From Opitutales bacterium (GTDB lineage: Bacteria; Verrucomicrobiota; Verrucomicrobiia; Opitutales; UBA953): a stretch of DNA of 64,000 nt. Of this stretch, positions 1 through 64,000 are shown piece by piece. The position numbers and the translations under genes are program-made. Within the stretch, counting starts at the first letter, position 1, and the number at the start of each line of letters is the position of its first letter. Location of the stretch: positions 62,001 to 126,000 of the forward strand of contig JAILGB010000011.1 in the NCBI GenBank assembly GCA_024697185.1, read 5' to 3'. The notes under the pieces are model-generated. The model did no database searches. It had not been told where the DNA came from and saw nothing but the letters and a program-made list of their open reading frames with translations.

Positions 1-2883
1 TTTGACCAGGTAGTCCGCCAGGATGAGGAGTCGGCTGCAAACCGGACAGTCGGGCGAAAGCTTGGTCTTGAGTTCGGCGACGCGGGCGCGTTGTGCGGCG
101 ATTTCGGCGTCGTTGGTCTGGGGGGATTCGAGAATTGCTTTTGCGAGTTCTTCCGGCACCTTGCCCTCTTCGACCATTTCCTTGAGGAACTGTGTCGCCA
201 TTTCCGCCTTTTTGTCGATAGCGTAGCGCATACCGAGTCCGAACTCTGCGTTGTCTTCGAAGAGCGAGTTTGCCCAAGCGGGTCCGCGGCCGTTTTCATC
301 GACGGCGTAGGGTGTCGTCGGGAGATTGCCGCCGTAGATGGACGAGCAGCCTGTCGCGTTGGCGATGTAGGCGCGGTCGCCGAAGAGTTGCGTCATCAGC
401 TTGATGTAGGGTGTTTCACCGCAAGCGGCGCAGGCTCCCGAAAACTCGATGAGCGGTTGGCGGAACTGCGAGTCCTTGACCGTATCGCCGAGCACGGTGC
501 GGTCGGGATTGGGGAGTTTGAGGAAGAATTCCCAGTTGTCGCGTTCGGCGTCGTGCAAGGGCTTTTGCGGCGCCATTGTGAGGGCGCGCTTTTCTTCCTT
601 GGTCGGACATGCGATCACGCAAACGCCGCAACCAGTGCAGTCTTCGGGCGCGACTTGGATCGTGAAGAGGTTGCCGGGGAGCTTGGGAGCTTTGAACGGC
701 ACGCTCTTGAAGGTCGCGGGAGCGTCGGCGACGAGGTTTTGCGGATAGAACTTTGCCCGGATGGCGGCGTGCGGACAGATGGTCACGCACTTGTTGCACT
801 GAATACAGTTTTCAGAATTCCAAACCGGGATGCGGTCCGCGAGATTGCGTTTTTCATATTGCGTTGTCGCACTCGGGAAGCAGCCGTCCACGGGCATTGC
901 CGAGGTCGGGATGAGGTCGCCCTTGTTGGCGATCATCATTGCCTGGACTTTTTTGAAAAATTCCGGAGCGCCGTCGTATGTCGGGACCTGAATCGGCTTT
1001 GCGTCCGCATCGGCTGTCGCGGGAACGCTGATTTCGTGGAGGTTGACCAGTGAGTTGTCAACAGCCTTGAAATTCATCTGCACGACATCGTCGCCTTTTT
1101 TGGCGTAGGTCTTCTGGATCGACTTTTTGATCTGCGCGATGGCTTCGTCGCGCGGCAGGACGCCGGCGAGAGCGAAGAAGCAAGCCTGCAAGACGGTGTT
1201 GGTGCGTCCGCGCATACCGGAATCGGCGGCGACTTTGGAAGCGTCAATCACATAGACATGCAGTTGTTTTGCGATGATTTCCTCCTGCCATTCCCGCGGG
1301 AACCGTTTCCAGGTCTCTTCCGGAGAGAAGGGCGAGTTGAGCAAAACGGTGGCTCCGTCCATCGCATAATCGAGCACCGGCTGGCGTCCGATATAGGCAT
1401 ATTGCGAGCAGGCGACAAAATTCGCTTTTTGGATGATATAGGCGGAGCGGATCGGCTTGGGGCCGAAGCGCAGGTGCGAGACGGTCGAGCCGCCGGACTT
1501 TTTGGAGTCATAGACGAAATAGCCCTGTGCGTAGTTGGGGGTGTTTTCGCCGATGATCTTGATCGAGTTTTTGTTGGCGCCGACGGTGCCGTCAGCTCCC
1601 AAACCGACGAAGACGGCGCGCGTCACCTCGTCGGACTCGACACTGAAGCGGTTGTCCCATTCGAGCGACATGTTTGTCAAGTCGTCGATGATGCCGATCG
1701 TAAAGCGTTTTTTGGGGGCTTCTTTGGCGAGTTCGTCGTAAATCGCCTTGACCATGCCGGGATTAAACTCTTTGGAGCCGATACCGTAGCGTCCGCCGAT
1801 GAGGGTCGGGAGTGCCTTGCCGGACTCGACAAATGCAGCCATAACCGACAGGAGCAAAGGCTCGCCGATCGAGCCGGGCTCTTTGGTGCGGTCGAGCACT
1901 GCGATCTTCTTGGCGGTCGCGGGAACGGCATTCAGGAACGCCGCCGCATCAAACGGCAGGAAAAGACGCACCTTGACCAAGCCAAGCTTTTCGCCCTTGG
2001 CATTGAGAGCATCGACGGTTTCGGAAATCGTGTCGCAGGCGGAGCCCATCGCGACGATCACGCGTTCGGCATCGGGAGCGCCGTAGTAGTCGTAAAGATG
2101 ATATTGACGGCCTGTCGCCACGGCAAACTTGTCCATCGTCGCCTGCACGATCGCGGGAACGGCTTCGTAGTATTTGTTTACGGCTTCGCGGCTTTGGAAA
2201 TAAACGTCCGGATTTTGCGCGGTGCCGTGAACATTGGGATGGTCGGGCGTCATGGCGCGGGAACGGAAAGCCTTGATGTCCTCCTCGTCGATCACGGCGC
2301 GAATCTCGTCATCGGAGATCGTCTGAATCTTGGAGACTTCGTGGGAAGTGCGGAAGCCGTCAAAGAAATGCATAAACGGCACGCGCGATTTGAGCGAGGA
2401 CGCATGGGCGATCAGCGCGAGATCTTCCGCCTCCTGGCCGTTGGTCGAGTTGAGCATCGCGAAACCTGTCGAACGGCAGCCCATCACGTCCGAGTGGTCG
2501 CCAAAGATCGACAAGGCGTTGGTCGCCAGGGCGCGCGCCGTCACGTGCATCGTGAACGGGATCAGCTCGCCCGCGATCTTATACATGTTGGGGATCATGA
2601 GGAGCAGACCTTGCGACGCCGTAAACGTCGTCGTCAGCGCGCCCGTCAGCAGGGAGCCGTGAACAGCACCGGCGACACCGCCTTCGGACTGCAGCTGCTC
2701 GATAGACGGCACGACATTCCAAAGGTTGGGCTGCTTTTTAGCCGCCCACTCGTCGCAGTTTTCCGCCATCGGCGAAGAAGGCGTGATCGGATAAATCGCG
2801 ATCACTTCACTCAGGCGATACGCGACAGACGCCACAGCCTCATTGGCGTCCATTGTCTTAAATTTCGGGGTTGTGTTTGCCAT
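1..2883 (-). CDS. nifJ: pyruvate:ferredoxin (flavodoxin) oxidoreductase, 3' end truncated by window edge
   Basis: Own minus-strand translation from ATG at 2883 (MANTTPKFKTMDANEAVASVAYRLSEVIAIYPITPSSPMAE...) is open to position 1. It contains two 4Fe-4S motifs (CIQCNKCVTICP, CTGCGVCVIACP) and GACAACGETPY. Missing from the ORF track because no stop lies in the window. Confidence 0.95.
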   Translation of the reverse strand, partial: MANTTPKFKTMDANEAVASVAYRLSEVIAIYPITPSSPMAENCDEWAAKKQPNLWNVVPSIEQLQSEGGVAGAVHGSLLTGALTTTFTASQGLLLMIPNMYKIAGELIPFTMHVTARALATNALSIFGDHSDVMGCRSTGFAMLNSTNGQEAEDLALIAHASSLKSRVPFMHFFDGFRTSHEVSKIQTISDDEIRAVIDEEDIKAFRSRAMTPDHPNVHGTAQNPDVYFQSREAVNKYYEAVPAIVQATMDKFAVATGRQYHLYDYYGAPDAERVIVAMGSACDTISETVDALNAKGEKLGLVKVRLFLPFDAAAFLNAVPATAKKIAVLDRTKEPGSIGEPLLLSVMAAFVESGKALPTLIGGRYGIGSKEFNPGMVKAIYDELAKEAPKKRFTIGIIDDLTNMSLEWDNRFSVESDEVTRAVFVGLGADGTVGANKNSIKIIGENTPNYAQGYFVYDSKKSGGSTVSHLRFGPKPIRSAYIIQKANFVACSQYAYIGRQPVLDYAMDGATVLLNSPFSPEETWKRFPREWQEEIIAKQLHVYVIDASKVAADSGMRGRTNTVLQACFFALAGVLPRDEAIAQIKKSIQKTYAKKGDDVVQMNFKAVDNSLVNLHEISVPATADADAKPIQVPTYDGAPEFFKKVQAMMIANKGDLIPTSAMPVDGCFPSATTQYEKRNLADRIPVWNSENCIQCNKCVTICPHAAIRAKFYPQNLVADAPATFKSVPFKAPKLPGNLFTIQVAPEDCTGCGVCVIACPTKEEKRALTMAPQKPLHDAERDNWEFFLKLPNPDRTVLGDTVKDSQFRQPLIEFSGACAACGETPYIKLMTQLFGDRAYIANATGCSSIYGGNLPTTPYAVDENGRGPAWANSLFEDNAEFGLGMRYAIDKKAEMATQFLKEMVEEGKVPEELAKAILESPQTNDAEIAAQRARVAELKTKLSPDCPVCSRLLILADYLVK

Positions 2884-2927
2884 ATGTCTAATATTGTGCG
2901 CCTCCCGCAAAAATTTTGCAATTTTTT

Positions 2928-4106
2928 TTATCCTGCGGGAACGGCGGCACAGGTCAGAGAAGCGACAGACATCCCATGGATGATTTTTTTGTCGGGCGGG
3001 CAAAAAGTCGCCAGCGTTCCCGCCCAAAAGAAAGCGTTCCCGCCCTTAAAATAATAAGGGCAGATTCTCACTCTGGCCATCGCGCCGTCGCCCGCGACTC
3101 CGGGAACTCGGCAAGGTTTTCTGTAACGCTGGCAAACATAAAAAATCTTTTCATTTTTTTTAATCGCCGCCAATTCCCGCTCCCATCGCGCCGCGGGAAC
3201 GTCCGCTCCGATCACGACGCTGCGGGAGCCCCAGGCGAGAGGCGAAAAACCGCTCGCCTTCAAAACCCATCGCGCGCGCTCTTTTTGCGTGAGATTTTCC
3301 AAACGCGGCGGGAACGCCGTTTCATCGCCGACAATCCAAGTCTCGGGAACGAGTTTTTTTAAGAGTGCCAGATCCGCCGCGGGAATCTGTTCCCTCCAAA
3401 AATTTTCAAGTCGCGGATGCCAGAAAAGCGCCAGGGACAATTTTTCCTCCTGGAACGGTCTCATCGGCGGCAGGACTTTCACGAGCCCGCGCTCGACCGC
3501 CTGCGGCAATTTTGCGCAATCGCCCAAGTTCGGCAAATCGAAGAGTTCGAAAAAACGATAGACGACATCGACGGGAACGCCGTCGGCAAAAACGCCTTGC
3601 TCCGTCACCTGCAGTTCCTCCGCGCGCACGAGCCTGACGCCCGTTCCCGCGAGCAGATATTCCATCTCCGGGCGATAGACGGCGGACTCGTCGCTCACGG
3701 CGACGACTGCCGTTTTTGCCGTTCCCGCGAAACTGTTAAAAAAAGCTTCGGGAACGCGCGTTCCCGCCAAAAACTCGCGTTCCAACGAAGCCGTCACTCC
3801 GATCCCGCCGGGAACGCTGTCCAGCTCGCACAAGACAAAGCCCTGCTCCGTAATCAACAAATCCGGGCGCAAAACCGGCGGCAAAACGCCCTGCACGGCG
3901 CGACTTGTCTGATGGGCGACAAGTGCAGGCGGCTTGCCGCGATCATAAAACGCCCGCACCCAGTCAAACGCAAAATAGCATTTTTCCAGCGCGCGGTAAA
4001 ATGCGGGAACGGCAGTCGCTAATCCGCGCAAATCCTCGACTTGCGCCCGGTCGGGGCTCCAGGCGCGAACGGCGGGACGCCAATTTTTCCCTGCAAACAG
4101 CTGCAT
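2928..4106 (-). CDS. hypothetical protein, possibly ATP-grasp-like
   Basis: 392 aa ORF; segment FVLCELDSVPGGIGVTASLE and a C-terminal Lys-containing region loosely resemble permuted ATP-grasp proteins. Very dense in the GCGGGAACG motif. Confidence 0.6.
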   Translation of the reverse strand: MQLFAGKNWRPAVRAWSPDRAQVEDLRGLATAVPAFYRALEKCYFAFDWVRAFYDRGKPPALVAHQTSRAVQGVLPPVLRPDLLITEQGFVLCELDSVPGGIGVTASLEREFLAGTRVPEAFFNSFAGTAKTAVVAVSDESAVYRPEMEYLLAGTGVRLVRAEELQVTEQGVFADGVPVDVVYRFFELFDLPNLGDCAKLPQAVERGLVKVLPPMRPFQEEKLSLALFWHPRLENFWREQIPAADLALLKKLVPETWIVGDETAFPPRLENLTQKERARWVLKASGFSPLAWGSRSVVIGADVPAARWERELAAIKKNEKIFYVCQRYRKPCRVPGVAGDGAMARVRICPYYFKGGNAFFWAGTLATFCPPDKKIIHGMSVASLTCAAVPAG

Positions 4107-4125
4107 AGAGGCAAAAAAAGAAAAA

Positions 4126-4153
4126 CCGTTCCCGCGGATTTTTACGGGAACGG
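4126..4153 (-). terminator. rho-independent terminator of eno built from an inverted pair of the 9-mer
   Basis: ccgttcccgcggatttttacgggaacgg, followed on the minus strand by a T-rich run. Confidence 0.75.
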
Positions 4154-4175
4154 CTTTTTGCTTTAATCGGGGCGA

Positions 4176-5540
<1,365 letters not shown>

Positions 5541-5615
5541 TTAGTAGGAACATTTTAGACCCGCAAACAAACAAACGCAATAAAGAAACCGCAGGAAAAT
5601 AAAAAATAAAAAAAT

Positions 5616-5661
5616 CGCGTTCCCGCGAAAACCGTTCCCGTGATTTTTTTTGCGGGAACGT
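5616..5661 (-). terminator. terminator built from three copies of the 9-mer or a variant
   Basis: gcgttcccgc..ccgttcccgt..ttgcgggaacg just downstream of the 5665-6474 gene, with T-rich minus-strand sequence after it. Confidence 0.7.
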
Positions 5662-5664
5662 TTT

Positions 5665-6474
5665 TTATCGGGCGAGTTCTTCGAGCAGTTTTTCGTAATC
5701 GATGCGGGAAACGGCTTCTTGAAAATCCTTATCGTCGAGAATGGCGGTGATTTTGGGATGTGTCAGGAGTCCGTTGATGTCGCCGTTATGAACCATCGCT
5801 TGGATTTCATCGGAGTTGAAAACCGGATAGACGGACGGGAGCGACAAAACAGCCTGGATTTCCGTCGAGTGCAAAAACCGGCGCATTTTTTGGGGATTGT
5901 CGGCGATGACGAGCAAATGTTCAAGCGTCCGTCGCGTTTTGTCGGGCATCGGGTCCCAAGTCGCCATAATCCCGCAACCGGGAACGTCGCCCAAGGATTC
6001 GCGCGTATAGACGGCAATTTTTGCGACATTGGCGACGACAGAATTTGAACGGCGGCGCGACGCGAGCAAAGTTTCCCCCAAGACCCCGGCGGCATCAATG
6101 ACGAGCACGATGCAGATGACGATAAAAAATCCAATCCAGCAACCGACGACCGCGCCCAAAATCGGCCTTTCGTTTTCTCCGGTATCTTTGCCGATTTGAC
6201 GACGTCCCCAAGTCCACAGGATGGCAAAAATCGTGAGCCAGACAATCGAGCCGATAAGCATCATTCCCAAAAGCCCCCGCAGAATCCATGGGATTTGCGT
6301 TCCCGAAAAAATTGAAAAGCCCAAAGCGTTCCCGCCGAGCCAGGCGCACATTCCCGCCACGACAAACGCCAGCAGCGGCGCCAGACAACGAATAGGCCCC
6401 ACTTTGCAACCGCGCCACGAAAAACGGTAGATTAACGCGACAAACGCAAGCGCCAATAAAATTGTCAGCAGCAT
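5665..6474 (-). CDS. CvpA-like membrane protein
   Basis: 269 aa with several N-terminal hydrophobic helices; family assignment tentative. Confidence 0.55.
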   Translation of the reverse strand: MLLTILLALAFVALIYRFSWRGCKVGPIRCLAPLLAFVVAGMCAWLGGNALGFSIFSGTQIPWILRGLLGMMLIGSIVWLTIFAILWTWGRRQIGKDTGENERPILGAVVGCWIGFFIVICIVLVIDAAGVLGETLLASRRRSNSVVANVAKIAVYTRESLGDVPGCGIMATWDPMPDKTRRTLEHLLVIADNPQKMRRFLHSTEIQAVLSLPSVYPVFNSDEIQAMVHNGDINGLLTHPKITAILDDKDFQEAVSRIDYEKLLEELAR

Positions 6475-6535
6475 AATTCAAAAAAGTTCGCGGGAACGCC
6501 AAATCCGAGCCGAGACCGCCGTTCCCGCGGGAACG

Positions 6536-7639
6536 TCACACTCCGATAATTTTGCGAATTTGGAATTCGTGGTTTTCGATGCTTTCGACCAACTTGAACT
6601 GCACGAGCGCGCGCTTGAGATTGTGTCCGACATAGCGCGTTTTAAAATAAGTGTCGCCGTTGAGATAATCGGCAAAAAAGCGCAGGCCGAGCTCGAGCGG
6701 CAAAATGCGAATCGCGTCGTAGATGTAAAGGTAGTCCGCCTCGGTGAGAAACTTTTTGGCATGACGCTTGTAACCGCGCCAAATCGAGGCAAACAAATCG
6801 ATGTCGCAACGGACGGTGCTCAGGTCGTTGGCGTCTTCGCCGGCGGGATTGCAGGCGGAACGGATAGCGTCGCCGATATCGCTGTGGATCAAACCGGGCT
6901 GAATTGTGTCGAGATCGATAATTGACGTTCCTTTGCCCGTGGCGGCGTCGATCAGAATATTGCCGACTTTGGGGTCGCCGTGCGTCGGATGCAGTTTCAG
7001 CGTTCCCGCCGCCTTGGCATTTTCAAAAACCGGAATAAAATCGCGGCGTTCTTCGATAAAGCGCATGCAGGTGCGCGCCTCGCGATGTTCGGACAAAAGC
7101 TCTTTTGCATACGGTGTGTTCTTGACCGCGTCGAGTTGTTCGAGATAGGAAGGCGTAATATGAAAACCTTTGATGACATAGCCGAGCGAATCAATCGGAA
7201 TGTCGCTGATCAGGTTGTGGAAAAATCCCAAGACCGTTCCCGCCTCGTAGGCGTGGTCGTTGGACTGGACAGTCTCATAAGATTGGGCGGACGCGATATA
7301 GGTGATCGCGCGCCACAAATCGCCGTTCCCGTCTTCATAAAAATCTTTGCCGTCGTGCGTCTGAATGATTTTGGGCAGCTGCCAGATCCGATCCGAATCC
7401 TCGTTGATTTCCTTGAGCTTGGCATGGCAAATATCCGTCACAATGCGCATATTGTCCATGATGATCTCCGGATGCGGGAACACGTTTTTGCGGATGCGCT
7501 GCAAAATAAAACGCCGCTCCGAATAGGAAGTGCGGAAAATGACATGATAGGTGTCATTGATGTTCCCGCTCCCGTAGGGGACGACGGAAACCAGCTGACC
7601 GTTGACTTCAAAACACTTGGCGATAAGAGAGGCGTTCAT
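6536..7639 (-). CDS. aminoglycoside phosphotransferase-fold kinase (N-acetylhexosamine 1-kinase-like)
   Basis: Start MNASLIAKCFEVNGQLVSVVPYGSGNINDTYHV; kinase motifs HPTHGDPKVGNIL and IIDLDTIQPGLIHSDIGDAIR. Confidence 0.8.
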   Translation of the reverse strand: MNASLIAKCFEVNGQLVSVVPYGSGNINDTYHVIFRTSYSERRFILQRIRKNVFPHPEIIMDNMRIVTDICHAKLKEINEDSDRIWQLPKIIQTHDGKDFYEDGNGDLWRAITYIASAQSYETVQSNDHAYEAGTVLGFFHNLISDIPIDSLGYVIKGFHITPSYLEQLDAVKNTPYAKELLSEHREARTCMRFIEERRDFIPVFENAKAAGTLKLHPTHGDPKVGNILIDAATGKGTSIIDLDTIQPGLIHSDIGDAIRSACNPAGEDANDLSTVRCDIDLFASIWRGYKRHAKKFLTEADYLYIYDAIRILPLELGLRFFADYLNGDTYFKTRYVGHNLKRALVQFKLVESIENHEFQIRKIIGV

Positions 7640-7714
7640 AAAAAATATCTTTTTGGGGTGGGGTTGATTTTTATTATAAATTTTCGCTTTTGCGCGAGCA
7701 AATAAAAAGCCGCC

Positions 7715-7738
7715 ACCGTTCCTGTCCGGACGGGAACG
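7715..7738 (-). terminator. inverted repeat, probable nadB terminator
   Basis: accgttcctgtccggacgggaacg just past the nadB stop, followed by T-rich minus-strand sequence. Confidence 0.5.
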
Positions 7739-7743
7739 TGTTT

Positions 7744-9378
7744 TTAGAGTTCGTTCCCGGGTTTTTTGCCTGTGATCTCCGCGCAAATGACGGTCGAGTC
7801 GTAAATCTCCTCGCTTTTTTCGGGATAATCGCGCGTCGAGTGCAGGCCGCGGCTCTCGTGACGTTGCATGGCGCAGAGAATGATTGTCTCCGCCGTTTGC
7901 ACCAGATTGCGCAACTCGATCAGTTTGCCTTCAACTTTAAAGTTCCAATAATAGTCGTTGATCTCCTTTTTTAACATCTGCACGCGGCGCAGGGCGCGGT
8001 GAAGGCGTTTTGTCGTCCGGATGATGCCGACATAATCCCACATGGCGCGCTGGAGTTCGTCCCAGTTGTGAACCAGCACCACGCGTTCGTCGGGATCTTG
8101 GGCGTCGCCGTCCTTCCAGGCGGGAACGGAGTCCGCGTTGGAAAATTTGTGACTGCCCAAATAATCGACGACGGCTGCGGCGCCGAAATGCGCCAAGACG
8201 ACGGCTTCGAGGAGGGAGTTGGACGCCAGGCGGTTGGCGCCGTGCAATCCTGTGCAGGCGGTTTCGCCGCAGGCATACAGTCCCGCAATATTGGTTTCCG
8301 CCTTCATATTGGTTTTGACACCGCCGCAAAGATAATGTTCTGCGGGAACGACGGGGATCATTTCCTTTGTCATATCGATCCCGTGTTCCAGACAGACTTT
8401 ATAGATATGCGGGAAGCGTTCCCGCAGGTAATCCGCCGGCTTGTGCGTGATATCGAGCCAGACATGCGCCGCACCGCTTTTTTTCATCTCCGCGTCAATC
8501 GAACGCGCCACAATATCGCGCGGAGCCAGGTCGCCGCGTTCATCGTAGTCCTTCATAAACGCGCGGCCGTTGATGTCTCGCAAAATCGCGCCTTCGCCGC
8601 GAACGGATTCCGAAATCAGTTCCCGCGAGCCGTCCGTCGCGTAGAGCGCGGTCGGGTGAAACTGGACAAACTCCATATTGCGAATCAGCGCTCCCGCGCG
8701 ATAGGCCATTGCGATCCCGTCGCCGGTCGCAATATCAGGATTGGTGCTGTATTGGTAAACTTGACCGATCCCGCCCGTCGAAAGCACCACGGCGTCCGCG
8801 CGAAAAGTTTTGACCGCGCCGGACTTGACATCGAGCACATACGCTCCAAGCACGCGGTTTTCCGGAGAATTTATAGCGATGCGCGAACCCGGCAAGCGTG
8901 CCGTCGTCACGAGATCGATCGCCATGTGGTATTCAAAAAATGAAATATTTTTATTTTTGCGCGCCGCATCCAAAAGCGCGTCCTCGATCGCCTTGCCCGT
9001 CAAATCGTCCGCGTGCAAAATACGACGGAACGAATGTCCGCCCTCGCGCGTCAAATCGTAATTGCCCGATTCGCCTTTTGTGAAACGCACGCCGATCTCG
9101 ATCAGTTCGCGAATCCGGTCGGGCGCCGCCTCGACAATCGCGCGCGTCGCCGCCTCGTCACAAAGGCCGCCGCCGGCGATGAGCGTGTCGCGAATATGGT
9201 TTTCAAAATCATCCGCACGATCAAAGACACAAGCGATCCCGCCCTGCGCGTGATTGGTGTTGCAGTCGGCAGAAGCTTTTTTTGTCACCAGCGCGACATG
9301 AAGGCCGCGCGCCGCCGTTTTTAGCGCAAAACTCAGTCCTGCGACACCGCTGCCTATCACAAGTAAATCGAAATTCAT
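7744..9378 (-). CDS. nadB: L-aspartate oxidase
   Basis: 544 aa; DLLVIGSGVAGLSFAL, NTNHAQGGIA, RRILHADDLTGKAIE, CGETACTGLHGANRLASNSLLEAVV. Confidence 0.96.
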   Translation of the reverse strand: MNFDLLVIGSGVAGLSFALKTAARGLHVALVTKKASADCNTNHAQGGIACVFDRADDFENHIRDTLIAGGGLCDEAATRAIVEAAPDRIRELIEIGVRFTKGESGNYDLTREGGHSFRRILHADDLTGKAIEDALLDAARKNKNISFFEYHMAIDLVTTARLPGSRIAINSPENRVLGAYVLDVKSGAVKTFRADAVVLSTGGIGQVYQYSTNPDIATGDGIAMAYRAGALIRNMEFVQFHPTALYATDGSRELISESVRGEGAILRDINGRAFMKDYDERGDLAPRDIVARSIDAEMKKSGAAHVWLDITHKPADYLRERFPHIYKVCLEHGIDMTKEMIPVVPAEHYLCGGVKTNMKAETNIAGLYACGETACTGLHGANRLASNSLLEAVVLAHFGAAAVVDYLGSHKFSNADSVPAWKDGDAQDPDERVVLVHNWDELQRAMWDYVGIIRTTKRLHRALRRVQMLKKEINDYYWNFKVEGKLIELRNLVQTAETIILCAMQRHESRGLHSTRDYPEKSEEIYDSTVICAEITGKKPGNEL

Positions 9379-9387
9379 TGTTCTTTT

Positions 9388-9416
9388 ATTCTATTCTCAA
9401 ATTTTGACAGCCGCAA
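9388..9416 (-). promoter_or_regulatory. sigma70-like promoter, TTGCGG-17-TAGAAT, -10 ends 9 nt from the nadB ATG
   Basis: Hexamers and spacing read directly on the minus strand. Confidence 0.6.
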
Positions 9417-9454
9417 GCAACACGAAAACGGCGTTCCCGCAAATCGCGTTCCCG

Positions 9455-11086
9455 TCATTTTTGAAAACTTACGCCGCAATAGGGATGGATATCGAGCAGG
9501 TTTTCAAACCAGCCGCGGACTTCCGGACGGATTAAAAATTTGTTTTTGTTGTAAACCGTCGGGATAACCGGCATTTCTTCCAGCAAAATTTTTTCCGCCT
9601 CGGACAAAAGCTTCATGCGTCTGGCGGGAACGCGTTCCCGTGAAGCTTCGTCAAGCAGTCGATCGTATGCGTCGTTGTTCCAACCCGTCCAGTTCATATG
9701 CGAACGGCTGCCGAACAAATCCAAAAAAGTCGTCGGATCCAAATAATCGCCGCTCCATGATGAGCGCGCAAGTTCGTAGTCGCCCTGCGCCATGCTGACG
9801 CGATAAACTTTGTATTCCTGCTGTTGGAGCACAACGCGAATACCGAGATTTTTTCGCCATTGCTCCTGGAGCGCCTGGGCAAAAAACTGTGCGCCGTCGC
9901 TGGTGTTGTAGAGATATGAAATCGTCGGAAAACCTTTTCCGTCGGGATAGCCCGCCTCCGCCAGGACTTGCCGCGCGCGAGCGACATTTGCCGACGGAGC
10001 CAGCAAATCGGCGTTCTCGTGGCTATATGGATCATAAGCGCCGGGCGGCACAAGACGCTTCGCGGGTTTTTCGCCCGCGCGCATCACTTTTTCCGCCAGA
10101 TCCTGCCGGTCGAGCGCCAAGGAGAGCGCAAGCCGCACGCGAGCATCGTTGAGCGGGGTTTTTTGTGTATTGATGCGGATAAACGCCGTCGAGAGATAAT
10201 CGTCGAGGCGCAGTGACGGCGTTCCCGCCGCGCGCATGGCGGCGATGCTTGCCGGCGGGACCGTATTTGTGATGTGATACTGCCCGTCACGGAAGGCGCG
10301 TTCCTCGGCAAACTGATCTTCGATCGCGTCAAAGCGAATGCCTTCGAGCGGGAACGACGCCTTGTCCCAATAAAAATCGTTGCGGCACGTCTCAATCCGG
10401 TAAGCGACACGCCAATCCTTGAGCGTGTAGGGACCGCTGCCGACAAAGTTGCCGACGCGCGTCCATTGCGTCTGGCGTTCGTCGATCGCCCCAAATTTCA
10501 AAATGACATGCGCGGGAACGACACTCCAACTCGAATGGCAGACAAGGGACAAAAAATACGGGCAAGGTTTTTCGAGCGTCACCTCGAGGCAATGTTCGTC
10601 GATGACCTTGAATCCCACTTGCGAAAAATCTGAAATCTCGCCCACGGCAAAGGCTCGGGCGTTTTTGACGGGTGCAAAAAACATTGTCGCTGTCGGAGAC
10701 GCGAGCGCGGGCGACAAAATGCGCCGGAAAGAAAAAATAAAATCATCCGCCGTAATCGTTTTGCCGTCGGAAAATTTGGCGTTCCCGCGAAGATAAAAAC
10801 GATAACGGCAACCGTCGTCCGAAACTTCCCATTTTTGCGCAATCGCGGGAACGGGCGCAAGCGTTTGCGGATCGTAGCGCACGAGCCCTTCAAAAAGCGC
10901 GAGCATTATGCGGTTTTCGATAACGCCCGGCTGCGCGAACTGCGGATCGATCGCCGAAGGCTCTCCGCCGTTGTTCATTACCAAAATTCCCGACTCCGCC
11001 GCCACTCGCGCTGCGGGAACGCGTTCTCCGCACGCGCCGAACACAAGCGATAATGCAAAAAGCAAAAAGGGAAAAACTTGTCTCAT
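9455..11086 (-). CDS. oligopeptide ABC transporter substrate-binding protein (OppA-like lipoprotein)
   Basis: 543 aa, lipoprotein signal (LVFGACGE), SBP family 5 features (KFSDGKTITADDFIFSFRRILSP, VGSGPYTLKDW). Confidence 0.9.
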   Translation of the reverse strand: MRQVFPFLLFALSLVFGACGERVPAARVAAESGILVMNNGGEPSAIDPQFAQPGVIENRIMLALFEGLVRYDPQTLAPVPAIAQKWEVSDDGCRYRFYLRGNAKFSDGKTITADDFIFSFRRILSPALASPTATMFFAPVKNARAFAVGEISDFSQVGFKVIDEHCLEVTLEKPCPYFLSLVCHSSWSVVPAHVILKFGAIDERQTQWTRVGNFVGSGPYTLKDWRVAYRIETCRNDFYWDKASFPLEGIRFDAIEDQFAEERAFRDGQYHITNTVPPASIAAMRAAGTPSLRLDDYLSTAFIRINTQKTPLNDARVRLALSLALDRQDLAEKVMRAGEKPAKRLVPPGAYDPYSHENADLLAPSANVARARQVLAEAGYPDGKGFPTISYLYNTSDGAQFFAQALQEQWRKNLGIRVVLQQQEYKVYRVSMAQGDYELARSSWSGDYLDPTTFLDLFGSRSHMNWTGWNNDAYDRLLDEASRERVPARRMKLLSEAEKILLEEMPVIPTVYNKNKFLIRPEVRGWFENLLDIHPYCGVSFQK

Positions 11087-11087
11087 A

Positions 11088-12401
11088 TCAAAGCTCCGCG
11101 AGAACGACTTTTTCCGTCTTCAAATTTTTTGCCGCCCAAACGGCGACGGCGAATCCGGGAATCGTGCACAAAATCGCCCAATAAAAATAAAGTTCGTAGC
11201 CCAAAAATTCTTGAAGCGCGCCCGACCAGATTTTGGGCAAAAATGCGCTGAGCGCCATAAATGCGGAGCAAATCGCATAGTGCGCGACAGCGTGCCGCGT
11301 TCCCGCACTGATTTTCAGCATATAAAGCATATAGCCGGTAAAACCGAATCCGTAACCGAACTGCTCGATCGCAATTCCCGCCGCGAGCACATTGTAATCT
11401 TGTATCTGCCAATGCGCCAGCGCGATATAAATAAAGTCCGGAAGATTGAGCGCCAGCGCCATCGGCAAAAGCCAAAACGACAGCCCGCGGGAACTTTTTG
11501 CCACTGCGATCCCGCCCAAAACGCCACCGAGCAAAAGCGCAATCACTCCGATCGTCCCGTAAAGTCCGCCCAAAGCGACATTGTCCAAAGCCAAACCTCC
11601 CGACTCAAGCGAATCCTTCATAAAAAGCGGGGAAACCGCGCCCAACTGAACTTCACCAAGGCGAAAAAGCAACAAAAACAAAACTATGCCGACAATCGAT
11701 TTTTTTTGAAAAAAAGTTTTCCACGTCTCTACAAAATTTTTCAAAATCCCGTTCCCGCCGGAACGATTTGCCACCGCCGGCAGATCCTTTGGCGGGAACG
11801 GCAGGATCCGATAATGCAATATGCTCAAAACGAACGCCGTTGCACCGATCCCGCAAAAAATATAGCGCCATGCCGTTCCCGCCGCGAGCCCGGCGCCCAT
11901 CAGCGTTCCCGCAAAAACGATAATGCCGCCGCGGGCAAAAACTTGCGACAGTCTGAAAAACAGATTTCGAAATCCCGAGTAAAATTTTTGATCCCGATCC
12001 TCCAATGCGAGCAAATAAAAACCGTCGGCGGCGATATCGTGTGTCGCCGAGAGCACGGCGAGCAAAAAAAGCAAAATGGCAATCACGGTCGCGGGAACGA
12101 CGCAGGCGAACAGAATCCCCAACAAAAAATACAGCAACGCCATCGCCAACTGCATCAGCACAACCCAATGGCGTTTGCGACCGACGGCGTCCACAAGCGG
12201 CGACCAAAGGGCTTTCAAAACCCACGGCAAATACGCCCACGCCGCGACAAAGGTGATCACGGCGTTCCCGTAGTTGAGATCCTTGAGCGCGACAGGGGCA
12301 AGCAAATCCACGACGGCATTCGGCAAGCCCTGCACAAAATAAAGCGCCGCCACCCACACGATGGCGGGAACGGCGATCGGATGCGCTTTGACTCCCGACA
12401 T
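11088..12401 (-). CDS. MFS transporter, AmpG-like
   Basis: 437 aa polytopic protein; VQGLPNAVVDLLAPVALKDLNYGNAVITFVAAWAYLPWVLKALWSPLVD. Confidence 0.8.
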   Translation of the reverse strand: MSGVKAHPIAVPAIVWVAALYFVQGLPNAVVDLLAPVALKDLNYGNAVITFVAAWAYLPWVLKALWSPLVDAVGRKRHWVVLMQLAMALLYFLLGILFACVVPATVIAILLFLLAVLSATHDIAADGFYLLALEDRDQKFYSGFRNLFFRLSQVFARGGIIVFAGTLMGAGLAAGTAWRYIFCGIGATAFVLSILHYRILPFPPKDLPAVANRSGGNGILKNFVETWKTFFQKKSIVGIVLFLLLFRLGEVQLGAVSPLFMKDSLESGGLALDNVALGGLYGTIGVIALLLGGVLGGIAVAKSSRGLSFWLLPMALALNLPDFIYIALAHWQIQDYNVLAAGIAIEQFGYGFGFTGYMLYMLKISAGTRHAVAHYAICSAFMALSAFLPKIWSGALQEFLGYELYFYWAILCTIPGFAVAVWAAKNLKTEKVVLAEL

Positions 12402-12450
12402 TTCTTATCTTGCTGCGCTCCTCAAGATACGGACGACGTTCCTGAGAAAA

Positions 12451-12585
12451 CTAATCGTAGATCACAACGCCCTGCCCGCTGCCGCCGACATTGATGACGC
12501 GCGGTCCCGAGTTGCAGGCGTTTAGCGCAAACGCCGCAAAAACCAACGCCAAAAACAATGCGATGTAACGAAATATTTTCTTCAT
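12451..12585 (-). CDS. small lipoprotein, 44 aa
   Basis: Own translation MKKIFRYIALFLALVFAAFALNACNSGPRVINVGGSGQGVVIYD with lipobox-like LNAC. Confidence 0.55.
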   Translation of the reverse strand: MKKIFRYIALFLALVFAAFALNACNSGPRVINVGGSGQGVVIYD

Positions 12586-13388
12586 TATTGGTCCGACGGT
12601 GAAGGATTGTCGTTTTTCTTTTGCTCAGCAATCATTTTCATGCCGTATTCGTCAACAGCCTTGAAAAGTCGATGGAAGAAATCCGTCAGGGTCACATAAA
12701 TCGAAAGCATCTCGCTGTTGCTGAGATCAATCTGGTCGCCCACCTTGAACGGACGGCGCGTATCAACCAGTCGGGCTTCCGGGCTTTCTCCCTCTTTGGC
12801 GGGAGCGGAAATCTGCACCGTCTTAAATTCAAAAACCAACTCGCCGTTTTCATCGACATCTTCTGCGGAAACGACGCCCTTGTGGCGCAAAAGCGTTCCA
12901 AAGCCGATCCCGAGCGAGACGACGGCGTCTTCCAAGGAATTGGTGATCCCATAGCGTTTTTCAAAAAGCTCGAATTTTTCCGTCAACGGCGAACGGGCAA
13001 ATGCGTCTTGCTCTTTGCCGATTGTCTGATGAACGGCTTGCGGATCTTTTTCCGCCGCCGGCTTATTTTTGATCAAGTTGCACAAAAGATGGCACTGATC
13101 CATACAGGCCGCCGTAATGGCAAGCGCGTCGTTGAGCGTTTGGCGCAAAATCAGGCCATGCGCAAAATTTTTGATATTTTCAAATGACGCATGAATTTGA
13201 TGAACGGGCATCGCGTGTGTCAATGCTCCGACTTGCTCGTATTGTTCCGCCGTGACATTGCCGGTTGCCGCCAAATTAAAAGCGAGCATATCGTAGTTGC
13301 GTTGTAACGCGCCCAAAAATTCCTGGCTGATCGATTGCAGGCTGATAACGCGCTGTTGCGGCTGTTGCTTGGGATTTTCTTCTGCCAT
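12585..13388 (-). CDS. conserved hypothetical protein
   Basis: 267 aa ORF, start consistent with an upstream TATAAT. Confidence 0.7.
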   Translation of the reverse strand: MAEENPKQQPQQRVISLQSISQEFLGALQRNYDMLAFNLAATGNVTAEQYEQVGALTHAMPVHQIHASFENIKNFAHGLILRQTLNDALAITAACMDQCHLLCNLIKNKPAAEKDPQAVHQTIGKEQDAFARSPLTEKFELFEKRYGITNSLEDAVVSLGIGFGTLLRHKGVVSAEDVDENGELVFEFKTVQISAPAKEGESPEARLVDTRRPFKVGDQIDLSNSEMLSIYVTLTDFFHRLFKAVDEYGMKMIAEQKKNDNPSPSDQ

Positions 13389-13433
13389 AATGAAATCATT
13401 ATAAAGTTAAAAGATGAAAGTTAAAAGATAAAA

Positions 13434-13468
13434 AGCGTTCCCGCAAGTTCTTGTCTCGCGGGAACGCT
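13434..13468 (-). terminator. terminator built from a perfect inverted pair of the 9-mer
   Basis: agcgttcccgcaagttcttgtctcgcgggaacgct between 13388 and 13497. Confidence 0.8.
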
Positions 13469-13496
13469 TTTTTAAGAGATTCAAGTCTTCGGATTT

Positions 13497-14126
13497 TTAA
13501 ATCTTGCTGTCCTGAACATAAATCCGGTCGCCTTCTTCCAAATGGATGTCCGGTGCGCGACCTTCTTGGATCTCCGCGACATTGATGACGAATGTTTTGT
13601 CCTCACCGTCAATGTTGCGCGTCAACAAAACATTGGTGCGTGACGCTCGCGGCTGGAGACCGCGCGCCATCGTGATCGCACGACCCAGAGTCAACTCTTC
13701 CTCCATCGGCATCACCAAGGGACCCGTCGCAGCGACAAAGCCGTCAATATAAACGCGGCGTTCTGCGTATTGGTTAATCTGCAAAGAGACTTGCGGGTCT
13801 TTGTAATAGCCGCCGTCACGATAGAGTTTCTCGATCTTCCCCTTCGCCTCAAGAAGCGTCAGACCTTTGACAAAAACTTGGTTGAGGTAAGGCAATGTGA
13901 TGTTGCCGTCTCCCGTAACGCGATAGTCGTTGCGCTGGTCAGGTTCCTGGAAAATCTCAAAGTGAATCAAGTCCATCGGACGGATCCGATAGTCGCGACT
14001 TTGATTCAGCTGCGCCAAATCCTGATTTCTCGTCGTCGAAAGCGCCGAATTGTCCGTCCGCTCGCAAGCGGCAAGCCCCAAAAACGCCACGGCGACGAAG
14101 AGCGTCAACTTTTTAAAATTTTTCAT
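13497..14126 (-). CDS. polysaccharide export (Wza/SLBB-like) lipoprotein
   Basis: Start MKNFKKLTLFVAVAFLGLAACER; DYRIRPMDLIHFEIFQEPDQRNDYRVTGDGNITLPYLNQVFVKGLTLLEA, then an SLBB-like region. Confidence 0.88.
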   Translation of the reverse strand: MKNFKKLTLFVAVAFLGLAACERTDNSALSTTRNQDLAQLNQSRDYRIRPMDLIHFEIFQEPDQRNDYRVTGDGNITLPYLNQVFVKGLTLLEAKGKIEKLYRDGGYYKDPQVSLQINQYAERRVYIDGFVAATGPLVMPMEEELTLGRAITMARGLQPRASRTNVLLTRNIDGEDKTFVINVAEIQEGRAPDIHLEEGDRIYVQDSKI

Positions 14127-14203
14127 AACTTGAATTTCTTTTGAAAAAAACCGCGCTAAAACAGCAGACCTGTCATAGCGCGGCAATAGTTGCAAAGATA
14201 CGA

Positions 14204-15385
14204 TTAGAAGTTTGCTGTCGCCGACAAGGTCAAGACATTGTTGGTGTAGCTCATTTCCGAAACATCCGAATCATTCCATTGGAACTTATAGGAAGCGCCC
14301 AAGGTGAGGTAATCGTTCATACGATAGCTGGCGCCGGCGCTGAGCGTATAGATGTTATCTTTACGATCTGCCGACACATAATCGTCGTTCACCCACGAAA
14401 CGCTTTCGTTGAAAGACCACTTGCTGTCAACATTGTGCGTAAGGCGCAAGGTGACACCCGTCGCCTTGATCGACTGGGCTGTTCCGGAAATTTCAAAGTC
14501 ACGATTGAAGGTCAAGCTTGCATTTGTCTTCTCTGTGGCCTTGTAGTTGACGGTGCCCAAGAAAGAGAGGGTCGACGAGCTGCTGCGGTTATCATAACGA
14601 CGATGATAGGAAATCGTCGAAGAACCGACGCGGACGTTGAGGTTCAACTTTTCATCGACAACACCTTGCACATTGAAACCGACGAAGTGTGTCTCCGTAT
14701 AGCCGAGCGGCATATTTCCGTTGTAACGGGAAAGATCCGTATAGGTGTATTGATAGGAAAGACCGCCGCGGATTTTTTCGGTGACGAGCGTGTGCAGCAA
14801 CGAAACCGGAACCGTGTAGGACTGCGAATCCGCATAGGAGTCGCGGTGGTTGCGATAGCGCTTGCCCGTGTAGCCGAGACCTGCTGTCGTGGAAAGCTTG
14901 GAGGTCAACTGATAGTCGCCGTCCGCTCTTGCGTACCAAGTATCGTAGCGGATGATATTGCCGCGACGAGCCGCACGGGCAAAGTGGTCACGAGCCGAAT
15001 TTTGCGACATCATATCATAGCCGACGGAAGCCGTCGCCTTAAGTTTGGCGCCGGAATAGCTATACACGGCGTTAAGGTGCGTATTTTGCGTATTGTTCTG
15101 GTCGTGATCCAGGTAATACGAGAAATCTTCGCTCAAGCTGACATTGAACGAGGACTCTGCGACTTCACTGCCGAGGGAAAGCTTTGTCGCGGGAATAAAG
15201 TGCAAGATCACATCGTCAACCTTATCGGCTGTATTCAAATAGATGTTGTCATTATACTCTGCGGAGACTTTCGCGCTGAAATTGAGACGGACATTTTCGT
15301 TGACATCCGCGGCGTTAACCGTGGTCAAAGCCGAAAATCCAGCAATAAGCGCAGCTGCAACTTTAAGAGTGTTTTTCGTAATCAT
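14204..15385 (-). CDS. outer-membrane beta-barrel protein, probably EPS-associated
   Basis: 393 aa, signal peptide, alternating beta-strand pattern ending in aromatic (LSATANF), downstream neighbour is the export protein. Confidence 0.75.
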   Translation of the reverse strand: MITKNTLKVAAALIAGFSALTTVNAADVNENVRLNFSAKVSAEYNDNIYLNTADKVDDVILHFIPATKLSLGSEVAESSFNVSLSEDFSYYLDHDQNNTQNTHLNAVYSYSGAKLKATASVGYDMMSQNSARDHFARAARRGNIIRYDTWYARADGDYQLTSKLSTTAGLGYTGKRYRNHRDSYADSQSYTVPVSLLHTLVTEKIRGGLSYQYTYTDLSRYNGNMPLGYTETHFVGFNVQGVVDEKLNLNVRVGSSTISYHRRYDNRSSSSTLSFLGTVNYKATEKTNASLTFNRDFEISGTAQSIKATGVTLRLTHNVDSKWSFNESVSWVNDDYVSADRKDNIYTLSAGASYRMNDYLTLGASYKFQWNDSDVSEMSYTNNVLTLSATANF

Positions 15386-15488
15386 AATTAATATTGATTT
15401 AGGATTTGTGAATTAGTTTTCTTATATTATATGAAATCAAATAGAAAATTTCAATAGGAATTTTCCGTCAATACCGCCCGTTTCAAAT

Positions 15489-16025
15489 TTATTTTTTGTA
15501 AGGGCGGAGCTCGACGTGTCCGTTATAAGACTCCGGCTTGACGGATTTGACGCCTTCACCGAATTGCTGCAACTCGACAATCACGTTTTTTTCCGAATAC
15601 TCGAGCATGCACCCGATATCGTAAGACCAGTCTTGATAAGTCCAGATGCAGGGGATGACAAAAATCGATGCGATGCCGTCAACAACCGCTGTGTGGTTGG
15701 CGCGGCGACGGATGCGCAACTGCTGGTCCGGATAGCCCGCTTTTTTCAAAACGACGACAGGCGCTTTTTTGCGACGATATTCCACGGTTATCGGGGTTGT
15801 CCCGACGGAATTGCCGTCAACGACGACTTCCGCACCCGAAGGGATGGTGTCGATCGAGATCATCTCGGAAACAGGTTCCGAGGCGAATGCAACGGGGAAA
15901 ACCGTCCAGCGATACCACTTTTCGCCGGTAGCCTCGTCCGCGCGTTGAGCCGCTGTCTTGCACTCCGCGCACAAAACTCCGGCTGCAGCCATAAGCATTG
16001 CAAAAACAAACAGAATTTTCTTCAT
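15489..16025 (-). CDS. PEGA-domain exported protein
   Basis: IDTIPSGAEVVVDGNSVGTTPITVEYRRKKAPVVVLKKAGY matches the PEGA consensus. Confidence 0.8.
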   Translation of the reverse strand: MKKILFVFAMLMAAAGVLCAECKTAAQRADEATGEKWYRWTVFPVAFASEPVSEMISIDTIPSGAEVVVDGNSVGTTPITVEYRRKKAPVVVLKKAGYPDQQLRIRRRANHTAVVDGIASIFVIPCIWTYQDWSYDIGCMLEYSEKNVIVELQQFGEGVKSVKPESYNGHVELRPYKK

Positions 16026-16116
16026 AAGACTAATGTTTTATTTTTGGGTTAGAAAGAGGGGGATGTTTCAAACTGACTACATTTTAAAATTTGCCTCTAA
16101 AAAATGCAAATCTTTT

Positions 16117-17031
16117 TTAAATCGAAAATTGTCCATACGACAAAAAAAGCCCGACGGACTGCGTTAACGCGTAAACAAACAGGATTCCCGCCGTTTTGCC
16201 GAGGAGCGGATTGAGCGTTCGGGGATCTTCAAATTCGCTCAGCGTTTTAAGCGGTCCCGCGATCATCCACGGCAAAATCACCATCGGCAACAAAACGCAG
16301 AGTGCCTCCAGACCGTAGCCGTAACGCAAGATCAGCGGCGACAGGAACATGAAGCAAAAATTGAACAAATAAAGCCCGAGGCCGAATCTGCGCCCGAAAA
16401 TAACGATTGTCGTTCGTTTTTTGGCGACCCGGTCCGTCTCCTCGTCGCGGAGATTGTTAATCAGCAAAATATTGTCCGCGCCCAATCCGCAAGCCAACGC
16501 GAGCACCCAGGCAAACGGCGGGAACACCAAAACTTGCGTATAAGCCGTAAACATCACGGCGACAAAGCCGAAAAAAATCACGACAAAAACATCGCCGAGT
16601 CCGTGATACGCCAACGGCCAAGGGCCCAAAGTGTAGGCGAGACAGGCAAGAACGCTCAAAGCGCCTACCAAAAGCATCCAAGGGCCGCCATAGGCGACCA
16701 ATCCCATACCGCAGGCGCAGGCGACCATGACCGCCGTCAAGGTTGCCACAAACATTTGTCGCGGCGAAAGCCATCCGAGCGATGTCGCGCGTTCCGGCCC
16801 CAGTCGCGCCGCCGTATCCGCGCCCTTTTTGAAATCTCCCAAATCGTTTGCCAGATTGCAGGCGATTTGAGCAAAAAGCGCGAACAGCGCCGCCAAAATC
16901 GCGGGAACGGCATCAAATCCCCCGCAAGCGCCCGCGCAGGCGCTCCCCAATAAAATCGGAGCGAGAGCCGCCGGCAAAGTCTTGGGTCTTGCCGCGAACA
17001 AAAGTGCTTTTGCCGGAGAAATCCTTTTCAT
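16117..17031 (-). CDS. menA: 1,4-dihydroxy-2-naphthoate polyprenyltransferase (UbiA family)
   Basis: 304 aa; NDLGDFKKGADT, LLINNLRDEETDRVAKKRT. Confidence 0.9.
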   Translation of the reverse strand: MKRISPAKALLFAARPKTLPAALAPILLGSACAGACGGFDAVPAILAALFALFAQIACNLANDLGDFKKGADTAARLGPERATSLGWLSPRQMFVATLTAVMVACACGMGLVAYGGPWMLLVGALSVLACLAYTLGPWPLAYHGLGDVFVVIFFGFVAVMFTAYTQVLVFPPFAWVLALACGLGADNILLINNLRDEETDRVAKKRTTIVIFGRRFGLGLYLFNFCFMFLSPLILRYGYGLEALCVLLPMVILPWMIAGPLKTLSEFEDPRTLNPLLGKTAGILFVYALTQSVGLFLSYGQFSI

Positions 17032-17041
17032 CTGCCAAAAA

Positions 17042-18121
17042 CTACACCGTCGGATACGAACCGAGGCATTTTATCGAAACGACATCGGGCTCCAATTCCT
17101 TGAGCGCTTTTTGAAAACGCTCATCATCCCAAGCGGCAAAAAAGTCGAGGAAGAAGCGATATTCCCATTTGCGGCCGGGAACGGGACGTGAGGTCAAACC
17201 TTCGACATTGATGCCATTTTTTTCAAACGGCTGCAAAATATGCAAAAGGGTGCCGACTTCGTTTTTTACCAAAACGGACAGTGTCGTTTTCTCGCTGCAA
17301 TTTTCACAAGGACGATTTTTTTGAGTCGCGACCACAATAAAACGCGTTACGTTTTCCTCTAAATTTTGAATGCCGTATTCGAGCACGGGAACGCCGTTGA
17401 TTTCCGCCGCCACTCTCGAGGCGATCGCCGCCGCATTGGGATTTTCCATCGCGTATTTCACCGCTACCGCCGTCGAAGGAGTGTTGAACAATTCCGCGCG
17501 CGGCAAATTGTGTCGCAGCCATTCCGTGCATTGGCTGATCGCCACATCTTTTGAATAGACCGCATGAATGTCCTCCAAGCGCCCGCGGCAGATCAAACAT
17601 TGCTCGATCTTCATCTGCGTCTGCGCGACGATCTGCAAATCCGTCTCCGCCAACAAATCGAGCACCTCCGCCACCGTTCCCGCGGAAGAGTTTTCAATCG
17701 GCAAAACGGCATAGGCCACCTTGCCCGCCTGCAACGCCGACAACGCTTCGCCGACGGTATGCATCGCGGACAAATCAACACTGGAGCCAAAAATTTTTAA
17801 CGCAGCCTGATGGGTGAACGTTCCCGCCGGACCGAGATAAGCGACCGTCTTTTGCATCTGCAACGCGACACTCGCCGAAATAATCTCACGATAGACGGCA
17901 CGGATGTTCATGCAGGGAATTTTTAATGCTGCCGCCTGCGCTTCGAGTTTTTTCAAAAGCTGTTCTTCGCGATCGGGGACAAAAACATTCGTTCCCGCCT
18001 GCATCTTGTTTTCTCCGATTACCTTCGCGCACGCTTGACGTTGCGCCAAAAGGGTCACAATTTGCGAGTCAATCGCTTCGATCTCCTTGCGAGTTTCTTC
18101 TATCGTTTTCATAAAAATCAT
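17042..18121 (-). CDS. pheA: chorismate mutase / prephenate dehydratase
   Basis: N-terminal chorismate mutase, then AYLGPAGTFTHQAALKIFG, ENSSAGTV, C-terminal ACT with EYRFFLDF. Confidence 0.95.
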   Translation of the reverse strand: MIFMKTIEETRKEIEAIDSQIVTLLAQRQACAKVIGENKMQAGTNVFVPDREEQLLKKLEAQAAALKIPCMNIRAVYREIISASVALQMQKTVAYLGPAGTFTHQAALKIFGSSVDLSAMHTVGEALSALQAGKVAYAVLPIENSSAGTVAEVLDLLAETDLQIVAQTQMKIEQCLICRGRLEDIHAVYSKDVAISQCTEWLRHNLPRAELFNTPSTAVAVKYAMENPNAAAIASRVAAEINGVPVLEYGIQNLEENVTRFIVVATQKNRPCENCSEKTTLSVLVKNEVGTLLHILQPFEKNGINVEGLTSRPVPGRKWEYRFFLDFFAAWDDERFQKALKELEPDVVSIKCLGSYPTV

Positions 18122-18903
18122 CCTTCTTCGTTTTCTGTCGGCAAATCCAAGGTTTTATCGTCCGTCAAACCGACATCCGCCGATGTTTTCGGTTTTTGGG
18201 GCGCCATTGCTTTTTGCAGCCATTCCGCGATTTGAGCCGGCGAAAGCACATCGCTCTCCGGCAGTTCTGAAACAGTCCGGATGCCGACAAAATCCAAAAA
18301 TTTTTGCGTCGTCGAATATTGGGACGGTCTGCCGGGCGAATCTGCGCGTCCGGAAATCCTGACAAGATCCAAATCCACCAGGCGCGCCAACGCCGTATCG
18401 ACGGAGACTCCGCGAAGACTCTCCATCTCCGCTCGCGTCACCGGCTGGCGATAGGCGATGATCGCCAATGTTTCCAACGCCGCGGTGCTCAAGCGGTTGG
18501 GCTTGGGTTCGTCACGCAACAAGCGCACCCATGATGCGTATTCGGGAGCAATCGCCAGCCTGAAACCTTCCGGCCCCGACACGATGCGCGTCACTTCGCC
18601 GTCGTCTTTCATCGTCTGGTTCAAAATTTCCATCGCCTCCCGAATCTGCGTTGCTGTCAGCAAGAGCGGGACTTGATTGACAATCTGCTCGATCTCGCCC
18701 TGCTCCGGCGCGGGAACGCCATTGCGCACGACCGGCAAACCCGCCTCGTCAAAATCTTCCGGCGTTCCCACGGCGAGCATTTCGCGTTCCCGCTGCTCGT
18801 GATAACGTGCAACCACCGTTTGAATCTCTTTGATTGAGATCGACTCCGAAGTCGAAATCAACAAAGCGCGCAAAATGGACTGGAGATTAAAATCCTGCAT
18901 CAA
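18118..18903 (-). CDS. scpB: segregation and condensation protein B
   Basis: 261 aa; LSTAALETLAIIAYRQPVTRAEMESLRGVSVDTALARLVDLDLVRISGRADSPGRPSQYSTTQKFLDFVGI. Confidence 0.95.
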   Translation of the reverse strand: MMQDFNLQSILRALLISTSESISIKEIQTVVARYHEQREREMLAVGTPEDFDEAGLPVVRNGVPAPEQGEIEQIVNQVPLLLTATQIREAMEILNQTMKDDGEVTRIVSGPEGFRLAIAPEYASWVRLLRDEPKPNRLSTAALETLAIIAYRQPVTRAEMESLRGVSVDTALARLVDLDLVRISGRADSPGRPSQYSTTQKFLDFVGIRTVSELPESDVLSPAQIAEWLQKAMAPQKPKTSADVGLTDDKTLDLPTENEEG

Positions 18904-19703
18904 TTCAAATTTTTTGGCAAAGCTGTCGCCGCCGCGACCACCGATTCATCAAAAAAGTTCCATCCCATGCCCGCATCGACAACAATCGACTGTGCATTGA
19001 CACCCGACGAACGCGGCGAGAGCAGCCAAACGATCGCATCCGCGACCTCCTGCGTCGAAAGATTGCGCTTGCGCATCGTCAACGCCTCCGCGAACAGATA
19101 ATTTTTCAAATATCCCGGGATCCCCGCGCTCGCCGATGTTTTGAGCGGTCCCGCATTAACGGAATTGAAACGGATGCCTTTATTAGAAAAAGATTTTGCC
19201 AAAAAACGTGTCGCGCTTTCCAACGCCGCCTTGATCGGCGACATATAACCGTAATTGGCGGCTGTCACCTGTGAGGAAATCCCGACGCTGACGGCGGCGC
19301 TTCCCGGCGGCATCAACGGCGCCAACGCCCGGGCAAGTTCAACAAAAGAAAAAGCCGAAATCTGCGTCGCCTGCAAAAAATCCTTGCGCAAAGTTTCATG
19401 AAAAGGTTTGAAGCCTTCCGAAAAATTGGCGAAGGCGATGCTGTGGACAAAACCGTCGATCCCGCCAAAATCTTTTTGAACGGCAGCTGCCAGCATTCCC
19501 GCCGCATCCTCGTTTTCCACATCGCAGACATAAACGGGTTTGCCTGTCAAAAAAGCCTCCTTTGCCCGGGCTTCGCTGCGCACCGAATAAATCACCGTCG
19601 CTCCCGCCTCTTCCAATGTTTTGGCGACAAACCAGGCGACCGATTTTTTGTTCGCGACACCGGCGACAAGAATTTTTTTACCTTCGAGTTTCAAAAAATC
19701 CAT
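18900..19703 (-). CDS. fabI: enoyl-[acyl-carrier-protein] reductase (NADH)
   Basis: Start MDFLKLEGKKILVAGVANKKSVAW; NYGYMSPIKAALESATRFLAKSF, RFNSVNAGPLKTSAS. Confidence 0.95.
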   Translation of the reverse strand: MDFLKLEGKKILVAGVANKKSVAWFVAKTLEEAGATVIYSVRSEARAKEAFLTGKPVYVCDVENEDAAGMLAAAVQKDFGGIDGFVHSIAFANFSEGFKPFHETLRKDFLQATQISAFSFVELARALAPLMPPGSAAVSVGISSQVTAANYGYMSPIKAALESATRFLAKSFSNKGIRFNSVNAGPLKTSASAGIPGYLKNYLFAEALTMRKRNLSTQEVADAIVWLLSPRSSGVNAQSIVVDAGMGWNFFDESVVAAATALPKNLN

Positions 19704-19709
19704 AGCCTC

Positions 19710-19738
19710 ATTATAAATTATGCCGCGGGCCATAACAA
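19710..19738 (-). promoter_or_regulatory. sigma70-like promoter TTGTTA-17-TATAAT, 6 nt from the fabI ATG
   Basis: Hexamers, 17 nt spacer and distance read directly. Confidence 0.65.
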
Positions 19739-20736
19739 CGAAACAATCGCCCGAGCGTCTCCATTTTTATCGCTGTTTCCCGCCATTCCGCCTCAGGGAG
19801 CGAGTCCGGCAACAATCCGCCGCCCGCATAAAACTCCAAAGTTTTTCCCTCCAAGCGCATACAGCGCAAATTAACAAAAAGCCGGGCGACATCCGCTCCC
19901 CATTCGCCGACAAATCCGGCATAATATTTTCGCGGGAACGTTTCATGTTCCAAAATAAATTTTAAAGCTTCATCTCTCGGCGTTCCCGCAACGGCGGGAG
20001 TCGGGTGCAGGATTTTTACGGCGCGTGCCGCCTGTTCGAAGCTCGGGGGATTCAAAAAGAATTCCGTTTTCAAGTGTTCCAGCGTTCCCGCCAAGACCGT
20101 CTCTGTCTTTTCTTCACAAATTTGCAATCCCGCTTCACAAAGCCGTTCCCGCACAAAATCCGCAACCAAAGCCTGTTCCCGGCGATTTTTCAAATCCCAA
20201 GCGCCTCCCTGTTCCCGCGTTCCCGCGAGGGCGACCGTCCGCCAGGCGCCTTGCGATGAAAGCAAGATTTCCGGAGAACAGCCCAGCCACGTTCCCGTCT
20301 GCGGCGTATGAAAAAGATAAACGAAGGCGTTTTCGTAAGTCTCAAGCGCCTTTTGAAAAATCTGCAAAGGATCTACAGAATCCGTGGCAAAAAAACATTC
20401 CCGGCGCGACAAGACGATTTTTGAAAATTTCCCGTCTTTCAGCGCCTGCATAAATTTTGCAAACTGTCCGAAATAATCCTCCCGATTTTGCCCGAGGGCT
20501 TCAATCTCAAAATCCGCGGGAACGATTTTCGGCTCCACCGTTTCAATTTTTCCGACGAGCGCGATCGGCGGGCAATCTTTTGTTATCGCAAACGGTGCGA
20601 AAACAAAGCGGCGTTCCCGCGATGCCAGCAAGGCTTCGACCGAATCAAAGGCAGTCGGCGTTCCCGCGAGATGAAAGATTTGCCGTTCCCGCGGCAAACG
20701 CCAGAGAGCAAAAGAGCGTTCTGGGTCAAAATGCAT
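19711..20736 (-). CDS. menF: isochorismate synthase
   Basis: 341 aa; KIVLSRRE, TWLGCSPEILL, ALAGTREQGG, LHPTPAVAGTPRDEAL, YYAGFVGEWG. Confidence 0.93.
   Translation of the reverse strand: MHFDPERSFALWRLPRERQIFHLAGTPTAFDSVEALLASRERRFVFAPFAITKDCPPIALVGKIETVEPKIVPADFEIEALGQNREDYFGQFAKFMQALKDGKFSKIVLSRRECFFATDSVDPLQIFQKALETYENAFVYLFHTPQTGTWLGCSPEILLSSQGAWRTVALAGTREQGGAWDLKNRREQALVADFVRERLCEAGLQICEEKTETVLAGTLEHLKTEFFLNPPSFEQAARAVKILHPTPAVAGTPRDEALKFILEHETFPRKYYAGFVGEWGADVARLFVNLRCMRLEGKTLEFYAGGGLLPDSLPEAEWRETAIKMETLGRLFRCYGPRHNL
19932..20692. repeat. Dense cluster of the 9-mer GCGGGAACG/CGTTCCCGC (9 exact copies inside menF)
   Basis: Exact copies starting at 19932, 19981, 20093, 20144, 20218, 20516, 20612, 20659 and 20684, in both orientations. 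Confidence 0.9.
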
Positions 20737-21158
20737 TATTTTTCAACGGGAACGATGTGATTGGTGACGCGCAAAGTGGAAACGAGCGCGCCGGATTCGT
20801 TTACGATGTCAATGTTCCACAAATGTGTTTTTTTGCCGATGTGCAAAACCGTTCCCGTCACCGAGAGTATTTGTCCGAGCCGTGCCGATGAAACGTGGTT
20901 TGCGACAACCTGGCTGCCGACGGGCATCGTTCCCGCCTCGCATTTTAAAATCGAGCCGACGCCCGCGACACTTTCTGCAACCGCCAACGAAGCGCCACCG
21001 TGCAACAAACCCATTGGGGTGAGCAAGGATTCCGTCACTTGAAAACGCGCGGAAATCGTCGTGTCCGCCACTGTCGTAAATTCGAGGCCTAAAGCTTTGA
21101 TCATTCCGCAGGCGCAACGGCGGTTGATTTCGGCAACTATACTTTTCTCCAAACTCAT
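20736..21158 (-). CDS. hotdog-fold thioesterase (PaaI/MenI-like)
   Basis: From MSLEKSIVAEINRRC; MGLLHGGASLAVAESVAGVGSI. Next to menF, so a DHNA-CoA thioesterase role is plausible. Confidence 0.85.
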   Translation of the reverse strand: MSLEKSIVAEINRRCACGMIKALGLEFTTVADTTISARFQVTESLLTPMGLLHGGASLAVAESVAGVGSILKCEAGTMPVGSQVVANHVSSARLGQILSVTGTVLHIGKKTHLWNIDIVNESGALVSTLRVTNHIVPVEK

Positions 21159-21159
21159 C

Positions 21160-22521
21160 TTAACAGTCAATCTCCTCTCCGGGAACGGGATTGAGGACTT
21201 TGGTATGCGGCAGTTGAATCGCGACTTCCTCCTCATACCATTCTCGCGCCACGGGATCGCCATGTGTGAGAATTATCAAACGGGGCTCCACAACATTCAA
21301 AAAATCCATCATGTTTTCTCTCGATGTGTGTCCGCTCAACGCATAACGCGCCACTGTCGCCCGAACCCGTGCGATATAATTGAGATCGTTAAAGCGCAGT
21401 TCATCGACATTGGTGCGCGTAAGAAGTCTTCCGCCGGGCGTGTCGGGATCGCAATAACCGACAAACGCCACCAAATTATGGGCATGGTCGAGCATGTTGG
21501 CTGCCAAACGCCAAGCCGGCGTCCGCTCGACCAGCATCCCGCTCGAGACCAAATAAATGCCCTGCACCGCCACATCGAGTCCGGGTTCCTCAAAATCGTT
21601 TAATTTTTGGACGCCCAAATCTTTCATCATCGCGCGATGGAAATTGACGGCGCCGGTCTTCTTGCTCATTATGTCAAAATAATCAGCCAAATCGAGTCCG
21701 AGTCCCGTGCAAAACACGGGAACGTCCTTGCCGATCAGCCCCTTGTTTTTGGCGCTCAACAAAACATGAATCATATCTTGCATCCGTCCGAACGCAAACG
21801 CCGGTATCAAAACGGAACCTCCGGAAGCAAGCGTTCCCGCGATATCGTTCACCAAACGGGACAATTCGTCGTCGCGCGTCAAATCGGGGTCTGTTTCCGT
21901 CCCGCCGCGCGTCGTCTCCATGATCAAAGTGTCAATTTTTTCTCGCGGGAACGATGCCGCATCCACCGTCTCCATCGAATGAAACGAAACATCACCCGTG
22001 CAAAAAATTTTTCGATGGCGATATTCAAACATCACACCGACAGCTCCGGCGACATGTCCTGCCGGATAAAGCGTGATGGTGATTTGCTCTCCGTGTTCAA
22101 AAAAAGTTTTAGGGACTCCGACAGGCAAAGCCGTCAAGTTGGCTTCAACGCGATCAAGCTCGCTATAAGTAAAAAGCGGATATTCAGGAATATGCTGTTC
22201 TTCCCGCTGGTGCTGCATCACTGAAATCGAATTTTTTAAAATGCGCTTGGCGATCAGTTTGGATGCCGGCGAGCACAAGATCGGAGTGTTGGGATGCTGG
22301 CGTGTAAAAATCGGGAACGCCCCCAAATGATCCAAATGGCAATGGGTCAAGACGGCAAAATCAACCAATATATTGTCCAAGCGGGAAATCTGCGGGAGCG
22401 CGGCACGTCCCAATTTTTTGGGATGCATCCCGCAGTCTATCAAAATCCGAAAAGGTCCGATCTCCAAAACCGAACAATTGGAGCCGATATCCGTTTCTGT
22501 GTTTAAATCCGTATAAAACAT
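21160..22521 (-). CDS. metallo-beta-lactamase/beta-CASP-family RNase-like protein
   Basis: 453 aa; LTHCHLDHLGAFP, AGHVAGAVGVMFEYRHRKIFCTGDVSF, ALSGHTSRENMMDFL, LTHGDP. Confidence 0.9.
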   Translation of the reverse strand: MFYTDLNTETDIGSNCSVLEIGPFRILIDCGMHPKKLGRAALPQISRLDNILVDFAVLTHCHLDHLGAFPIFTRQHPNTPILCSPASKLIAKRILKNSISVMQHQREEQHIPEYPLFTYSELDRVEANLTALPVGVPKTFFEHGEQITITLYPAGHVAGAVGVMFEYRHRKIFCTGDVSFHSMETVDAASFPREKIDTLIMETTRGGTETDPDLTRDDELSRLVNDIAGTLASGGSVLIPAFAFGRMQDMIHVLLSAKNKGLIGKDVPVFCTGLGLDLADYFDIMSKKTGAVNFHRAMMKDLGVQKLNDFEEPGLDVAVQGIYLVSSGMLVERTPAWRLAANMLDHAHNLVAFVGYCDPDTPGGRLLTRTNVDELRFNDLNYIARVRATVARYALSGHTSRENMMDFLNVVEPRLIILTHGDPVAREWYEEEVAIQLPHTKVLNPVPGEEIDC

Positions 22522-22523
22522 TT

Positions 22524-23522
22524 TTAAAGTAAGGTATCCTCGCGCGCTTCATTTTTTGTCGCCGCCGGAGACAAAAGAAGGCTGACACCTTCAAGCCCCT
22601 TGATCGGATCTGAAAATTCCGTTCCTTCAACCGCCGCATTCAAAGCGGACGAGATCATTGCCATTTTGGCGTCAAAATTGTCGATTTGAGAAATAAAAAT
22701 CGCCTCCGGAGTGCTTGCCATTACGGCAGCGCCCCATTCGAGTTTCCCCTGATGGCTCAAAATAATATGTTCCAAACGTTCCTGCAAATCCTCAGGCAAT
22801 TTATGTTTGATGCATTGCTTGCGCACGATCCGGTATCCCAAAACAACATGCCCTTGCAAAATGCCGACACGCGTTTTTTTTGTCGGTTCCGTCTGCGTGT
22901 ATTCGTAAACCTTCCCGACATCGTGCAAAAGTGCGCCCGCGATCGCCAAACTGCGATCGATCTCGGGATAAAGCGGCAAAAGGGCTTTGGCGACGCGCGC
23001 CAAATGCAAAGAATGCTCCAAAAGCCCGTGACGATAAGCCTGATGCATATACATCGCCGCCGGAGAATTATAAAAAAAGTCGCCCAAATCATCAATGACA
23101 GCCTGCGTCACCGCACGCAAGCCTTCATGAGGAATCTCTGCAATTGTTGTCGTCAGCTCCTCGCGCATCACATCAAAGTTTTCGGGTGAACAAGCGACTA
23201 ATCGCGGTTCATATTTTGCCACTTCGGTCGCGGGAACAGGCTTCACGTCTTCAATACTCGGAGAAAATTTTTCATTATAAAAACCGACCTTGGCATCGAC
23301 AAACAAATAGGAACCCGCCTCCTTGTCGCGAAAAAGTTCCAATTGCTTGGAACCAAAAACAGTTATGGTAAGTGTTCCCGTCGCATCTCCCAAATCAACA
23401 CTTAAAAATTCCGGACATTTTGAAGTCGAACGAATTGTCTTCTTTTTCAAAACCACTACCGTTTTAAAATATCCCTCTTTCAAGGCTTTTGCCTCTTTTA
23501 TCGTCAAATAGTTTTCATCCAT
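22524..23522 (-). CDS. 3'-5' exoribonuclease YhaM-like (OB + HD domain)
   Basis: OB-like N-terminus, HD motif IAGALLHDVGKVYEY, LSHQGKLEWGA. Confidence 0.87.
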   Translation of the reverse strand: MDENYLTIKEAKALKEGYFKTVVVLKKKTIRSTSKCPEFLSVDLGDATGTLTITVFGSKQLELFRDKEAGSYLFVDAKVGFYNEKFSPSIEDVKPVPATEVAKYEPRLVACSPENFDVMREELTTTIAEIPHEGLRAVTQAVIDDLGDFFYNSPAAMYMHQAYRHGLLEHSLHLARVAKALLPLYPEIDRSLAIAGALLHDVGKVYEYTQTEPTKKTRVGILQGHVVLGYRIVRKQCIKHKLPEDLQERLEHIILSHQGKLEWGAAVMASTPEAIFISQIDNFDAKMAMISSALNAAVEGTEFSDPIKGLEGVSLLLSPAATKNEAREDTLL

Positions 23523-23528
23523 AAGAGG

Positions 23529-23557
23529 ATTATACAAATTTTAAAGCATCCCCGCAA
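23529..23557 (-). promoter_or_regulatory. sigma70-like promoter TTGCGG-17-TATAAT, 6 nt from the YhaM-like ATG
   Basis: Read directly on the minus strand. Confidence 0.65.
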
Positions 23558-23564
23558 AAAAGAA

Positions 23565-23593
23565 ACGCCTCGCAAGACTTAACCGCGAGACGT
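23565..23593 (-). terminator. rho-independent terminator downstream of the pilin gene
   Basis: acgcctcgc...gcgagacgt inverted repeat with T-run on the minus strand. Confidence 0.65.
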
Positions 23594-23614
23594 TCTCTTT
23601 TAAGTGATGAGCAA

Positions 23615-24334
23615 TTAGATCGTGTCTTCAAGCACTTCCGGAGGATTGCCTGTGCCGGCACCTTGGTTGGCGCCAATTGCGTCCAGATAATTGGAGGTGT
23701 CTTGTTTGCCGTCTGCCGAACGGAGCATATCGCCTTCGTTAAGCAAGTTCGAATAAGATTTCACCGAACCGTCCGCGAACGCGATAAAGCCGATCTTTTT
23801 GCCGAACGGAGCATTTTCGCTCCATTCGCCAGTCGTCTGCAAGCCGCGCAACCAGGCAATCGGATAAGACGATTTTCCGGATTTCGGATTTTTCTTGGCG
23901 TTAGCGACAACAGCCCAAGAAATCGGTTTGACATCCTTCAATTGATTGGTGCCGTCATCTCCTTCAGAAAGCACGGTCTTCGGGATCTCGCCTTCGATAT
24001 TGTCATCAGAAGCGACATACCAAACCTCCGCATCCGGAAGATCGACATAGCGAGCAAAAATTTCAGCCACATCGGCGACAGTGGTCGCCTGACCTTTTTT
24101 GGCATCTGAGCCCTTGGTGGAAATAGTCTTGTCACCGCGAGTTCCCGATTGCATATAGGCGACATAAGCCTTTGCAATCTGACCGAGATTGTTGGAGGCC
24201 GTCATGCGGCGCGCCTGATCCATACCCATCGAAATGGCAGGCATCGCGAGACCGGCGAGGATGCCGATAATCGCAATAACGGTAAGAAGTTCAACGAGCG
24301 TAAAGCCCTTGCGTGCTTTTTTGAATAATTTCAT
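23615..24334 (-). CDS. type IV pilin / type II secretion pseudopilin
   Basis: KKARKGFTLVELLTVIAIIGILAGLAMPAI: prepilin peptidase site G^FTLVE and N-terminal helix. Confidence 0.93.
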   Translation of the reverse strand: MKLFKKARKGFTLVELLTVIAIIGILAGLAMPAISMGMDQARRMTASNNLGQIAKAYVAYMQSGTRGDKTISTKGSDAKKGQATTVADVAEIFARYVDLPDAEVWYVASDDNIEGEIPKTVLSEGDDGTNQLKDVKPISWAVVANAKKNPKSGKSSYPIAWLRGLQTTGEWSENAPFGKKIGFIAFADGSVKSYSNLLNEGDMLRSADGKQDTSNYLDAIGANQGAGTGNPPEVLEDTI

Positions 24335-24404
24335 AACGTTAAATAGTGGGGTTTGATTTACTGAATTTATGTTAAGACAAATTTATGACGCTTTCAAGTA
24401 TTTT

Positions 24405-25655
24405 TTAATAAGGCAGCGGAAACTTTTCGCAAAGAGATTTCGAGATCAATCTTGCCTCGTCGATCTTCTCCGCATTGTCAATATTGTCGAGCACCGTCAA
24501 AATCGCATGTGCGATCTGCTTCATTTCTTCTTCTTTCATCCCGCGCGTCGTACAAGCCGCCGTTCCCAAACGGATACCGCTTGCCTGAAAAGGCGAGCGT
24601 GTCTCGTCGGGAACGGTATTTTTGTTAGTTGTGATATTGGCGGCATCGAGCGCCAGCTGGGCATCCTTTCCGGTGATTTGAGGATGACTTTTACGAAGAT
24701 CCACCAAGCAAAGATGATTATCCGTGCCTCCGGCAACAAGATTCAATCCGCCCGCCACCAACTCCGCCGCCAATGCCTTGGAGTTGGCGACGATTTGATG
24801 GGCGTAAGCTTTGAATTCCGGCTTGAGCGCCTCTCCAAAGCAAACGGCCTTGCCCGCAATAACATGCTCAAGCGGGCCGCCCTGCATTCCTGGGAAAACA
24901 GCCGCATCGATTGCTTTTGCCCACTCCGCATTACACAAAATCAATCCTCCGCGAGGACCGCGCAATGTTTTATGTGTCGTTGTCGTCACAAAATCCGCCA
25001 AACCGACGGGGGACGGATGAGCGCCGCCTGCGACCAATCCTGCGATATGGGCGATATCCGCCAACAATAAAGCGCCGTTGTTGTGCGCGATCTCCGCCAT
25101 GCGGGCAAAGTCAATTGTTCGTGCATACGCTGACGCTCCGACAGTAATCAGCTTCGGGCGTTCCCGAGCCGCCTGCTCCGCAATCTCATCGTAATTTATA
25201 TAACCGTCGGAACCGACACCATAATGAACAACATTATAAAGTTTCCCTGAAAAATTAACGGGCGAACCATGCGAGAGGTGTCCGCCATGGGAAAGATTCA
25301 TCGTTAAAATCTTATCACCGGGCTTTAGCGCGGCAAAATAAACAGCCATATTTGTTTGTGAACCGCAATGTGGCTGAACATTGGCATGATCCGCCCCGAA
25401 CAACGCCTTCGCACGATCGATTGCCAATTGCTCGACTTTATCAATCCATTCACAGCCGCCATACCAACGCTTCCCGGGATAGCCCTCCGCATATTTGTTG
25501 GTAAGAATAGACCCTTGCGCCTCCAAGACCGCCGGCATTGTGAAATTTTCCGACGCGATCAATTCAAGATGAGACTGTTGGCGCTCCAATTCCCCCGAAA
25601 TATAAGCATAAAGTTCGGGATCCAAATCTTTAAGTTTGCTCGTATTCATAAACAA
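24405..25655 (-). CDS. glyA: serine hydroxymethyltransferase
   Basis: 416 aa; [35 protein letters not shown]. Confidence 0.98.
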
Positions 25656-25679
25656 AGATAGTTTCTTACAACAAAAACC

Positions 25680-26111
25680 TTAATCAATCTCAAGCTTATC
25701 GACGCGACGCTCGTGACGGCCGCCTTCAAACGACGTCGTCAAAAATCGTTCAAGCATATCTTTAGCATAGGATGTTGCAATAAATTTTTGACCAAAAGCA
25801 ATCACATTCGCGTTATTATGACGACGCGAAAGCTCCGCCATCTCAACATTATAGCAATTGACGGCACGAACACCTCGGACTTTATTGGCGGCGATTGCCA
25901 TCCCGACTCCGGACCAACAAACCAATACACCGAAATCCGATTTTTTTGTGGCGACCGACTTCGCTACAGCATGGGCAAAATCCGGATAATCAATCGACTC
26001 TTTCGTAAAAGTACCGCAGTCTTCAACTTCATATCCCTGAGATTTCAAATAAACAGCGAGCTCATTCTTGAGTTCAAGCCCCGCGTGATCGCAACCAATA
26101 CTTATTTTCAT
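25680..26111 (-). CDS. rpiB: ribose-5-phosphate isomerase B
   Basis: 143 aa; IGCDHAGLELKNEL, CWSGVGMAIAANKVRGVRAVNC. Confidence 0.95.
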   Translation of the reverse strand: MKISIGCDHAGLELKNELAVYLKSQGYEVEDCGTFTKESIDYPDFAHAVAKSVATKKSDFGVLVCWSGVGMAIAANKVRGVRAVNCYNVEMAELSRRHNNANVIAFGQKFIATSYAKDMLERFLTTSFEGGRHERRVDKLEID

Positions 26112-26119
26112 ATAGGGAA

Positions 26120-26148
26120 ATTATATGTTCCCATAATTTTTTTCTCAA
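26120..26148 (-). promoter_or_regulatory. sigma70-like promoter TTGAGA-17-TATAAT, 8 nt from the rpiB ATG
   Basis: Read directly on the minus strand. Confidence 0.65.
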
Positions 26149-26178
26149 TTAAAAAGCATTTATCTCAAACAAAAAAAG

Positions 26179-26205
26179 ACCCGCCGAATCAATACTCGGC
26201 GGATC
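26179..26205 (-). terminator. rho-independent terminator
   Basis: gacccgccgaatcaatactcggcggatc with T-run on the minus strand. Confidence 0.75.
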
Positions 26206-26226
26206 TTTTTCTATGAATGGCAAAAA

Positions 26227-27273
26227 TTAATAATTTTCTTCGACCAGGCGTTTGATTTCTTCCAATTTGGCATTGTATTCTTCGGAAGAAATCTGTTGCA
26301 ATCTGCGTTTGCGTGCCAAGGTTTCAACTTCCAACTTGATCTCATTGAGAGTTTTTGCATTCTTTTTCGGCTCAACCGCCACGGGCTCTTCTGCGGGAGC
26401 GGGTTCTTCAACCTCTGCAGGCTCTTCCGCGGGAGCGGGCTCTTCAACCTCTGCAGGCTCTTCCGCGGGAGCGGGCTCTTCAACCTCTGCAGGTTCTTCT
26501 GCGGGAGCGGGCTCTTCAACCTCTGCAGGCTCTTCCGCGGGAGCGGGTTCTTCAACCACTGCAGGCTCTTCTACGGGAGCGGGTTCTTCAACCTCTGCAG
26601 GTTCTTCTGCGGGAGCAGGTTCTTCAACCACTGCAGGTTCTTCTGCAGGAGCGGGTTCTTCAACCACTGCAGGCTCTTCTGCGGGAGCGGGTTCTTCAAC
26701 CACTACAGGCTCTTCCGCGGGAGCAGGTTCTTCAACCACTGCAGGTTCTTCTACGGGAGCGGGCTCTTCGACCTCTGCAGGTTCTTCTGCGGGAGCGGGC
26801 TCTTCAACCTCTGCAGGCTCTTCTGCGGGAGCGGGCTCTTCAACCACTGCAGGCTCTTCTGCGGGAGCGGGTTCTTCAACCTCTACAGGTTCTTCTGCGG
26901 GAGCGGGTTCTTCAACCACTGCAGGCTCTTGCTCAGTGGCCGCTGCCGGAGCGGCCTCCGGCACAAAATCCCAAAAATACACATCGGAAATATAGGTATA
27001 TTTACCATCCGCACCCAAAATCCCATCAATCGATTGCTTTTGAACCTCATAGCCGGGGACAATCGCCTCAATCACATGAGAGGCAACATCGCGAGACAAT
27101 GCTATGCGATCCGAAAATGCCGACATCTCTACGACCTGTCCGTCAACATAAACTACCGCGCCAGACGGCAAATCTCTCAACGAAACCATCTGTGTTTTGT
27201 CATCCATTGTCTGACAACCAGCAACAGCAAAACCTGCCAATGCTGCGACTAAAAATAATTTTGTGGATTTCAT
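26227..27273 (-). CDS. PEGA-like lipoprotein with Pro/Glu/Ala/Val tandem-repeat domain
   Basis: Signal and lipobox (GFAVAGCQ), PEGA-like region (LRDLPSGAVVYVDGQVV), then about 14 12-aa units EEPAPAEEP(A/V)(V/E)V. Confidence 0.85.
   Translation of the reverse strand: MKSTKLFLVAALAGFAVAGCQTMDDKTQMVSLRDLPSGAVVYVDGQVVEMSAFSDRIALSRDVASHVIEAIVPGYEVQKQSIDGILGADGKYTYISDVYFWDFVPEAAPAAATEQEPAVVEEPAPAEEPVEVEEPAPAEEPAVVEEPAPAEEPAEVEEPAPAEEPAEVEEPAPVEEPAVVEEPAPAEEPVVVEEPAPAEEPAVVEEPAPAEEPAVVEEPAPAEEPAEVEEPAPVEEPAVVEEPAPAEEPAEVEEPAPAEEPAEVEEPAPAEEPAEVEEPAPAEEPAEVEEPAPAEEPVAVEPKKNAKTLNEIKLEVETLARKRRLQQISSEEYNAKLEEIKRLVEENY
26385..26930 (-). repeat. 36-bp tandem repeat array inside the lipoprotein gene
   Basis: Degenerate unit (tcttctgcgggagcgggttcttcaacctctgcaggt) repeated; boundaries approximate. 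Confidence 0.9.
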
Positions 27274-27324
27274 AAATATGTGAGTAGGGGTTTACTTTTT
27301 AATAGGTTATCTTTTTTTCCTAAA

Positions 27325-27978
27325 TTATGCAACAATATTTTCTGCAAAACTATTGTCCGTGAACAAAAAAATAAGCGAAATAAACAAAAGAACAACGATC
27401 GTCAAATAATTGAGCAACAATTCCGCCTTAGGGTGTTTCGCGAAAAAACGATAAAGCGTTCCCGCGCAAAATGAAACGATAGAAAAAATAATCGCGGCCT
27501 GAATCGCAAAAATTAATCCGTAAAACAAAGTTAAATGTATCATCTCCGCCGCGGAGCCCGCTGGAGGCAAAAATTGCGGAAAGATCGCCAAAAAAAACAA
27601 AATCAACTTTGGATTTAATATAGCCATCCCAAAACCCTTCAAAAAATATGAAACCAGCGAACGATCGGCAAATGCGAGATCCTTATTTTGGGATATTAAC
27701 GTCTGTTCCCGCCGGTGTTTCCATACGTTATACGCCAACCAAAACAAATAAAGGGACCCTACAATTTTTACACAGCAAAAAATTTTTTCGCTCCCGGCAA
27801 TGAGCGTCGAAAAGCCGAATGCCAACAAAAAAGCATGTCCCAACGCACCTGTGGCCATTCCGCAACCTGTCGCCGCACCGACTTTGCCACCACGGCTCAT
27901 ACTTAGGGGCAGCAAATATAAAATGTCCGGACCCGGAGACAGGGTCAGCAAAATCATTGCTATCAAAAACGCGATCAT
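27325..27978 (-). CDS. LysE/RhtB family amino-acid exporter
   Basis: 217 aa; LTLSPGPDILYLLPLSMSRGGKVGAATGCGMATGALGH. Confidence 0.9.
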   Translation of the reverse strand: MIAFLIAMILLTLSPGPDILYLLPLSMSRGGKVGAATGCGMATGALGHAFLLAFGFSTLIAGSEKIFCCVKIVGSLYLFWLAYNVWKHRREQTLISQNKDLAFADRSLVSYFLKGFGMAILNPKLILFFLAIFPQFLPPAGSAAEMIHLTLFYGLIFAIQAAIIFSIVSFCAGTLYRFFAKHPKAELLLNYLTIVVLLFISLIFLFTDNSFAENIVA

Positions 27979-27986
27979 CTCTTTGA

Positions 27987-28376
27987 TTAAAACTTAAAAC
28001 CGAGACTTTCCAGAAAGATTTTTAAACGATTCCTGTCATCGCCTTGCAATTCTATTTTTTCGGAATCGTTAACACAACCTCCGCAAGCGAACTTTCGTTT
28101 GAGTGTCGCACAGAGATCCGTGCGTTGTTCGTTTGATAACTTTTCAATCCCGGGACCGGATATTATCGTCACGATTTTACCGGAACGCCCAGATTTTTCC
28201 AGCGCAAAAAAAATCCGTCCCCGAACCTGCTCCTTCTCGGGCATAGGAATGTTTTTCCCTGACGATGCCATTGGGACAGACGGCAAATCGTCTTTACTCA
28301 AAACTGCAAAGGGGGCGTTAAACGAAAAATCTTCCGCAGGATTCTCCGAAAGACTTTTTTTTATCTTTTTAGACAT
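27987..28376 (-). CDS. SUI1/YciH family translation initiation factor
   Basis: C-terminal GRSGKIVTIISGPGIE...LKRKFACGGCVNDSEKIELQGDDRNRLKIFLESLGF. Confidence 0.88.
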   Translation of the reverse strand: MSKKIKKSLSENPAEDFSFNAPFAVLSKDDLPSVPMASSGKNIPMPEKEQVRGRIFFALEKSGRSGKIVTIISGPGIEKLSNEQRTDLCATLKRKFACGGCVNDSEKIELQGDDRNRLKIFLESLGFKF

Positions 28377-28382
28377 GTAATC

Positions 28383-28411
28383 ATTTTATCAAAAAGTCTT
28401 TTTGCCTGCAA
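28383..28411 (-). promoter_or_regulatory. sigma70-like promoter TTGCAG-17-TAAAAT, 6 nt from the YciH ATG
   Basis: Read directly on the minus strand. Confidence 0.6.
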
Positions 28412-28455
28412 AATGTCAAAGAAATACAAATCTTCTTTTTCTCTTTTACAAAAAA

Positions 28456-28481
28456 CCGTTCCCGTGAAATTACGGGAACGG
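28456..28481 (-). terminator. terminator of the rpsM-rplQ operon, variant 9-mer inverted pair
   Basis: ccgttcccgtgaaattacgggaacgg followed by T-rich minus-strand sequence. Confidence 0.8.
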
Positions 28482-28507
28482 TCCTCTTAAAGACTGTAAA
28501 AAGTCTC

Positions 28508-28912
28508 TTATGCCTGCGCTTTTTCTTCGGCTGCAGGAACGAGCTCGATGAGAGCCATCGGAGCGGCATCTCCAATACGCGGAAGAGCCAGCTTATAGAT
28601 GCGAGTATAACCGCCATTGCGAGCAAGAAAAGCCGATGCACGTTCTTTGAAAAGAACATTGACCGCTTTTTCGTTGCGAACTTTGGAAAGTGCCAAACGG
28701 AAATAGTGAAGTTTTTGAATCTTGTCTTCCGTTTGTGCAGATTTTTTCGCGATCGTGATAACTTTTTCTGCGAACGGACGAAGAGCTTTTGCTTTTGCGA
28801 CCGTTGTTTTGATTCGGTTATGAATAAAAAGTTGCGATGCGAGATTCGCCAAAAGCGCTTCGCGATGCTCTTTTTTAACGCCGAGTTGTGAACGATGTTT
28901 ACAGTGACGCAT
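28508..28912 (-). CDS. rplQ: 50S ribosomal protein L17
   Basis: [29 protein letters not shown]. Confidence 0.97.
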
Positions 28913-28952
28913 ATTTATAAATTATTTCTATTGTTAGATTTTTATTAACGAA

Positions 28953-30011
28953 TTATTCTTCGCCCTCAATGGTGATGGGACCGCGGGCCTCCAAATCCTC
29001 GTGAAGTTTTTTGATGCGATCTTGGTCGAGAAGTTTTTTATCGAAATCCATTCCCAAAGTCACACCCATTTTCGCGAGGCATTCTTTGATCTCCGTCAGC
29101 GATTTTTTGCCAAAGTTGCGATACTTGAGCATATCCGCTTCCGTTTTCTGTGCCAATTCTCCGACTGTCGTGATGTTGGCATTGTTCAAGCAGTTGGCGG
29201 CACGCACCGAAAGCTCAATTTCATTGACGCTCATATTGAGCACCTTTTGAAGCTTGGCTTCCTCATTGTTTGACGTTTCGCGAGCATCCGCATCACGAAT
29301 CTCACGAGGCTCGCTACTCACTTCGTCAAAAACAGCGAGGTGTTTGCGCAAAATCGCTGTGGCGTCTGCGAGAGCCTCCGCCGGGGTTATCCGTCCATCA
29401 GTCCAAATCTCAAGCACCAACTTTTCATAGTCCATCTTTTGCCCGTGACGTGTATCCTCGACGGAAATGTTTACACGGGTAACAGGGCTGAACAGGGAGT
29501 CGATGGCGATTTCACCAATCGATTGTTCGTCAGATTTGTTGTCTTCTGCTCGGCACCAGGCGCGACCGGTCTTGACGGTGAATTCCGCGTGGAACGGACG
29601 CTTTTTGTTGAGCGTGCAGATCAACTGATCCGGGTTGACAATCTCCAAACCTGCATCAAGACGGATATCGGAAGCTTTGATTTCGCCTTCCTTGTCGGTG
29701 TCAAGAGAAATCTTATAAGTCTTCGTCGAATCGGCGGCCTTAATGATGATTTTTTTGAGATTAAGAACGATTTCAACGACATCTTCTTTGACATCTTCAA
29801 TCGTTTGGAATTCGTGCTGAACTCCTTCAATCGCAACACTTGTGATCGCAGCACCTTCGATGGAGCTGATCAAAACACGACGGAGAGCTGTTCCAAGCGT
29901 TTGTCCATAACCTTTTTCGAAAGGCTCGGCGACAAACTTTCCATATGTGTCCGTAGTACCCTCAGTGTTAAGAGATTTCGGAAGTTGAAAACTTGCAAGA
30001 CGTTTGGGCAT
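28953..30011 (-). CDS. rpoA: DNA-directed RNA polymerase subunit alpha
   Basis: 352 aa; GYGQTLGTALRRVLISSIEGAAITSV, C-terminal domain NIELSVRAANCL-like. Confidence 0.98.
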   Translation of the reverse strand: MPKRLASFQLPKSLNTEGTTDTYGKFVAEPFEKGYGQTLGTALRRVLISSIEGAAITSVAIEGVQHEFQTIEDVKEDVVEIVLNLKKIIIKAADSTKTYKISLDTDKEGEIKASDIRLDAGLEIVNPDQLICTLNKKRPFHAEFTVKTGRAWCRAEDNKSDEQSIGEIAIDSLFSPVTRVNISVEDTRHGQKMDYEKLVLEIWTDGRITPAEALADATAILRKHLAVFDEVSSEPREIRDADARETSNNEEAKLQKVLNMSVNEIELSVRAANCLNNANITTVGELAQKTEADMLKYRNFGKKSLTEIKECLAKMGVTLGMDFDKKLLDQDRIKKLHEDLEARGPITIEGEE

Positions 30012-30032
30012 AATAATTTTCTCGAATTAGAA

Positions 30033-30638
30033 TTAACGGCTATAAAACTCAACGATAAGCTGGACGTTGATATCGCCCACCATTTCTTCCTTTGCCGGCT
30101 TGCGATCGACCGTTCCCGAAAGGGTTGCCTTATCGCAGGTAAGCCATGCGGGGACCGCACGATTCTGTGCTTCGAGCACTTTCGTTACGAGGCCTTTCGA
30201 AGAGGTGCGCTCGCGAACGGAAATCTTATCGCCGATAGCGCAAGAATAACTCGAAATATCAACCTTGTGGCCATTGACACAAATGTGTCCGTGGCAAACC
30301 AACTGGCGCGCACCGCGACGAGTGTTGGCAAAGCCAAGATTGTAAACGACAGAATCCAAGCGATTCTCGAGGAGTGTTAAAAAGTTTTCACCGACGACGC
30401 CACCCTGCTCTTTTGCGCGGGCAAACGTAAGACGGAATTGCTTCTCCGACAAGCCGTACATGAAACGCAATTTTTGCTTTTCATTCAAACCGATAGAATA
30501 ACCGGTTACCTTGCGGCGCAGCGTCGGACCGTGAACTCCAGGAGGATACGGACGACGCTCTTCAGACTTGCACGTTGGGAGAATATTCTGCCCAAAGCGA
30601 CGGTTTAACTTTGTTGTTGGACCAGTATAACGTGACAT
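30033..30638 (-). CDS. rpsD: 30S ribosomal protein S4
   Basis: MSRYTGPTTKLNRRFG; RLDSVVYNLGFANTRRGARQLVCHGHICVNG. Confidence 0.98.
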   Translation of the reverse strand: MSRYTGPTTKLNRRFGQNILPTCKSEERRPYPPGVHGPTLRRKVTGYSIGLNEKQKLRFMYGLSEKQFRLTFARAKEQGGVVGENFLTLLENRLDSVVYNLGFANTRRGARQLVCHGHICVNGHKVDISSYSCAIGDKISVRERTSSKGLVTKVLEAQNRAVPAWLTCDKATLSGTVDRKPAKEEMVGDINVQLIVEFYSR

Positions 30639-30713
30639 GGTTTTATTTTTTCTATTATTTTGGCGGCGAATTAACAGACGCTCGGTTTGCCGTGGCCGAG
30701 CGCGAAAAAAGAA

Positions 30714-31196
30714 TTAGACGCGACGGCGTTTGGGAGGACGGCAACCGTTGTGCGGAACCGGCGTAACATCCAAAATGCTTGTAACGTTGAGTCCCAGCTG
30801 TTGCAATGCGCGAATAGCGCTATCACGTCCCTGCCCGGGACCGCGCACCTTGACGGAAACGTCCTTCAAACCGTGAGACATCGCCACCTTGGCTGCATCT
30901 TGACAAACAACTTGACCGGCGAATGCTGTCGATTTGCGGGAACCGCGGAAACTGCATTTCCCCGACGAGGACCATGAGATCACATTGCCGTTCGTATCGG
31001 TAAAAGTAACTTTTGTATTGTTGGATGTCGCAAGAATGTTGCAAATGCCCGTCGTGATGTTCTTCGAGCCCTTGGCGCGACGAATCTTCACTTCTTCAAG
31101 TCCTTCCGCAAGCAATTCCTTAGCGGTGATGATTTTCTTTTCGGGAGCAGCGGAGGTTTCCGGTGCTACGCTCTCATTTTTAATTTCTTCGCTCAT
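30714..31196 (-). CDS. rpsK: 30S ribosomal protein S11
   Basis: [37 protein letters not shown]-terminus [17 protein letters not shown]. Confidence 0.98.
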
Positions 31197-31219
31197 GAAT
31201 AAAATCTCCGTTTAAACGA

Positions 31220-31594
31220 TTATTTAGAGGAAACAACGCCGATGGTCTTACGGGCGCCCTTGCGGGTGCGGGCATTGGTTTTTGTGCGTTGTCCGCGAAC
31301 GGGCAAGCCACGGAAATGGCGCAAACCGCGATAAGATTTGATTGATTGCAGGCGCTTGATATCGCCTTGCACTTCACGGCGGAGATCGCCTTCGCACTTA
31401 TAGCCTTTTTCGACAATATAGTTAACGATCTTCGTCAATTGTTCTTCTGTGAGCTTGTCAGAACGCATCGCCGGATCGAGACCGAGAGCCTGCACAATCT
31501 CTGTTGCGCGGGTCGGGCCGATACCATAAATATAACGCAATGCGATTTCAACGCGCTTGTTATTAGGAATGTCTACACCGAGTAAACGTGGCAT
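31220..31594 (-). CDS. rpsM: 30S ribosomal protein S13
   Basis: [48 protein letters not shown]. Confidence 0.98.
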
Positions 31595-31814
31595 ATTTTT
31601 ATTGGTTGATTGTTATTAATAATAAGCCTCTTTTTGAGGACCAAGTTCGCCTCGCCCAAAACGAGCAAGGGAAAAGTGTTTTATCATTTTACACCTTTTC
31701 AAAAAAAAATGAAAGAACTTTTTTAGAACGCCCGGCAACCCTGCAGAGGATTTCTGTTGAACATTTTGAAATCACGCTCAAAAAATCAATTTTTTACAAC
31801 GTCGGATTTTTGCG

Positions 31815-32723
31815 TCAACCTAACGTCTCCTTTGGTTGAGCCGATATTTTTTCTTCCGTCTCCTCTTCTCTCTTGCGGTTCAAAAAACTTTTAGGTTTTA
31901 AAATCAGCGGCAAATTGTGCCCATAAAGTTTTTTTATCACAATTCTAAAAATAAAAAATGATGCCATCGGCAAAATTATCACCTGCAAACAAAATTGCGC
32001 TATAACAAACCCTGTCATAGCAACGGAGGCATCAACAATCTTACTTGCGTTTTTAAAAATTTTTTTTGAATAACGCTTGGAATAGTCAAAACGTTGCGTG
32101 AAAGAATGATTATTATTCCAAATTTCATCCCAAAATTTTGAGGATTGGTCGCCGACGATAGAAATTGTTTCGTTGCATTCCGCCATATGCGGCTGAAAAA
32201 AATAACGATCCGCGCCAATATTCAACAATGCGCAAAGTGGCAGCAGACAACGCAACAGCAAAAGCAAAATAAAAACGCGAAGCAAATGGTCGCATGCCCA
32301 GTCGCCCCACTTCCAATATCGAAGCGGATACGACAAAAGCATCGTTCCCGCGATAAACAACAAACCCGTTTTCCCGATCAGCGCGGCAAAAACATAAGAT
32401 ATCTTTTGCACGCTCAAAGAAACGACTGCCGTAAACATGACATTGGAAAGGGTTTCAATCACATCATCGACAGGATCCAAAATTTCACCGACGCCGACGG
32501 TCACGCCAACCCCCAACGGTTCCGCCGAAACCTCTGTGCTTTTAACGACGGAGATCGTCGCATTCGCCGTCCGCGCCGTCACAAATGTAATAGTCGCTTT
32601 AGAAATCGCATCCTCAAAATACTCATTCGAACAGCGATCAATCTCCTCGTCAAAAACAAACGAAAACAATGCCAATAAAAAAAGCGCCGACGAGAACAAC
32701 AAATGTTTTAAAAAAGCATTCAT
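31815..32723 (-). CDS. hypothetical multi-pass membrane protein
   Basis: 302 aa with several hydrophobic segments, downstream of the DAC-domain gene. Confidence 0.6.
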   Translation of the reverse strand: MNAFLKHLLFSSALFLLALFSFVFDEEIDRCSNEYFEDAISKATITFVTARTANATISVVKSTEVSAEPLGVGVTVGVGEILDPVDDVIETLSNVMFTAVVSLSVQKISYVFAALIGKTGLLFIAGTMLLSYPLRYWKWGDWACDHLLRVFILLLLLRCLLPLCALLNIGADRYFFQPHMAECNETISIVGDQSSKFWDEIWNNNHSFTQRFDYSKRYSKKIFKNASKIVDASVAMTGFVIAQFCLQVIILPMASFFIFRIVIKKLYGHNLPLILKPKSFLNRKREEETEEKISAQPKETLG

Positions 32724-32757
32724 GCGCCAACTTAAATTTTTTCAAACCGCCGCCCGA

Positions 32758-34122
32758 TCACAACGCTCTCCCATGCGAGCGCTCCAGCATAACGACTCCT
32801 TCTCCATTGCGGAAAAGCGTCACCTGTCCCGAAGAAGAAACAACAATCGCCACACAATCCACAATCGAAGAAATCGCGCAAGCGGCGGCGTGTCGTGTCC
32901 CGAGTCCTCCCGGAAGATTAAGTTTCGTATCCACACCCGCCGCTTTTACAAAACTCCCCGCCGAATCAATGACGCCCTCGCCGTCAATAACAAAAGCGCC
33001 GTCAATCAACGCCAGCTCTTTGACGGTTTCCCGCATAAAGGGATTTTTGATGTTCTTGTCCTCGTCCGCATAACCGTTGAACGGATTCATAATCAACGGC
33101 TCGACATACTGCCTGATTTGATCCAGGCGTCCGATAATGAACATCGAACCGACCGACTTTCCCTCGCGACCTTCAACCGCGAGATCCGCCGCCAATGAAA
33201 TCGTCTTTTCGATGACCTCCGGCTCGATATGTGCCGGAATAAGGGCTTTCTTGCTCTCCGCCTCCGTGATCGTCGGGAACTCGTCATGCACATTGACAAT
33301 CATAAATGTGTCAAAACGGTTCGAGTGTGCGTTCCCGCCGAGACAGGCAATCAAATCCGTCGGCTTCAAAATCCCGTGCATCAAACCGATAAAAATAGCC
33401 GATCGCAGCTGGGACAAACGATGCGCAGAAAATGAACTCACAACGATTTTCTCGTAATTTTCACCGTTCTCGTTATGGATTTCCACCTTTTCGCTCGAAG
33501 TGATAACCACCAGTTTATACGGTTTTTTGGAAAAATTTAAAATCGGTGGCGGGGTTGCAAACGTATCTGCAAAAAGGAAAAAATGCGAGCACTTGCTCTT
33601 GATCGCAATATTGCTCGAAGCCTGACCAAGCATCTTTGAAATCTTTGTCTGCTCCTTATGCTCGTGATTGTTCGCCTCGCCCCGAATACTTGAAATCACA
33701 GAACGGCGAAACTCCCGAAGAGTTGTCGATCCCGCAAAACCCTCCACAAAACTTTTGTTCCCGAGAAAAGCAACCAGTTCTGCCAAGACTTCGGGATAGT
33801 TGAAAGTGCGCTCTGGAGATAAAAAAATGACCAAAACACAAGTCGTTCCCGACTCTCCATTTACTTTTTCGCAAAAACGCCCGATGGCGACAACCTTACT
33901 TTTGATAAATTTTGAACGGCAACAAGCCAGTCTCAAACGGTTGTCAATACGCCCCGGCAACGATGTTTTTCGAGTCATCAGCGTTCCCGCGATTCCTTCG
34001 AGAACATCCTCTGGCGTTCCCGCCGGCATCGCCAATTTCAACAACTCCTTCACCGCAGCTGCCAAGCCGACGCTTTGCAGATCTACAATTCTCTGTTGTT
34101 TGATAAGACGATCGAGACGCAC
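32758..34122 (-). CDS. PTS EIIA(type 2)-like domain fused to DisA_N/DAC (diadenylate cyclase) domain
   Basis: N-terminal EIIA-like stretch (TSLPGRIDNRLRLACCRSKFIKSKVVAIGR); C-terminal DAC motifs ELALIDGAFVIDGEG and PGGLGTRHAAACAIS...VAIVVSSSGQVTLFRNG. Confidence 0.75.
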   Translation of the reverse strand: MRLDRLIKQQRIVDLQSVGLAAAVKELLKLAMPAGTPEDVLEGIAGTLMTRKTSLPGRIDNRLRLACCRSKFIKSKVVAIGRFCEKVNGESGTTCVLVIFLSPERTFNYPEVLAELVAFLGNKSFVEGFAGSTTLREFRRSVISSIRGEANNHEHKEQTKISKMLGQASSNIAIKSKCSHFFLFADTFATPPPILNFSKKPYKLVVITSSEKVEIHNENGENYEKIVVSSFSAHRLSQLRSAIFIGLMHGILKPTDLIACLGGNAHSNRFDTFMIVNVHDEFPTITEAESKKALIPAHIEPEVIEKTISLAADLAVEGREGKSVGSMFIIGRLDQIRQYVEPLIMNPFNGYADEDKNIKNPFMRETVKELALIDGAFVIDGEGVIDSAGSFVKAAGVDTKLNLPGGLGTRHAAACAISSIVDCVAIVVSSSGQVTLFRNGEGVVMLERSHGRAL

Positions 34123-34125
34123 TTT

Positions 34126-34530
34126 TTAAAATCGTTTTTCCCAGTTGAGAGCTCCTTTTTTCACTTCGTACCAAAGGCCAAAAAGCAAAATAAAGATAAA
34201 GACACCCAAGCCCCAAATCACGCCGTGACAAAGAGTTTGCAATCCTTCAAGCTTTAAAAACGAACGATAGACAATCGCCGCCGGGATTAAAAATACGACT
34301 TCAATATCAAACAAAACAAAAAGGAGCGCCGTCACATAAAAACGAAGATTAAAGCGCGGATGCGGATTTCCGGGAACCTTCAATCCGCATTCGTAGGCCA
34401 CGTCCTGGTTGCGATTGCCATGACCGCGCTGTCCGGTGATATGGCTCAAAATGATGATAATCACGGGCAGTGCGCACCCGATAATCACCTGCACAAGAAC
34501 GGGGAGATACGAAAATTCTACTTCTTGCAT
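34126..34530 (-). CDS. nuoA: NADH-quinone oxidoreductase subunit A
   Basis: 134 aa, three TM; YECGLKVPGNPHPRFNLRFYVTALLFVLFDIEVVFLIP. Confidence 0.95.
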   Translation of the reverse strand: MQEVEFSYLPVLVQVIIGCALPVIIIILSHITGQRGHGNRNQDVAYECGLKVPGNPHPRFNLRFYVTALLFVLFDIEVVFLIPAAIVYRSFLKLEGLQTLCHGVIWGLGVFIFILLFGLWYEVKKGALNWEKRF

Positions 34531-34575
34531 ATATTAGGAATATTAAACCGCCACCATTTTTTTAGCAAGCACCAA

Positions 34576-36648
34576 TTAAGCCAGATCCTCACGCTCCAAC
34601 AGAGCTTCCGGCGACGGTTCGCGCCCCATAAAATCGCGGAAAAGGCAGTCCGCGGGAACGAGATTGCCTCGCGCTAAAATTTTCTGTCTGAAATCCGTTC
34701 CCGTCGCGCGGTTAAAGATCCCCTCCTTCAAAAAGCGTGTAAAACAATCCGCATCGAGCATCTCCGCCCATTTGTAGGAATAGTAGCCCGCCGCATAACC
34801 TACCGGTTCCGAAAAAAGATGCAAAAACTTATAGACCATACAAATTTGCGGCTCGCTTGTCGGGATCAAATAATCCCCGATCGTTTTATTCCAATAGTCT
34901 TCAAAATCAACGTTCCCGTAAATTTCCGGGAAACAATGAAAATCGAGATCCATCTTGCCGAACGACAGTTGGCGCAGCGTTCCCGCCGCCGCCCTAAAAT
35001 TTTTGGCTTTCAAAAGCTTGTCCAACAATGCTTCCGGCAAAACTTCGCCCGTCACATAATGCTTGGCAAAAATCTTAAGCGACTCGGCGTGTTTGCACCA
35101 ATTCTCCATAATTTGCGACGGCAGTTCCACAAAATCCCACGCCACGGCCGTTCCCGCAAGGTCCGGGATCTCCACTTCGCTCAAAACATGATGCAACAAA
35201 TGCCCGAACTCATGGAAAAGTGTCGTCACCTCCAAAAAATTGAGCAACGCGGGCTTGTCAGGCGTCGGACATGTAAAATTCCCGACAATCAGCCCCAAAT
35301 GCGGTTTTGCCGTTCCCGCGGGAACGCCAAATTTCGAATGCGGTGTATTCTCATATTCTGCCGTCTCCAATGCATCCATCCACGCGCCGGAACGCTTTGA
35401 CTCTCGCGGGAACCAGTCCGTATAAAACGCCCCCAGCATTTTCTCTCCGTCAAAAATTTCGTAAGTTTTCACCGCGTCATTCCAAGCTTTAACGGCGGTG
35501 TTTTCACGAACTTCAATGCCGTAAAGCCGATTGACCACTTCAAACGCTCCCGCAATCACCGAGTCGATCGGGAAATAGGGGCGCAGCAACTCCTCGTCAA
35601 AATCATATTTCTCCCGACGCAACTTTTCCGACCAATATTCAATGGCCCAAGGCGCGATTTTCCCGCTGGCGAGAGCTGTTTTGTCACCGCTATTTTTTGC
35701 AAATGCGATGAGTTCCTCGTTTTCCTTTTGCAAAAACGGCTCGATACGGGAACGCAAATCTTCCACAAATCTTAACGCGTTCCCGCCATTTTTCGCCATT
35801 CGTCTGCATGTCGTATAATCTGCAAAATTTTTAAAGCCCAGCAAAATCGCCATTTCGTGGCGCAACGCCAAAATTTCACGAATCAACTCGGTATTGTCAA
35901 ACTTTCCCCCGCGAGCGACCGCGTTGGACGCTTCCCAAAATTCTTTTCGCAACGCGTCATTTTCTGCATATCGCATCACGGGCGACAAAATCGGCGCCTG
36001 CAAAGTGAATCGCCAAGTCCCTTCCGGGAAGCCTTTGCTTTTTGCACTTAAGGCCGCCGCTTCAAGAGTCGTTGCGGGAACGCCTTTCAAGAGACTCCCG
36101 TCATCAATTATTTTTTCCCACGCGTTTGTCGCATCGAGCACATTGTTGGTAAACTGGGATGTTTTTTTCGCCAACGCCGCATTGATCTCCGCCAAACGTT
36201 TCTTTTTGTCGTCGGGCAAATCCGCACCGTTTTCTCTAAAATCCTCCAACGTTTCCTCCAACAAACGGCGCTCTGCTGGCGTCAGATCCGCGGGAACGGT
36301 TTTTCGTGCCGCCGTTTTGATAACCCGCCACAAATCCGCATTGAGTGTCAATCCGCAAAAAAAGTCCGTTACGCTCGGCAAAACTTTTTCATACGCCTCT
36401 CGCAGAGCCGGGCTGTTTTCAACACCCTCCAAATGGCGAACCCGACTCCAAACACGCTCGAGCCCGCGCGTTGACTCGGCAAAAGCGACGACCGTGTCCC
36501 TAAAATTGCAATCCGCCTCCGATTGCGAACAAATCTCCGCGACGGCGGCTTTTGCCGATGTCAGGGAAGCTTCTACGGCGGGAACGATTTTGTCGGCGCT
36601 CATCGCCTGCCAGTCAGGATAAAAATCTTCAGTCAAAAACGCGTTCAT
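34576..36648 (-). CDS. M3 family oligopeptidase A-like metallopeptidase
   Basis: 690 aa; zinc site VTTLFHEFGHLLHHVLS; ELPSQIMENWC. Confidence 0.93.
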   Translation of the reverse strand: MNAFLTEDFYPDWQAMSADKIVPAVEASLTSAKAAVAEICSQSEADCNFRDTVVAFAESTRGLERVWSRVRHLEGVENSPALREAYEKVLPSVTDFFCGLTLNADLWRVIKTAARKTVPADLTPAERRLLEETLEDFRENGADLPDDKKKRLAEINAALAKKTSQFTNNVLDATNAWEKIIDDGSLLKGVPATTLEAAALSAKSKGFPEGTWRFTLQAPILSPVMRYAENDALRKEFWEASNAVARGGKFDNTELIREILALRHEMAILLGFKNFADYTTCRRMAKNGGNALRFVEDLRSRIEPFLQKENEELIAFAKNSGDKTALASGKIAPWAIEYWSEKLRREKYDFDEELLRPYFPIDSVIAGAFEVVNRLYGIEVRENTAVKAWNDAVKTYEIFDGEKMLGAFYTDWFPRESKRSGAWMDALETAEYENTPHSKFGVPAGTAKPHLGLIVGNFTCPTPDKPALLNFLEVTTLFHEFGHLLHHVLSEVEIPDLAGTAVAWDFVELPSQIMENWCKHAESLKIFAKHYVTGEVLPEALLDKLLKAKNFRAAAGTLRQLSFGKMDLDFHCFPEIYGNVDFEDYWNKTIGDYLIPTSEPQICMVYKFLHLFSEPVGYAAGYYSYKWAEMLDADCFTRFLKEGIFNRATGTDFRQKILARGNLVPADCLFRDFMGREPSPEALLEREDLA

Positions 36649-36712
36649 TTCTTTATTAAAAATGACGATGCCGCCGCAAGCAATTCCATTTTGGCGTTCC
36701 CGCTGTTCCCGG

Positions 36713-37786
36713 CTATTTTGTCGAACGCAACGTATAGCAGCGAAAGGTCATGGCGCATGCGTCCGCCTGCTTTATTGTTTTCATCTCATGCCCCTTGCCC
36801 CAGCTGTCGCTAAAAATAATCGTTCCCGCCGAATCGTCATATCCGATGATCAATCGCATATGTCCGCCTCTCGCCTGCGGGATCGGAACCGATTCCGGAT
36901 AAAGTCCCAGCTGGACGCTCCACAACACGGGAACGCCGGAATTGATTGTTTTGCGAATTTCATTCATCCAGCGTTTCAACTGCTGCTTTTGCGTTCTCGC
37001 CTCTCTCAAAATTGCCGGATCGGCCTTCAAATAGTCAGGTGCCAATAATAGCTGGGCGCGTTTCTTGCGGGCGATCTTATTATAGGTTTCGAGCCAATTG
37101 TAAGTCGGGCCGTCGAGGATTTGAAATTTTAAATGAAACTTTCGCGCGATCTCCCCCAACGCCTGTTCCATCGCCAAGGTGCTCGTGCCGCCGTCACCGC
37201 TCGAATCACAAAGCGCCGCGAGAGAATGCTGGTCGATACTTTCCATGCCGTAAAGCGCAAAGACCCGTGAAAGCGTCGCCGGAAGGCAGTAGCCTTTTTC
37301 GCCCTGGTCGACCATCGGAATGTCCTTGATATAGGCAGTTTTTGCCTTGGTGTTGACAACAAGATGGCTTTCCTTGATGTCGCGCCGTTTTATGGTGTCG
37401 TTCGCACCGCCCAATGAGAGGTCTTCGAGATTTTTTCCTTCGAGCAGGCGGATGTATTCAGCCCTAAATTCGCGACCGCTTTTTGTATAACCTGCCAAAA
37501 GTCTCGCGGCGACACCCTCTTTTTGCCATTGCCAAAACTCCTCGTCGTTGACTGTATTTTTCTTGGGCGTCCTCCCCGATTTCGCGGGAACGCCAAACTT
37601 TCGATTTTGCTCTTCGACAATTGATTTCACCTTGTCAAAAAAAACTGTTTGAGTCAGATCGCCATCGTCTCCGCGATTATACAAAATCGTTACAACAGGC
37701 CCGCTATCCGCCACATCCGCATTCCCCGTTCCCGCAAAAAGAAGGGATAATGACAATACGAGCAAAACAATTGATTTTTTTTTCAT
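36713..37786 (-). CDS. secreted C39/papain-like cysteine peptidase
   Basis: Signal peptide; putative Cys (GEKGYCLPATLSRVFALYG), His (GGHMRLIIGYD) and Asp (IIFSDSWGKGHE) in C39-like order. Confidence 0.72.
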   Translation of the reverse strand: MKKKSIVLLVLSLSLLFAGTGNADVADSGPVVTILYNRGDDGDLTQTVFFDKVKSIVEEQNRKFGVPAKSGRTPKKNTVNDEEFWQWQKEGVAARLLAGYTKSGREFRAEYIRLLEGKNLEDLSLGGANDTIKRRDIKESHLVVNTKAKTAYIKDIPMVDQGEKGYCLPATLSRVFALYGMESIDQHSLAALCDSSGDGGTSTLAMEQALGEIARKFHLKFQILDGPTYNWLETYNKIARKKRAQLLLAPDYLKADPAILREARTQKQQLKRWMNEIRKTINSGVPVLWSVQLGLYPESVPIPQARGGHMRLIIGYDDSAGTIIFSDSWGKGHEMKTIKQADACAMTFRCYTLRSTK

Positions 37787-40506
37787 TCGGGAAGTTTTAC
37801 ATAATTATCGCTGCGGGAATGTGCCGTTGACCAAATATCCAAAAGCCGCCAAGACTTAATTGTCGGGGTCAATTTTCGATCTTCGCGAATTTCCGCACCG
37901 ATCGAAAAACAGAAATGCATTTGGCTATAGGTCTCCGCATAAGCCTTGCCCATTCGGACAAAATCGTCATAAATTGCGGTGTTCGTCGCTCCCGCGCCTT
38001 TTACGGACGTCACCCGAAGATTCGTCCCCGACACCAACGACGCCTCGTCCGGCACTCGAATATCGAGCAAAAGAAAATGAATATCTCTGCCCATCGAGTC
38101 CACCAAAGCGTCGATTGCCGCAGTCAACTTTTCCATGTTCAAACCGGGCTTGCAAATGTAGCGCGCCCCTCGGATTCGAGTTCCCGCCGTCGCCAACGCA
38201 TACGGCTCTCCGGCCTTGAGTTTCAACATCGCGTTACGGAAATTCAACTTCCCGTAAAGCGAACCGTTGTTGACGCTTCGATCGTCCGCCCAAATCAGAT
38301 CTTCCAAATTCCGATCTCCATCGCCCTTAACAACGACAAAATCTTTTTGAATCACCGAACGGATTGTTCCCGTCTCGTGTCTCGGACGCCGCATCCAAAG
38401 CACTTCGTATTCTTCACCGCCGGCATATTCCTGAAGAATGGCGCGATCGATATTGGCGGCGAGCCAAGCTTTGAGTTCTGCCGCCGTTTTACAAATCATC
38501 ACACCGATCCCGCCTTCTCCGAGCTCGGGTTTCGCGACGCACGGGAACGCGATTTTTTCGCGTTCGAGGAGCGACAACGCCGTCTCAAACCGCCGCTCAA
38601 GATTTTTTTCCTCTTCGAGCAAAATTGTTTTCACCGCCATTCCGCGTTCCCGCGCAAAAGCATTATTCCCAAACAATTTTTGATAAGTCTCATATTTGGA
38701 TCCCGCAGGCAAACCGCCGGTATCGCCCAAACCGCGATTGACCAATGTAAACAGCGAAAATGAACGATAGACAAATGAAAGCCACAAATATTGGGCGATT
38801 ACAGGCAGGCGCAAAACAAATTCGGGCCAATTGCTGTGGCGCGTCAGCTTGCGTCTCAACATCACATGATGACGACGCCCGCGCCAGGTGAAGGATGGAA
38901 TAATATAATGCGTCAGCAAATAAAGCGCCAAAATCGCGCCAATGACAAGCCAGGCGGCATTGTGGTGCCACTCCTTAAAACGCTCGATGACCCCGCCTCC
39001 GACTTTTTCCGCCAACAAAATCAACGGCGGTGTCCACAAGGCGGCGGCAATGAAAAACAGAATAAAGAGTTTGTGCCAATCCAATTTCATAATCCCGGCG
39101 GCAATAAATGTCGGCACTCGCGAACCCGGAATAAATCGCGACGTGACAATCAGCGCCAAGCCTTTCGGATTTTTTGAAAAACGCTCGGACATTTCATCAA
39201 TTTGCTGCTCCGAGACAATCCATTTGAACGGCGGCGTGCGCACAATCGATCGGCCCAAAAAACGCCCGACCAGATAAAGCGCCAAATCTCCGATAAAAAT
39301 GCCGACCAAACAGGCGACACAGGCCGGGACAAAACCGATCAGCCCCTGCGCCACCAACAAGCCCGCCGCCAGACAGGTCGGATCCTCGGCGACAAATGTG
39401 CAAACCAAAATAATCAGCATCAACATCAGGATGCGCGCACCGTTGGCTGTCGAAATCGGCGGGAACGGCTCGTCGGCGGGAACGGGCGACGCCCTCAAAA
39501 GCAACGGATCCGACAATCGTCCCAAAAACGAAGCATATGCCGCCGACAACGCTTCACCCCCGTCCTCCAAAATCGAAGAATGACCGCCGGGAACAAAATA
39601 CGAAACCGCCTGAGGCATCAACTGTAACGAATATTCCGCCGTCGAAAATGTCGATTGAAGATCGCCTTGCCCGTGAGCGATAAACGCCGGACCGTTCCAG
39701 GAACGCAAAAACTGCGCCAGATCCGAAATGTCACTGTCCCACAAAACTCGGGCGAACTGCTTGTTGACGTTCCCGCGGTCCATCAAACCGAAATGCGGGA
39801 AAACATCCTGCATCAACTTGAATGCTCCAAGATGAAAAGTATAGACAATCTTATTAACAATATGATTGCCGAGCAACTCGTATTCTTGTGCGCCGACAGA
39901 GCCAGCCAAACCGAGCGACGCGATACGGTCCGGATGCCGGCTGCTCATATAAATCGCCACGCCGCCGCCCATGCCGAAACCCAAAACATGAACCTCGGGA
40001 ACGCCCAAAGCGTCCAAAAGTTCAAAAAGCGTTCCCGCAGACACCTCTATCGAATAATCTTCAACATCGCGCTCGCTCGCGCCACAACCGGGCAAATCGA
40101 CAAGAATCACCTTCCGATTCGCTTTTAAAAACTGCGCCAACGACCCCAACTGCCGGGAGTCCGCAGCCGCCCCGTGAATCAACAAAATAGGAGTTCCCGC
40201 ATGCTCGCTCCCCAAAACCTCATATGCCAGGCGAATCTCACGACCCGTCGGCTCCAGCCTGGAAACCGTAACACCTTCGACGCGCGCATCCAAACCCGTC
40301 GGGAACGTCCCTTGGACATACTCCGTCCCAACGCGCAACTCCGGCAAAGAAAGCATCGACTGCCCCGAACGCAAACCCTCCGAATACGGCCAATAGCTCC
40401 GAACAAAATAGCTGGCCAACAAAAGTAGGACAAGCATCCCGAAAACACGCCAGCGCACGGGAACACGCTGCCAAATATTCTTCTCGGAATTGGGTTTTCG
40501 AGCCAT
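37783..40506 (-). CDS. alpha/beta-hydrolase + DedA/SNARE-associated membrane domain + ATP-grasp ligase fusion
   Basis: Start MARKPNSEKN; hydrolase LLIHGAAADSRQ...VLGFGMGGGVAIYMSSRHPDRI; DedA VTSRFIPGSRVPTFIAAGIMKL; ATP-grasp AFPCVAKPELGEGGIGV...ILQEYAGGEEYEV. Confidence 0.85.
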   Translation of the reverse strand: MARKPNSEKNIWQRVPVRWRVFGMLVLLLLASYFVRSYWPYSEGLRSGQSMLSLPELRVGTEYVQGTFPTGLDARVEGVTVSRLEPTGREIRLAYEVLGSEHAGTPILLIHGAAADSRQLGSLAQFLKANRKVILVDLPGCGASERDVEDYSIEVSAGTLFELLDALGVPEVHVLGFGMGGGVAIYMSSRHPDRIASLGLAGSVGAQEYELLGNHIVNKIVYTFHLGAFKLMQDVFPHFGLMDRGNVNKQFARVLWDSDISDLAQFLRSWNGPAFIAHGQGDLQSTFSTAEYSLQLMPQAVSYFVPGGHSSILEDGGEALSAAYASFLGRLSDPLLLRASPVPADEPFPPISTANGARILMLMLIILVCTFVAEDPTCLAAGLLVAQGLIGFVPACVACLVGIFIGDLALYLVGRFLGRSIVRTPPFKWIVSEQQIDEMSERFSKNPKGLALIVTSRFIPGSRVPTFIAAGIMKLDWHKLFILFFIAAALWTPPLILLAEKVGGGVIERFKEWHHNAAWLVIGAILALYLLTHYIIPSFTWRGRRHHVMLRRKLTRHSNWPEFVLRLPVIAQYLWLSFVYRSFSLFTLVNRGLGDTGGLPAGSKYETYQKLFGNNAFARERGMAVKTILLEEEKNLERRFETALSLLEREKIAFPCVAKPELGEGGIGVMICKTAAELKAWLAANIDRAILQEYAGGEEYEVLWMRRPRHETGTIRSVIQKDFVVVKGDGDRNLEDLIWADDRSVNNGSLYGKLNFRNAMLKLKAGEPYALATAGTRIRGARYICKPGLNMEKLTAAIDALVDSMGRDIHFLLLDIRVPDEASLVSGTNLRVTSVKGAGATNTAIYDDFVRMGKAYAETYSQMHFCFSIGAEIREDRKLTPTIKSWRLLDIWSTAHSRSDNYVKLPE

Positions 40507-40512
40507 AAGTCC

Positions 40513-40541
40513 ATTATAATGAAGAGTCTGAATTTGAGCAA
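40513..40541 (-). promoter_or_regulatory. sigma70-like promoter TTGCTC-17-TATAAT, 6 nt from the fusion gene ATG
   Basis: Read directly on the minus strand. Confidence 0.65.
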
Positions 40542-40601
40542 TGAAAGAAGTCGGCAAAAACTTAAAAATATTCCCGCAAAATTTTGTCGTTCCCGCAAAA
40601 A

Positions 40602-42560
40602 TTAAGGACGGGCGTTTTCAGATTTCCCCTGACGCTCAAACCACGCTTTAAAAATTTTCCCCGCGATCGGCCCTGCCGTCGCTCCGCCGCCCGCATGTGC
40701 CGTGAGCGGCGCTTCCATACAAACGACGACAGCCACTTTGGGATTTTCGATCGGCGCGAATCCCGCAAACCAGGCAAGATTCCACTTTTTACCTTCGTTT
40801 GTCCATTGTGCCGTTCCCGTCTTTCCTGCGATTTCGAGTCCTTCCACCCGAGCGCGCTTTCCCGTTCCCGCGGCAACACATTCCCGCATCCCGCGAATCA
40901 GTTCCGCATACGCCTCATCCGAAAGCCCGAGAGGCTCGCCTCCGGCGCTGACAGCATCTGCCGTCCGACCGGGATTTCGTAAAATTGTCAGATTTGTCCG
41001 CGTTTCCTTTCGGGCAATTGATGCCGCCAAACACACAATATGCATCGGCGAAGTCAGCGTATATCCTTGCCCTATTACAAGATTCATCGTATCACCCGTT
41101 GACCATCCGCTATAACCGTTATCGCGCTTATATTTGGGAGAAGAAATCGCAAAACCGGTCGCTCCCGCTTCCGGCAATTCGAGAGAAAGACCGCGATCAA
41201 GGCCGAAACGACGAGCCTCCGCGACAATCGGCTCTTGTCCGATTTCCAACCCGATATTGTAACAATAAACGTTTGAAGAAACACGAAGCATCCGCGCCAA
41301 ATCCACCTTCCCGAAAGCAATCCCGTCGTGCTCTACGAAACGTTTTTTCCCAATTGTGACAAACGCTCCGCAATCAAATTGACGCTCCGGAGCGATCCCC
41401 GAACGCAATGCGGCGCAGGCTGTAATGAGCTTAAAAGTCGAACCGGGAGGATAGCGCCCTTGGACAACGCGATTTATCTGGAAATTTTTATCCTGAGCCT
41501 TAAGCTCCTTTTGATATTTTTCACGGATAATATAAGAATACTCCGAAGGATCATACGAGCGCGAAGACGCCATCGCCAAAACCTCGCCGGTGTTGACATC
41601 CACAAGAGCCGCGCTCCCGCAAAACGGCGATTCGCCAAGTGCGCGTTCCAGATCTTGCTGCAAATCGATGTCTATCGTCGTATTGATGAACGAACCTTGC
41701 TCCGGAAGTTTCTCATCGATCATCTTAAAAAGAAAACCGTTGGGGTGCACCATCCAAACCTGATAGCCGGGAATCCCCGAAAGCACATCGTCAAAACGAC
41801 GTTCGAGTCCCGTCGCCGCTTTTTTTCCCGGATAATACGCCACCGGGAGCGATGAATATTTTTCCGGGATTCCGTCTGTCTGAATATCGTCAAAATTTTG
41901 CAAATATCCCAAAACATGCGCCGCAGCCTTGCCGTAAGGATATTTGCGAACACTGTCAACATAAAGGCGCACAGGGGAATCCACCGGAAAATTTTCAACA
42001 AAACGCGCACGCTCGGAATCTGTCAAGTTTTCAGCCAAGGGGAAATCGAGAGTCCGGCGCTGATTGATATGGCGCAAAAGTTTTTTGCTGTCCAAGACCT
42101 GTTCCCTGCCGATTGCCTCATTGACCTGCTTCAAATAACGCTGCAGGATTTCAATTCTGGCATCGTTGAGCGCCGAGTTGCGATCAAACCCGGAACGCGT
42201 TCCCGCCCGAACCTGTTGTCGGGAATTACGAATGATTTTTATCCGCTCGTTTTCAATCTCATCGCGAATAAGGCTCAAATCGATCACCGCCGAAAACCGG
42301 GCCTTGTTAGACACGAGCACCCGCCCGTAGCGATCCCGGATCTCGCCGCGCGGCGCGGGCGTCATGACAATGCGACGGCTTTGCTGATTGTGCTGACGCA
42401 AATAATTTTCACTTTGGAACAACTGGCGTTTCGCCAAACCCGCCAATAAAAAAAATCCGCAAAGCACAAAAATCACCCCTATTGCAAGAACTCTCAAAAA
42501 TCGTCGGCGCGGGGCATCATAAACGCGCTCTTTCAAACCGGGTGCAAGATCCTCACTCAT
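40602..42560 (-). CDS. mrdA: penicillin-binding protein 2
   Basis: 652 aa; PGSTFKLITACAAL, RVSSNVYCYNIG, GKTGTAQ. Confidence 0.95.
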   Translation of the reverse strand: MSEDLAPGLKERVYDAPRRRFLRVLAIGVIFVLCGFFLLAGLAKRQLFQSENYLRQHNQQSRRIVMTPAPRGEIRDRYGRVLVSNKARFSAVIDLSLIRDEIENERIKIIRNSRQQVRAGTRSGFDRNSALNDARIEILQRYLKQVNEAIGREQVLDSKKLLRHINQRRTLDFPLAENLTDSERARFVENFPVDSPVRLYVDSVRKYPYGKAAAHVLGYLQNFDDIQTDGIPEKYSSLPVAYYPGKKAATGLERRFDDVLSGIPGYQVWMVHPNGFLFKMIDEKLPEQGSFINTTIDIDLQQDLERALGESPFCGSAALVDVNTGEVLAMASSRSYDPSEYSYIIREKYQKELKAQDKNFQINRVVQGRYPPGSTFKLITACAALRSGIAPERQFDCGAFVTIGKKRFVEHDGIAFGKVDLARMLRVSSNVYCYNIGLEIGQEPIVAEARRFGLDRGLSLELPEAGATGFAISSPKYKRDNGYSGWSTGDTMNLVIGQGYTLTSPMHIVCLAASIARKETRTNLTILRNPGRTADAVSAGGEPLGLSDEAYAELIRGMRECVAAGTGKRARVEGLEIAGKTGTAQWTNEGKKWNLAWFAGFAPIENPKVAVVVCMEAPLTAHAGGGATAGPIAGKIFKAWFERQGKSENARP

Positions 42561-43209
42561 CTTCCAAAACCTCCCGTTGCTTGATTAAATCGATTCCACA
42601 CAAACGATAGGCACCTATAAGCGCATCAAAATAAAGCCAGCCAAAAACAAATATCGCCAGCGAAGAGGCGATTAAGGTCAAAAGCCCGCCCCTCCAATAA
42701 TCAAAACTCAAAATATGATCCCAGCCGAACGCGAGCGTCCAAATAAAAAAAAGGACCGTATTGACAATTTCCGCCACAATCATCCAACAACGGAAAGTCG
42801 TCACCGGCAAAAAACGTCTGAAAAATCGCAATACGATAAACGCGACGACCAGCCAACCTGTAATAAATCCGAAAAATTCGGGGGATTCCGCCGGCATCGA
42901 GCCAAAAATCTCAATTGTCTCCGTTTTTTCGAACATCGACAACGGACCAAGCGCCGTATAATCCCGTGGCATATAAGCATCCACCAAAAAACCGCTCAAA
43001 ACAACATTCCCCAAGCCGCGAGTCGGAGGCTGCAGCAACGCCGGCAAAACAACCAGCACACCAACGCCAAAAATGGAAAGCCCCAAAAAAGAAGACGCGT
43101 TCCCGAGAAATGCCATCCCAACAACCCAAAAATATGAACAGACAAATGATGGGATCCAATAAAGAACCCAACGCCTGAACGGAGTTTTGTCTGCAAGTTC
43201 TTCCATCAA
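42553..43209 (-). CDS. mreD: MreD-like rod shape-determining membrane protein
   Basis: 218 aa polytopic protein between mreC and mrdA; assignment mainly positional. Confidence 0.7.
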   Translation of the reverse strand: MMEELADKTPFRRWVLYWIPSFVCSYFWVVGMAFLGNASSFLGLSIFGVGVLVVLPALLQPPTRGLGNVVLSGFLVDAYMPRDYTALGPLSMFEKTETIEIFGSMPAESPEFFGFITGWLVVAFIVLRFFRRFLPVTTFRCWMIVAEIVNTVLFFIWTLAFGWDHILSFDYWRGGLLTLIASSLAIFVFGWLYFDALIGAYRLCGIDLIKQREVLEDE

Positions 43210-43211
43210 AA

Positions 43212-44045
43212 TTAACGGAATTCCGCTTCAAACCGGATAGGAATTAAAACCGCAACCTCCTCGATAGAACTGAGAGAATCTTGCAATTCTACCGGAGCCG
43301 TAAAAAAAAGACCGTTTGGAGAACGGCGCATCTCGGGAGAAAGTCGCCCGAGATTCAAACCCGCCGGAAAAATTCCGCCAATTCCTGTTGTCGAAACGAT
43401 CGGCTTTTGAGCAAATTCATACGGATAGTCTGACGGGATATCACAAATCTGCCCCAACAGATTTCCTGACGGCGAAATCCCAGCCCCTTGATAGGTCACA
43501 GGGTAATCGTCGCCTTCAATATAGGCTGAGATTCTAAACGACGGGGAAGAAATCAGTTCGACAACGCATGTATTAAAATAGACTTCACGAACACGACCGA
43601 CAACACCGCTCGCGGAAATCACAGGACACCCGACACGAACGCCATCCCGACGGCCGCAACGAATAATAATCTGCTGCCACCATACCCCAATGTTGCGTTG
43701 GGCGATTCTTGCGGGAACAACACGAATGTCCGGACGAGAAGGCAACGCGAGAAGACGTTCCAAGCGGGCGTTTTCTTCATCGAGTCGCGACAATTTTTGC
43801 CTTTCCACCCGCGCAGAGCTTGCAATGCGCCACGCATCGCGACACATAATAATCAATTCATCGCGGGAACGGGTGCTCAAATCCCAATACTCACCCAAAT
43901 CCCGCATATGCGATGCAAAAACAAACGCGGGAGCCTCAAATTCATAAAAACTCGTGTGTAAAAATCGTTTTACACAACTTGGAGAAACCCAACACACGAA
44001 AATCACCAAAATCCCAATTATGAACGATCGGACATTTTGGATCAT
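43212..44045 (-). CDS. mreC: rod shape-determining protein MreC
   Basis: N-terminal TM, coiled coil, VPARIAQRNIGVWWQQIIIRCGRRDGVRVGCPVISASGVVGRV. Confidence 0.9.
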   Translation of the reverse strand: MIQNVRSFIIGILVIFVCWVSPSCVKRFLHTSFYEFEAPAFVFASHMRDLGEYWDLSTRSRDELIIMCRDAWRIASSARVERQKLSRLDEENARLERLLALPSRPDIRVVPARIAQRNIGVWWQQIIIRCGRRDGVRVGCPVISASGVVGRVREVYFNTCVVELISSPSFRISAYIEGDDYPVTYQGAGISPSGNLLGQICDIPSDYPYEFAQKPIVSTTGIGGIFPAGLNLGRLSPEMRRSPNGLFFTAPVELQDSLSSIEEVAVLIPIRFEAEFR

Positions 44046-44111
44046 CTTTGAGGCACCAATCTACACGGACGGCATTATCAGAGATGAGCGTCCCGCGAAC
44101 AAACGCTTCCC

Positions 44112-45140
44112 TTAAACTTTAGCGTGGCGATTCCACTCGCTATTTTCGATAACGACACCCGTTCCTTTGACGACGGCATAAAGCGGTTCTTCCGCCACAA
44201 AAACAGGCAATCCCGTCTCCGCCGAAAGGAATTGGTCGAGCCCGCGAATCAATGCACCGCCGCCGGCAAGCGCCGCTCCGCGATCATAGAGGTCGGAGGA
44301 GATCTCCGGCTTGCACTCTCCGAGCACATCCCGAACTCCCTGCGCCATTTTCTTGAAACACTCCATCATCGCCTCCCGCACTTCTTGAGAAGTGATTGTA
44401 ATTGCTTTCGGCAAATTGCGATTGGAACGGTCCCGACCGCGGATTTCAAATGTCTTTTCCGTCGGCAGCTCCCACGCGGAGCCGATTTCTTTTTTCAAAA
44501 TTTCAGCCGTTTTGCGTGAAATGTCCAAATTGTAATCCAACTCCACTTTTTTGATAATCGCCTCTTCGAGGGCGTCACCGCCGATCGGCAAACTGTTTGC
44601 AGCCGCGATGCCACCCAAGGAAATCACCGCGATTTCCGTCGTGCCGCCGCCCATATCGATAATCATACTTGCACCCGGCTCTCCGACGGGCAAGCCGACG
44701 CCCAATGCAGAAGCGATCGGCTCTTCGAGCAGTTCGACCTGGTGTGCTCCCGCACGGTAAGCAGAATCCTTGACTGCTCGCTGGTTAACAGCGTTCAATT
44801 TGTAAGGAACCGCAATTACAACTTTTAACTGAGTGAAACTATTATGGTTGGTAGCTCTCGTAATGAAGTAGCGCAACATCTGTTCCGAAACCTCGTAATC
44901 TGAAATAACACCTTCGCTCATCGGGCGGATCACTTCGATATTTTGTGGAGCAAGAGATGCCCAACGCTTCGCTTCGGCGCCAACCGCCAAAACTTTTTTC
45001 GTATTGCGATCGATCGCAACATAACTGGGCTCGTTAATCACGACACCCCGACCTTTCACATAGACCAAAACATTGGCTGTTCCAAGATCAATACCGATAG
45101 AAGCCGAGAAAAAACTCAATAAATTACTAAACAGGTGCAT
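44112..45140 (-). CDS. mreB: rod shape-determining protein MreB
   Basis: 342 aa; IGIDLGTANVLVYVKGRGVVINEPSYVAID, MIIDMGGGTTEIAVISLGG. Confidence 0.98.
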   Translation of the reverse strand: MHLFSNLLSFFSASIGIDLGTANVLVYVKGRGVVINEPSYVAIDRNTKKVLAVGAEAKRWASLAPQNIEVIRPMSEGVISDYEVSEQMLRYFITRATNHNSFTQLKVVIAVPYKLNAVNQRAVKDSAYRAGAHQVELLEEPIASALGVGLPVGEPGASMIIDMGGGTTEIAVISLGGIAAANSLPIGGDALEEAIIKKVELDYNLDISRKTAEILKKEIGSAWELPTEKTFEIRGRDRSNRNLPKAITITSQEVREAMMECFKKMAQGVRDVLGECKPEISSDLYDRGAALAGGGALIRGLDQFLSAETGLPVFVAEEPLYAVVKGTGVVIENSEWNRHAKV

Positions 45141-45148
45141 ACAAAGTT

Positions 45149-45177
45149 ATTATAAAATCGCGGTCCCGCAAACGCAA
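45149..45177 (-). promoter_or_regulatory. sigma70-like promoter TTGCGT-17-TATAAT, 8 nt from the mreB ATG
   Basis: Read directly on the minus strand. Confidence 0.65.
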
Positions 45178-45208
45178 ACAAAACATTCCGTTTTTAGCGC
45201 GGGCAAGC

Positions 45209-46258
45209 CTAAGGATTTTCCAGCGTCAGCGACGGGACAAAACTGACCGGCATATTTTTTTGCGGGAACGGCAATTGTTTGTCAAACCACGCCGCGAAAG
45301 CGATCATCGCGGCATTGTCGCCCGTATGCTTGGGATGGGCGAGATAAAGCGGTACTTTTTGTTTTTTTGCCAATTTTTCAAGAGCCGACCGCAAAACACC
45401 GTTGTTGGAGACTCCACCGCCGACAGCAATGCTGCGATAAGGTTTTCGCTCAAACTGAACGGCGATCTTTCCCACCAGCTGCGCCACGATCGCGTCTTGA
45501 TAATCCGCACAAAGTTCCGGGAACGATGCCGCGAGAGCCGCGTCATCCATATGTTCAAGCTTGTAACGCAAACTGGTTTTCAGCCCCGAAAAACTAAAGC
45601 GGGACTCCCGCCGGATTGCATCGCCGTGCGGGAAATCAAACTGCCCGTGCCGTCTCGCAAGTCGCGCCTGCTTTTCAATCAATGCACCGCCCGGATATGG
45701 CATTCCTAACAGTTTTGCCCCTTTGTCAAACGCCTCTCCTGCCGCGTCGTCAACCGTTCCCGCCAAAATCCGGACACGGCGCTCCGCATCGATTTCCGCC
45801 AAAAGCGTGTTCCCGCCGGAGACAACAAGCCCCAAACACGGGAACGAGGTTGCAAGCGCCTGCTCAAAATTTCCATTCTCAAAAAGCGGAATAAACGGCG
45901 AAAACAAATGACCGCGCAAATGATTGACCCCGACAATCGGTTTTTGCCAAAGCTCGGCGATTGCCTTTGCCAGTGCGATCCCGAGCGCCAGACAGCCCGC
46001 AAGTCCGGGACCGCGGGTTACAGCGATTGTGTCAATCTCCGCGGGAACGATCTCTTGCGGGAACGCGCGCAAGGCTTCCGACAACAATACGGGAAAATTC
46101 GCCAGATGTTCTCGGGAAGCCAGGTCAGGGACAACTCCGCCATATTGGGCGTGCAACGCAACTTGCGTATTGACGCCCTCGTACAAAAAACCGCAGGAAG
46201 AGTCAAAAAGCGCTATCGCCGATTCATCGCACGAGCTTTCAAAAGCCAAGACTTTCAT
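45209..46258 (-). CDS. tsaD: tRNA N6-adenosine threonylcarbamoyltransferase
   Basis: Start MKVLAFESSCDESAIALFD; NHLRGHLFSPF, VSGGNTLLAEI, AVGGGVSNNGVLR. Confidence 0.95.
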   Translation of the reverse strand: MKVLAFESSCDESAIALFDSSCGFLYEGVNTQVALHAQYGGVVPDLASREHLANFPVLLSEALRAFPQEIVPAEIDTIAVTRGPGLAGCLALGIALAKAIAELWQKPIVGVNHLRGHLFSPFIPLFENGNFEQALATSFPCLGLVVSGGNTLLAEIDAERRVRILAGTVDDAAGEAFDKGAKLLGMPYPGGALIEKQARLARRHGQFDFPHGDAIRRESRFSFSGLKTSLRYKLEHMDDAALAASFPELCADYQDAIVAQLVGKIAVQFERKPYRSIAVGGGVSNNGVLRSALEKLAKKQKVPLYLAHPKHTGDNAAMIAFAAWFDKQLPFPQKNMPVSFVPSLTLENP

Positions 46259-46307
46259 CGACAAAAAATCTTCGACAATAGCGCAGCAAGCCCTTCTCGC
46301 GATTTCT

Positions 46308-47864
46308 CTACACGAGCGGGAAATCGCGATCGGCGTAAGGAGCGTCAACGATACCGAGCGGTGCCGTCTTTTTCCAATCGCCTCTTGTAAAATCGGGAAT
46401 AACAACCGGCATCGAGCCAAGTTCGACAGAGCGTGCGGACAATTCGATCAGCGAGCTCCACGAAGCGGCATCATAAACCGTCATATCCGGCGTGATACCT
46501 TGGCGGATACAATCGAGCAAGCGATAGCTCATCATGAAATCCATGCCGCCGTGCCCTGAATTTTTGGCGCGTTCGCCGATTTGCTTCCACAACGGGTGCT
46601 GGAAACGCAGACGCATTGTCGCGAGATCCTCTTTTTTGAGCCACGAGTGGCTGCCTTCCGCTTCGAGTTGGATTCCATATTTTTCGCAAACGCGTTTGGG
46701 AAGATCGAGCGCCAAACGTGCCGGATAATCGAAGAATGTCGCTCCTGTTCCCGTCAACGCGTTAATGCGCGAATACGGACGCGGAGAAACGACGTCATGT
46801 TGCAGCATAATCGTTCTGCCGAGCGCCGTTTTGATCAAAGAGGTGTTCATGTCGCCGCAAATGTATTTTTCATCGTCCTGACGACCGTTATTGGGATGAA
46901 CCCGGTCACGATATGCGCTCAAATTCGCCTCGGGCGAACTCATCGAAACGAGATACGACATCACATCTCCGCGATTAATGCCGAGATATTGGCAGACAGG
47001 TCCCAAACCATGCGTCGTATAGAGATTGCCGTTGAGCGTCTTGTGATATTCACGGCGCCAGTCGCCTTCCGTCCCCTCCCAATAAAGCATGGAGCGCAAG
47101 TCGTGAATATAGGCGCATTCTGCGTGAGTGAGCGTTCCGAAAATGCCTTCGCGCGCCATGTTGAGCACGAACATTTCTTCGTTCCCGTAGCAGCAGTTTT
47201 CGAGAATAACACAATGCTTTTGTGTCAATTCCGATGTGTTGACGAGGTCCCAGCATTCGTCCACCGTCACGGCGGAGGCGACTTCGATAAAAGCGTGTTT
47301 GCCGCACTGCATCGACTTGACCGCCATCGGCACATGCCATTTCCACGGCGTGCTAATATAAACGACATCGATATCGTCCTGTTCGCAAAGCTTTTCCCAT
47401 GCTGACTCCGTTCCCGAATACGCTTTTGGAGCGGGATCGTCTGGGCGTCTCCACTGGCATGTTTTCACCGCTTTTTCGGCGCGGGCGGGATCAAGATCAC
47501 AAACGGCCGTCACCTGCGTAAACGGCACATTCAAAATATCGCCGAGCAAACCCCAATAGCCGCATTCGGCAACGGGCTTGTTCATGTTGGATGGATAATA
47601 GCCAAGACCGCGCTGACCCAAACCGATAATCGCAACACGGACTTTTCCCATCGGATTTGTTGTCAAATCATAAACAGGCTTTGCTCCGGGCAAACGGGGA
47701 CGCGTCACCGAAATATCCCCGCGGGAACGCACTTTGTCGAATTCTGCAGAAGCAAAAACTTCCGCCGGCTCCTTTTTCATATAAGCCGCCAACAACGACG
47801 GAGCGGCCGCGATTCCGGCACCGGCAACAATCGCTTTTTTGATAAAATCTCTACGAGTTTCCAT
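46308..47864 (-). CDS. Tat-signal Gfo/Idh/MocA-family protein, GH109-like
   Basis: METRRDFIKKAIVAGAGIAAAPSLLAA Tat signal; VRVAIIGLGQRGLGYY Rossmann fold; ENCCYGNEEMFVLNMAREGIFGTLTHAECAYIHDL. Confidence 0.85.
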   Translation of the reverse strand: METRRDFIKKAIVAGAGIAAAPSLLAAYMKKEPAEVFASAEFDKVRSRGDISVTRPRLPGAKPVYDLTTNPMGKVRVAIIGLGQRGLGYYPSNMNKPVAECGYWGLLGDILNVPFTQVTAVCDLDPARAEKAVKTCQWRRPDDPAPKAYSGTESAWEKLCEQDDIDVVYISTPWKWHVPMAVKSMQCGKHAFIEVASAVTVDECWDLVNTSELTQKHCVILENCCYGNEEMFVLNMAREGIFGTLTHAECAYIHDLRSMLYWEGTEGDWRREYHKTLNGNLYTTHGLGPVCQYLGINRGDVMSYLVSMSSPEANLSAYRDRVHPNNGRQDDEKYICGDMNTSLIKTALGRTIMLQHDVVSPRPYSRINALTGTGATFFDYPARLALDLPKRVCEKYGIQLEAEGSHSWLKKEDLATMRLRFQHPLWKQIGERAKNSGHGGMDFMMSYRLLDCIRQGITPDMTVYDAASWSSLIELSARSVELGSMPVVIPDFTRGDWKKTAPLGIVDAPYADRDFPLV

Positions 47865-47940
47865 GGTTTTAATTTTTGTTTTAGGGTTAATCAATTAATT
47901 TTATTAAAATTTAAAATCTGTGTTCCTGCAAGCTTTTTCT

Positions 47941-50544
47941 CTAATCACCAACGGGAGCGGGAGCCAGCACGAGCCGGAATCCGACATCTGCCTTGGAGAT
48001 GTCCGCCGACTTGTAGTGTTTGACGGAATTTGAACGGCAGTAGCCCATCGGTTCCCGGCAGCTTCCTCCGCAAGCGGGAACCTCGGATTTTGACTTTTTT
48101 AAATCCTGACACCACTCCCAAACGTTCCCGTGCATATCATAAAGTCCCCATTTGTTAGGTGCCTTTAGCCCGCATGTATGCGGATGAGCTCGAGAGTTCC
48201 CGCTCCACCAGGCGACCCTGTCCAAATCCCGACCCGTATTGCCGTTGCAAAACCATGTTTGCGTTCCCGCACGACAAATGTATTCCCACTCATCCGTCGT
48301 CGGCAAACGGAATTCCCAATCCTCGCCGATCAATCCCGCCGCACGCGACAAGCGCGTCAATTTTTCACAAAAACGGCAAGCCTCGCTCCAAGAGACATTT
48401 GTGACCGGCAACATTTCCATTTCTTCTTCCGTGTAGCCTTTTACGGGATACGACGGATTTTTTCCCATCATCAAACGATAAGCTCGCTGAGTCAATTCAT
48501 ATCGCGACGCCTGATAATCTTTTCGGGGAATCTCTACGAAACCGTCTTTGATTTCCTGCAAAATCCCTACATAGGCGACCGCTTCCTCTCGCACCTTTCT
48601 TCGCGCTTCCTCCTCTTTTGTCAAAATCGGCTCGACGGGGACGGCGGGCGGAACTGATTTTTCCACGGGAACGGATTCTTTTCCCTCAACCGCGGGAACG
48701 GATTCTTTTCCCTCAACCGCGGGAACGGCATTTTTCGAGACCAACACAATACGGAATCCGAGATCCGACCAATTTTTCCTGTCGGGATGCGTCCATGATT
48801 TTTCACCGCAATGACAATCAGTGTTGTTCGAATGATGAATGCTCGAACCTCTATAGGTCTTGTCTTCCGTCCATTCCAACATATTGCCGTGCATATCAAA
48901 AATCCCATAAGCGTTGGGGGCCAACTCCCCGACCGGATGGGGCGAGCCGTGGCAATTCTCGCGGGACCAGCCGCAAAAGGAATTCTTGTCCCACGGTTCA
49001 TTCTCATTTTCATCTTCACGATGACGACAAAGTTCCGTAAATTCCTCATTGGTCGGGAGCCTGAAAAAATATTCCTCGGAAATTAATCCGTGTTCCCGCG
49101 CATACGCCGTCAGCTTTTCACAGTAACGTTTCGCCTCATACCACGAAACTCCGCCAACGGGAACCGTATCGACAAAGCCGGTCTCCTTCGTCGTCCCCTC
49201 AAACGCATCCCACTGGTGACGCGTGATCTCGCACGTTCCCGCCCAAAAACCTTCACGGATTTTAACAAGCTCGGGGACGACTTGTGTTTTCGCAAAATCG
49301 CGTTCAAGATCTTTTTTTACTAATACCACACGGAAACCCGTGTCCGGACTTTTCCAATTTTTTTCCTCGAACAAAGCCTCACAAATTTTGTGATCGTCAC
49401 ATGTTAAAAATCCGCCGCCGCGCACAAACGCCATTGATTCATGTTTTCCCGAGACGCACCATTCGCGCACATTCCCGCTCATGTCAAAAAAACCCCATTC
49501 GTTCGGTTTTTTTTGCCCGACACGATGAGCCGTTCCCGCGGCATTGCCCCCGCTCCAATCATAATCCATCAACAAAAGTTCATCGTCACAACCTGCATAA
49601 CAATTCCCCGTTCCCGCGCGCGCCGCACAAAACCATTCATACGGAGTCGGCAGACGAAATTCGAGATCTTCGCCAATCAATGATCTTTCTCGCGCCCAAT
49701 CCGTCAATTTTTTGCAAAATTCATCCGCCTCATACCACGAGACATTTGTCATCGGCAACATTGCCGCTTCCGCATCTTCCAACGCTTCTCCGACAATCTT
49801 CGACCAAAAATCTCGCGTCACCTCATATTGCCCCATATGGCAATAATCAAGACCTGGGATCTCAAGCAAATTCAGTTCCGAAAAAACATCCGGCGCTCCC
49901 GCAACTGTTTCGCCCGCTCCCGTCAAATCGTTTTTTTCTTCCCCCGCCAGAGGAGAGCCGTTCCCGCCGATAAGTTTAAACGCGGACACGCCACATAAAA
50001 ACAGCAGGGAAATGCCGACTGCGGCAAAAACAAAAAATCTCAAAAAATTAACATTCTTTTTCGAAAGAACTTCTTTTGCCGTTCCCGCAGTTTTCTGAGA
50101 ACTCACCTTCTTTATCTTTTTCGTTCCCGCGGGCTTTTTTTCGGGCGATGGCGTTCCCGCGACTTTTGAGACTTCTCCCCGATTAAAAACACTCCTTATC
50201 TTGTCGGCGCCTCCATCGGATTTACGCGTCGGGAACAATTTTTCATCAGCCCTTGTTTTTTCCTGCTCCACGTGGTGTTCTTTCCACACGGCATCATATT
50301 TTTGCCGAGCGTCAGAATCCGCCAAAATATCATAAGCTTCGTTAATTTGCGCCGCCAATCGGACATATTTTGACAAATCGCTTTCTCCTACGTGAAAATC
50401 AGGATGAAATTTTCGAATTTTACGAAGCCATGCCCTGCGAATCGCTCGCCCGCTCGAATAAACGCTAATTCCCAACAATGCATAGTAATCGACAAAGCCA
50501 TCGCCTTTGTCGCGATTATGGGGCGAGGACTCTTTGGCGCTCAT
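47941..50544 (-). CDS. J-domain protein with TM segment and three SUMF1/FGE-like domains
   Basis: DYYALLGISVYSSGRAIRRAWLRKIRKFHPDFHVG (HPD); TM near FFVFAAVGISLLFLCGVSAF; three domains each with Y/CEITR...TNVSWYEA-type...FDM(S/H)GN(V/M)xEW. Confidence 0.87.
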   Translation of the reverse strand: MSAKESSPHNRDKGDGFVDYYALLGISVYSSGRAIRRAWLRKIRKFHPDFHVGESDLSKYVRLAAQINEAYDILADSDARQKYDAVWKEHHVEQEKTRADEKLFPTRKSDGGADKIRSVFNRGEVSKVAGTPSPEKKPAGTKKIKKVSSQKTAGTAKEVLSKKNVNFLRFFVFAAVGISLLFLCGVSAFKLIGGNGSPLAGEEKNDLTGAGETVAGAPDVFSELNLLEIPGLDYCHMGQYEVTRDFWSKIVGEALEDAEAAMLPMTNVSWYEADEFCKKLTDWARERSLIGEDLEFRLPTPYEWFCAARAGTGNCYAGCDDELLLMDYDWSGGNAAGTAHRVGQKKPNEWGFFDMSGNVREWCVSGKHESMAFVRGGGFLTCDDHKICEALFEEKNWKSPDTGFRVVLVKKDLERDFAKTQVVPELVKIREGFWAGTCEITRHQWDAFEGTTKETGFVDTVPVGGVSWYEAKRYCEKLTAYAREHGLISEEYFFRLPTNEEFTELCRHREDENENEPWDKNSFCGWSRENCHGSPHPVGELAPNAYGIFDMHGNMLEWTEDKTYRGSSIHHSNNTDCHCGEKSWTHPDRKNWSDLGFRIVLVSKNAVPAVEGKESVPAVEGKESVPVEKSVPPAVPVEPILTKEEEARRKVREEAVAYVGILQEIKDGFVEIPRKDYQASRYELTQRAYRLMMGKNPSYPVKGYTEEEMEMLPVTNVSWSEACRFCEKLTRLSRAAGLIGEDWEFRLPTTDEWEYICRAGTQTWFCNGNTGRDLDRVAWWSGNSRAHPHTCGLKAPNKWGLYDMHGNVWEWCQDLKKSKSEVPACGGSCREPMGYCRSNSVKHYKSADISKADVGFRLVLAPAPVGD

Positions 50545-50557
50545 GAAGGGGTTATTC

Positions 50558-50647
50558 TGGCGGAGAGAGAGGGATTTGAACCCTCGAATCAGTTACCCGA
50601 TTATCGCACTTCCAATGCGACGCATTCGACCACTCTGCCATCTCTCC
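50558..50647 (-). tRNA. tRNA-Ser(GGA)
   Basis: Minus strand GGAGAGATGGCAGAGTGGTCGAATGCGTCGCATTGGAAGTGCGATAATCGGGTAACTGATTCGAGGGTTCAAATCCCTCTCTCTCCGCCA; class II variable arm, encoded CCA. Confidence 0.95.
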
Positions 50648-50838
50648 ATCTTTAAATACGAAGATATATTAAAACAAATCAAGCGGAAAACAGCAAGAGA
50701 TTTTTCAATCAAACAATTACGGCACAAAAAAAATATCGCTTCTCTGACCGTCTCAATTTTAGGTTCAACCGTCAAAAATCAAAATTTTAGAAATATCAGC
50801 TTTTCATTCTTGACGGCTTATATTATGAAATAAAAAAT

Positions 50839-50864
50839 CGTTCCCGCAAAACTTCACGGGAACG
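50839..50864 (-). terminator. terminator of the pilus/secretin locus, 9-mer inverted pair
   Basis: cgttcccgcaaaacttcacgggaacg followed by T-rich minus-strand sequence. Confidence 0.78.
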
Positions 50865-50890
50865 ACTTCATTTTTCAATTGTAACGGAAC

Positions 50891-53818
50891 TTATTGAGCC
50901 ACCTTAACATTTTCCTCACTGACAATCTCAGCATCGTAATCACGATATGTCGGTCCGGAGGAAATGAAGAGTGTCGGATTCGAATAAGTCGCACCGCGTT
51001 GAACACCCTTGAAGTTGCCTTCCTCTGTTCCTCCGCCACGAGCGATCAGATTCGCCGTAACAAAGATGAGCAAGTTCTTCTTGGTGACAGACTTTCCTGT
51101 CGAACGGAAAGCAGATCCGATAAGCGGGAGATCACCCAAAATCGGCACCTTGTCATTAACCGTGCGGATTTCTTCGCGAGTCAAACCACCGATAACAATC
51201 GTTCCGCCGTCAAAGACTTCGACTGTCGTCTCGACTTCGCGCAAATTGAAGACCGGCTGGAAGAAGCCTGCAGGCGTTGTGACAACAGTTCCCGAAGCAA
51301 TCGCGACTGCTGTTCCGCCGTATTCGACAAAACCTTCAAACTCCTTAATCGAAGCGTTCAAACCGGAGAAGGTGATGGAACCTTCTTCCTTATTGACGGA
51401 AGGCTGGACACGAAGTTGAATACCCACTTCCGTCGCATCTTCGTCAAACTGTGGCGTTCCGGGAGTAATACCAACAGAAGATGAGCCCGAAGAGTTGTTA
51501 TTATTGTTGTTATTGTTGTAACCGTTGCTCGACGAAACCTGGATTTGCATATCGTCGTAGGACTGTGGCCAGCGCAACAATTGAACAATCTTGATGTTCG
51601 CCTCTTGCTCGGACTGGACAGTCAACGACGGAGCAGCCATGATGTCCGTACCGGACTTGGAGTCAAGAGCGTTGAGAACCATCCGGAGATCATAATCGCC
51701 GATTGTCCCAATCACACCCGAGAAGGTCGGCAACGCATCCGAACCGTAGTAAGGATTCAGCGGAGGTTGACGCGGAACTTGCGGCGGCTTTTGAGAAACG
51801 ACCTTCTTCAAGCCTTCCGTTGTTGCGGTGATGTCACCATCGTCATTGGTGTAAACTTGATCAGGGCCTTCAATCGTCGTCACCGAATTTTCAGCGACAG
51901 AATAATGCGCACCGGTAATCGTGCGATTGTTGGTCGCAGAACGGACGAACATATTTTCGCCCTCTCCGCGCGTCGCCTGCCAGTTCATCACAACCTGATT
52001 GAGTGCGTCACTGTTGACCTCGATAAATTTGGCTTCGATATTGACCTGCTTTGTTTCTGCGGAGTTCAAACTCTTGAGAACATTTTTAATACGGTCCATG
52101 TTCTTGGAGTCGGTTGTAACGAGCAGCAAGTTTCCGGAAGAATCATAAACGAGGGAGCGGCCGCCTTCCCAAGAAACACCGGCGCGAGCAAGGAAGCTCT
52201 TGATTGCCGCATCTTCAGATCCGCCGGCACTCTCGTCCGAGCCGCCGCCAAAAGCGGAACCACCGTCATCGTCGCCTCCAGCCTTGCGCCCGACCATTCG
52301 AGCGACGACTTTAGGTTGGACGGTAAATTCTTCGTTTTCAAAACCTTCATTTGAAAGATTGGGTGTCACTTGGACAACGCCGTCTTTCACTTGATAAGAA
52401 CATCCGATCTGACGCAAAACGAGGTCGAGCACCTTGTCGAGCGAAGTGGCGCTCATCGTAATGGAAATCGGCTCTTTCGCCTTCTTTTGCTCCGGATCAA
52501 TCAAAACGATGTCAACGCCCTTTCCTACTTCATCGTAGGTTTGAGACAATTCGCTCAATGTTTCAAGCGCGCGCTGCAAAGGAGCATCCTTCAAAGATAC
52601 CGGCACTTTGATGCGCTTCATGCGCGCTACGAGCGGATCTTGCTCTTCCGCCTCTTCTTTTGCTGTCGAAACGGCGGTAAAAACTTGAGCCATGCGCCAT
52701 TTTTCGTCAATGTCGCCCAGCATCACTTCACGAGTCAATTCGCGGTTATAAGCGCCCGAGTTCGCCAAAATTTTACGAATTTTAATTTGCATCGCCTTCG
52801 CTTCCGCATTATCGGGCAAATAGAGCAATGCTTGCGAATAGCTGTCTAACGCACCGTGATAGTCGCCATACATATATTGGGCTTTTGCGCGATGCAACGC
52901 TTCCATACCATTTGCCTCCGCACGAATGAACGCGGGATTGATTGTCGCAGGATTTTGTGCATCCGCCGTCTGGCGCCACTCGTCATAAAAGGCTTTCAAA
53001 CGAACATAAATACGATGCTTCGGTCCCAAAAGATCTTCCACGTATTTGAGATAAGTCAACGCTTCGTTTGCGGAACGATTATCCACCATCTGGAAGAAAT
53101 AAGCCGTATAAACTAATGCGCGCTCCTCGTCAATTTCCTTGGAAAGCTCAGCGCATGATGTTACATTCGGCAAAATCTTTTTCGCTTCGTTGAGCGATTG
53201 GATTGCGTCCGCCAAATAACCGCCCGAACGTTCTTCACGCCCCTTTTCCAACGCACGACGAGCTTTGACAACGCCCTCTCGAATATCGCGACGGGCCTGG
53301 TCTGTCATTTCTTCCGTCGTCACGCTATGTTGTCCCGCCAAGGCGTCGTGACGAATTGCATTGATGCGGTCAAAATAAGGTGCAGACGCCGGCGTGTTCG
53401 ACAAAGCCGATTCCACTTCATCCAAAAGTCGAAGCGCGCGATTGACATTGCCAAGCGCGATCAATTCTTCCGCCTCCGCCAACGCTGTTGCCGCTTCTGC
53501 ATAAAGAGCCTGACGCTCGTTGACAATCTTCTCAAAATCTGTCGACGAGTCCGTCACTGTTGCAGGAGTGGACTCCGCTGTCGCAATGGCCGCCGCTCCT
53601 TTTTCCGACTCCACCAAACGGACCTTCGCTTGTTCGTTTGTAGGATCAAGTTCCAAATAGGCACGATATTTTTCAACCGCCGTCGTATAGTCTTTTTGGG
53701 AATATGCAGACTCTGCCTCAAGATAAAGTGCTGCTGCCTCATCATCGTCCGCCATCGCACCCGGGACAAGCGCAATCGCTGCAGAAGTAAGCAAAAATGA
53801 AGAAACTATTTTATTCAT
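50891..53818 (-). CDS. type IV pilus secretin-like outer-membrane protein (Amuc_1098-like)
   Basis: 975 aa, signal peptide, TPR-like repeats, secretin core (INIEAKFIEV..., VEVFDGGTIVIGGLTREEIRTVNDKVPILGDLPLIGSAFRS). Confidence 0.9.
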   Translation of the reverse strand: MNKIVSSFLLTSAAIALVPGAMADDDEAAALYLEAESAYSQKDYTTAVEKYRAYLELDPTNEQAKVRLVESEKGAAAIATAESTPATVTDSSTDFEKIVNERQALYAEAATALAEAEELIALGNVNRALRLLDEVESALSNTPASAPYFDRINAIRHDALAGQHSVTTEEMTDQARRDIREGVVKARRALEKGREERSGGYLADAIQSLNEAKKILPNVTSCAELSKEIDEERALVYTAYFFQMVDNRSANEALTYLKYVEDLLGPKHRIYVRLKAFYDEWRQTADAQNPATINPAFIRAEANGMEALHRAKAQYMYGDYHGALDSYSQALLYLPDNAEAKAMQIKIRKILANSGAYNRELTREVMLGDIDEKWRMAQVFTAVSTAKEEAEEQDPLVARMKRIKVPVSLKDAPLQRALETLSELSQTYDEVGKGVDIVLIDPEQKKAKEPISITMSATSLDKVLDLVLRQIGCSYQVKDGVVQVTPNLSNEGFENEEFTVQPKVVARMVGRKAGGDDDGGSAFGGGSDESAGGSEDAAIKSFLARAGVSWEGGRSLVYDSSGNLLLVTTDSKNMDRIKNVLKSLNSAETKQVNIEAKFIEVNSDALNQVVMNWQATRGEGENMFVRSATNNRTITGAHYSVAENSVTTIEGPDQVYTNDDGDITATTEGLKKVVSQKPPQVPRQPPLNPYYGSDALPTFSGVIGTIGDYDLRMVLNALDSKSGTDIMAAPSLTVQSEQEANIKIVQLLRWPQSYDDMQIQVSSSNGYNNNNNNNNSSGSSSVGITPGTPQFDEDATEVGIQLRVQPSVNKEEGSITFSGLNASIKEFEGFVEYGGTAVAIASGTVVTTPAGFFQPVFNLREVETTVEVFDGGTIVIGGLTREEIRTVNDKVPILGDLPLIGSAFRSTGKSVTKKNLLIFVTANLIARGGGTEEGNFKGVQRGATYSNPTLFISSGPTYRDYDAEIVSEENVKVAQ

Positions 53819-53855
53819 TCGTATCTAGAATTAGGGTTATTAAGAGGGGTAAAAA

Positions 53856-54890
53856 TTATTTGGAAATATCAAGAATCACTACACGAGACTTCTTTGGCTT
53901 TTCACCATTTGAAGCTTTCGGTTGTGTTACTATTGTAACCTGTTCTGCCGCCGTGTCAAGCATTTTGACTTCATGACTGCCCGTTTCGGTTGAAAACTTC
54001 AACTCTTTTCCGACAAAACTCCACGAGGCGCTCGGGCTTTCACGTTCGTAAAGAGTATAATCCGGGAGCTCAGCTCCGGGAGCCTCAACAGAAACGATCT
54101 TCCACTGTTTGGGCGAATGTTCGTCTTGAAGCACCACTTCGACAATGTTGTTGCGGCGATAAAAATTTTCCACAGCCGTCAACGGAGCGCCACCCGTCGT
54201 GTCATCGAACAGCTCGACCATATAACGGGTCACAAGGGCGCCGTCGCCGGACCCGTCATCACCCTTGGCGATTTTGAGGCTTTTGAATTTTGCATTGAGC
54301 CCTGTCACGGGAACGGGATTTTTTACCGACAACGTATAAACCACACGTTTGCCGTCGCCTTCTCCAATCTCTTCCTTCTGCATCTTGACACCGGGAATTG
54401 CAACAAAATTAACCGTTCCCGTCATTCCGTCCGCATCTTGAAGTTTCAACAGGATCTCAAAAACCTTCTTCTTATCAACGATTCGCGTTTTTGGCGGGAA
54501 CTCCGAGTTGCATGATTGGACTTTCACACGAGAAAGCGGGCTTTCAATCGATTTCAACTCAAGCCCCAAGATTTCCTGAACGACTTTCTTCGGCAATTCT
54601 TTTGCAATATATTGTTTTTCTCCCGTAAGCCATGTTGTTTCCGGAGATGTAAACAAATCATAATTCCATCCGGACTCCGGATCGAGTTTCGCAGGTTCCC
54701 AAAGATCGATTTGCTTGTTCGGTTTTTTAGAGTCGTCCCACACGGCAAAATCCAAACCGCGTTCCTTTTGGGCTTTAAATTTTGCTTTGGGAGCTCCGGA
54801 ACTCAGGGAATACGCAACACATATCCCCAAGATCACCGCTCCTGCAAGAAAGATAATTTTATCCAAATATTTCATAACTAAAATCTCCAA
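53856..54890 (-). CDS. pilus-locus protein (Amuc_1099-like, PilP position)
   Basis: 344 aa, N-terminal signal anchor; assigned from operon position. Confidence 0.65.
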   Translation of the reverse strand: MEILVMKYLDKIIFLAGAVILGICVAYSLSSGAPKAKFKAQKERGLDFAVWDDSKKPNKQIDLWEPAKLDPESGWNYDLFTSPETTWLTGEKQYIAKELPKKVVQEILGLELKSIESPLSRVKVQSCNSEFPPKTRIVDKKKVFEILLKLQDADGMTGTVNFVAIPGVKMQKEEIGEGDGKRVVYTLSVKNPVPVTGLNAKFKSLKIAKGDDGSGDGALVTRYMVELFDDTTGGAPLTAVENFYRRNNIVEVVLQDEHSPKQWKIVSVEAPGAELPDYTLYERESPSASWSFVGKELKFSTETGSHEVKMLDTAAEQVTIVTQPKASNGEKPKKSRVVILDISK

Positions 54891-54893
54891 TTA

Positions 54894-56036
54894 CTATTCT
54901 GCCGCACCTTCTTCTTTTTCGGCAATCTCCATCTTCGCGTTCATCTCTTCAAAAGTGAAGGCTGAAAAATATTCCATGGTAATCACAAAATCGCTCGGAG
55001 CTTCTTCAACGACAAGTTTTTTGGCAGGTGCGCGCGGTGCACTTGCACTGGGAGCAGCGGGAGCACCGCCAAAAAATCCGAAATCGAGTCCCCCGTCTGC
55101 AGGAGCCGACACATTGCGATCATCCTGTTTTTGCCTCGGGAACACATTTTCAGAAGCGGGAACGACTTTGATGTCGGCAATATAAATCGAATACTTTCTG
55201 AGTTCGTTGACCAAATCGCGAATAACACCGGTGTCGGTCGCCACTCGAAACTGGACTGCGAACGCCCAGGAATACTTATCCCGACAAAATGTGCGGATTT
55301 CGTTTGTTTTGCCCGAGCTGTCTTCAAGTTCGACAAGACCGACTTCTCCACCATTTTTTTTAACCTTGAGCGTCATTTCGTCCTTCGCCATATTGCGTTT
55401 CTGTTCGTTCGGGAATTCGCTCGCCTGACGAGTTACAGAAATAAGTTTTGTCCAAACAGCCTTGTCCGGCTCCAGGACATTGGCGGCGCGCAACATTTTT
55501 GTGCGCTCTTCCGTGCTGCGTGCTAAGATCTCCACGACTTTTGAAACAACCTCATATTGGCAACACAAAACCCCCAACTTGTCTTGCGGGGCCTTATCAC
55601 CATTTTTGAGATAACGCGAAAAACCGAAAAATCTAGAATCGCCCGTCAATTGAACACCGGCCTTCTGACAACGCTCCGCCAGTCTTTGGCTCTGGTCTTG
55701 AAGCATTGAATTAAAAGCCGTCGGATCAGCCGGGCCTCCCGGCTTGCTGTCAAAACGATAGGGCGCCGTCAAAATTTTAAAACGCTCGAAAGACGCCGCG
55801 AAAGATGCCTTTTGAAGCGCCTCGCCCGCCTCGATATTTTCTTGGGAGAGCGAAAGTTCTTCGCCCTGGTTCACCAAATCTCTATATTGGCGATCCACCC
55901 GATTAAATTTCGTTTCTTTCCCGCTGATATCGCCCATTTTGAAAACGATCATCGCGATTCCTGCGAGCATGACCACCGCGCAGACCGACATCGCTGCGGC
56001 AAGCACGATCAGCAATGGTTTTTTATTTGCAGCCAT
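54894..56036 (-). CDS. Amuc_1100-like pilus-associated protein (PilO position)
   Basis: N-terminal TM; PTAFNSMLQDQSQRLAERCQKAGVQLTGDSRFFGFSRY resembles the recalled Amuc_1100 segment PTAFQNELKTFRDSLISSCKKKNILITDTSSWLGFQVY. Confidence 0.75.
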   Translation of the reverse strand: MAANKKPLLIVLAAAMSVCAVVMLAGIAMIVFKMGDISGKETKFNRVDRQYRDLVNQGEELSLSQENIEAGEALQKASFAASFERFKILTAPYRFDSKPGGPADPTAFNSMLQDQSQRLAERCQKAGVQLTGDSRFFGFSRYLKNGDKAPQDKLGVLCCQYEVVSKVVEILARSTEERTKMLRAANVLEPDKAVWTKLISVTRQASEFPNEQKRNMAKDEMTLKVKKNGGEVGLVELEDSSGKTNEIRTFCRDKYSWAFAVQFRVATDTGVIRDLVNELRKYSIYIADIKVVPASENVFPRQKQDDRNVSAPADGGLDFGFFGGAPAAPSASAPRAPAKKLVVEEAPSDFVITMEYFSAFTFEEMNAKMEIAEKEEGAAE

Positions 56037-56038
56037 AA

Positions 56039-57808
56039 TTAAATTCCCTCCTTGTCTTTAAGACGGATTGTAAATGTTATTGTCGGAAGATTCGCAGGAT
56101 TCAAATTCGCCGAATCTGAAATACCTCCCGGCTCGGCAGAATGCATATTGCGAGCCAGTACCTCCCGAAGCATTTTCAAGCGAGCATTGAAGATTTTTGC
56201 ATTATGGCTCGGATTCATCCCGTCGATTTCCGGGATTAACAGCTTGAAAGTCACGATCAAGTCGCTATTGACTTTTGCGGGAACGGCTGGTTTGTCTCCG
56301 TCCGCATCCTTGGCGGGAACATAGTTCCGTTTGACCTCCATGCTCTCGATCCAAATATGCCTGTCACTCGCGGGGACAAGTTCACCGTCTGTAGTCTTCG
56401 ATGCCAAAGACGCCAACTCCAATTGCGTTTTTTGCAATTCTTCAAGGACTTCGTTCCAGTTGTAGCGATTGTCTAAAATCCTATCGACCGACACCACATA
56501 ATCATTACAGGCATCAATACCTTTTTGCAGATTTTGAACACGAATCTTACGCTCGTTCAAACTGTTGATCGCCTTCTGTTGCTCTTGAATATCCTTTACC
56601 ATCGCAACAGCCTGTTCCTCGGCTTTCATAAAAACAAGCCATGGTGCCACAGCAATCATCATGCCGCCCAATACATACCAGGGAATTTGTTTTTTGAACG
56701 CAGCGATTTTCACCAACTCCTGCGGGAACAAATTTACAGTCGGGATTTCGGGAACGACCAAAATCGCCGCAGCGCCGATTGCCTCCTGAAGCTGTGCGCT
56801 ATTCTCCTTTATTTCCCCTTCCGGAATATAGGGGGCGATTTCCACATAATCCGTAACAGAAAGGCGTTCGACCGGAACTTTTTGAAGGGTCGAAAGCGAT
56901 TGGAAAAATCCGGGAGCCAAACGACCGCGCCCCGATGCGAGAATCCGCGTAGGCTTATCGCCGCGCTTGCGCAAAACGACCAATCGAAGAGTAATCTCCT
57001 TGCTCAGACGGCGCACAAACTTATCACATGCCGCCGCCACAACACCCCCGACATCCGTTGCAGGGAAGGCACCCGTTTCGTTGTAAACGGAAAAAACCTC
57101 CAATTTAAGCCGCTCCGCCTTTTCAAAATCAATACCTTGCGCCTCTGCAATCGTCTGGGTTACAAAGTTGCCGCCGACATTTATATTGTTGACGCTGTAT
57201 CCTGTCGGACTGACATAAGTCAAATTGCTTGTTTTTGCTCCTACATTGAGCACCAATACCGTTTCATTGAGCGTCCCGTTCAATCTTTCCAGATAACGAT
57301 ACGCCTGAATATCGAGAATCGTGTTCGGCTGAATGTGTGTCGGCTTCAAACCCGCGAGGCGCGCCTGCTCGATCAAACGATTAGCTTTTTCAAGCTTCAT
57401 CGCGAAGAAAATCAACTCTTCCTCGATTTCATCCCTATTGACGCTTTGCGCGTCCCAGACTAATTCGTCAAGCGGGATTAGGCGCTGGAACTGCGCTGCG
57501 GCCTCTTCCGCATAAATTTTGCGCCGGCGCGATTCATCCGTCACCGTCGCGATTCTTGCTTCCTTGGTAATCAAAAACTGACCGGGAACGACGAGCGCGA
57601 CATTGCCCTCGGACTTGATCTGTTTAGCGATCACCCGCATCGCGCGAGCAATCTCCGACTCCCATGAGTTCTCATCCGAATAGTCATAAGACAGGGGCTC
57701 GGTTATAAACTGCTCAAGATACAACGCACCGTTTTTCTCGGAAAAAACCGATCCCGTCACATGCGTCGTGCCGCAATTGATAATTGTTTTCGCACTAACT
57801 TTTGCCAT
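56039..57808 (-). CDS. PilM-like ATPase fused to PilN-like TM/coiled-coil domain (Amuc_1101-like)
   Basis: Actin-like PilM N-terminus (NVGAKTSNLTYV, VNNINVGGNFVTQTIAEAQGIDFEKAE), then TM WYVLGGMMIAVAPWLVF and coiled coil. Confidence 0.8.
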   Translation of the reverse strand: MAKVSAKTIINCGTTHVTGSVFSEKNGALYLEQFITEPLSYDYSDENSWESEIARAMRVIAKQIKSEGNVALVVPGQFLITKEARIATVTDESRRRKIYAEEAAAQFQRLIPLDELVWDAQSVNRDEIEEELIFFAMKLEKANRLIEQARLAGLKPTHIQPNTILDIQAYRYLERLNGTLNETVLVLNVGAKTSNLTYVSPTGYSVNNINVGGNFVTQTIAEAQGIDFEKAERLKLEVFSVYNETGAFPATDVGGVVAAACDKFVRRLSKEITLRLVVLRKRGDKPTRILASGRGRLAPGFFQSLSTLQKVPVERLSVTDYVEIAPYIPEGEIKENSAQLQEAIGAAAILVVPEIPTVNLFPQELVKIAAFKKQIPWYVLGGMMIAVAPWLVFMKAEEQAVAMVKDIQEQQKAINSLNERKIRVQNLQKGIDACNDYVVSVDRILDNRYNWNEVLEELQKTQLELASLASKTTDGELVPASDRHIWIESMEVKRNYVPAKDADGDKPAVPAKVNSDLIVTFKLLIPEIDGMNPSHNAKIFNARLKMLREVLARNMHSAEPGGISDSANLNPANLPTITFTIRLKDKEGI

Positions 57809-57859
57809 GGTTAAAATTATTTTTTATTTTTTTTGCCCGCTCACAGCGGGAACGCAAAT

Positions 57860-58624
57860 CTATTGTTGCTCAATTTCCGAACGGACAACCGAAGGTGTGT
57901 TTTTCAACGGCAACGCGCCCGGCACCATATAATAAGGCAAGAGCAAGCCTCGCGTCTCCGGTGCGCCAGGATCGGCGATCTCGTCGGTAAGGATTTCAAA
58001 ATCGGAAAGTTTGGAAATCTTTTTTGCCGTCGCTCCGCCGTCAAGGAAACCTTGACGAAGCTTGCCGTCCTTGTCAAACGCCCCGATCGCAAGATCGCCA
58101 TAGGAGAATTCAACATAGGCAAACTCCGGTTTTGCCTGTCCCGACATATGCTCTTTATCCCGCTTCAAAATTTCACCGGGAATAAAAAATTGAATCGCAT
58201 TTTTGCTTCCGGAAACCTCAACCGCGGCAAAGGTTACCGTCGCCCGATAAGTCGTGTAGTCGGCGCTTTTCACATCGCCCTGCTCCTTTTTTGCCGCGGC
58301 GACAGCCTCTTTGCCCTTGCTGCCGCGAGCCTTGGTCGCCGACATTGACGCCGCCGATTTTTTGTAAACCAATGTCAATGTGCATTTCAAATTTGTCAAC
58401 CATGATCCCGCCTGAAAATCCGCATTGGGCAACGCCGCGAACTCAACCGTCGTGCAACCCCATTTATACTGGGGATTAAAACCGGTCGGCGTTCCCGTCG
58501 ACCACTTCATGTTCACCTGCCCGATATTGGGGATCTTTTCTTTTCCCTCTTCTTGAGAAAAAGCGAAGGCAGTTCCCGCCAGCAAAATTGCCACGGCCGT
58601 AAGGGTGCAAATTATTTTCTTCAT
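57860..58624 (-). CDS. exported pilus-locus protein (Amuc_1102-like)
   Basis: 254 aa with signal peptide, first gene of the locus; assigned from order. Confidence 0.6.
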   Translation of the reverse strand: MKKIICTLTAVAILLAGTAFAFSQEEGKEKIPNIGQVNMKWSTGTPTGFNPQYKWGCTTVEFAALPNADFQAGSWLTNLKCTLTLVYKKSAASMSATKARGSKGKEAVAAAKKEQGDVKSADYTTYRATVTFAAVEVSGSKNAIQFFIPGEILKRDKEHMSGQAKPEFAYVEFSYGDLAIGAFDKDGKLRQGFLDGGATAKKISKLSDFEILTDEIADPGAPETRGLLLPYYMVPGALPLKNTPSVVRSEIEQQ

Positions 58625-58716
58625 ATTTTTAATCTGTAGGGGTTATCTCTCTTTATTACAACCTTTTCGCGTTCCCGCCGCAACAGAAAAAATACACATC
58701 TTCAAGCTCAAATCGC

Positions 58717-59688
58717 TCACCAAATCGTCTTCGCCCGATATGACTCGATTTCGCTTTGGATCTGATCTGAAAACTTTGCAAAAAAATCTATCCCCGTCGC
58801 CGCTTCGATTTCATCGATCGTCGCAATATACCGCGCAGGATCCTTATCGAGATTCTTACTGTTGGGAACTATAAACGAGAGTGTCCGCATCTTGTCTCCG
58901 TCAAGATCCGCCAAAATCAAAAAACACGCTTCGGGAACAGCGACACCGCTACCATTTTTAAAACGTTCGATCTTATCGCCGTAAACCGGCCCGCAAATCA
59001 CATAAACCCTCCCGTAACGCCGCGTATAGCGATGCAAGACACGCTGCTCCAAATTTTTCCAAAGCCCCGCATTCATCTCGTGATATTGCGGCACGATATT
59101 GGACATCAAAAATGTAGAGAGCTGCGCCTTTTCGCCATAACACGCGCCTATAGCCTGATTGGGAGCCATATGCCCCCGATCAAAACCCGTTCCAGTATAA
59201 TCGTCATGAGAAATTCGGGAACGGGTTCTTGAGTCCTCCAAAAATTTTCCGGGGCGCGCGACCGTTTCAAACTTTTCGGGATAAGTCAACGCATAGGCGC
59301 ACCATGCCGGATTCTTTTTGTCCTCGTCATAAGAAATCAAATACGCGTCATTTTTTATAAAATGCGCCCGCTCAAACACCGGAACACCGCCCAAAACAAA
59401 ACCTTCCTCCGAGACCTGTCCGACATCGACAGAAAGCCCATACACATAAGGGATTTTGTCCGCAACCTGGTCGAGGACAAAAACAAGTTCCGGATTGGCA
59501 AACCGGCTTTCGCGCACAAAATCAATCAGGGCAACAAGATTTTTTTCCACAAAATCCTTCGTTTCCCGATCCCCAAAAAAATGAATCGGCCAAATCATCG
59601 CCAATACAAACGCCGTTCCCGCAAAAGACCAGAACAAACGCTTGATTGAAAATTTTTTTAAATTATATTTACGACGCCTTCTTGACAT
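58717..59688 (-). CDS. membrane-anchored DNA/RNA non-specific endonuclease (NUC1, DRGH motif)
   Basis: TM LFWSFAGTAFVLAMIWPIHFF; catalytic GTGFDRGHMAPNQAIGA and NIVPQYHEMNAGLWKNLEQ. Confidence 0.9.
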   Translation of the reverse strand: MSRRRRKYNLKKFSIKRLFWSFAGTAFVLAMIWPIHFFGDRETKDFVEKNLVALIDFVRESRFANPELVFVLDQVADKIPYVYGLSVDVGQVSEEGFVLGGVPVFERAHFIKNDAYLISYDEDKKNPAWCAYALTYPEKFETVARPGKFLEDSRTRSRISHDDYTGTGFDRGHMAPNQAIGACYGEKAQLSTFLMSNIVPQYHEMNAGLWKNLEQRVLHRYTRRYGRVYVICGPVYGDKIERFKNGSGVAVPEACFLILADLDGDKMRTLSFIVPNSKNLDKDPARYIATIDEIEAATGIDFFAKFSDQIQSEIESYRAKTIW

Positions 59689-59718
59689 TTTTTATCCTCC
59701 AAAAAAAAAAAAACAAAA

Positions 59719-59738
59719 CCCGCGAGCGAACTCGCGGG
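59719..59738 (-). terminator. tRNA-Asp terminator
   Basis: cccgcgagcgaactcgcggg followed on the minus strand by a long T-run. Confidence 0.85.
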
Positions 59739-59743
59739 TAAAG

Positions 59744-59820
59744 TGGCGGGATGGACGAGGCTCGAACTCGCGACCTCCTGCGTGACAGGCAGGCGCTCTA
59801 ACCAACTGAGCTACCACCCC
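59744..59820 (-). tRNA. tRNA-Asp(GTC)
   Basis: Minus strand GGGGTGGTAGCTCAGTTGGTTAGAGCGCCTGCCTGTCACGCAGGAGGTCGCGAGTTCGAGCCTCGTCCATCCCGCCA. Confidence 0.96.
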
Positions 59821-59883
59821 AAAGGGCAAACAAATTAATGTTTAAGATAATTAAACACTTTTTTTGCGACAATGTCAAGAATT

Positions 59884-60495
59884 TTATTGCGACAAAGCGG
59901 CGCGAATCAAAATTTCCGCCGTTGCTTCGCTTCCAGCCTTCGCCGCAGCCGCACGCACAGCCTTGTCGGCGACATTCGCCGCAAAGCCCAACGCGACCAA
60001 TGCCGCGATCGCATCCGCCTGCGCAGAAGACGAAGATGACGTTTCGGGAACGCCGTTTTTACCCAAAAGTGAAACTCCGGCGCTCGCGGGAACATCCATC
60101 TTGTCTTTCAGCTCCACAATCAAGCGTTCCGCTGTCTTTTTGCCAATTCCGGGTGTTTTTGAAATCGTCGCCAAGTCGCCAACGGCAATTGCCGTCTTCA
60201 GTTGCGGCAAATCAAAGCGCGACAAAAGTTTCAATGCCGTTCCCGGACCGATTCCGCTAACTTTTTCAACAATCAGTTTAAAAAATTCCCGCGTCTCGCG
60301 ATCCGCAAAACCATAAAGCGACTGGTCGTCCTCGCGAAAAATCTGACAGACGAAGAGCCGAACCTCTTCGCCAAGTTTTGGCAATTTTTCAGAGGTTGTA
60401 ATAGGAATATTCACTCCGTAACCGACACCCGCGCATTCAATAACACATTGAAACAACGCCGATTCGATCAATTTGCCGCGTAAAGAAACTATCAT
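59884..60495 (-). CDS. ruvA: Holliday junction branch migration protein RuvA
   Basis: 203 aa; [47 protein letters not shown]. Confidence 0.95.
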
Positions 60496-60511
60496 TGCCG
60501 TTTTTTCTTAC

Positions 60512-60589
<78 letters not shown>

Positions 60590-60611
60590 ACAGTATTTTT
60601 CTATTATAAGA

Positions 60612-60652
60612 CGTTCCCGCGAAAAAGTCGAGAAAGTTTTTTCGCGGGAACG
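60612..60652 (-). terminator. hairpin downstream of clpB, perfect inverted pair of the 9-mer
   Basis: cgttcccgcgaaaaa...ttttttcgcgggaacg; weak minus-strand T-run. Confidence 0.6.
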
Positions 60653-60663
60653 ATTTTCTTTTT

Positions 60664-63264
60664 TTAATCGACTTTTGTCACCAATTTTCCCTTTTTGTCG
60701 AGAGAGACCAAAACGTTGTCGCCCTCGACGATCTTGCCCTCGATAATTTTTCGCGCCAAAAGCGTTTCAAGCTCGCGTTGCAACAATCGTCGCAGCGGGC
60801 GGGCGCCATAAACGGGATCGTAACCGCGCTCGGCGATCCAGCTCTGCGCTTTTTCATCAAGCGACACCTTGATGCGACGCTCTCCCAAACGCGCATTGAG
60901 TATCTGCAAAAACAGATTGACAATCGCGGCAATCTGCTTTTCTCCCAGAGGTTTGAAAAGGACGATATCGTCAATGCGGTTTAAAAATTCCGGTCTGAAA
61001 TGCTGCCGCAAGCTGTCCATCACTTTTTGTCGGGCACTATCTTCGATGACACCATCTTTTATACCGTCAATAATAAATGAAGAGCCGATATTGGACGTCA
61101 TGATAAAAATCGCATTGCGACAATCGACCACGCGCCCCTGCCCGTCCGTCACCCGCCCGTCATCCAAGATCTGCAAAAGAATATTGAAGACATCCGGATG
61201 GGCTTTTTCAAGCTCGTCAAACAAAACAACCGAATACGGCTTGCGGCGCAAGGCCTCTGTCAGTTGTCCGCCTTCATCATAGCCGACATAGCCGGGCGGC
61301 GCGCCGACAAGGCGCGAGACTGCGTGTTTTTCCATATATTCCGACATATCGATGCGGATCATCGCGTCCTCCGAATCAAAGAGTTCCCGCGAAAGCTCCT
61401 TTGCCAACTCTGTCTTGCCGACACCCGTCGGACCCAAGAAGAGGAAGCTGCCGACCGGGCGGCGCATATCCTGCACACCTGCCCGGGAACGCAAAATCGC
61501 CTCCGCGACAAAATGCACCGCCTCCTCCTGTCCGACGACATGAGACGACAGTGTTTCTTCAAGCGTCAGAAGTTTTTTCTGATCGCTCGCCAACAGTTTT
61601 GTCACCGGGATATGAGTCCAACGCGAAACAATCTCCGCAATCTCATCCGGAGTAACACTGTCGCGGAAAAGCTGTGCGGCGACATTTTGTCGGGATTTCA
61701 AACTCGCTTTTTTGGCGCCGGCGATTTTTTTCTCCAGTTGAGGGATCTTGCCATAAAGCAATTCCGACGCGCTTTCCAAATCGCCCCTGCGTTGCGCCTG
61801 CTCCGCCGCGCGACGCGCTTCCTCCAGCTGATTGCGCAAATCCTGTATCGCGCTGACGCCCGCTTTTTCTTTTTCCCAACGCGAACGCAACGACGTCAGT
61901 TCCTCGCGCACCTCGCCCAACTCATGTCTCAAATCTTCCAATCGCTGTTTGGAGGCGTCGTCACTTTCTTTTTTTAATGCCGCCTCCTCGATCGCCAACT
62001 GCGTTTCCCTGCGGGAGAGTTTGTCCAACTCTTCCGGCATCGAATCCATTTCCGTCCGCACTTGGGCGCAAGCCTCATCGACGAGATCGATCGCCTTGTC
62101 CGGCAAAAAACGTCCCGTGATATAACGGTTGGAAAGTGTCGCCGCCTGCACTAACGCCGCATCTTGAATCTTGACCCCATGATGGATTTCATAGCGTTCC
62201 CGCAAGCCGCGCAAAATAGAAATCGTGTCTTCAACGCTCGGAGCTTCGACCAAAACGCTTTGAAAACGTCGCGCCAACGCCGCATCCTTTTCGAGATATT
62301 TGCGATATTCATCGAGCGTCGTCGCACCGATACAACGCAACTCTCCGCGAGCCAGCATCGGCTTGAGCATATTGCCGGCATCCATTGCCCCTTTGCCGCC
62401 GCCGGCTCCGACCAAAGTATGCAATTCGTCGATAAAGAGCAAAACGCGACCTTCCGACTTTTTAACTTCTTTGAGAACTGCTTTCAAGCGCTCTTCAAAC
62501 TCGCCCTGGTATTTCGCTCCCGCAAGCAAAGCCCCGATATCGAGCGAAAAAAGTGATTTTTCCTTCAAACCGTCGGGAACGTCCCCGCGCACGATTCGTT
62601 GCGCCAAGCCCTCGACAATCGCCGTTTTCCCCACTCCGGGCTCGCCGATCAGGACAGGATTGTTTTTTGTCTTTCGCGACAAAATCTGGATCACGCGCCG
62701 AATCTCATCATCGCGTCCGATCACGGGATCAAGTTTTCCCCGGCGCGCCAACTCGACAAGATCCGTCCCGTATTTTTTCAAAGCGTCATAAGTCTCTTCC
62801 GGATTGTCCGTCGTCACGCGCTGATTGCCGCGCAATTCCTTGAGCGCCGTCTGCATTTTGGATTCATCCAAACCAAAACGCTTAAAAAGCGCGGCGACAG
62901 TTCCATTCTTGAACATCGCCAAAAAAAGATGCTCCGTGCTGACATATTCGTCTCCAAAACGTCGCGCGACCTCTTGCGCGTCGGCAATCAGTTTCCCGAC
63001 AGCCGCCGAAATCGCATCGCTCTCCCGGATCGTCCCGTTGCTCGAAACTCGCGGCAGGCGATTCACCTCCTGTTCAACCTGGGCGACAAAAGCCGCCACA
63101 TCGATCCCGCCACGTTCCAGCAAATTCGGGACAACACCGTCGCTTTGTTCCGCCAAAGCCTTCAAAATATGAACGACTTCAAGCTGGGGATTGCCGTTCC
63201 CGCGGGCTTGTCGCTGCGCCGACTCGATCGCCGCGATTGATTTTTTTGTAAATTTATTTTCCAT
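60664..63264 (-). CDS. clpB: ATP-dependent chaperone ClpB
   Basis: Start [49 protein letters not shown]. Confidence 0.98.
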
Positions 63265-63387
63265 AGTTTTTCCTCCTACAAACCAAATAGCAATAAGCAT
63301 GCCAAAAACTGCAAAAGCCCGTTCCCGCTTTTGAATGGCGGTGAAAGGACGAGCGTCATATAATCAATTTTAAAGATTTGGCGCCTT

Positions 63388-64000
63388 ATGAAAATCCTCT
63401 GTCTCGACATCGGCAACACGCATACGCACTATGCCGTCATGGAAAATCGCCGCGGGCTGATTAGCGGCGCGATCGAAACGCAACGGATTTCCAGCGCCGC
63501 CGACGGCGTTCCCGCGCTTATGTTGCGCAAGGACGTCAAAACTCTCGATCTCGCCGGAATCGCCTTTTGCTCTGTCGTCCCGCTCGCGACCGAACGTTTG
63601 GAACAGAGCCTCAAACTGATGACGGAACTTCCCGTCTGCCGTCTCTGGCACAAAAACTGCCCCGGGCTCGGCATTCACTATCCCCAGCCGGCGGAAATCG
63701 GTCCCGACCGTTTGGCGAACTGCATCGGCGCCCAGGCGAGATTTGGCGCTCCCGCCGTCATCATCGACATGGGAACCGCCGTCACGTTTGACATCCTCAC
63801 CCAAAACGGCTACGAAGGCGGCATCATCGCTCCCGGCATCGGGGTCATGACCAAATATCTCCACGAACAGACAGCTCTTTTGCCGGAACTGAAACCGCGG
63901 GAACTCCTTCTCGCCGAAGACGATTCCGCCATCGGCAAATCAACATTGGCGGCAATGAAATTCGGATGCGCCGTCGGTTTTGCGGGAATGATCGATGCCC
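63388..64000 (+). CDS. coaX: type III pantothenate kinase, 3' end truncated by window edge
   Basis: Own translation MKILCLDIGNTHTHYAVMENRR...VIIDMGTAVTFDILTQNGYEGGIIAPGIGVM; missing from the ORF track because no stop lies in the window. Confidence 0.9.
   Translation, partial: MKILCLDIGNTHTHYAVMENRRGLISGAIETQRISSAADGVPALMLRKDVKTLDLAGIAFCSVVPLATERLEQSLKLMTELPVCRLWHKNCPGLGIHYPQPAEIGPDRLANCIGAQARFGAPAVIIDMGTAVTFDILTQNGYEGGIIAPGIGVMTKYLHEQTALLPELKPRELLLAEDDSAIGKSTLAAMKFGCAVGFAGMIDA

Follow-up and report, generated by a model that had tools for sequence, protein, structure and literature searches.

Why does one 9-bp word, GCGGGAACG/CGTTCCCGC, recur throughout a stretch of DNA from an Opitutales bacterium (Verrucomicrobiota), and might it be a word by which cells recognise DNA for uptake? 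The window, by which we mean the whole 64-kb stretch analysed, holds 115 exact copies, 47 on the plus strand and 68 on the minus strand, whereas dinucleotide shuffles of the same DNA gave a mean of 1.6 copies of GCGGGAACG and at most 6, and an order-2 model of the window predicts 1.3, for an observed-to-expected ratio of 86. The original prediction had described the 9-mer as highly iterated, listing nine start positions within 3001-4200 and nine copies within a 1026-bp menF gene; every one of the former proved exact, and the latter are all present. The excess extends across the 1.59-Mb genome, in which GCGGGAACG occurs 3488 times, with 1662 copies on one strand and 1826 on the other; the reversed word occurs 48 times. 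Within the 453 kb of this genome that were sampled for detailed analyses, GCGGGAACG is the top-ranked 9-mer by frequency; an order-4 Markov model expects 212 copies in these 453 kb, a figure not taken as the null because the word itself inflates it. A literature search for the 9-mer returned apparently unrelated papers only, whose titles suggest primers and human genes, and a search for papers on uptake sequences of Verrucomicrobia or Opitutales found none. On the evidence set out below, we consider it probable (about 0.77) that GCGGGAACG serves this Opitutales genus as a genomic DNA-uptake sequence. The features of the window that concern the word itself are as follows.

1019-63515, unstranded: the 115 exact copies of GCGGGAACG, genic and intergenic
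5618-5660, unstranded: intergenic inverted pair with T-runs on either side, bidirectional terminator-like
6520-6535, unstranded: palindrome CGTTCCCGCGGGAACG, two head-to-head overlapping copies at a gene edge
13436-13466, unstranded: intergenic inverted pair, stem-loop with T-tracts on both strands, terminator-like
19711-20736, minus strand: isochorismate synthase (menF-type; NCBIfam), 9 copies in 1026 bp
21946-32350, unstranded: motif-poor region with rpoA, ribosomal S4 and S11 and serine hydroxymethyltransferase; the copy at 27457 is the sole one until 32343
35311-35326, unstranded: second palindromic overlapping pair, within a peptidase gene
60612-60652, unstranded: intergenic inverted pair followed by ATTTTCTTTTTT, terminator-like

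The word is asymmetric (non-palindromic) and tightly defined. CGGGAACG forms its core. The 9-mer opens with G in 66% of cases and with A in about 20%; positions 2-6 hardly vary, whereas 1, 7 and 9 are more relaxed, and weak flank preferences (Y and S before, S after) stretch the word to about 12 bp, giving an extended consensus of about TYSGCGGGAACGS, which in intergenic copies is followed by a T-tract. As had been proposed, single-mismatch variants are in excess in the window (ACGGGAACG, 29 copies against 0.8 expected; GCGGGAGCG, 22; TCGGGAACG, 16; GCGGGAACA, 12), though positions 2-6 tolerate almost no mismatch. When perfect copies were divided by all 27 single-mismatch copies, the window's genome (G000) gave 0.97 for the 9-mer and 1.28 for the core 8-mer, and the ratio was 0.6-0.8 in rich congeners and about 0.05 in other genera. 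Such a strict consensus is a hallmark of the uptake sequences known as USS and DUS (PMC1626085). Other 12-13-mers are also repeated in the window, namely CTGCAGGCTCTT (8 copies), GGTTGAAGAACC (9, both strands counted) and CTTCTGCGGGAGC (8).

The word is restricted to one Opitutales genus. Six of its eight members, the window's genome and five congeners, are rich in it, with 3060-4396 copies, and two (G001 and G006) are poor, with 743 and 336; outside the genus, across the family and a 388-genome sample of the phylum, no genome had more than 282. The named members of the genus are metagenome-assembled genomes (MAGs) from the gut of sheep, goat and buffalo. Those from goat rectum and water-buffalo colon probably belong to it, because rpoA puts them among the nearest and both carry the word, the buffalo one weakly. 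Within the genus, DprA proteins share no more than 46-50% identity with that of G000, and the word is therefore old. In a ComEC tree, G001 and G006 are sister to G000 (97/96) and the remaining five rich genomes fall on the opposite side, while the DprA tree did not resolve the branching order of G000 and G001/G006. The simplest history would place the word in the ancestor of the genus, with later decay in the G001/G006 lineage.

The original prediction had asked whether relatives share the word or vary it as DUS dialects do. Sharing was borne out, with six members rich and two having nearly lost the word; dialects were not, the word being present, decayed or absent. Two candidate dialects were rejected: AGCGTGCCG in the sister genus g3 is merely weakly enriched genome-wide (262 against 59), and GGGTTGGTGG in G006, which had looked like a dialect switch, lies in clustered repeat arrays with a spacing of roughly 18 bp, not in dispersed single words. 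These G006 arrays consist of GGGTTRGTGGTGR words, mostly about 18 bp apart, clustered and often at contig ends (examples are L075:13047-13318, L254:115-629 and L257:1864-2122, among other G006 loci), and GGTTRGTGG occurs 177 times in 160 kb of G006 and almost never in relatives; they are a G-rich, possibly quadruplex-forming repeat family specific to this lineage. Word-carrying phages were likewise considered and set aside: the 16-bp palindrome turned up in 10 viral contigs, but none of them is motif-dense.

How does the word compare with established uptake sequences? USS and DUS occur at about one copy per kb, show no orientation bias, form opposite pairs, are in excess outside genes, are shared among relatives and have a strict consensus (PMC1626085, PMC1939737). 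Each of these sequence features was found for the present word when tested, at a higher density of 2.2-2.75 copies per kb, roughly double the classical value. The DUS of Neisseriaceae are 10-mers with a CTG core that exist as dialects; like them, the present word is short, non-palindromic, present in thousands of copies (Eikenella corrodens has 3269 copies of its DUS; PMC3630211), found in both orientations, strict in consensus, arranged in inverted pairs and restricted to a clade, in a host with a type IV pilus, ComEC and DprA. It differs from DUS in its core, GGGAACG, which lacks CTG, in its phylum, in its density and in that no basic ComP-like pilin, ComEA or dialect series was seen. The USS of Pasteurellaceae are AAGTGCGGT and ACAAGCGGT; they share with the present word a 9-bp core, a T-rich downstream flank in intergenic copies, perfect copies about as numerous as or more numerous than mismatched ones, enrichment outside genes and a member in which the pattern is weakened, in their case H. 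ducreyi (PMC1626085, PMC1939737). Unlike USS, the present word has an unrelated core, lies in an unrelated phylum and has flanking tracts that are much weaker in coding copies. The receptor for USS is predicted to be ComN/PpdA (PMC12616744), for which no counterpart was recognised in the present genome.

Turning to the machinery that uptake would use, the window itself encodes part of a type IV pilus, with a secretin of the Amuc_1098 family, which fits the placement of the genome in Opitutales (Verrucomicrobiota).

23615-24334, minus strand: type IV pilin-like protein with a prepilin methylation motif and an acidic soluble part (pI 4.9)
50891-53818, minus strand: type IV pilus secretin PilQ, Amuc_1098 family; zero copies of the word
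54894-56036, minus strand: Amuc_1100-family pilus protein (E = 3e-14, below the curated cut-off)
56039-57808, minus strand: PilM (PF11104)
58717-59688, minus strand: DNA/RNA non-specific endonuclease (PF01223), beside the pilus operon

Elsewhere the genome encodes ComEC (by its NCBIfam N-terminal domain) and DprA, together with two PilB-type ATPases, PilT and PilC on contig C19 and four pilin-like genes in a conserved cluster on contig C2. Of the competence and pilus genes named in the original prediction, ComEC, DprA and a type IV pilus with PilT were thus located, but a stand-alone ComEA was not found, strong HHH_3 matches being confined to ORFs of about 800 aa. The soluble parts of all seven prepilin-motif proteins are acidic (pI 4.2-5.1), and therefore no ComP-like basic pilin is apparent. 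The PF01223 family includes competence nucleases in other bacteria, and the endonuclease at 58717-59688 is a possible DNA-processing nuclease. ComEC, DprA and PilQ are also present in sister genera without the word, and the uptake machinery is kept in the two decayed members; the machinery therefore does not track the word. Likewise, in most transformable bacteria a pilus and ComEC do not predict such a word. The window's PilQ is 60-62% identical to those of G001 and G006 and 40% identical to those of other congeners, a contrast exceeding that seen for ComEC or DprA, and the secretin may have been exchanged. G001 (C36:55330-56803) and G006 (C62:5468-7300) each have an additional four-gene pilin-like cluster near a second secretin; the motif-rich members have just seven pilin-like genes each. 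The window also encodes an 867-aa protein (47941-50544) with an unusual combination of an N-terminal DnaJ domain and a C-terminal GldK/sulfatase-modifying-factor-like region.

Two alternatives would keep the word's function inside the cell. One, which is improbable, is an asymmetric 9-bp self-mark of a categorically different kind: distributed genome-wide, it would tell self from non-self in defence, in repair or in the organisation of the chromosome, would have reshaped the proteome of a single bacterial genus and would be unconnected with DNA uptake. The other, also unlikely, is an iterated element like cyanobacterial HIP1 (GCGATCGC, palindromic and linked to orphan methyltransferases), which would have spread by intracellular selection, not through uptake, as an orphan methyltransferase target, a repair or strand-discrimination mark or a nucleoid-protein site. 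The density of the present word is comparable to that of HIP1 in high-HIP1 cyanobacteria, and genomes rich in the motif are not the only ones with the uptake machinery, both of which count in favour of such an element. HIP1 also tracks CGATCG methyltransferases and, like the present word, is clade-wide with exceptional low-copy members (PMC4390886). HIP1, however, is a palindrome, whereas the present word is asymmetric, differs in sequence and has a terminator-pair pattern; its excess at gene 3' ends, its terminator-like inverted pairs and its ratio of perfect to mismatched copies fit USS/DUS.

Overall, the word is denser between genes than within them. Copies per kb number 5.55 in convergent intergenic DNA, 3.31 in co-directional intergenic DNA, 2.27 in genes and 1.89 in divergent intergenic DNA, values that are approximate, genes having been called with a simple caller (81% coding). 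Between genes, inverted pairs within 40 bp number 21 against 6.4 expected, with T-runs at 15 of the 21, in keeping with the paired terminators that had been claimed, and close direct intergenic pairs number 29 against 7.6. It seems that the inverted pairs were recruited to terminate transcription. Among the longest stretches free of the motif are conserved genes (rpoA/S4/S11 and PilQ) and a low-GC restriction island, an absence that also resembles DUS and USS. This island, two adjacent GmrSD-type restriction genes without a single copy of the word (L056:438-5101; C18 at about 146.4-151.1 kb), was likely acquired recently, because it is low in GC and lacks the word.

The distribution of copies between strands bears on a further possibility, a Chi-type site modulating an AddAB/RecBCD-like nuclease. 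Contig C18 carries 158 copies on the plus and 227 on the minus strand, and most of its genes lie on the minus strand. In the sampled DNA, own-strand copies make up 58.5% of those in minus-strand genes where GC skew is negative and 57.6% where it is positive, and 68% and 71%, respectively, of those in plus-strand genes. Genes thus show no replication polarity beyond that of gene strand, which speaks against Chi or KOPS; the replichore skew singled out in the original prediction as a point to check is lacking in coding DNA once gene strand is corrected for. Intergenic copies do lean with GC skew (111:60), probably through the terminators of co-directional genes, since TTTT follows 43% of intergenic copies on their own strand. 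Most congeners do have an ORF, some 1060-1190 aa long, that carries a PDDEXK_1 (AddB/RecB-type) domain, as a Chi-type site would lead one to expect, but in coding DNA the word lacks the polarity relative to replication that marks Chi, inverted pairs are common, and the known Chi sites are polarised and either shorter or much less dense. We regard this explanation as very unlikely.

More doubtful still is that the copies are remnants or targets of a dispersed mobile repeat of the REP/MITE kind. Perfect copies are about as numerous as singly mismatched ones, as in young repeats, and some copies pair as hairpins; yet conservation fades only a few bases beyond the core, genes contain hundreds of in-frame copies, and no larger element is associated with them.

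Within genes, the word has left an imprint on proteins. In the window's genome, Ala-Gly-Thr (AGT) and Val-Pro-Ala (VPA) occur at 6.6 and 6.4 times the expectation from residue frequencies, and 273 of 303 AGT are spelled as the word (GCG GGA ACG). The permuted peptides TGA and APV, by comparison, are near 1, and AGT and VPA in genus g2 are at 0.5-1.5 times expectation. Given ancestral presence followed by decay, remains are expected in G001 and G006, and peptide fossils were indeed found: AGT and VPA stand at 3.0 and 3.1 times expectation in G001 and at 2.3 times each in G006, while AGT is spelled as the word in only 23 of 80 and 6 of 45 cases, respectively. In the same two genomes the ratio of perfect to singly mismatched copies has fallen to 0.24 and 0.18, with perfect copies above expectation and near-misses dominating. 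The word has therefore altered protein sequences in a way that outlasted the word itself, and we regard these fossils as the strongest evidence that the peptides follow the DNA word and not the reverse. Both orientations and several reading frames had been claimed for the copies, and all six readings are in fact used. That mutation bias, or a preference for certain codons or peptides, produced the word as a side effect is scarcely conceivable: two frames do dominate in genes (AGT 273 and xVPA 178, of 696 copies), but intergenic copies exist, which already refutes it, their density exceeds that in coding DNA, their logo matches the coding one, and sister genera lack these peptides.

The word is also maintained against mutation. 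Between sister genomes with 88-92% DNA identity, motif sites are identical more often than 9-mers of the same composition: 76% against 39% for G004/G005 (p = 7e-16), 89% against 62% for G007/G003 (p = 5e-8) and, in the reverse direction, 72% against 58% for G003/G007 (p = 0.002). Most of the motif sites that differ do so by a single base, as do 44 of 65 in G004/G005.

Taken together, the genome-wide excess, the lack of replichore skew in coding DNA and the presence of ComEC, DprA and a pilus with PilT support the candidate DNA-uptake sequence of the original prediction. GCGGGAACG is a strong candidate for a word that works like DUS and USS, would have arisen separately and would stand outside both homologous families. 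The sequences show the accumulation, placement and maintenance of the word, its loss with fossils and the presence of uptake genes; a receptor, preferential uptake and drive are the inferred steps of the proposed mechanism. A surface or pilus protein would bind the double-stranded word, so that pilus retraction preferentially draws in DNA of the same genus, which would then pass PilQ and ComEC, guarded by DprA, and recombine at homologous sites. Word-bearing alleles would be taken up more often, and the word would build up at every site where the protein permits it, with Ala-Gly-Thr and Val-Pro-Ala presumably the readings best tolerated. In G001 and G006 this specificity has probably been lost or relaxed, leaving the word to decay.

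Uptake words have been documented in Neisseriaceae and Pasteurellaceae, and were not known in other transformable bacteria at the time of a 2006 paper (PMC1626085). If the DNA-uptake reading is true, the Opitutales word would be a third, unrelated in sequence and from another phylum, and would show that this form of bacterial mate choice evolves repeatedly; it would also offer an independent test in the debate over drive versus selection. For this, the genus constitutes a natural experiment, with the word in force in six genomes and decaying in two others, where its peptide imprint persists. The finding suggests, moreover, that uncultured gut Verrucomicrobiota transform naturally.
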